Positions 1 to 23,892 of a stretch of DNA of 23,892 nt are shown here, one piece after another. The notes under the pieces are model-generated. The model saw nothing but the letters and a program-made list of their open reading frames with translations. It was not told the origin of the DNA and did not search any database. Both the position numbers and the translations under genes were made by a program. How positions within the stretch are numbered: position 1 is the stretch's first letter; each line of letters begins with the position of its first letter. Source of the DNA: Desulfovibrio sp. (GTDB taxonomy: Bacteria; Desulfobacterota; Desulfovibrionia; Desulfovibrionales; Desulfovibrionaceae); the NCBI GenBank assembly GCA_003512875.1, contig DONZ01000137.1, positions 525 through 24,416 of the forward strand, read 5' to 3'.

Positions 1-111
1 GAAATGGCAAAAAATGAAACGTCGGAACCGGAGGAAGTTCTTATGGTTTTTGATGAAGTCCCACAAAATAAACCGGATACGGATGTGGATGTTGAGGGTG
101 ATAATGATTGA
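1..111 (+). CDS. C-terminal tail of an unidentified phage gene (partial)
   Basis: An open frame enters from the left edge and runs 36 codons to a TGA at 109-111. The visible tail is very acidic, ending DVDVEGDND. It overlaps the next gene by 8 bp, the compact packing typical of phage tail operons. In Mu-like order the gene before a gpP homologue is the DNA circularisation/tail protein gpN, but too little is present to identify it. It is called on the overlap with the true start at 104 and on coding-like composition. Confidence 0.6.
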   Translation, partial: EMAKNETSEPEEVLMVFDEVPQNKPDTDVDVEGDND

Positions 112-907
112 AGGTGTGAGTATTAGAGCGAAAATCGGGGCTTATGAAGTTTTGCGTTCTCCGAAAATTGTTATCGAAAGCAAAAGACGGCAAATTGTAG
201 GCACTGCCAGCCTTGAAGTTCCGGATCCGACGGGCGAAATCCGTAACGGTCTGAACCTTGGGGACAAGGTGCAAATCATTATGCGCTATAAAGGCGACAA
301 TCCGCTGGAGCAGACGTGGCAGGGAACTATCTATTCCCTGCAAACCGAGGCAGACAATATTATTGTCATTGCCAAAGGGCTGGAGCAGGTTTTGCTTGAT
401 ACATTCATTACCGAGGCTTTTTATGAAGAACCTGCCAATATTGTTGCTAAAAGAATTTTGGAAAAAACCGGTTATTCTATTAAAACTGTTGATTTTGGTG
501 AATTTGGGCTGCCTTATCAAGTCTTTTCTCGCTGCAATCTTGCAGGAGCTATTAAACAATTAAGTCAAACAATCAGCCAAAGCTATCAGGTTGATTTATC
601 CAAGCACGCTCTTTGGCTGGATAATAACCGGCAGTGGAATTTCAGTAATGGAAATGAAGACGGTGATATTTTTATCATTGAAACGGCAAAAAATCTCTTG
701 AGCCATAGACCGCCTCAAAAACAAGGAGAAATGGGTGAGCTTGAAACGGTTTTACTGCCAAGCCTCACCCATTCGCGGATTATCAAAATACGCGACAGCG
801 TCAGGGATATTGTGCAGGAAGTGCGGGCGCAGGAAGTCACGCATAAAATGGAACAAGGGAAAAACCGTACAATTATCAGATACGGCAAAGATGAAGGCTG
901 GGGGTAA
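104..907 (+). CDS. Phage tail/baseplate protein, Mu gpP / P2 gpD-like
   Basis: This is a 267-residue protein of the phage late-control D/gp27-like family, which forms the baseplate hub joining tail tube and spike. The N-terminal about 95 residues look like the first beta-barrel: an opening IRAKIGAYEVL strand, an ASLEVPDP segment and the turn QTWQGTIYSL. A helical middle (around residues 100-165) and a second beta domain follow. An in-frame ATG at 14 exists, but 104 is preferred. It follows GAGGGTG at a plausible distance, overlaps the stop of the upstream frame, and drops about 30 basic residues that look unlike the family. The next gene is the gp45/gpV spike, matching the order in Mu-like phages. 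Family assignment is by pattern and context; exact Mu or P2 affiliation is uncertain. Confidence 0.75.
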   Translation: MIEGVSIRAKIGAYEVLRSPKIVIESKRRQIVGTASLEVPDPTGEIRNGLNLGDKVQIIMRYKGDNPLEQTWQGTIYSLQTEADNIIVIAKGLEQVLLDTFITEAFYEEPANIVAKRILEKTGYSIKTVDFGEFGLPYQVFSRCNLAGAIKQLSQTISQSYQVDLSKHALWLDNNRQWNFSNGNEDGDIFIIETAKNLLSHRPPQKQGEMGELETVLLPSLTHSRIIKIRDSVRDIVQEVRAQEVTHKMEQGKNRTIIRYGKDEGWG

Positions 908-913
908 TATAAA

Positions 914-1000
914 GCACAGGATGTGCGAGCCACGCAGTGCGAACGAACGATTTTCGCATAAATCGTGAGAGAGAGCCATATCCCTTACAGGACGTAAGGG
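914..1000 (+). promoter_or_regulatory. Spike-gene leader with CAGGA(U/C)G hairpins (CsrA-site-like)
   Basis: The 113-base leader between the two baseplate genes holds three simple hairpins. GCACA-GGA-TGTGC lies at 914-926. ACGATTT-TCGCAT-AAATCGT lies at 947-966. CCCTTAC-AGGAC-GTAAGGG lies at 982-1000. The first and third present CAGGATG and CAGGACG, the repeat consensus known from CsrB-type RNAs and bound by CsrA/RsmA proteins. Further GGA triplets lie at 1000-1002 and in the Shine-Dalgarno at 1012-1015. GGA sites in loops plus one over the ribosome site is the usual layout of a CsrA-repressed mRNA. The fold is visible; the regulator is inferred. Confidence 0.45.
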
Positions 1001-1020
1001 GATGGCGTTATGGAGATAAA

Positions 1021-1764
1021 ATGAGTTTATTGGAACAAATCAAAAAAGCTGTTGAAGTATGCAGACCGGATTTTCGGCATTACTACCGGATTGTTAAAAA
1101 AGCCAGAATTGTCAACAGTTATGCGTCAAACGGAAAGTATTACTGCGACGTTCAGCCGCTCAGAAATGATGAAAACATTGATACCAACGAACCTGTTATC
1201 CCCCGTGTTGCGCTGCCTGTGTTCTGGGGCGGGAATAACCGGGGCATTGTCTGCCCGCCATGTATTGGCGTTCTTTGCGACCTTTCCTATTATGACGGCG
1301 ATCCGAACTATCCTTTTATTTCCAATATCCGCTGGGACAGTAAAAACACGGCTCCGCAGGCAGGGCTCAACGAATTTGTTATCCAGCTTGAAAATGGTGT
1401 GCAGATAAAAATTGATGATGCTAAAAATATTCTGAACATTACACCCGCCAATTATAAAATAGAGGTCGGCAAAGATGTGGAAATAACGGCAAAAGGCTCT
1501 GCAAATATCAATGTGGACGGCAGTGCGGAAATCACTGCAAAAAACAATATCACATTGACTGCTCCGCAGATTTTTCAAAACGGCAATGTCAGCAGTGGCG
1601 GAACGGGCGGCGCAAAAGGCAGTATTTCAGAAAATGCTGATCGAACACAAACCGGAAGTTTCACTTTGAACGGAAATATTACGGTAAACGGCAGTCTTAC
1701 GGCAAATTCCGCTCATATAAGCGGCAATGCTTATGCTGCAAGCAGAAGCGGCGGTAGTATATAA
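1021..1764 (+). CDS. Phage baseplate assembly protein V / Mu gp45-like spike
   Basis: This is a 247-residue protein of the gpV/gp45 spike family, the trimeric membrane-piercing tip of contractile tails. Residues about 20-115 form the OB-fold part, with the family-typical PRVALPVFWGG, IVCPPCIGVLCDL and YDGDPNYPFISNI stretches. From about residue 120 the chain becomes short alternating strands (KIEVGKDVEITAKGSANI, then VDGSAEITAKNNI), the repeat pattern of a triple beta-helix stalk. The tail ends in Gly/Ser/Asn-rich repeats (GNITVNGSLTANSAHISGN). An upstream ATG at 937 is in frame but would translate the leader hairpins. ATG 1021 has GGAG five bases upstream and starts with the family-like MSLLEQIKKA, so it is preferred. 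Confidence 0.82.
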   Translation: MSLLEQIKKAVEVCRPDFRHYYRIVKKARIVNSYASNGKYYCDVQPLRNDENIDTNEPVIPRVALPVFWGGNNRGIVCPPCIGVLCDLSYYDGDPNYPFISNIRWDSKNTAPQAGLNEFVIQLENGVQIKIDDAKNILNITPANYKIEVGKDVEITAKGSANINVDGSAEITAKNNITLTAPQIFQNGNVSSGGTGGAKGSISENADRTQTGSFTLNGNITVNGSLTANSAHISGNAYAASRSGGSI

Positions 1765-1813
1765 AACAAAATTTTTAATACCATCGAAGCCCTTGAGACT
1801 CTTCGGGAAAATA

Positions 1814-2698
1814 ATGCTGATAGGTTTACACGATTCCGATAAAACAAAATTTCATAATCTTGCTTTGATGAAAATTTCCGCTTGGCATAAAAAACAAGGC
1901 GATGAAGTAAAAATATTCACTCCGGACTTATCAAATAAATACGATAAAATATATTCAAGCAAGGTTTTTACTTTTACCGCCGAAGACACCGGCTTGCCTA
2001 AGGACGAAAGGGTCATGAAAGGCGGGACAGGCTATAAAAAATCAGAAGAATTACCGGAAGAAATCGAACACATTATGCCGGATTACTCCTTGTATGAACT
2101 TGATTATTCCATAGGCTTTCTTACCCGCGGATGTGTCCGTTCCTGCCCGTGGTGCGTCGTTCCCGAAAAAGAGGGAAAAATCAGAAAACATGCCGACATC
2201 ACGGAATTTCTTGCTCATAAGCAAGCTGTTCTTATGGACAACAACGTGCTTGCCTGCGATTTTGGCGTTGACCAACTCGAAAAAATCGCCCGCTTGGGAA
2301 TAAAAGTTGATTTTAATCAGGGCTTAGACGCCAGATTGATTGATGAAAATATCGCAAAACGGCTTGCAAAAATAAAATGGCTTAAACCTGTCCGCTTGGC
2401 TTGTGACCAGAAATCACAAATGCGGGTGGTTGAAAGAGCAGTCAGATTGCTCCGTGAAAACGGCTGCACCCCCCGGCAATATTTTTGCTATGTGCTTGTG
2501 AAAGATGTTGATGACGCTTTGGAACGTGTTGAGTTTTTACGGAATTTGAAAGTTGACCCGTTTGCACAGCCTTACAGGGATTACCAAAATAAAATAGAAC
2601 CTACCAAAGAACAAAAAGATTTCGCACGGTGGGTTAATAGAAAACAAATCTTTAAATCCTGCACTTGGGAAGAATATAAAAAGGGTAAAAAACAATGA
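1814..2698 (+). CDS. Phage-type radical SAM protein of unknown substrate
   Basis: A 294-residue protein carries a radical SAM iron-sulfur motif, RGCVRSCPWC (Cys-x3-Cys-x2-Cys, around residues 106-113). An N-terminal LIGLHDSD...NLALMKISAWHKKQGDEV segment resembles a Rossmann-like half. The segments KVFTFTAED, GGTGYKKSEELPEEI, VLMDNNVLACDF, DFNQGLDARL and PFAQPYRDYQNK recall a recurring family in phages and gut bacteria, usually annotated only as radical SAM protein. The substrate is not known to me. ATG 1814 is chosen because the sequence from MLIGLHDSD matches the family start; an in-frame start at 1727 would overlap the spike gene. The ribosome site is poor. Its TGA overlaps the ATG of the methyltransferase fragment (ATGA), so the two were probably translated together and may act on the same nucleic acid. 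Confidence 0.8.
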   Translation: MLIGLHDSDKTKFHNLALMKISAWHKKQGDEVKIFTPDLSNKYDKIYSSKVFTFTAEDTGLPKDERVMKGGTGYKKSEELPEEIEHIMPDYSLYELDYSIGFLTRGCVRSCPWCVVPEKEGKIRKHADITEFLAHKQAVLMDNNVLACDFGVDQLEKIARLGIKVDFNQGLDARLIDENIAKRLAKIKWLKPVRLACDQKSQMRVVERAVRLLRENGCTPRQYFCYVLVKDVDDALERVEFLRNLKVDPFAQPYRDYQNKIEPTKEQKDFARWVNRKQIFKSCTWEEYKKGKKQ

Positions 2699-2787
2699 AT
2701 TATCTGTCCCTTTTTTCCGGCATTGAATCCGTATCGGTTGCGGCAAAAGGATTGAACTGGACACCTGTTTGTGTTCTGCAAAAATAG
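2695..2787 (+). pseudogene. Truncated DNA cytosine-C5 methyltransferase, N-terminus only
   Basis: Thirty codons followed by TAG. The start MNYLSLFSGIESVSVAAKG is the family opening and motif I (the SAM-binding FSGIE loop) of phage C5-cytosine methyltransferases, normally 250 or more residues long. No later motif (catalytic PCQ, ENV or target-recognition region) appears in any frame to the right. From 2784 another frame stays open for 29 codons, with EEWGAEKDKQYFVLTIHK, to a TAA at 2871-2873. This could be the tail of a second phage gene joined by a deletion. The start overlaps the stop of the radical SAM gene. Confidence 0.75.
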
Positions 2788-2897
2788 GAACAGGAAAAGA
2801 GGAATGGGGAGCAGAAAAGGATAAACAATATTTTGTCCTCACCATTCACAAAATAATAAAAAAAATGTTCTAAGTTTCAATCAGTATTTTCATCCTA

Positions 2898-2983
2898 TTT
2901 GAGAATAAAACGGTAGCAAATATCATGCCAGTCACTATACTTGAGAACGGTGCATTCTCATATAGAGTGATTGATATTCTCAT
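2898..2983. repeat. Cluster of four GAGAAT/ATTCTC motifs in the prophage end
   Basis: TTTGAGAAT at 2898-2906 and TTGAGAAC at 2941-2948 face ATTCTCAT at 2954-2961 and again at 2976-2983; the last two are 22 bases apart. The middle pair forms TGAGAA-CGGTGCA-TTCTCA. The cluster sits 140-220 bases from the tRNA 3' end in non-coding DNA. Integrase arm-type sites are one reading, a phage repressor operator another; neither is shown. The rest of 2874-3060 shows no gene. A GGGGACA / GGGGGACA near-direct repeat lies at about 3047-3065. Confidence 0.4.
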
Positions 2984-3070
2984 TTAGCGTGACAGCTCAC
3001 ACCAACAGTAGAAATTCCCTAATCTCGCATGTTTTTCAGCTAAAAACGGGGACATACGGGGGACAAAATT

Positions 3071-3112
3071 AAAAAAGAAAGGACTTACAAAATTTTTGTT
3101 TTATAAGCCCTT
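3071..3112 (-). terminator. Intrinsic terminator of the tRNA-Thr transcript
   Basis: On the minus strand a 14-bp stem pairs the complement of 3099-3112 with that of 3079-3092, with a six-base loop and a U-rich tail (complement of 3071-3078). Two positions are G-U wobbles on the minus strand but A-C mismatches on the plus strand. The structure therefore belongs to the minus-strand transcript that begins with the tRNA. Confidence 0.75.
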
Positions 3113-3120
3113 GAAATATC

Positions 3121-3196
<76 letters not shown>

Positions 3197-3205
3197 ACTC
3201 GGCTT

Positions 3206-3234
3206 TTTTAATCAATCTTTGGCGCTTCTGTCAA
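3206..3234 (-). promoter_or_regulatory. Probable tRNA-Thr promoter
   Basis: On the minus strand a perfect TTGACA (complement of 3229-3234) is followed after 17 bases by TTAAAA (complement of 3206-3211), about 10 bases before the mature tRNA 5' end. The -35 box is strong, the -10 weak. Confidence 0.55.
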
Positions 3235-3625
3235 GAGAATTTTGTTTTTTTCTTTTTGAACGGGTGAACAGCCCCGCAGCCGCTTTCTGAAATGGTCTCA
3301 TTCCTCGTGCCATATCCCGAAATACCGCCGAACAAAAAAGAGCCCAGTCTATTTTCACTCACTTTATCCGCTCACGCCCATACTGCCGTTTTTTACCGCT
3401 CCATCGCTCTGGACATATTGTCAAACAGATATGAATGGAGAACGTTTCATTATCCCTGCATAATTTTTTGATATTTTTCTGATTATTGCAGGGTATTGAT
3501 AGTGCTGATCGGTCATTAAATAAAGCGGGAAATTTTTTATTTTCTGAAATTACTTGTTAAACCGCAATATTGATTGGAATACGAGAAGGGAAAAGCCTCA
3601 TGACAGACATATTTTTATAAAACAA
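3235..3625. other. Intergenic stretch, no gene seen; one hairpin
   Basis: About 390 bases between the tRNA promoter and the tctC promoter hold no convincing reading frame on either strand. The one structure noted is an inverted repeat, CCCTGCATAAT at 3454-3464 against ATTATTGCAGGG at 3482-3493: seven pairs, a one-base bulge and four more pairs around an AT-rich loop. It has no U-tract and its role is unknown. Confidence 0.5.
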
Positions 3626-3654
3626 TTGACATCTTATATAAGATATGTTATTTC
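3626..3654 (+). promoter_or_regulatory. tctC promoter with shared regulon operator
   Basis: TTGACA at 3626-3631 is followed directly by TCTTATATAAGATATGTTAT (3632-3651). This contains the 14-bp palindrome ATCTTATATAAGAT (3631-3644). The same block stands at 9739-9758 and 14146-14165 behind TTGACA. The palindrome lies between the -35 and the expected -10 (around 3649-3654, weak), so a bound protein would block polymerase. The GntR-type regulator at 8894-9616 is the likely ligand. Confidence 0.75.
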
Positions 3655-3683
3655 TATCTTAACTATCAAATAGGAGGATACTT

Positions 3684-4640
3684 ATGAAAAAGCTTTTCAA
3701 AACATTGCTGTCTGTTGTTTTGGCATTCGCAGTGACTTCCCCTGCTCTTGCGGCGTATCCGGAGAAGCCAGTGAATATGGTTATTGCTTTTACCGCCGGC
3801 GGCTCCAGCGACGTTCAGGCGCGGATCATGCAAAAATACTGGAACAAATACGCCCCGCAGCCTTGGGTTTTCATTTATAAAACAGGTGCGGGCGGCATTA
3901 TCGGCTTCACGGAAATCGCCAACGCCAAAAAAGACGGATACACTGTCGGCGGTTTGAATACTCCCCATATCATTTTGCAGAGCCTTGCGCAAAATGCGCA
4001 GTTCGACCCGCTTACAAGTTATGAGTACCTTTGCCAAGTGGTGAACGACCCGCAGGTCATAGCCGTAAGAAAAGACAGCCCGTATGCGTCTGTCGAAGAA
4101 CTGATTGCGGCGGCGAAAGCCAATCCGCACAAAATCAAGGTCGGTCTTTCCGGGCAATTGAGCGGTCACCATGTGATGTTTCTTTCATTCAAGGAAATGT
4201 TTCCGGAATCCGTGTTTTCTCCGGTATTCTATAAGGGCGCTGCCGACCAGAACGCCGCGCTTCTCGGCGGTGAGATTGATTTCATGTTCGGCAATGTGAA
4301 TGACGTCACCCGCGCATTGGATGAATTGAGAATTTTGGGTGTCGCCGCTGAAGAAAGGAATGCTTTCCTCCCCGATATTCCGACACTCAAAGAACTTGGC
4401 ATTGATTTTGTTTCCGATATCAGGCGCTGTTTTGCCGTGCCGAAGGGTGTCGACCCGGAAATTGTCAAGACATTGCGCGCCGTTTTCAAACAGATATGCG
4501 AAGACCCCGATTATGTTGCCGATATGCTCAAAGCCGGTCAGCCTCATGAATATTTGAGCGGTGAGGATTTTGAAGCGTATATTAAGACGCAGTATGAAAG
4601 CAACCGCGGCATTCTTCAACGGGCAGGACTTATAAAATAA
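3684..4640 (+). CDS. tctC: Tripartite tricarboxylate-type transporter, substrate-binding protein (TctC/Bug family)
   Basis: A 318-residue periplasmic binding protein. It opens with a clear signal peptide (MKKLFKTLLSVVLAFAVTS, cleavage near ALA-A at residue 24-25), then the Bug-family start YPEKPVNMVIAFTAGGSSD. The glycine-rich ligand loop KTGAGGIIGF is about 75-85 residues in, and GDLS-type second-lobe features follow (LLGGEIDFMFGNV). AGGAGG at 3672-3677 sets the start. It heads an operon with tctA, tctB, slcC and comC. Since the two dehydrogenases act on sulfolactate, the likely ligand is sulfolactate, as proposed for the SlcHFG system of sulfolactate degraders. The family binds many carboxylates, so the ligand is inferred from context. 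An intrinsic terminator directly downstream should raise its level above the membrane subunits. Confidence 0.88.
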   Translation: MKKLFKTLLSVVLAFAVTSPALAAYPEKPVNMVIAFTAGGSSDVQARIMQKYWNKYAPQPWVFIYKTGAGGIIGFTEIANAKKDGYTVGGLNTPHIILQSLAQNAQFDPLTSYEYLCQVVNDPQVIAVRKDSPYASVEELIAAAKANPHKIKVGLSGQLSGHHVMFLSFKEMFPESVFSPVFYKGAADQNAALLGGEIDFMFGNVNDVTRALDELRILGVAAEERNAFLPDIPTLKELGIDFVSDIRRCFAVPKGVDPEIVKTLRAVFKQICEDPDYVADMLKAGQPHEYLSGEDFEAYIKTQYESNRGILQRAGLIK

Positions 4641-4644
4641 TACG

Positions 4645-4680
4645 AAAACTCCCCAGTGCTTCCGCGCGGGGAGTTTTTTT
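4645..4680 (+). terminator. Intra-operon intrinsic terminator between tctC and tctA
   Basis: AAAACTCCCC (4645-4654) pairs with GGGGAGTTTT (4668-4677), with a 13-base loop and a seven-T run ending at 4680. It begins five bases after the tctC stop and ends just before the tctA ribosome site. It probably acts as a partial terminator or a 3' mRNA stabiliser for tctC. Confidence 0.88.
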
Positions 4681-4694
4681 ACCGGAGCTATGCA

Positions 4695-6212
4695 ATGACT
4701 GAATTTATTGGATATGCACTTATTGAAATGATACAGCCGTTCAATATCTTTTTGATGATTATCGGATTGACGGGGGGTATCGTCGTAGGGGCTTTGCCGG
4801 GGCTGACGGCAACCATGGGGGTAGCGCTGATGGTTCCTGTCACATTTGCGATGGACCCTGCAAGCGGGCTCATAATGCTTGGCGCCATTTATATCGGAGG
4901 CATATACGGCGGGGCTAATTCCGCAATTTTAATTTGTACTCCCGGAACTCCCAGTTCCGTTGTCACAACGTTTGACGGATGGCCGATGTGCCAAAACGGG
5001 AATGCCGATGACGCCTTGCACGTGTCCCTTATTTCTTCTGCTTTCGGAACGATAGTCGGGGCGTTTTTCCTGTTGTTTTTCTCCGCTTCCTTTGCCCGTT
5101 TCGCTTTGCGGTTCGGGGGACCGGAAAATTTTTGGCTTTGCCTTTTCGGTTTGTCGACCATTGCGGTCATGAGTATCGATAACATGGGAAAAGGAATAGT
5201 TTCCGGAGCGATAGGAATGCTTGTGTCCACTGTCGGGCTTGATCCCAATACGGGCAATGTGCGCTTCACCTTCGGCTATTATCCTCTCATTCAGGGAATA
5301 TCCGTCATCCCCTGCATGATAGGGCTTTTCTCTTTTTCACAGGTATTGCAGCTTTTGAGTTCCTCAAAAGAATACATTGCCGAATGCAAACCGAGCAGCG
5401 GCTCGTTTACGCGGATGTTCAAATACCTTTTTGTAAAATGCAAGACAAATTTGGTGCGCTCTTCCCTTATCGGGACGTTTGTGGGCATGCTTCCCGGTGC
5501 CGGGGGGGAAATCGCATCCATTATTTCTTATAATGAAGCGAAACGCTGGGATAAGGAACCTGAAAAATACGGCAAGGGGTGCGTTGAAGGTATTGCCGCT
5601 TCCGAGAGCGCGAACAATGCGGTTATTGGCGGTTCGCTCATTCCCATGCTGACTTTGGGCATTCCCGGAAGCGCTGTCGCCGCGGTTATCTTGGGAGCGC
5701 TGCTGACTCATGGCATACAGCCCGGTTTTAAAATATTCACGACTTCCGGCGAATTGGCTTATGCTTTTATTCTTTCACAGTTTTTTGTCGCGCTGCTCAT
5801 GCTTCCCATCGGGTATGTCCTATGCAAATTCATGGCGAAACTTCTTTGTTTTCCTTTAACAAACGTTGCTGTCGCCATTGTCATTTTATCGTTTATCGGC
5901 GCATACGCCATCGCCAACAGCATGGTCGATATTTGGATTGTCTTCGTGTTTGGTATTTTGGGTTTTGTATCCAATAAGATCGGGCTTGATACCGGAGCCA
6001 TGGCGCTTGGCGTCATTCTGGGTCCGATGATAGAGGAGAATCTCGGCAAATGCGTTGACTTGGCCAATGCCCACAGCGGAGGTCTGCTTGGAGTCATGCT
6101 TGAAGGTTCCATTTCGAAGATTTTGATTTTCGCCCTTGCGGTATCTTTGCTTACGCCTTTTTATATCAACCATAAAAAAAGAAAGAGCGGCAGGCGTGCC
6201 GGGGAGGATTGA
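4695..6212 (+). CDS. tctA: Tripartite tricarboxylate-type transporter, large membrane subunit (TctA)
   Basis: A 505-residue polytopic membrane protein of the usual TctA length. Family signatures are plain: GALPGLTATMGVALMVPVTF near the N-terminus, then GGANSAILICTPGTPSSVVT with the DGWPM turn. In the second half are GMLPGAGGEIASIISYNEAK, EGIAASESANNAVIGGSLIP and MLTLGIPGSA, the paired halves of the TctA fold. It forms the cation-coupled translocation channel with TctB. The start at 4695 follows GGAG (4684-4687) at seven bases; an in-frame start at 4656 lies inside the terminator hairpin and is rejected. The tctB gene starts two bases after its stop. The substrate is inferred to be sulfolactate or a close C3 sulfonate. 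Confidence 0.92.
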   Translation: MTEFIGYALIEMIQPFNIFLMIIGLTGGIVVGALPGLTATMGVALMVPVTFAMDPASGLIMLGAIYIGGIYGGANSAILICTPGTPSSVVTTFDGWPMCQNGNADDALHVSLISSAFGTIVGAFFLLFFSASFARFALRFGGPENFWLCLFGLSTIAVMSIDNMGKGIVSGAIGMLVSTVGLDPNTGNVRFTFGYYPLIQGISVIPCMIGLFSFSQVLQLLSSSKEYIAECKPSSGSFTRMFKYLFVKCKTNLVRSSLIGTFVGMLPGAGGEIASIISYNEAKRWDKEPEKYGKGCVEGIAASESANNAVIGGSLIPMLTLGIPGSAVAAVILGALLTHGIQPGFKIFTTSGELAYAFILSQFFVALLMLPIGYVLCKFMAKLLCFPLTNVAVAIVILSFIGAYAIANSMVDIWIVFVFGILGFVSNKIGLDTGAMALGVILGPMIEENLGKCVDLANAHSGGLLGVMLEGSISKILIFALAVSLLTPFYINHKKRKSGRRAGED

Positions 6213-6213
6213 T

Positions 6214-6687
6214 ATGCCGAAATATTTGCAGGACTTATGTTCAGGTGCCGTATTTATTTGCATTGGTTTGGCTTTCGGTTTGCAATACAGCCAGTTGAGC
6301 GGTGTGAGCCGGATTTTTCCGGAAGCCTTGATTTCTCTTATTTCCTTAGGCGGTTTTTATTATTTCATAAAAGGTTTTGTCCGCAGAGGAAAGGAAAAAG
6401 CCGAAGGAACAGGGGAAGCGGAATCAAAAGAGCGGTTTTTGTTCATGCGTTTGGTATATATTCTTTTTTCCGCCCTTATGCTTATTTTTCTTATTGAATA
6501 TTTGGGATTTTACAGCGCAAGTTTTCTTTTTCTTTTTATTTCCCACGCATATTTGGCGAATAAGAAAAACGGAAAAATGAAAACAATGCGCGACGGTCTT
6601 GTTTTCAGTCTCGCTTTTGTTTCTGCCGTATGGTTCTTGTTTCATTATGTGCTGTTGGTGCCGACACCCGCCGGTTTTTTGATTTGA
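6214..6687 (+). CDS. tctB: Tripartite tricarboxylate-type transporter, small membrane subunit (TctB)
   Basis: A 157-residue protein with four hydrophobic segments, at about residues 8-27, 31-50, 75-97 and 124-145, the arrangement of TctB. A charged loop rich in Lys/Glu (RRGKEKAEGTGEAESKE) lies between the second and third segments. TctB sequences are poorly conserved, so size, topology and position after tctA carry the call. GGGGAGG at 6201-6207, inside the end of tctA, is its ribosome site and points to coupled translation. The downstream slcC begins 20 bases after the stop. Confidence 0.85.
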   Translation: MPKYLQDLCSGAVFICIGLAFGLQYSQLSGVSRIFPEALISLISLGGFYYFIKGFVRRGKEKAEGTGEAESKERFLFMRLVYILFSALMLIFLIEYLGFYSASFLFLFISHAYLANKKNGKMKTMRDGLVFSLAFVSAVWFLFHYVLLVPTPAGFLI

Positions 6688-6707
6688 TCATTGCAGAGAG
6701 GTTTGCC

Positions 6708-7640
6708 ATGAAAAAAATTGTTATTTCGGAATTTATGGATGAATCCGCCGTTCTTGAATTGTCAAGAAACAATACCGTTGTTTATGACAAAAACTTGTTC
6801 CAGAACCGTGGAGAATTACTGCACGTTTGCAAAGACGCAGATGCGGTTATCGTAAGGAATAAAACGCAGGTGGACCAGGAACTTCTGTCTGCCGCGGTGA
6901 AAATGAAAGCTGTGGGCAGGCTTGGGGTCGGGCTTGATAATATTGATACGGAATATTGTGAAAAACATGCGGTTTCGGTTATCACGGCAAGGGGAGCGAA
7001 CAGCATTTCCGTTGCCGAATATGTTTTGACGGGTATTTTTTATTTTTCAAGACAATATTATCTGACAACGCAGGTAAAAAGCGGGGCATGGCCGCGGGAA
7101 CGGATGATCGGTTCCGAAGCGGCGGGAAAAACTTTGGGGATTATCGGCTTTGGAGATATAGCCAGAACCGTTGCGAAAAAAGCAAGCTGCCTGGATATGG
7201 ATATTGTTGCCTATGACCCTTATCTCAAAGAAACGGATGCCGTTTGGAAAGAATACGGCGGCAGCGCGGTTAAGCCCTGCTCTTTGGAAGAAGTGCTGCG
7301 GCAGGCGGATGTTGTGAGCCTGCATATTCCTCTCTGTCCCGAAACAAAAAATCTTTTTACCGCGTCTTTGCTTGAAAAAACGAAGAAGAGCAGTATTTTC
7401 ATCAACAGTTCCCGCGGGGGAGTCGTGGATGAGAATGCTTTGGCGCAATTGCTGAAAAAAGGACATTTCAAAGGTGCTGTATTGGATGTTTTCGCAAATG
7501 AACCCCTTGAGGCGGAAAATCCCTTTATCGGCATTGAAAATTGCTTGCTGACCCCTCATATAGCGGGTGTGACGGAAGAATCGAATGCACGGATAAGTTC
7601 TTTGATAGCCCGTGAAATATCAAAAATTTTACAGGGATGA
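6708..7640 (+). CDS. slcC: D-2-hydroxyacid dehydrogenase family, probable (S)-sulfolactate dehydrogenase
   Basis: A 310-residue member of the SerA-like 2-hydroxyacid dehydrogenase family. The NAD-binding motif LGIIGFGDIA lies at about residue 143. Catalytic Arg236 (in NSSRGG), Glu265 (in ANEPLE) and His284 (in TPHIAG) are all present. It lacks the C-terminal regulatory ACT domain of long SerA proteins. In known sulfolactate degraders the slcC product oxidises (S)-sulfolactate to sulfopyruvate with NAD+, and ComC reduces this to (R)-sulfolactate. The adjacent comC gene and the downstream suyAB make that reading much likelier than phosphoglycerate dehydrogenase. ATG 6708 follows AGAGAGG; a longer frame from 6630 overlaps tctB and is rejected. 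Substrate is inferred from context. Confidence 0.82.
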   Translation: MKKIVISEFMDESAVLELSRNNTVVYDKNLFQNRGELLHVCKDADAVIVRNKTQVDQELLSAAVKMKAVGRLGVGLDNIDTEYCEKHAVSVITARGANSISVAEYVLTGIFYFSRQYYLTTQVKSGAWPRERMIGSEAAGKTLGIIGFGDIARTVAKKASCLDMDIVAYDPYLKETDAVWKEYGGSAVKPCSLEEVLRQADVVSLHIPLCPETKNLFTASLLEKTKKSSIFINSSRGGVVDENALAQLLKKGHFKGAVLDVFANEPLEAENPFIGIENCLLTPHIAGVTEESNARISSLIAREISKILQG

Positions 7641-7644
7641 TGGT

Positions 7645-8619
7645 ATGCTGCTTTCTAAAGATGAGGCATACGCCTTGGCATATAAAAAGTTTTCGGAAAT
7701 TTTGTTTGATGAATATGTTAAACGGACGATTTGCCATTCCCTTACCTTGGCGGAATTGGACAATCTTCCCTCGCACGGTTTTTCCCGCATTCCGTTTTAT
7801 TATGCCCAGGCAAAAAGCGGAAAAATCAATGTTCATGCGTCGATAGGCATGAACATTGCCGATAACGCGGTCATGGTTTCGGCGGATAACGGGTTCGCTT
7901 TTCCCGCGATTTGCAGGGGCTTGGAAAAAGCCGAAGCGCTGCTGAAGCATAACGCCATAGTCCTGCTGACAATTTCCCATTCCCATCATTGCGGTGTCTT
8001 AGGGCAGTATGTGGAACAAATGGCAAGAAAGGGGTTTGTCGGTTTTGCGTTTTCAAACACTCCCAAAGCCATGGCTCCTTTCGGAGGGAATGCGGCTCTT
8101 TTCGGAACAAATCCTTTGGCTTTCGGCTGTCCTTATGGTGAAGATCCCCTTGTTATCGACATGGCATTAAGCAAAGCCGCGCGGGGAAAAATTTTAACTG
8201 CCAAGCAAAAAAAGGAAAGTATTCCCGATGACTGGGCGATAGACAGCTGCGGCAATGCAACCACTGACCCGGAAAAGGCGATGGAAGGAGCCCTTTTGCC
8301 TATTGCAGGGGCAAAAGGTACGGCGCTCGCCCTTTTGGTGGAAATCATGAGCGCAAGTTTGACAGCTTCTTCTTTTTCCTATCAGGCTTCGTCCTTTTTT
8401 GAAGCGGAGGGACCGTATCCGAATATCGGGCAAAGTTTCATTTTTATTGATCCCTGCCGGTTCAATCCTCATTTTCAGACAAGCATTCAAACCCTTTGCG
8501 CAGAGATTTTGAAACAAAAAAACACGCGTATTCCCGGCATGAAACGGTTTAATTGCCGTGCGGAAAAAAACAGGAACGGCATAACGATTTCCGATGACTT
8601 GTATCGAAAGCTGTTATGA
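7645..8619 (+). CDS. comC: LDH2/MDH2 family oxidoreductase, probable (R)-sulfolactate dehydrogenase
   Basis: A 324-residue member of the malate/L-lactate dehydrogenase family with the unusual LDH2 fold, distinct from classical Rossmann lactate dehydrogenases. Recognisable elements are LPSHGFSRIP with the conserved SHG near residue 47, and ISHSHHCGVLGQYVEQMA. Also seen are NTPKAMAPFGG, the GTNPLAFGCP turn, and GAKGTALALLVEIM toward the C-terminus. ComC interconverts sulfopyruvate and (R)-sulfolactate with NAD(P)H. With SlcC it makes the R-isomer that SuyAB needs, a two-dehydrogenase racemisation known from Chromohalobacter. ATG 7645 lies five bases after the slcC stop and follows CAGGG; an upstream GTG at 7612 is less likely. 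It is the last gene of the first operon, and no clear terminator follows. Confidence 0.82.
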   Translation: MLLSKDEAYALAYKKFSEILFDEYVKRTICHSLTLAELDNLPSHGFSRIPFYYAQAKSGKINVHASIGMNIADNAVMVSADNGFAFPAICRGLEKAEALLKHNAIVLLTISHSHHCGVLGQYVEQMARKGFVGFAFSNTPKAMAPFGGNAALFGTNPLAFGCPYGEDPLVIDMALSKAARGKILTAKQKKESIPDDWAIDSCGNATTDPEKAMEGALLPIAGAKGTALALLVEIMSASLTASSFSYQASSFFEAEGPYPNIGQSFIFIDPCRFNPHFQTSIQTLCAEILKQKNTRIPGMKRFNCRAEKNRNGITISDDLYRKLL

Positions 8620-8814
8620 TGTTGCCGCCGCGGACGGCATGTTCGCCTTATGTTTGCCGATTTCGCCGCTTGTCCGGGAATTTGTCCGTTGTTTTCGGCA
8701 AATCGATTCATCGGTATGCGTTTTTTCGGGGTGACATGTCGATTGTTGTCGGTTTTGGCGGAACCGGCATAGTATGAAATTTTTTTATGATATTTTCTGA
8801 AAGATAAAATTTGC

Positions 8815-8843
8815 TTGCAATAATCCATTTGCCTATGTATACT
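8815..8843 (+). promoter_or_regulatory. Promoter of the GntR-type regulator
   Basis: TTGCAA at 8815-8820 and TATACT at 8838-8843 are 17 bases apart, 51 bases before the regulator ATG. The shared TCTTATATAAGAT operator is not present here, so the regulator does not obviously control itself through it. The rest of 8620-8814 shows no gene and no U-tract terminator. Confidence 0.65.
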
Positions 8844-8893
8844 TCTATCTGCATGGTATTATTGGAAGTTTGAAAGAATTATGAAGAGGAAAC

Positions 8894-9616
8894 ATGGATA
8901 AGAAGATTTCGTATGTGCCGCTGTATGAACAAGTGAAAAAAGATATTTTAAGAAGAATTATCGCAGGCGATTGGTCGCCGGGAAGTTTTCTTCCCAATGA
9001 ATTTGCATTGGCGGAGCAATATGGCGTGAGCCAGGGGACGCTCCGTAAGGCGTTGAATGAACTGACCGCTGAGAAATATCTTGTCCGCTATCAGGGAAAA
9101 GGCACTGCCGTCGCCGTCGTGGAAGACGATACGGCGTTATTTCCGTTCTTTTTTCTTTCCCGCCGCGATAACAAACACATTCCTCCCGTTTCGCAAATCA
9201 ACGGCATTGCGCGGATTAAGGCTTCTTCGGATATTGCCGGGCATTTGCAGATAAATGAAGGTGACGAAGTCATAGAAATCAAGCGGGTGCGTATTCTTGA
9301 CAACGAATGCGTCATAAACGAGATCGTGTATATTTCGCTGAAAGTGACCGGCGATATTCATTTTGAAGACCAGCAGTTTCCCAATACGCTCTATGTCTAT
9401 TACCAGCATAAATGCGGAATCAGGATACACCGCGCGGTGGAGGATATTGAAGCCGTTCTTCCGACAGCCGACGATGTGAAAAAACTGGGCATTGTGAAAA
9501 CACAGCCTGTGATGAAAATTTCCAGAACCTCTTTTGATGTGCAGGAACGGATAGTCGAATACAGAATCAGCAAGATAAACACGCAAAATTTTGTGTACCG
9601 CGCAAGCTTGCAGTAA
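8894..9616 (+). CDS. GntR family (HutC/UTRA subfamily) transcriptional regulator
   Basis: A 240-residue regulator. Residues about 8-75 form the GntR winged helix: YEQVKKDILRRIIAGDWSPG, LPNEFALAEQYGVSQGTLRKAL, and the wing at KYLVRYQGKGTAV. Residues about 95-235 match a UTRA effector domain, with GDEVIEIKRVRIL, NEIVYISLKV and an ISRTSFDVQERIVEYRI end that would enclose a small ligand. It sits between the slc-type and hps-type operons, is read in the same direction, and has its own promoter and terminator. By position it is the candidate controller of the palindromes before tctC, hpsN and suyA, with sulfolactate, DHPS or an intermediate as inducer. GntR proteins usually repress until ligand binds; both target and ligand are inferred. 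Confidence 0.88.
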   Translation: MDKKISYVPLYEQVKKDILRRIIAGDWSPGSFLPNEFALAEQYGVSQGTLRKALNELTAEKYLVRYQGKGTAVAVVEDDTALFPFFFLSRRDNKHIPPVSQINGIARIKASSDIAGHLQINEGDEVIEIKRVRILDNECVINEIVYISLKVTGDIHFEDQQFPNTLYVYYQHKCGIRIHRAVEDIEAVLPTADDVKKLGIVKTQPVMKISRTSFDVQERIVEYRISKINTQNFVYRASLQ

Positions 9617-9639
9617 GCGGGTATGCAATCATCGTGAAA

Positions 9640-9668
9640 AAGAGCAGGGTTACCCTGCTCTTTTTTTT
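9640..9668 (+). terminator. Intrinsic terminator of the regulator gene
   Basis: AAGAGCAGGG (9640-9649) pairs with CCCTGCTCTT (9653-9662) around a TTA loop, followed by Ts to 9668. It ends the regulator transcript 24 bases after its stop. Confidence 0.93.
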
Positions 9669-9731
9669 GCGGAAAAATATGATTGCCGCGTTCAGGCGGA
9701 AAAAAGATTGTGATGTTTTTCATTAAAGTAC

Positions 9732-9761
9732 TTGACAGTCTGATATAAGATATAATATATT
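9732..9761 (+). promoter_or_regulatory. hpsN promoter with shared regulon operator
   Basis: TTGACA at 9732-9737, then one base, then TCTGATATAAGATATAATAT (9739-9758). This is the same block as at 3632 and 14146, with one T-to-G change in the palindrome half. The -10 is TATATT at 9756-9761 (18-base spacing), or TATAAT at 9751-9756 if a short spacer is tolerated. The palindrome occupies the spacer. The hpsN ATG is 45 bases further on. Confidence 0.78.
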
Positions 9762-9806
9762 TTATAAAAATAGAAACATCATACCGTTTCAAAATGGGAG
9801 GAAATC

Positions 9807-11120
9807 ATGAAATATCTGAAAAAAGCGAACACATCGGCAGAGGAATTCAGCTCCGGAGCCCGTAAAGCCGTTGAGGAAGTTCTTGCGGACATTCGTGCGA
9901 ACGGCGAGGACGCTGTCCGCGAACTTGCGAAAAAATTTGATAAATGGGAGCAGGATTTCGTCCTTTCTCCGGAAAAAAAAGCCAGGCTCATCGCAAGCGT
10001 TCCGGAAACCGTCAAAAAAGACATTCGGTTCGCATACGAGCAAATCACCTGTTTTGCAAAGGCGCAGCGCGAGAGCATTAAAGATTTTGAAATCATGACT
10101 CCCGCAGGTGTCCGCGCGGGACAGAAAGTTATTCCGATGGATGTCGCAGGCTGTTATGTTCCCGGCGGACGGTTCGCCCATACGTGTTCCGCGCTTATGA
10201 GCATTGCGACGGCGAAAGTGGCAGGTGTTCCTTTTGTTGTTGCCGCAACGCCGCCCCGAGGCGACAGTATCGACCCCTCCGTGTGTTATGCCATGGATTT
10301 GGCAGGTGCCGATGTTATTTTGGAAATGGGCGGCATTCAATCCGTCGCCGCTATGGCGTATGGTTTATTCACGGGAAAAAAGGCGAATATCATTGCGGGT
10401 CCAGGCAACGCTTTTGTTGCGGAAGCAAAAGCATTGCTTGCGGGTGAGGGCGTTTGCGGAATAGACCTTTTCGCCGGACCGTCCGAAATTGCGATTTTGG
10501 CTGACGCTCAGGCCGATCCCATGACCGTCGCCATAGATTTGCTTTCACAGGGTGAACACGGAGTTAATTCGCCGGTATGGCTTTTCACCGATTCTGAAGC
10601 GTTGGCTGAACGGGTACTGGAAATCATGCCGAAGCTCATTGCCGATATGCCGGATCCGGCGACACCTCAAAAATCATGGGATGATTATGCGGAAATCATC
10701 GTTTGCGGCAGCAGGGAGGAAATGGTTGAAATCAGCGACCGATACGCACCGGAACATCTTGAAGTGCTTTGTGAAGATACCGACTGGTGGCTGAACCATC
10801 TGACTTCTTACGGCTCGCTGTTCATGGGCGAATTCAGCACCGTCACCCATGGCGACAAATGCGCCGGTCCCAACCATATTTTACCCACAAAGAAAGCGGC
10901 ACATTTCAGCGGCGGCTTGAATGTGCATAAATATCTTAAGATTTGCACCTACCAACAGCCGATGACAATGGAAGCCTGTTGTCTGGTCAGTGAACACGCA
11001 TCCCGTCTGTCCCGTGTAGAGGGCATGGAAGGGCATGCCCGTGCCTGTGATTGGCGCCTTACGAAATACCAGCCTGAAAAGGATTGGGATTTCAAAGTAT
11101 ACAGACATCCGGCATATTGA
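9807..11120 (+). CDS. hpsN: HpsN-type sulfopropanediol (DHPS) 3-dehydrogenase, HisD superfamily
   Basis: A 437-residue histidinol-dehydrogenase-family enzyme. The family metal and catalytic residues are in place: Gln248 and His251 in LLSQGEHG, Glu316 and His317 in APEHLE, Asp350 in HGDKCAGPNHILPT, and His410 in EGMEGHA. The nucleotide loop GPGNAFVAEAKALL precedes them. Against true HisD, there are no his neighbours, and the QGEHGVNSP segment has the form I associate with sulfonate-linked relatives. HpsN oxidises (R)-DHPS to (R)-sulfolactate in two NAD+-dependent steps through the bound aldehyde. Placement with a TRAP transporter and before suyAB supports this strongly. GGGAGG at 9796-9801 sets the start. 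It heads the second operon, and the binding-protein gene starts 13 bases after it. Confidence 0.85.
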   Translation: MKYLKKANTSAEEFSSGARKAVEEVLADIRANGEDAVRELAKKFDKWEQDFVLSPEKKARLIASVPETVKKDIRFAYEQITCFAKAQRESIKDFEIMTPAGVRAGQKVIPMDVAGCYVPGGRFAHTCSALMSIATAKVAGVPFVVAATPPRGDSIDPSVCYAMDLAGADVILEMGGIQSVAAMAYGLFTGKKANIIAGPGNAFVAEAKALLAGEGVCGIDLFAGPSEIAILADAQADPMTVAIDLLSQGEHGVNSPVWLFTDSEALAERVLEIMPKLIADMPDPATPQKSWDDYAEIIVCGSREEMVEISDRYAPEHLEVLCEDTDWWLNHLTSYGSLFMGEFSTVTHGDKCAGPNHILPTKKAAHFSGGLNVHKYLKICTYQQPMTMEACCLVSEHASRLSRVEGMEGHARACDWRLTKYQPEKDWDFKVYRHPAY

Positions 11121-11133
11121 TAAGGAGAAGAGT

Positions 11134-12150
11134 ATGAACGGAAAAAAAATCCTTGGCTTGGCGGCGGCGGGTTTTGCGTTTCTCTCGCTCGCAGGTTTTT
11201 CTTTCGGAGCGGAACCGTACACCGGTCCCAAATTGAATCTGCGCCTTGCAAGTCCGAGTCCGCTGGGCAGCAACATGGTGCTCGGTTATGAAAGATTCGT
11301 TGAACTTGTGAAAGAAAAATCCGGCGGTAAAATCAATATCAAACTCATGGCGAACGCCGTGCTCGGCAGCGACAGGTCAACCCTTGAGGCGGCGCAGCGC
11401 GGTACGCTGGATATGGCTTCCTGCTCTTCACCCAACATGGCGTCGTTCGCCCGCGACTATATGGTTTTTGATTTGCCGTATGTCACGTCCCCCGCGTATC
11501 AGCAGCAGCTGTATGATGCTCTTGATAATGGCGAACTTGGCAAACATTTTGAAAAGGTCGCAAACCGTATCGGTTTGACGACCATCATGTTCAGTGAATA
11601 CGGATACCGCAATTTCGCGTTTACTTCTTCCGTAAACGGAATTGACATGATGAAAGAAAAGAAAGTCCGCACTACGGACTCTCCTATCGAAGTGGCGGTC
11701 TCAAGGGCATTGGGCATGATTCCTTCTCCTGTGGCATGGGGTGAGGTGTATACCGCTTTGCAGCAGGGCACGGTGGACGGCGAAGGCAATAACTGGGAAC
11801 ATCTTGTTCTTGCTAAACATATTGAAGTGTTGAAAGGTGCGATGGATTCCCAACACAATTACAGTATGCATATTCTTATGATGAACAAGAAAAAATATGA
11901 CATGTTGGACCCGCAGGCGCAGGCCGTTCTTCGTGAAGCGGCAAAAGAAGCCCTTGCGTATGAAAGAAATCTCACCAAGGAATTAAAAGAAAGGTGTGAA
12001 AAGGAAATGCTCGCCCAAGGCATTGTGATTTACCGCCTTTCCGCTGAGGAGCGTGCCGTTTTGAAAGAAAAAACGCGTGTTGTCTGGGATACGTTCAAAA
12101 ATGAAATTGATCCCGATGTATTGCAAATGGTATTGGATACACAAAAGTAA
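11134..12150 (+). CDS. hpsK: TRAP transporter substrate-binding protein (DctP family), probable DHPS binder
   Basis: A 338-residue periplasmic protein. The N-terminal signal peptide (MNGKKILGLAAAGFAFLSL, cleavage near GFSFG-AE) is followed by LNLRLASPSPLGSNMVLGYERF, typical of DctP proteins. SGGKINIKLMANAVLGSDRSTLEA and the ligand-domain run KVRTTDSPIEVAV...SPVAWGEVYTALQQGTVDGEGN match the family. That run includes the Arg that normally salt-bridges a ligand anion. AAGGAG at 11122-11127 sets the start; a frame from 11035 overlaps hpsN. Its place between hpsN and a fused dctQM points to DHPS as ligand, as for HpsKLM of aerobic DHPS degraders. The symbol is by analogy. A terminator lies directly after the gene. 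Confidence 0.85.
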   Translation: MNGKKILGLAAAGFAFLSLAGFSFGAEPYTGPKLNLRLASPSPLGSNMVLGYERFVELVKEKSGGKINIKLMANAVLGSDRSTLEAAQRGTLDMASCSSPNMASFARDYMVFDLPYVTSPAYQQQLYDALDNGELGKHFEKVANRIGLTTIMFSEYGYRNFAFTSSVNGIDMMKEKKVRTTDSPIEVAVSRALGMIPSPVAWGEVYTALQQGTVDGEGNNWEHLVLAKHIEVLKGAMDSQHNYSMHILMMNKKKYDMLDPQAQAVLREAAKEALAYERNLTKELKERCEKEMLAQGIVIYRLSAEERAVLKEKTRVVWDTFKNEIDPDVLQMVLDTQK

Positions 12151-12168
12151 CGTGTTCGTATTAACATG

Positions 12169-12199
12169 AAAAGCCGTACTTTCATGGTACGGCTTTTTT
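12169..12199 (+). terminator. Intra-operon intrinsic terminator between dctP and dctQM
   Basis: AAAAGCCGTAC (12169-12179) pairs with GTACGGCTTTT (12187-12197) around a TTTCATG loop, with Ts at 12194-12199. It begins 19 bases after the dctP stop and ends before the dctQM ribosome site. It parallels the tctC-tctA terminator and probably lets the binding protein be made in excess. Confidence 0.9.
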
Positions 12200-12213
12200 A
12201 TAAGGGGCAATGT

Positions 12214-13431
12214 ATGTCGATATATGACAGTATTAAAGTTGATTTGGAACATACTTCCGAATGCGCTGCGTTTGCGGATTGTTTGAATGTCAATTTTGAA
12301 AAACCGTTTATGATCATCGGCTTGGTGGGAGCGGTTCTTTTAATTGTTTACCAGTCTCTCGGAAGATATGTTTTTGCAAAATATTTTCCTGCAATGCACA
12401 TTCCTTTTTGGACGGAAGAATTAGCCCGTTTCATGTTCATTTGGTCGATGTATTTCGCAATTCCGCTGACAATCAAACACAGGGAAAACATTCGCGTCGA
12501 TGTCATTTATGATAAATTTTCTCCGAAATGGCGCGGCATATTATGGATGTATTCGGACCTCGCCTTCATTGTCATGGCGGGGAGCATTTTTTATACCAGT
12601 TTGGGCTATATTCACATGCAATGGGAATTTGAACAGGAAACCGCGGCTCTCCGCATTCCGTATTATATTCCTTATGCCATATTGCCTTTGGGGTTCGGGC
12701 TCATGGTCATACGATTGATTCAGGATATTTCTGTTGAATTGAAAACTTCATCGTATGCGGATTTTTTCTCAGCTGTTTTTTTCATTGTTTTGTCCATTGC
12801 TCCCGTATATCTTTTTGAAGAGTTAAATGTTCTTGCCTTATTGTTCGGCTATTTCATTCCGCTGCTTGTTTTGGGGGTTCCCGTTTCCATTTGCCTGGGG
12901 CTTGCGACTCTCGCGACTGTCATCGGTGCGGATTCGCTGCCTATTGATTATATCGCCCAAGTCCCTTTCACGTCTGTCGATTCCCTGCCTATTATGGCAA
13001 TTCCGTTTTTTATCGCCGCCGGTGTCCTTATGGGGGCAGGAGGGCTTTCCAAGCGTTTGCTTGATTTGGCTGATTATTTCATCGGAAGTCTGCCCGGCGG
13101 AATCGCGCTTGTCAGTATCGCCGCGAGCATGTTTTTTGCCGCAATCAGCGGGTCCGGTCCCGCAACGGTTGCGGCTATCGGCATGATTACGATTCCCGCA
13201 ATGATAGAACGCGGATATGACAAGTTTTTTTGCGGGGGTGGTCGTTGCCGCCGCAGGCGCCATCGGAGTGATGATTCCTCCGAGCAATCCCTTTGTCGTC
13301 TACGGGGTGACAGCACAGCAGTCCATCGGATCCCTGTTCATGGGCGGCATTGTTCCCGGTGTTTTAACCGGTCTGGCTTTGATGGTATATACGTATTTCT
13401 ATTCAAAGAAGAAAGGCTGGAAAGGAATTGA
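12214..13431 (+). CDS. TRAP transporter fused DctQM, first part up to the frameshift
   Basis: This frame encodes the small DctQ subunit (residues about 1-180, four membrane spans, with PFWTEELARFMFIWSMYFAIP and IKHRENIRVDVI). It is fused to the first half of the large DctM subunit (from about residue 195: VLGVPVSICLGLA, AIPFFIAAGVLMGAGGL, FFAAISGSGPATVAAIG). After GYDK (residue 337) the frame leaves the family and runs 68 unrelated, Arg- and Ser-rich codons to a stop. The DctM sequence continues in the next frame. One T fewer in the T7 run at 13225-13231 would restore a 626-residue protein reading GYDK-FFAGVVVAAAG. Start 12214 follows AAGGGG; the in-frame ATG at 12166 lies before the terminator hairpin. 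A single-base sequencing error, a real mutation or slippage are all possible. Confidence 0.85.
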   Translation: MSIYDSIKVDLEHTSECAAFADCLNVNFEKPFMIIGLVGAVLLIVYQSLGRYVFAKYFPAMHIPFWTEELARFMFIWSMYFAIPLTIKHRENIRVDVIYDKFSPKWRGILWMYSDLAFIVMAGSIFYTSLGYIHMQWEFEQETAALRIPYYIPYAILPLGFGLMVIRLIQDISVELKTSSYADFFSAVFFIVLSIAPVYLFEELNVLALLFGYFIPLLVLGVPVSICLGLATLATVIGADSLPIDYIAQVPFTSVDSLPIMAIPFFIAAGVLMGAGGLSKRLLDLADYFIGSLPGGIALVSIAASMFFAAISGSGPATVAAIGMITIPAMIERGYDKFFCGGGRCRRRRHRSDDSSEQSLCRLRGDSTAVHRIPVHGRHCSRCFNRSGFDGIYVFLFKEERLERN

Positions 13432-14095
13432 CAGGGAAAAAAGCGTGAAAGAATTGATAAAAGTTCTTTGGGAAGCGAAATGGGCTTTGCTTGTTCCCGT
13501 GATTATTTTGGGGGGCATATACGGCGGTATCATGACGCCGACGGAAGCCGCCGCTGTCGCCGCGTTATACGGCTTGATCGCGGGAATGTTCCTTTACGGC
13601 GAGCTGACTTTTAAACGTCTGGGAGATTATTTGGCGCAGGCCGCCGCTTCTTCCGCCGCAATCATCATATTGATCGCCATGGCGACATTGTTCGGCAATA
13701 TCATGGCGATTGAAAGCGTGCCCGAATCCATTGCGGCGTTTATTTTAAGTGTTTCAAACAACAAAATTGCCGTTTTAATCATTATCAACGCCTTTTTGCT
13801 GTTTGTCGGCACATTCATGGAAGCTCTCGCCGCCATTGTCATTCTTACTCCCGTGTTATTGCCGATCGTGACGCAGCTCGGCGTGAATCCCGTTCATTTC
13901 GGCGTTATCATGGTTGTCAATTTGGCAATCGGTTTCATTACTCCTCCTGTCGGGGTGAATTTGTTTGTTTCCGGCACGATTACCGGCTGCAAGCTTATGG
14001 ATTTGGCTGGTGCCGTTGTTCCGCTGTTGATTTTGATGATTGCGGTATTGCTGCTGATAACCTACGTTCCCGCAATTTGCATGTGTTTGGTTTGA
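13217..14095 (+). CDS. TRAP transporter fused DctQM, second part after the frameshift
   Basis: This frame carries the remaining DctM half: FFAGVVVAAAGAIGVMIPPSNPF, GGIYGGIMTPTEAAAVAALYG, LLFVGTFMEALAAIVILTPVLLPI and GFITPPVGVNLFVSGTITG. These are DctM signatures with about seven membrane spans. It is not an independent gene. The ATG at 13217 has no ribosome site and lies inside the upstream frame, and the first DctM repeat is encoded upstream. Read together with 12214-13224 it completes a fused QM permease of the DHPS uptake system. It ends 133 bases before suyA, with no terminator between, so read-through into suyAB is possible. Confidence 0.82.
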   Translation: MTSFFAGVVVAAAGAIGVMIPPSNPFVVYGVTAQQSIGSLFMGGIVPGVLTGLALMVYTYFYSKKKGWKGIDREKSVKELIKVLWEAKWALLVPVIILGGIYGGIMTPTEAAAVAALYGLIAGMFLYGELTFKRLGDYLAQAAASSAAIIILIAMATLFGNIMAIESVPESIAAFILSVSNNKIAVLIIINAFLLFVGTFMEALAAIVILTPVLLPIVTQLGVNPVHFGVIMVVNLAIGFITPPVGVNLFVSGTITGCKLMDLAGAVVPLLILMIAVLLLITYVPAICMCLV

Positions 14096-14138
14096 TGCGG
14101 AGGAGATTTTTATTTAAAAGTATAAAGTTAAAAAACAG

Positions 14139-14168
14139 TTGACAATCTTATATAAGATATAGTATATA
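14139..14168 (+). promoter_or_regulatory. suyA promoter with shared regulon operator
   Basis: TTGACA at 14139-14144, one base, then TCTTATATAAGATATAGTAT (14146-14165). The 14-bp palindrome ATCTTATATAAGAT lies at 14145-14158. The -10 is TATATA at 14163-14168 with 18-base spacing. It is the third copy of the block seen before tctC and hpsN. Confidence 0.8.
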
Positions 14169-14228
14169 AAAATCATAATTCAATCACAAATTAACAATGC
14201 TTAATTTGAAACACAGAAGGAGGCCATT

Positions 14229-14513
14229 ATGGCGATCGACTTTCTTGTACACGAATCGGGTGACGGTGTCGGTGTGGTAGTTGTTGAAGGCATAAAAGCC
14301 GGTCAGGATTTGACAGGCTGGATTATGCAGGAAGACCAAACTGTTACGATTAAAGTTTTAAATGATATTCCTATCGGGCATAAAATCGCGCTAAAAGATT
14401 TTGCCGTGGGGGATACCGTTTTCAAATACGGTACGGATATCGGCAAAGTTGTCGCTTCCATAAAAAAAGGTGAGCATTTGCACGTGCATAACGTAAAAAC
14501 CAAAAGGTGGTAA
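14229..14513 (+). CDS. suyA: (2R)-sulfolactate sulfo-lyase, small subunit SuyA
   Basis: A 94-residue SAF-domain protein matching the N-terminal domain of altronate dehydratases, the form taken by SuyA. Features are the opening [21 protein letters not shown], the central strand [20 protein letters not shown], the turn [14 protein letters not shown] and the ending [16 protein letters not shown]. The closing GEHLHVHNV is the SAF-domain signature contacting the large-subunit active site. With SuyB it splits (R)-sulfolactate to pyruvate and sulfite in the cytoplasm. GGAGG at 14219-14223 sets the start, and suyB begins five bases after the stop. A free-standing small subunit beside a UxaA-type large subunit also fits an altronate or related dehydratase. 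The slcC, comC and hpsN neighbours decide for SuyA. Confidence 0.9.
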
Positions 14514-14518
14514 TTGAT

Positions 14519-15679
14519 ATGAATAAGACATTTATGGGATATCGCCGTGAAAACGGACGTGTGGGTGTTCGCAACCATGTGATTGTTTTGCCTCTTGATG
14601 ATTTGTCAAACTCCGCTTGTCAGGCGGTTGCGAACAATGTCGCAGGAACGTTGGCGATTGTCCACCCTTACGGGCGTCTTCAATTCGGGGAAGATTTGGA
14701 ACTGCATTTCCGTACTCTGATCGGCGCGGGAAGCAATCCTAACGTGGCGGCTGTCATTGTCATCGGCATTGAAAAGGAATGGACGAACAAGATTGTCGAA
14801 GGTATCGCAAAAACCGGCAAACCTGTTTTCGGTTTCGGTATTGAACAAAACGGCGATTTAAACACTGTCGCTATGGCGAGCCGTAAAGCGAAAGAGCTTG
14901 TCCAATGGGCGACAGGCCTGCAAAGGGTTGAATGCCCTATCCAAGAACTTTGGGTTTCCTGCAAATGCGGCGAATCCGATACGACTTCCGGTATCGCTTC
15001 ATGCCCGACTGTCGGCAATGCGTTCGACAAACTGTGGAAAAACGGCAATACCTTGCTTTTTGGCGAAACAACGGAACTTACCGGCGGAGAACATCTTGTT
15101 GCCGCCCGCTGTAAGAATGAGGAAGTGCGCAGACAATTCCAAGCTTTTTTTGATCGGTATGCCGATATTATCGACAAGCATAAAATCAGCGACCTTTCCG
15201 ATTCCCAGCCTACGAAAGGCAATATCGAAGGCGGGTTGACGACCATTGAGGAAAAAGCCCTCGGCAATATTCAAAAAATCGGTAAAGAGTGCATTGTGGA
15301 AGGCTGTTTGGAAAAGGCGTATTCTCCGACCGGTCCGGGTTTGTGGTTCATGGATTCTTCTTCCGCCGCCGCAGAAATGATCACGCTTGCCGCCGCCGCG
15401 GGCTATGTGGTCCATTTCTTTCCGACGGGACAAGGCAATATCATCGGCAATCCGATATTGCCGGTTATCAAGCTTTCCGCCAATCCCCGCACCGTTCGGA
15501 CCATGTCGGAACATATTGACGTTGATGTTTCCGGTTTGCTGCGCCGTGAGATGAACCTCGATCAGGCAGGCGATTTGCTTCTTGACATGATGGAAAAAAC
15601 CGTCAATGGACGTTTGACTTCCGCTGAAGCCTTGAAACATCAGGAATTTGTCATGACAAGGCTTTATGAAAGCGCATAA
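14519..15679 (+). CDS. suyB: (2R)-sulfolactate sulfo-lyase, large subunit SuyB
   Basis: A 386-residue protein of the UxaA/altronate dehydratase C-terminal family. It opens [31 protein letters not shown], with YxRxDGRxGVRN-type and VLPxDDLSN signatures. Conserved cysteines in [13 protein letters not shown], which likely help hold the metal or cluster, are followed by the family GESDTTSG turn. [17 protein letters not shown] and [24 protein letters not shown] follow. It eliminates sulfite from (R)-sulfolactate, leaving pyruvate. ATG 14519 follows AGGTGG inside the suyA end; a GTG at 14507 is in frame but overlaps suyA. In a sulfite-respiring host the released sulfite is the electron acceptor. 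The reductase is not in this window. Confidence 0.9.
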
Positions 15680-15705
15680 TATGAACGCTTCCGCATAAAA
15701 CTTAA

Positions 15706-15747
15706 AACCAAAAAACAGACGGAACGCATTTCATCTGTTTTTTGGTT
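15706..15747 (+). terminator. Terminator-like hairpin after suyAB
   Basis: AACCAAAAAACAGA (15706-15719) pairs perfectly over 14 bp with TCTGTTTTTTGGTT (15734-15747), with a 14-base loop, starting 27 bases after the suyB stop. There is no separate U-tract after it, but U6 lies within the 3' arm, so termination strength is uncertain. The rest of 15680-15905 shows no gene. Confidence 0.6.
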
Positions 15748-15905
15748 CTGCCCGATAAATACCGCGATAATGTGCGATACCGCATAAAACATTTTTCTTA
15801 TCGTCTGCGGAATTGTAATAAAATCATACAGATCCGTTCATGACATTCGGATGGTTTTTGTATGGAAACACGCTGCCTTGTATGTTTTTATACGTTGGTT
15901 CTTTA

Positions 15906-15925
15906 GTTAATCAGTAAAAATTAAC
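15906..15925. promoter_or_regulatory. Inverted repeat before the MFS gene
   Basis: GTTAAT (15906-15911) and ATTAAC (15920-15925) are inverted with an eight-base gap, ending 19 bases before the MFS start. It could be an operator. The regulon palindrome found before tctC, hpsN and suyA is absent, so the MFS-SDR pair may be controlled differently or by read-through. Confidence 0.3.
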
Positions 15926-15944
15926 AAATACCGAAGGAGTTTTT

Positions 15945-17339
15945 ATGCGTTCAGATACATTGATGATTGAAGCGAATTTGATTTCAAGGCTTGACAGAAT
16001 ACCCATGAATAAATCCATCCTCGGCATTGTTGTTTTATTGGCTTGGTGCTGGGTGATGGAAGCGTTCGATATAGGAATGATAAGCCAGGTTGTTCTTGTT
16101 TTGCGAAAAATTTGGAATCTCGATGCCAATACGCTCGGATTGCTCGGCTCATGCTCAACGGCGGGTGTCGTCATCGGAACGGTCAGCCTTGGTTATTTGA
16201 GTGACAAATACGGAAGAAAGAAAATTTTGTTATGGGGAACATTTGTCTTCACATTTTTTACGCTTATCGGAAGCCTTATGGAAAACCTCGCTTGGATCAT
16301 CACCATGCGTTTTCTCAGCGGCTTGGGAGCCGGAGTGGTTTTTCCTCTGCCGTACCTGATGATTTCCGAACTCGCTCCTGCGAAGAAGCGCGCTGTTCTG
16401 GTGTGTATCTGCAATGCGATTTTAGCGTGCGCTTATTTGCTTCCAACGCTTGCCGGTTCCTGGGCGATTAAGACGTTTTCCCTTGATTATGCATGGAGGG
16501 TTCCGTTCATTATCGGAGGCATCCCCATTGTGACGATTTTGATTTTAAATAAGTATTTGCCGGAATCTCCCCGGTGGCTCATGAAGCGCGGCAGACATGA
16601 CGAAGTGAGAAAACTTGTTGAACGTTTTGAGAAAAGCGCAGGCGTTGAGCACGACGATACGTTTATTGACGAAATTGTGTTAAATTCCCTTAAAAAAATG
16701 GCTGAAGAAGGTTGTGTGAACAACAATGCCTCATGGAAGAACCTATTCATCCCTCCTTATCTTTCCCGTACTTTGGTTTCTTGGGGCATGTTTTCGGCAG
16801 GTCTTATCACATGGTATGTCATCATGGTATATGTTCCCACGATTTTAACCACATACGGCTTTGATCCTTCAAAATCCCTCGTTTTAGGCGGCATCATGGC
16901 TGCTGTCAGCGGCGGCGGAGCCTTATTGATGGGACCGCTGGCAGATAAGTACGGCCGTAAAAGCATTTGGAGTCTTTACGTAATCATCAGCGTTGTCTGC
17001 TTATTCGCAATGACGCTTATCACATCAATGAACACCCTCTTGTTCGTCGGGGCTGTCATGTCATTTTTCGGAGCGGGAATCATGCCTGTGTGCAAGTTAT
17101 ACATTGCCGAACAATATCCGACGGAACTGCGCAGTTTGGGAACCGGGCTCGGTGAGGCTGTTTCGCGTATCATCGGCGGTGTGTTGGCAACATATTATTT
17201 GGCTTACTTCGTATCCGTCGGCGGGGTCAATGCCGTGTTCATCTTTATGGCTGTCACTTTCTTGATTGCCGTCATCGCCCTTCTCGTTTGGGGCAGGGAA
17301 ACCGCAGGCAGAAACGTTGAAGACATCAGCTCTTGTTAA
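15945..17339 (+). CDS. MFS transporter, metabolite:H+ symporter type
   Basis: A 464-residue major facilitator with twelve hydrophobic segments. The two MFS loop signatures are present: GYLSDKYGRKKILL between spans 2 and 3, and GPLADKYGRKSIW between spans 8 and 9. Others are RFLSGLGAGVVFPLPYLMISELAP and the sugar-porter-like LPESPRWLMKRGRHDE before the central loop. GAAGGAG at 15933-15939 sets the start. The gene follows suyAB and is 14 bases from the dehydrogenase gene, so a third route for a sulfonate or a related hydroxyacid is likely, whether import or export. Family is sure, substrate unknown. It might also compensate if the frameshifted dctQM is truly inactive. Confidence 0.85.
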   Translation: MRSDTLMIEANLISRLDRIPMNKSILGIVVLLAWCWVMEAFDIGMISQVVLVLRKIWNLDANTLGLLGSCSTAGVVIGTVSLGYLSDKYGRKKILLWGTFVFTFFTLIGSLMENLAWIITMRFLSGLGAGVVFPLPYLMISELAPAKKRAVLVCICNAILACAYLLPTLAGSWAIKTFSLDYAWRVPFIIGGIPIVTILILNKYLPESPRWLMKRGRHDEVRKLVERFEKSAGVEHDDTFIDEIVLNSLKKMAEEGCVNNNASWKNLFIPPYLSRTLVSWGMFSAGLITWYVIMVYVPTILTTYGFDPSKSLVLGGIMAAVSGGGALLMGPLADKYGRKSIWSLYVIISVVCLFAMTLITSMNTLLFVGAVMSFFGAGIMPVCKLYIAEQYPTELRSLGTGLGEAVSRIIGGVLATYYLAYFVSVGGVNAVFIFMAVTFLIAVIALLVWGRETAGRNVEDISSC

Positions 17340-17353
17340 GGAAGGAGATTGTT

Positions 17354-18121
17354 ATGGATATGGGAACGTTATTTAATCTTTCGGGCAGAACGGCATTGGT
17401 TACCGGCGGCAATTCCGGAATAGGCGAAGCAATGGCGACCGCATTGGGACTTGCCGGCGCAAAAGTTATTTTGGTTGCGCGCAGGGAAAACCGGCTGAAA
17501 GAATCGGTTGCGAAAATGAAAGAAAAAAATATCGATGCCGAAATGCTTCCTGCGGATCTTGCTTCTTGTGAAAATGCCTTGGCTTGCGGCAGGAAGGCAT
17601 TGGAATATTTCGGAACCATTGATATTCTGGTCAATGCCGCGGGCGTTAATTTAAGACAAAAATTCATGGACATCATACCGGAAACATGGCTGCACCAGAT
17701 AAACCTGCATTTAAGCGTTCCGTTTTTCATGGTTCAGGCGTTAGCGCCTGCCATGGCTGCTAAAAAATGGGGCAGAATTATCAATATTGCGTCATTGCAG
17801 TCATACAGGGCTTTTGCCGACAGCGCCCCCTACGGTGCGGGAAAAGGCGGTATAGTTCAGCTCACACGGGCGATAGCCCAGGAATGGTCTGCAAAAGGCA
17901 TTACCTGCAATGCCGTCGGTCCCGGCTTTTTTCCGACGGAATTGACGGAACCCGTATTTAAAAATCCCGAATTGGCAAATAAAAATGCCGGACAAACCTG
18001 CATAGGCAGGAACGGGGAATTGACGGATCTTTATGGCACAACCATTTATTTGGCAAGTGAAGCCTCAGGCTATATTACGGGACAGACCCTCATGGTTGAC
18101 GGCGGTTTTACGGCTAGGTAA
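17354..18121 (+). CDS. Short-chain dehydrogenase/reductase, possible DHPS 2-dehydrogenase
   Basis: A 255-residue classical SDR. It shows the nucleotide motif TGGNSGIGEA near residue 15, the structural NAAG motif (LVNAAGVN), and the catalytic set Ser147, Tyr160 and Lys164 (YGAGK). The family ending SGYITGQTLMVDGGF is present. The acid position after the second strand reads VARREN, an Arg-rich stretch that favours NADP(H), though this is weak evidence. It is translated with the MFS gene (AAGGAG at 17342-17347). In aerobic DHPS pathways two 2-dehydrogenases (HpsO, HpsP) interconvert DHPS isomers through the ketone; this enzyme could supply one such step. A gluconate-5-dehydrogenase-like role on another polyol is an equal alternative. 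Confidence 0.8.
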   Translation: MDMGTLFNLSGRTALVTGGNSGIGEAMATALGLAGAKVILVARRENRLKESVAKMKEKNIDAEMLPADLASCENALACGRKALEYFGTIDILVNAAGVNLRQKFMDIIPETWLHQINLHLSVPFFMVQALAPAMAAKKWGRIINIASLQSYRAFADSAPYGAGKGGIVQLTRAIAQEWSAKGITCNAVGPGFFPTELTEPVFKNPELANKNAGQTCIGRNGELTDLYGTTIYLASEASGYITGQTLMVDGGFTAR

Positions 18122-18148
18122 TTTCGGTTTATCCATATGATTTTTCAG

Positions 18149-18183
18149 CCTTCCGCGTGATTAAAGAATGCGGAAGGTTTTTT
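18149..18183 (+). terminator. Intrinsic terminator after the SDR gene
   Basis: CCTTCCGC (18149-18156) pairs with GCGGAAGG (18170-18177) around a 13-base loop, followed by six Ts at 18178-18183. It closes the sulfonate cluster on the plus strand. Confidence 0.9.
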
Positions 18184-18286
18184 ATGCTATTTTAATAAGA
18201 AAACGGAAAAAATTTTGTAAAAAATACGTGAAAAATTTTTGTGGCATGGTTCTGATTTTTTCATTCTGATGGTTTTTGCATAATAA

Positions 18287-18310
18287 AAAGGGCGGACCGG
18301 TCCGCCCTTT
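18287..18310 (-). terminator. 24-bp perfect palindrome, likely terminator of the minus-strand unit
   Basis: AAAGGGCGGACC is followed directly by its exact complement GGTCCGCCCTTT, giving a 10-bp stem with a CCGG loop. On the minus strand it is followed by a U5 run (complement of 18285-18289), the form of an intrinsic terminator. It lies about 250 bases beyond the stop of the minus-strand reductase gene, so that gene's mRNA would include the folded RNA at 18366-18479. Confidence 0.7.
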
Positions 18311-18365
18311 CGGGGTTGTCATACAATAATCAGGGTATTTCCATTTAAGATTAGGAATTTTTTAT

Positions 18366-18479
18366 GCAGGAGAAAAACTTTTATCTCTGCTGTCGCTATC
18401 CGTAACGCCCGTAAACCACCCGCTAACGGCTGCCGCAAAGCTCACAACTTCGCGACAGCTAAAGCGTTTCTTCCCCTGC
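18366..18479 (-). ncRNA. Candidate structured RNA downstream of the reductase gene
   Basis: On the minus strand GCAGGGGAAGAA (complement of 18468-18479) pairs over 12 positions with the complement of 18366-18377. Inside, GCTGTCGC (complement of 18452-18459) pairs perfectly with the complement of 18389-18396. A third stem, GCGAAG-TTGTGAG-CTTTGC (complement of 18435-18453), lies next to it and shares two bases with the second. Three G-U pairs on the minus strand would be A-C mismatches on the plus strand, so the functional strand is minus. It may be a 3'-UTR element, an independent small RNA or a transcribed repeat. No strong own promoter was found, only TATAAA at the complement of 18497-18502. 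No known RNA family was recognised. Confidence 0.45.
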
Positions 18480-18560
18480 TCCTTTTTACAAAACGTTTTA
18501 TACTAATTTTCCACGCTCTTTTAAAATCACATGCCATTATGAATATGGTGCGGAAATATT

Positions 18561-20288
18561 CTAATATTTTTTACCGCGTTTTTTCATCGCCTGCATACCG
18601 CCGGAAGAGTTGACGGCATTTCTGCCGCCGCGTTTGAATTTCAGCAGGCATTCATAAGCCCGTGTGCCTGAATTGCAAATGAAAGCGATATTTTTATCCG
18701 CGGGGATTTTTTCCATATCTTCATTAAAACGTTCCAACGGAATATTAAGCCAATGTTCCGGATATTTTTTGCACAGTTCAAGAGGCGCTTGTCCCGCTCT
18801 CGTATCCACAAAAACATAATTATTGCTGTTCCGTTCCTCAAAAAGCGCGTCAAATTCCGCAGGCTTGATAAATTCGCCGAGGCCCGTGACGATATTGTCC
18901 GCAACATTGCCCGCCGTATTGAAAACATCCATGGCGGAGGCAAGCGGAGGAGAATAGGAAACTTCCGCAATGGATAATTCGTGCAGGGTCGGTTTGCCGA
19001 ATTGAAGCATGGCAGCCATGGTGTCGATACGCGCTTTCACCGCTGTTCCGTCAGCGCAGTATCCTTGCATGCCGAGAATGCGGCGTGTTTTTTTCTCCAC
19101 AACGACTTCCAGAGTCATCATATGTTTTTCAGGGTAAAAATGGGCTCTGTCGAGCTGTTCCATATTGATGCTGACAGCGTCAAACCCGGCTTTGACTGCC
19201 ATATCCTCATTCAAGCCCGTTCCCGCAACTGTTCCTTTATGCATTTTCATGCACCATGTGCCCACGACTCCGGGGAATGTTTCCAAACCGGTTTGCGGAT
19301 TTCCGCCGGCAATGTTCGTCCCGATGATACGTCCCTGTCTGTTGGCGAGGGAGCCCATGGGCAAGTGCATTTCCTTGCCCGAAATAAGGTTTTTTATGGC
19401 GATGAGGTCGCCCCCCGCGTAAATATGGGAATTGGAAGTCTGCAAATATTCATTGACGCAAACCCCGTATTTCGGATTGCATTTCAGTCCCGCTTTTTCG
19501 GCGAGTTCATAATTCGCCTTCACGCCCATTGCCAAAATGACATGGTCGGCTTTAATGCGCTGTTTGTTGGTGACAACTTCGCATACGTTGCCTTCATCAT
19601 CGCCCGCAAATTCAAGCACATCTTCTTCCGCAACAATATTGATTCCCGCTTCTTCAAGGTCATGCCTGATCATGTCGGAAACGGTGCTTGAAACAAGATT
19701 CGGAAGCATGCGTTTTGAACGCTTTATCAGCGTGCAGGGAATATTCCACATGCCAGCCAAGCCCACGGCGATTTCAATAGCCGTGAAGCTCGCCCCGATA
19801 ATCACCATATGCCGTATGCCTTTTTCGCAGTGGACGCGGATTTTTTCCGCGTCCTCAAGCCCCGCTATGGTTGTGATATTCTTAAGACCGACACCTTTGA
19901 TTTGAGGCACAATGGCATGGCTGCCCATGCCGAGCACAAGCTCGTCATAAAAAAGTTTTTCTTTTTCGCCGGTATCCAGATTTTCCGTAAGGACATATTG
20001 TTCCTGCGGATTGATTTCAAGGGCTTTGGTCCTGATTTTCACATGGTCGATATCTTTTACATGGGTGAAAAAATGCGGGTCGCGGATAACATTGGCGCTT
20101 GTGGCGCGCAATTCATTGATACTGTCCACTTCGGAAGAAATATAAAAAGGCATGCCGCAGCCGCCGTAGGAAATAAATTGTCCTTGGTCTATAATGGTGA
20201 TTTCGGTATCGGGATTTACCCGTTTGCAGCGTGTGGCGGCTTTTGTTCCAAGAGCGACAGCTCCGATGATAAGAATTTTCTTAGCCAT
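18561..20288 (-). CDS. CoA-disulfide / persulfide reductase with C-terminal rhodanese domain
   Basis: A 575-residue FAD- and NAD(P)H-dependent flavoprotein. The N-terminal FAD motif is KILIIGAVALGTKAA. The redox cysteine Cys44 lies in SYGGCGMPFYI, the hallmark of CoA-disulfide reductases and NADH oxidases. A second nucleotide motif (MVIIGASFTAIEIAVGLA) starts near residue 160, and the FAD closing IYAGGD lies near 290. The C-terminal about 105 residues are a rhodanese domain with active Cys538 in CNSGTR. Such fusions reduce CoA-persulfide or polysulfide, making sulfide. AGGAG six bases before the ATG sets the start. It converges on the sulfonate cluster but is not in its operon; a link to sulfur handling is inferred. 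Confidence 0.88.
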   Translation of the reverse strand: MAKKILIIGAVALGTKAATRCKRVNPDTEITIIDQGQFISYGGCGMPFYISSEVDSINELRATSANVIRDPHFFTHVKDIDHVKIRTKALEINPQEQYVLTENLDTGEKEKLFYDELVLGMGSHAIVPQIKGVGLKNITTIAGLEDAEKIRVHCEKGIRHMVIIGASFTAIEIAVGLAGMWNIPCTLIKRSKRMLPNLVSSTVSDMIRHDLEEAGINIVAEEDVLEFAGDDEGNVCEVVTNKQRIKADHVILAMGVKANYELAEKAGLKCNPKYGVCVNEYLQTSNSHIYAGGDLIAIKNLISGKEMHLPMGSLANRQGRIIGTNIAGGNPQTGLETFPGVVGTWCMKMHKGTVAGTGLNEDMAVKAGFDAVSINMEQLDRAHFYPEKHMMTLEVVVEKKTRRILGMQGYCADGTAVKARIDTMAAMLQFGKPTLHELSIAEVSYSPPLASAMDVFNTAGNVADNIVTGLGEFIKPAEFDALFEERNSNNYVFVDTRAGQAPLELCKKYPEHWLNIPLERFNEDMEKIPADKNIAFICNSGTRAYECLLKFKRGGRNAVNSSGGMQAMKKRGKKY

Positions 20289-20312
20289 AACAACTCCTTT
20301 TATTTGAGGTGC

Positions 20313-20341
20313 ATTTTATGTCAAAAATAAAAAATAGTCAA
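20313..20341 (-). promoter_or_regulatory. Probable promoter of the reductase gene
   Basis: On the minus strand TTGACT (complement of 20336-20341) and TAAAAT (complement of 20313-20318) are 17 bases apart. They lie in the 59-base gap between the metallopeptidase stop and the reductase start. Confidence 0.6.
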
Positions 20342-20347
20342 AAAAAA

Positions 20348-21217
20348 CTAAAAAGAATTATGTCCCTTGCTCCAATGGGATATGCCTGCTTTCAGACTTT
20401 TGTGGTTGGGCAGGACAGCTGAAAAAAGAGCGTAAAACTGCGGAGAATGATCGGGATAAACCAAATGGCAAAATTCATGCAGAATGACAAATTCGATATA
20501 TTCAAGAGGCAGACCCATTAAATGCCGGGAAAGCGTGATGCGTGTTTTTTGCTCTTTCGCAAAAATCCTGCATGAACCGAAACAGCGCTTGCATGAACGG
20601 ACGGTAAGAGGCGGGCAGGAAAAATGATAAGGGGTTGTTATGGTATGCCGTAAAAGAAAATGCGCTGTTTTTTCTTGGAAAATTTTCCACAACAAAGAAT
20701 AATGCAAAGGCAGGAACCGCTGCGCCGTTTTTTTCCGCCAGAGGCTGAGCAATTTCAGCGCTTCTTCACTATTCGGGCAATATATGGAAAGTTCTTGGTC
20801 GGTCAGCCGTATTTCAGGACGGGAATTTTGTAAAATGGGCAAAGCCTGCGAAAAAAGTTCCTCTTGGTCAATATAAGAATTTCGGGCGAAAAACCGTACT
20901 TTTTCCAGCGGAGCGGAGCTTGTTTTGCGAAGCGTCACGCCAAACGATTTTCCGAAAATAAAAACTTCTTCCGTTACCGGCTTTATTGCCGTCTGCATGT
21001 CTGCGAGCTGTTCCTGTCTGGCGAATATCCATTCGGCATGTTTTCGCATGCTGTTTTCTATCGCGGTCAATGGCGTATGGAAAGGGGCTTTTATTTCCAG
21101 CCGGTTGGCTTCTTTCATACGCAGGCGGACGGTTTTAAACCTATCGAAGCAAAGGGTATAGGAAATTTCTTTTCCCTGATATGAAAAGGCGGCGGAGATG
21201 TTCTTTGTTTGCGCCAT
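20348..21217 (-). CDS. YgjP-like (DUF45/M48-related) zinc metallopeptidase domain protein
   Basis: A 289-residue protein. The C-terminal third has the zincin motif HEFCH (His247, Glu248, His251) with a third ligand His257 in PDHSPQF. The upstream RSCKRCFGSCR segment corresponds to the KTRWGSCS stretch of YgjP/SprT-related proteins. The N-terminal half has the beta-rich form of that family (VRLRMKEANRLEIKAP, EEVFIFGKSFGVTLRK). The family is usually about 230-240 residues, so this one has an insertion around residues 110-150. Substrate unknown; some relatives neighbour type I restriction genes, which are not seen here. It starts 15 bases after the membrane-protein stop, so the two probably form an operon. 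The ribosome site (TAGG) is weak. Confidence 0.8.
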   Translation of the reverse strand: MAQTKNISAAFSYQGKEISYTLCFDRFKTVRLRMKEANRLEIKAPFHTPLTAIENSMRKHAEWIFARQEQLADMQTAIKPVTEEVFIFGKSFGVTLRKTSSAPLEKVRFFARNSYIDQEELFSQALPILQNSRPEIRLTDQELSIYCPNSEEALKLLSLWRKKTAQRFLPLHYSLLWKIFQEKTAHFLLRHTITTPYHFSCPPLTVRSCKRCFGSCRIFAKEQKTRITLSRHLMGLPLEYIEFVILHEFCHLVYPDHSPQFYALFSAVLPNHKSLKAGISHWSKGHNSF

Positions 21218-21232
21218 ATTGTTAAACCTATA

Positions 21233-22132
21233 TCACTGCGCTGTGAAAAAATCCTTGCCGTAACGTATGAAGTAATAATACGCAAGGGCTTGTATTAAAA
21301 AATAAGCAATAAAAACAAATTGATATGTTGAGTCTTCCAAGAAGAGCGTTATTCCTAAAATAGAAAACTGAAGAAATATGCCCGGCAAAAGCAAACTTTT
21401 CCTCTTTTCTTTCCTATATAAATGCACAAGATAATACTGCAAGGGGCAAAGAAGAAAAATAACGGGGAGGGAGCAAAGCTTCGGGAAATATTTTGCGTAA
21501 TCGGGAGGCAGGAACATCACCAAGACAAGCAAAAGGAAAAACACGTTCCCCAAGTCGGCGAGAGTGAACGCCCGTTCGATTTCCTTTAATGAGAAAGAAA
21601 AATTATCATTATCTTCTTTGGGCGCGGATAATTTTCTTTCTTCGTCTTTTAATAAAAAAAGCGTGGTGCGAAAAGAAAACCAAATAAAAAAGAATGCGAA
21701 AACAGGCATTAACCGTGTCAAAATCAGGGGCATGAAAATACTGGTGAGGCTTGCGTTGATTTTTGGTGAATATCCAAGCAAAAACTGCAGAATGACATGA
21801 GCCTGACGCAGTGTGAAAAAGCAAAAAGCGCTCCAGAAAAGCACCTGCCAAAAAAAGAAAAAAGCATGGCTTTCAAGCAGAAGCAGAAACCGTTTTTTTA
21901 AGGAAAATTGTCTTTGCACGCTTATCAGCGTAAGGGCGGGAAAAGAAAAAAACATGAAAACAAGAGGAAAAAGCACATATAAAGGATTTGCCGGGGTTGC
22001 GGGAAAACGGGGATATCCGGAAAACGCAAATAAACTGTCTATTAAAAGGAAATTCATTCCGTTTGCCAAAACGGCGAAAAGGAAAAACGCTCCCAAAAAA
22101 GCAAGTGCGGATTTCAAAATGTTTTTTACCAT
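21233..22132 (-). CDS. Polytopic membrane protein of unknown function
   Basis: A 299-residue protein, strikingly rich in Phe and Leu, with about eight hydrophobic segments (near residues 8-30, 50-70, 88-115, 130-155, 190-208, 220-240, 250-265 and 270-290). A charged loop, KDEERKLSAPKEDNDNF, around residues 162-178 divides it in two. There is no signal peptidase motif, catalytic motif or family signature I recognise. It is translated ahead of the YgjP-like gene in the same direction. The start at 22132 has only a weak GGGAA upstream. Codon use and the clean hydrophobic pattern support a real gene. Confidence 0.65.
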   Translation of the reverse strand: MVKNILKSALAFLGAFFLFAVLANGMNFLLIDSLFAFSGYPRFPATPANPLYVLFPLVFMFFSFPALTLISVQRQFSLKKRFLLLLESHAFFFFWQVLFWSAFCFFTLRQAHVILQFLLGYSPKINASLTSIFMPLILTRLMPVFAFFFIWFSFRTTLFLLKDEERKLSAPKEDNDNFSFSLKEIERAFTLADLGNVFFLLLVLVMFLPPDYAKYFPKLCSLPVIFLLCPLQYYLVHLYRKEKRKSLLLPGIFLQFSILGITLFLEDSTYQFVFIAYFLIQALAYYYFIRYGKDFFTAQ

Positions 22133-22365
22133 GATTTTCCCATTGTGAAGAAAAAGTATAGCTATTTTTTAATATATTGCAAAGAAATAAAAAAACAAAA
22201 AAAGTTAATAGGATAACCATAAGGAATAACAGCATTAAAAAAATATTTTAAACTTTTTTTCTTTTTACCCCTTTTCAAGCATGAAAAAAAGCTTATTTAT
22301 TTGTTGTTGCCGGAATGGCGGCATAAAAAAACAAAATAAATAATCTTGTTGGAGGATATGTTCCC
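22133..22365 (+). other. AT-rich divergent region ahead of groES
   Basis: About 230 bases carry the divergent starts of the membrane-protein gene (minus) and groES (plus). No CIRCE repeat (TTAGCACTC/GAGTGCTAA) and no clear heat-shock sigma site are visible. A small hairpin, TGCCG-GAATGG-CGGCA, lies at about 22309-22324 in the groES leader. The groES ribosome site GGAGG is at 22351-22355. Confidence 0.45.
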
Positions 22366-22653
22366 ATGAGTTTTAAACCCCTTAATGACCGTGTGCTTGT
22401 AAAACGCTCAGATCTTGAAGAAAAAACAGCAGGTGGGCTTTTCATTCCCGAATCTGCAAAAGAAAAACCATCCCAAGCGAAAGTTATCGCTGTCGGTTCC
22501 GGCAGAGTTTTGGCTGACGGCACACGCGTTCCTCTTGAAGTGAAAGAAGGTGACATTGTCCTTTTCGGCAAATATGTCGGCACTGAATTGAAATATGAAG
22601 GCGAAGAATACCTCGTTTTAAGAGAAGAAGATATTTTGGCAGTTCTTTCATAA
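22366..22653 (+). CDS. groES: Co-chaperonin GroES (Cpn10)
   Basis: A 95-residue protein of normal GroES length. [30 protein letters not shown] contains the mobile loop (about residues 16-32) that binds GroEL, with the usual TAGGLFIP core. The dome-region [35 protein letters not shown] completes the fold. It caps GroEL during protein folding in the cytoplasm. GGAGG at 22351-22355 is ten bases before ATG 22366. An ATG at 22358 opens only a three-codon frame whose TGA overlaps the groES start. The groEL gene follows after 46 bases. Confidence 0.97.
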
Positions 22654-22687
22654 TCATAAAAAATACATCGTTAAGCATAAATTTTAG

Positions 22688-23892
<1,205 letters not shown>

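Follow-up and report, generated by a model that had tools for sequence, protein, structure and literature searches.

The window, a 23,892 nt stretch of Desulfovibrio sp. GCA_003512875.1 (contig DONZ01000137.1, 525-24,416, forward strand; coordinates below are window positions), probably carries the gene cluster by which a sulfite respirer of Taurinivorans type (a putative genus placement) respires organosulfonates. Its sulfolactate branch is probably functional, and TRAP uptake for the R-DHPS branch joined to it may be failing. TctCAB would import sulfolactate, SlcC would convert (S)-sulfolactate to sulfopyruvate, ComC would convert sulfopyruvate to (R)-sulfolactate, and SuyAB would split the latter into pyruvate and sulfite, the released sulfite being respired through Dsr. 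The (R)-DHPS branch would consist of HpsN, oxidising DHPS in two steps to (R)-sulfolactate, with HpsO and an MFS permease alongside. Transcription units led by slcH, hpsN and suyA would all three stand under the same palindromic operator, for which the intervening GntR regulator is the probable reader. Since the assembled reading frame of the TRAP permease next to hpsN is broken, the DHPS branch would either rely on the MFS permease or be decaying.

Table 1. Genes and regulatory sites of the C3-sulfonate cluster, in window coordinates.
Feature	Position	Strand	Basis
TTGACA box and operator TCTTATATAAGA (3632-3643) ahead of slcH	3626-3654	+	motif scan
TctC-type binding protein (slcH)	3684-4640	+	Pfam PF03401, 138.7 bits
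TctA-type permease (ATG at 4695)	4656-6212	+	Pfam PF01970, 470 bits; 77% to TctA of G003:C30
TctB-type small permease	6214-6687	+	position; 39% to TctB-position gene of G003:C30
SlcC, candidate (S)-sulfolactate dehydrogenase	6708-7640	+	SerA-like, without ACT domain
ComC, candidate (R)-sulfolactate dehydrogenase	7612-8619	+	Ldh_2 family, PF02615, 295.9 bits
GntR/UTRA regulator, candidate reader of the shared palindrome	8894-9616	+	family profiles (Pfam, NCBIfam)
Promoter TTGACA-18-TATATT (11/12) and operator with 1 mismatch, ahead of hpsN	9732-9761	+	motif and promoter scan
HpsN, (R)-DHPS 3-dehydrogenase homologue	9807-11120	+	HisD family; tree, motif, identity
DctP-type TRAP binding protein	11134-12150	+	PF03480, 216 bits
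Fused DctQM TRAP permease, frame-broken	12166-14095	+	two overlapping ORFs
TTGACA box and perfect operator, ahead of suyA	14139-14166	+	motif scan
SuyA, sulfolactate sulfo-lyase small subunit	14229-14513	+	60% to CpSuyA; 90% to G001
SuyB, sulfolactate sulfo-lyase large subunit	14519-15679	+	75% to CpSuyB; 94% to G001
MFS permease, candidate DHPS/sulfolactate importer, paired with hpsO	15945-17339	+	70-81% to MFS adjoining hpsO in G003, G004
HpsO-type SDR, candidate DHPS dehydrogenase	17354-18121	+	60% to CpHpsO; key residues kept

The original prediction had placed SlcC-, ComC-, HpsN-, SuyA- and SuyB-type genes together with TctCAB, TRAP and MFS transporters and an SDR, and every gene was present where expected (Table 1). 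This inventory is complete, and needs correction only in that DctQM is not intact as assembled, the SDR is HpsO-like and a GntR gene lies mid-cluster. The TctB-type gene gave no match in an NCBIfam profile search. In a relative, G003 (G001 to G004 are other genomes of the same genus as the host genome, G000), the order TctC-TctA-TctB-SlcC-ComC occurs on contig C30 and the order GntR-hpsN-dctP-dctQM-hpsO-MFS on contig C45. G000 is a MAG that is 80% complete, so absences from it count as weak evidence.

HpsN is 55% identical to CpHpsN, whose structure has been reported (PMC11382572), and scores 508.6 bits against PDB 8v35. In a tree of hand-picked rows (16 versus 6), it groups with characterised HpsN, apart from true HisD by a 100/100 split. 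The HpsN-specific motif G-R-Y-A/S-H, whose terminal Zn-loop His is His126 of CpHpsN, reads GRFAH in the window, with F for Y and the His kept; this His occurs in 14 of the 22 alignment rows and in none of the 6 HisD-like or 2 intermediate ones. Glu318, His319 and Asp352 of CpHpsN are all kept as well, but they are not diagnostic of HpsN because HisD-like rows also keep them. Tree, motif and identity thus bear out the assignment of the 9807 protein as an HpsN, that is, as a homologue of (R)-DHPS 3-dehydrogenase.

Ten full-length relatives share 66-94% identity with SuyB (nine were inspected, and all nine adjoin suyA), and the remaining full-length ones share 29-38%. SuyB scored 136.5 bits against the galactarate dehydratase model, with a cut-off of 730.85, so that galactarate and altronate dehydratases are distant and the paired subunits lie near known SuyAB, as had been predicted. 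There would be no sulfonate pathway if the 9807 protein were simply a histidinol dehydrogenase and the 14519 protein acted as an altronate dehydratase; this agrees with their Pfam labels (Histidinol_dh and GD_AH) and with the score of the former above the NCBIfam hisD cut-off (408.9 vs 243.8 bits). However, G000 has its own separate HisD (G000:C136) without the HpsN-specific His, and the HpsN tree and motif together with the SuyB identities rule out both alternative identities, making this reading exceedingly improbable. SuyB was not matched in G003, probably owing to an assembly gap, because the contig bearing the hps cluster of that genome breaks off within the start of suyA, which the shared operator precedes.

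The predicted slcC and comC are both present, with identities that rest mainly on synteny. SlcC shares 52% identity with the G003:C30 gene and 46% with the Paracoccus seriniphilus gene in the corresponding position, and is, mainly from this synteny, a candidate (S)-sulfolactate dehydrogenase; SlcC of C. salexigens sits in or beside the SERA clade, according to passages of PMC6303947. The best NCBIfam match of the 7612-8619 protein was the sulfolactate dehydrogenase model NF040650, at 190.9 bits and hence below its curated cut-off of 500, and its best PDB matches were malate/lactate and ureidoglycolate dehydrogenases. This protein is therefore a ComC candidate by synteny and not by family membership, and NF040650 may not cover a bacterial ComC.

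Aligned to 8wwf, the SDR keeps Ser145, Gln147, Tyr158 and Lys162 of RpHpsO, for which PMC11131964, in the passages covered, names a catalytic Ser-Tyr-Lys and the R-DHPS-recognising Gln147. Judged from its sequence, the SDR is an HpsO orthologue and a candidate DHPS dehydrogenase. The accompanying MFS permease is only distantly related to that of C. pinatubonensis (22.5% over 191 aa).

The palindrome TCTTATATAAGA occurs 5' of slcH, hpsN and suyA; the window has three matches where 0.05 are expected, and 0 of 100 shuffles reached three. The slcH site is not within three mismatches of the longer operator pattern, nor is it among the promoter-like sites of a consensus scan, which returned 32 sites against 24.7 expected and, from the three operator sites, listed the hpsN promoter alone. 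The operator also precedes hpsN or suyA in relatives, slcH of G003 having a degenerate form only; it is absent ahead of the MFS-hpsO pair and of gntR within the window, and the cuyA contig of G000 has no operator within two mismatches. Single-mismatch palindromes also lie at apparently chance places (L033 10709, L087 7150 and L037 13726), and the word-discovery shuffles are a weak control (5/13 regions, base content alone preserved), the window operator count being firmer. Because the palindrome is common to the upstream regions of slcH, hpsN and suyA and recurs in relatives, it suggests that the units led by these genes form one regulon. The GntR regulator between them, 83% identical to the GntR beside suyAB in G001 and 58-68% to those ahead of hpsN in G003 and G004, is probably the protein that reads it.

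DctP is intact, but the fused DctQM changes frame near 13225-13231, at a run of T, giving ORFs 12166-13431 and 13217-14095; in G003, G004 and G021 it is a single open frame. Both transporter gene sets of the predicted two uptake systems are present, and the broken TRAP permease weakens that claim. An assembly or sequencing error, which would leave both uptake systems intact, is a serious possibility, if short of an even one: besides the break at a run of T, the exact broken form is absent among the 120 DctQM-like proteins listed, and an intact, near-identical protein is known (P0001). Against this, the break falls elsewhere in the near-identical forms P0002 (466 aa, 134 contigs) and P0008 (323 aa, 65 contigs), and the window has unbroken HpsN, DctP and TctA. 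Forms of DctQM as short as 290 aa were found among the matches listed, and one shorter form of HpsN (P0179, 345 aa, 91%) among those for HpsN; the best 120 HpsN and TctA matches listed reach down to about 671 and 717 bits, respectively, so short broken forms of either could be missed. A more far-reaching reading, plausible but less likely than not, is that strains of a single gut species are losing the DHPS arm of the C3-sulfonate regulon stepwise, with DctQM broken at three sites across strains, HpsN intact and the sulfolactate arm complete under the shared operator. Such a loss would account for the presence of HpsN-SuyAB in T. muris without DHPS respiration, and predicts that strains with an intact dctQM respire it.

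The host had been called an apparent sulfite respirer, and a search of G000 agreed: dsrA was found at 643.9 bits (cut-off 392.85), and Sat was not matched in this 80% complete MAG, the same search being positive in 5 of 14 control genomes. Likewise, no PF02901 match for a glycyl-radical (PFL-like) DHPS lyase was found in the MAG, with 3 of 14 control genomes positive. G000 thus has the profile of a T. muris-type respirer (dsrA present, Sat and glycyl-radical sulfo-lyase absent), in which the absences weigh little at this completeness. For Xsc, the incomplete MAG gave just a TPP-enzyme match below cut-off, located where a contig begins; all four same-genus genomes searched (G001-G004) scored above cut-off. 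HpsP, for (S)-DHPS, had no match in the MAG in a search without positive control, the query owing its name to gene position within the cluster of C. pinatubonensis.

HpsN and SuyAB may provide the predicted route from DHPS through (R)-sulfolactate to sulfite, DHPS use being unproven. A fully active branch, in which (R)-DHPS is respired via HpsN-SuyAB besides sulfolactate after import by the MFS permease or by the intact TRAP system of other strains, seems rather unlikely. In its favour, the catalytic and specificity residues that were compared are conserved in HpsN and HpsO, the two genes co-occur with transporters again in G003, DctQM is known in an intact form, and hpsN heads a 437-aa protein cluster of 88 members; the broken TRAP permease of the window and the unmatched HpsP point the other way. 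HpsN and HpsO might instead act on another C3 sulfonate, for example with a HisD-fold enzyme oxidising cysteinolate (2-amino-3-hydroxypropanesulfonate) to cysteate. The window HpsN shares its clade with HpsN paralogues encoded in one stretch with an aminotransferase, CuyA or both, G000 has a CuyA homologue, and T. muris failed to grow with DHPS. Yet hpsN here neighbours suyAB and a gene for an HpsO that keeps the Gln recognising R-DHPS, the window gave no match to CuyA or the aminotransferase, the cuyA contig lacks the operator, and L-cysteate inhibits CpHpsN at millimolar level only (IC50 2.4 mM; passages of PMC11382572), which leaves this substrate quite improbable. The favoured reading is that the sulfolactate branch works and has an R-DHPS branch joined to it.

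The combination had been thought unusual, but it is not, because both clusters are already in print: Taurinivorans muris has slcHFG-slcC-comC beside hpsN-dctPQM2-suyAB (Ye et al. 2023, PMC10507020). As published, T. muris LT0009 shares with the window the same genes in two neighbouring units, a fused DctQM and Dsr sulfite respiration, and is reported without Sat and islAB, as Sat and PFL-like enzymes are unmatched here; it differs in that the window DctQM is frame-broken and Xsc is not above cut-off in this incomplete MAG. In passages of the same paper the clusters are backed by growth on sulfolactate and by transcriptome and proteome data; the Tct component SlcG went undetected as protein. 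T. muris respired sulfolactate and did not grow with DHPS, hpsN-dctPQM2-suyAB was upregulated on sulfolactate, and the authors consider DctPQM2 a putative importer of sulfolactate, not DHPS; the main text, as covered here, mentions neither hpsO nor an MFS permease (PMC10507020). Furthermore, 16 mouse-gut MAGs were found to carry hpsN (PMC12330013) and hpsN-suyB co-occurrence was recorded in Thermodesulfobacteria in a genome survey (PMC11382572), while breakdown of DHPS by HpsN-SuyAB had, as of 2025, been demonstrated in aerobes only, according to passages of PMC12330013. One potential origin of gut H2S is DHPS derived from plant sulfoquinovose.

A near-identical set, TRAP-hpsN-SDR-ADH-GntR-suyAB-TctC-Tct permease-slcC-comC, lies on plasmid p420573 of Paracoccus seriniphilus, with nearly the same enzymes, both transporter types and a GntR gene adjoining suyA (hps, suy and slc names were assigned here by homology, the record having general names). 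It differs in an ADH in the hpsP position, a 'putative sulfate exporter family' protein and no MFS in the stretch, with 27-66% protein identity to the window. P. seriniphilus has an aerobic life style. The hpsN-hpsO-MFS-ADH-suyAB cluster of Cupriavidus pinatubonensis resembles the window in HpsN (55%), HpsO (60%), SuyA (60%) and SuyB (75%), and differs in the hpsP-position gene, a LacI regulator, its distant MFS and no SlcC or ComC match in a 19 kb stretch. Desulfovibrio sp. DF1 reportedly uses separate alcohol and aldehyde dehydrogenases in place of HpsN. It has DhpA-SlaB-SuyAB and, like the window, anaerobic C3-sulfonate respiration ending in SuyAB (passages of PMC6278857). The sulfolactate-respiration cluster is, then, mostly described already, and the HpsO identity, the shared palindrome and the frame-broken TRAP permease are additions to the literature passages covered. 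If anaerobes with HpsN-SuyAB often have a broken importer and carry HpsO, and if one operator joins both arms, the DHPS-negative result in T. muris becomes testable strain by strain.

Open reading frames and family searches placed all genes of the predicted sulfonate cluster in a single run, ordered TctC-TctA-TctB-SlcC-ComC-GntR-HpsN-DctP-DctQM-SuyA-SuyB-MFS-SDR, indicating that the cluster is real and that the original gene calls were mostly right; the start first proposed for it is the first base of a TTGACA box. The host is a metagenome-assembled genome (1,733,779 bases, 245 contigs, 80.21% complete) that probably represents Taurinivorans or a sister taxon. A profile search of this genome detected dsrA (643.9 bits, versus a curated cut-off of 392.85), and neither Sat nor PFL-like glycyl-radical enzymes had a match in the 80.21% recovered. 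The combination had been considered unusual; however, the system is already described from what is likely the same genus (Taurinivorans muris; PMC10507020). The tRNA-Thr gene to the left is a possible integration boundary, and the rhodanese-domain protein to the right is possibly the counterpart of T. muris SbdP (TAUVO_v1_1430, near dctPQM2 1434-1435).

Coordinates of the features discussed (positions in the window unless a contig or stretch is named)
Feature	Position	Strand	Context
Window	525-24416 of contig C206 (24,416 bases)		
Phage tail/baseplate-type genes and phage-type radical SAM protein	2-2698		left flank
tRNA-Thr	3121-3196		between left-flank phage-type genes and cluster
TTGACA box, first base	3626		upstream of slcH
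Palindrome	3632-3643		upstream of slcH
Cluster, TctC to SDR	3684-18121	plus	
Palindrome, one mismatch	9739-9750		upstream of hpsN
Palindrome	14146-14157		upstream of suyA
CoA-disulfide-reductase-like protein	18561-20288	minus	adjoining cluster; C-terminal rhodanese domain
CuyA homologue, own genome	G000:C41:2470-3462 (L094, L102)		50% identity
GntR (83%)-suyAB (90/94%), comparison genome G001	G001:C8, L061 10533-13505		followed by a different TRAP

Assignment of the 9807 protein to HpsN was borne out. It shares 55% identity with C. pinatubonensis HpsN, scoring 508.6 bits against the structure of that enzyme (8v35) and 453 bits against (R)-DHPS dehydrogenase 8wwe, as compared with at most 232 bits against histidinol dehydrogenases. 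What distinguishes HpsN, according to PMC11382572, is a motif whose last residue is a Zn-loop His that HisD lacks; the motif reads GRFAH in the window, with F replacing the published Y. A tree of 22 hand-picked rows separated 16 HpsN-side rows, the window protein among them, from six HisD rows with a 100/100 split, and the Zn-loop His, present in the window protein, occurred in 14 of the 22 aligned rows and in none of the six HisD-like ones. These six include the separate HisD of the same genome (contig C136), which lacks the Zn-loop His. Tree and motif together rule out that the 9807 protein is a true HisD. Rows from genomes G045 and G028 were intermediate, falling on the HpsN side with Met at the Zn-loop His position. 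Glu318, His319 and Asp352 are conserved in the window HpsN, and are common to HisD too.

Assignment of the 14519 protein to SuyB was likewise supported, with 75% identity to C. pinatubonensis (60% for SuyA) and 136.5 bits against the galactarate dehydratase model, far below its cut-off of 730.85. SuyB matches at E 0.001 or better occurred in 19 of 59 genomes: ten besides its own contained a full-length SuyB (66-94% identity), one more match showed 81% identity across just 62 residues, and the rest were at 29-38%. In all nine of these ten genomes inspected (G039 was left out), suyA adjoins suyB. The search of the 59 genomes gave no SuyB match in G003 or G004; its absence from G003 is probably an assembly gap, because the hpsN contig (G003:C45, L035 1-156) ends 15 codons into the suyA start, downstream of a perfect operator.

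On sequence grounds, the SDR is HpsO: it is 60% identical to that of C. pinatubonensis and, aligned to RpHpsO (8wwf), conserves Ser145, Gln147, Tyr158 and Lys162. In HpsO, which converts (R)-DHPS to sulfolactaldehyde, Ser, Tyr and Lys are catalytic and Gln recognises (R)-DHPS (PMC11131964); the C. pinatubonensis plasmid record still labels it an (S)-DHPS 2-dehydrogenase. A search for HpsP, without positive control, gave no match, so a route for (S)-DHPS lacks support. HpsO was found at E 1e-60 or better in three of 59 genomes (own and the same-genus G003 and G004), and the same MFS family adjoins hpsO in all three. As far as these searches show, the HpsO call is new; PMC12330013, which mentions Taurinivorans, names HpsO in a pathway-overview legend.

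The names SlcC and ComC rest on synteny, and both are candidates. SlcC resembles SerA but has no ACT domain, and C. salexigens SlcC lies in or beside the SERA clade (PMC6303947). ComC is an Ldh_2 protein whose top NCBIfam match, L-sulfolactate dehydrogenase, scored 190.9 bits, below the cut-off of 500; matches at E 0.001 or better occurred in seven of 59 genomes including its own, the next best being G003 (52%) and G032 (44%). The order TctC-TctA-TctB-SlcC-ComC recurs in G003:C30 (67, 77, 39, 52 and 50% identity). In Paracoccus seriniphilus, genes resembling slcC and comC (46 and 40%) adjoin suyAB and a Tct transporter.

The palindrome TCTTATATAAGA precedes three units of the cluster. At up to one mismatch it has three matches in the whole window, versus 0.05 expected, and none of 100 shuffles had three; when a longer pattern combining promoter and operator was used, the sites of hpsN and suyA were hit and that of slcH was not. 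In other genomes the palindrome precedes hpsN (G003, G004 and G021), suyA (G001 and G003) and a TRAP operon (G001), and one-mismatch copies precede MFS-hpsO in G004 and gntR in G001; the slcH upstream region of G003 contains only a degenerate copy. The suyAB neighbourhoods of G021, G023, G043 and G032 yielded neither the palindrome, at up to one mismatch, nor a GntR gene of the window type, and the few further one-mismatch sites look like chance. This distribution suggests that the slcH, hpsN and suyA units form one regulon, the palindrome presumably being bound by the candidate GntR regulator. As far as these searches show, the shared operator is new. The GntR-suyAB and TRAP units of G001 each have their own operator or near-operator, and the only HpsN-like match of G001 besides HisD is an aminotransferase-linked paralogue.

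This second HpsN-like paralogue (62-69% identity) occurs in stretches L036 (G003:C6), L037 (G021:C4), L038 (G001:C2), L039 (G023:C6), L041 (G043) and L043 (G052), together with an aminotransferase in L036 to L039 and a CuyA homologue in L037, L041 and L043; a Pseudomonas sp. MPC6 plasmid (L009) likewise combines it with an aminotransferase and/or CuyA. Such arrangements may serve a cysteinolate or cysteate route. The window's own genome contains a CuyA homologue, as does T. muris, and the operator was not found on its contig.

In G003, G004 and G021 the fused DctQM reads through as a single frame, but in the window it is split into two overlapping ORFs, a break that may be an assembly error. 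However, among the matches listed in a search with the first part of the window protein, near-identical forms (98%) were both intact (protein cluster P0001, 636 aa, 82 sequences, one contig) and broken (P0002, 466 aa, 22 sequences, 134 contigs; P0008, 323 aa, 10 sequences, 65 contigs), departing from the intact form at about residues 349 (window), 464 (P0002) and 253 (P0008). Because of the 98% identity, P0002 and P0008 appear to come from the same species as the window. For HpsN and for TctA, the 120 matches listed included a single cluster at 95% identity or above, full-length in both cases (P0121, 437 aa, 88 sequences, 366 contigs; P0241, 507 aa, 114 sequences); short forms could score below the end of these lists. 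As far as these searches show, the repeated breaks are new: the main texts of the open-licence literature yielded no report of a frameshift in a Taurinivorans TRAP permease, and the frameshift passage in PMC12330013 concerns a yihP homologue of Shigella.

Up to 2025, HpsN-SuyAB had been demonstrated in aerobes only, and hpsN occurs in 16 of 26,640 mouse MAGs (PMC12330013); a genome survey found hpsN and suyB together in Thermodesulfobacteria (PMC11382572). Sulfolactate supported growth of T. muris and racemic DHPS did not; HpsN, DctMQ2 and SlcG of this species were not detected as proteins, and in the authors' view both transporters are putative importers of sulfolactate (PMC10507020). DHPS respiration via HpsN-SuyAB in an anaerobe remains putative. 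Elsewhere, SlcC/ComC-SuyAB was described in a Paracoccus grown on sulfofucose (PMC12421959), and islAB and hpsGH in rumen Mailhella (PMC13219744). The window shares its core, to which it adds an MFS, with the alphaproteobacterium P. seriniphilus, in which one plasmid stretch contains TRAP, hpsN, SDR (53%), GntR, suyA, suyB, TctC, Tct permease, slcC and comC (names given by homology). The same stretch also encodes an alcohol dehydrogenase at the hpsP position, along with a protein annotated as 'putative sulfate exporter family'; in the window's host, sulfite respiration would take the place of this export.
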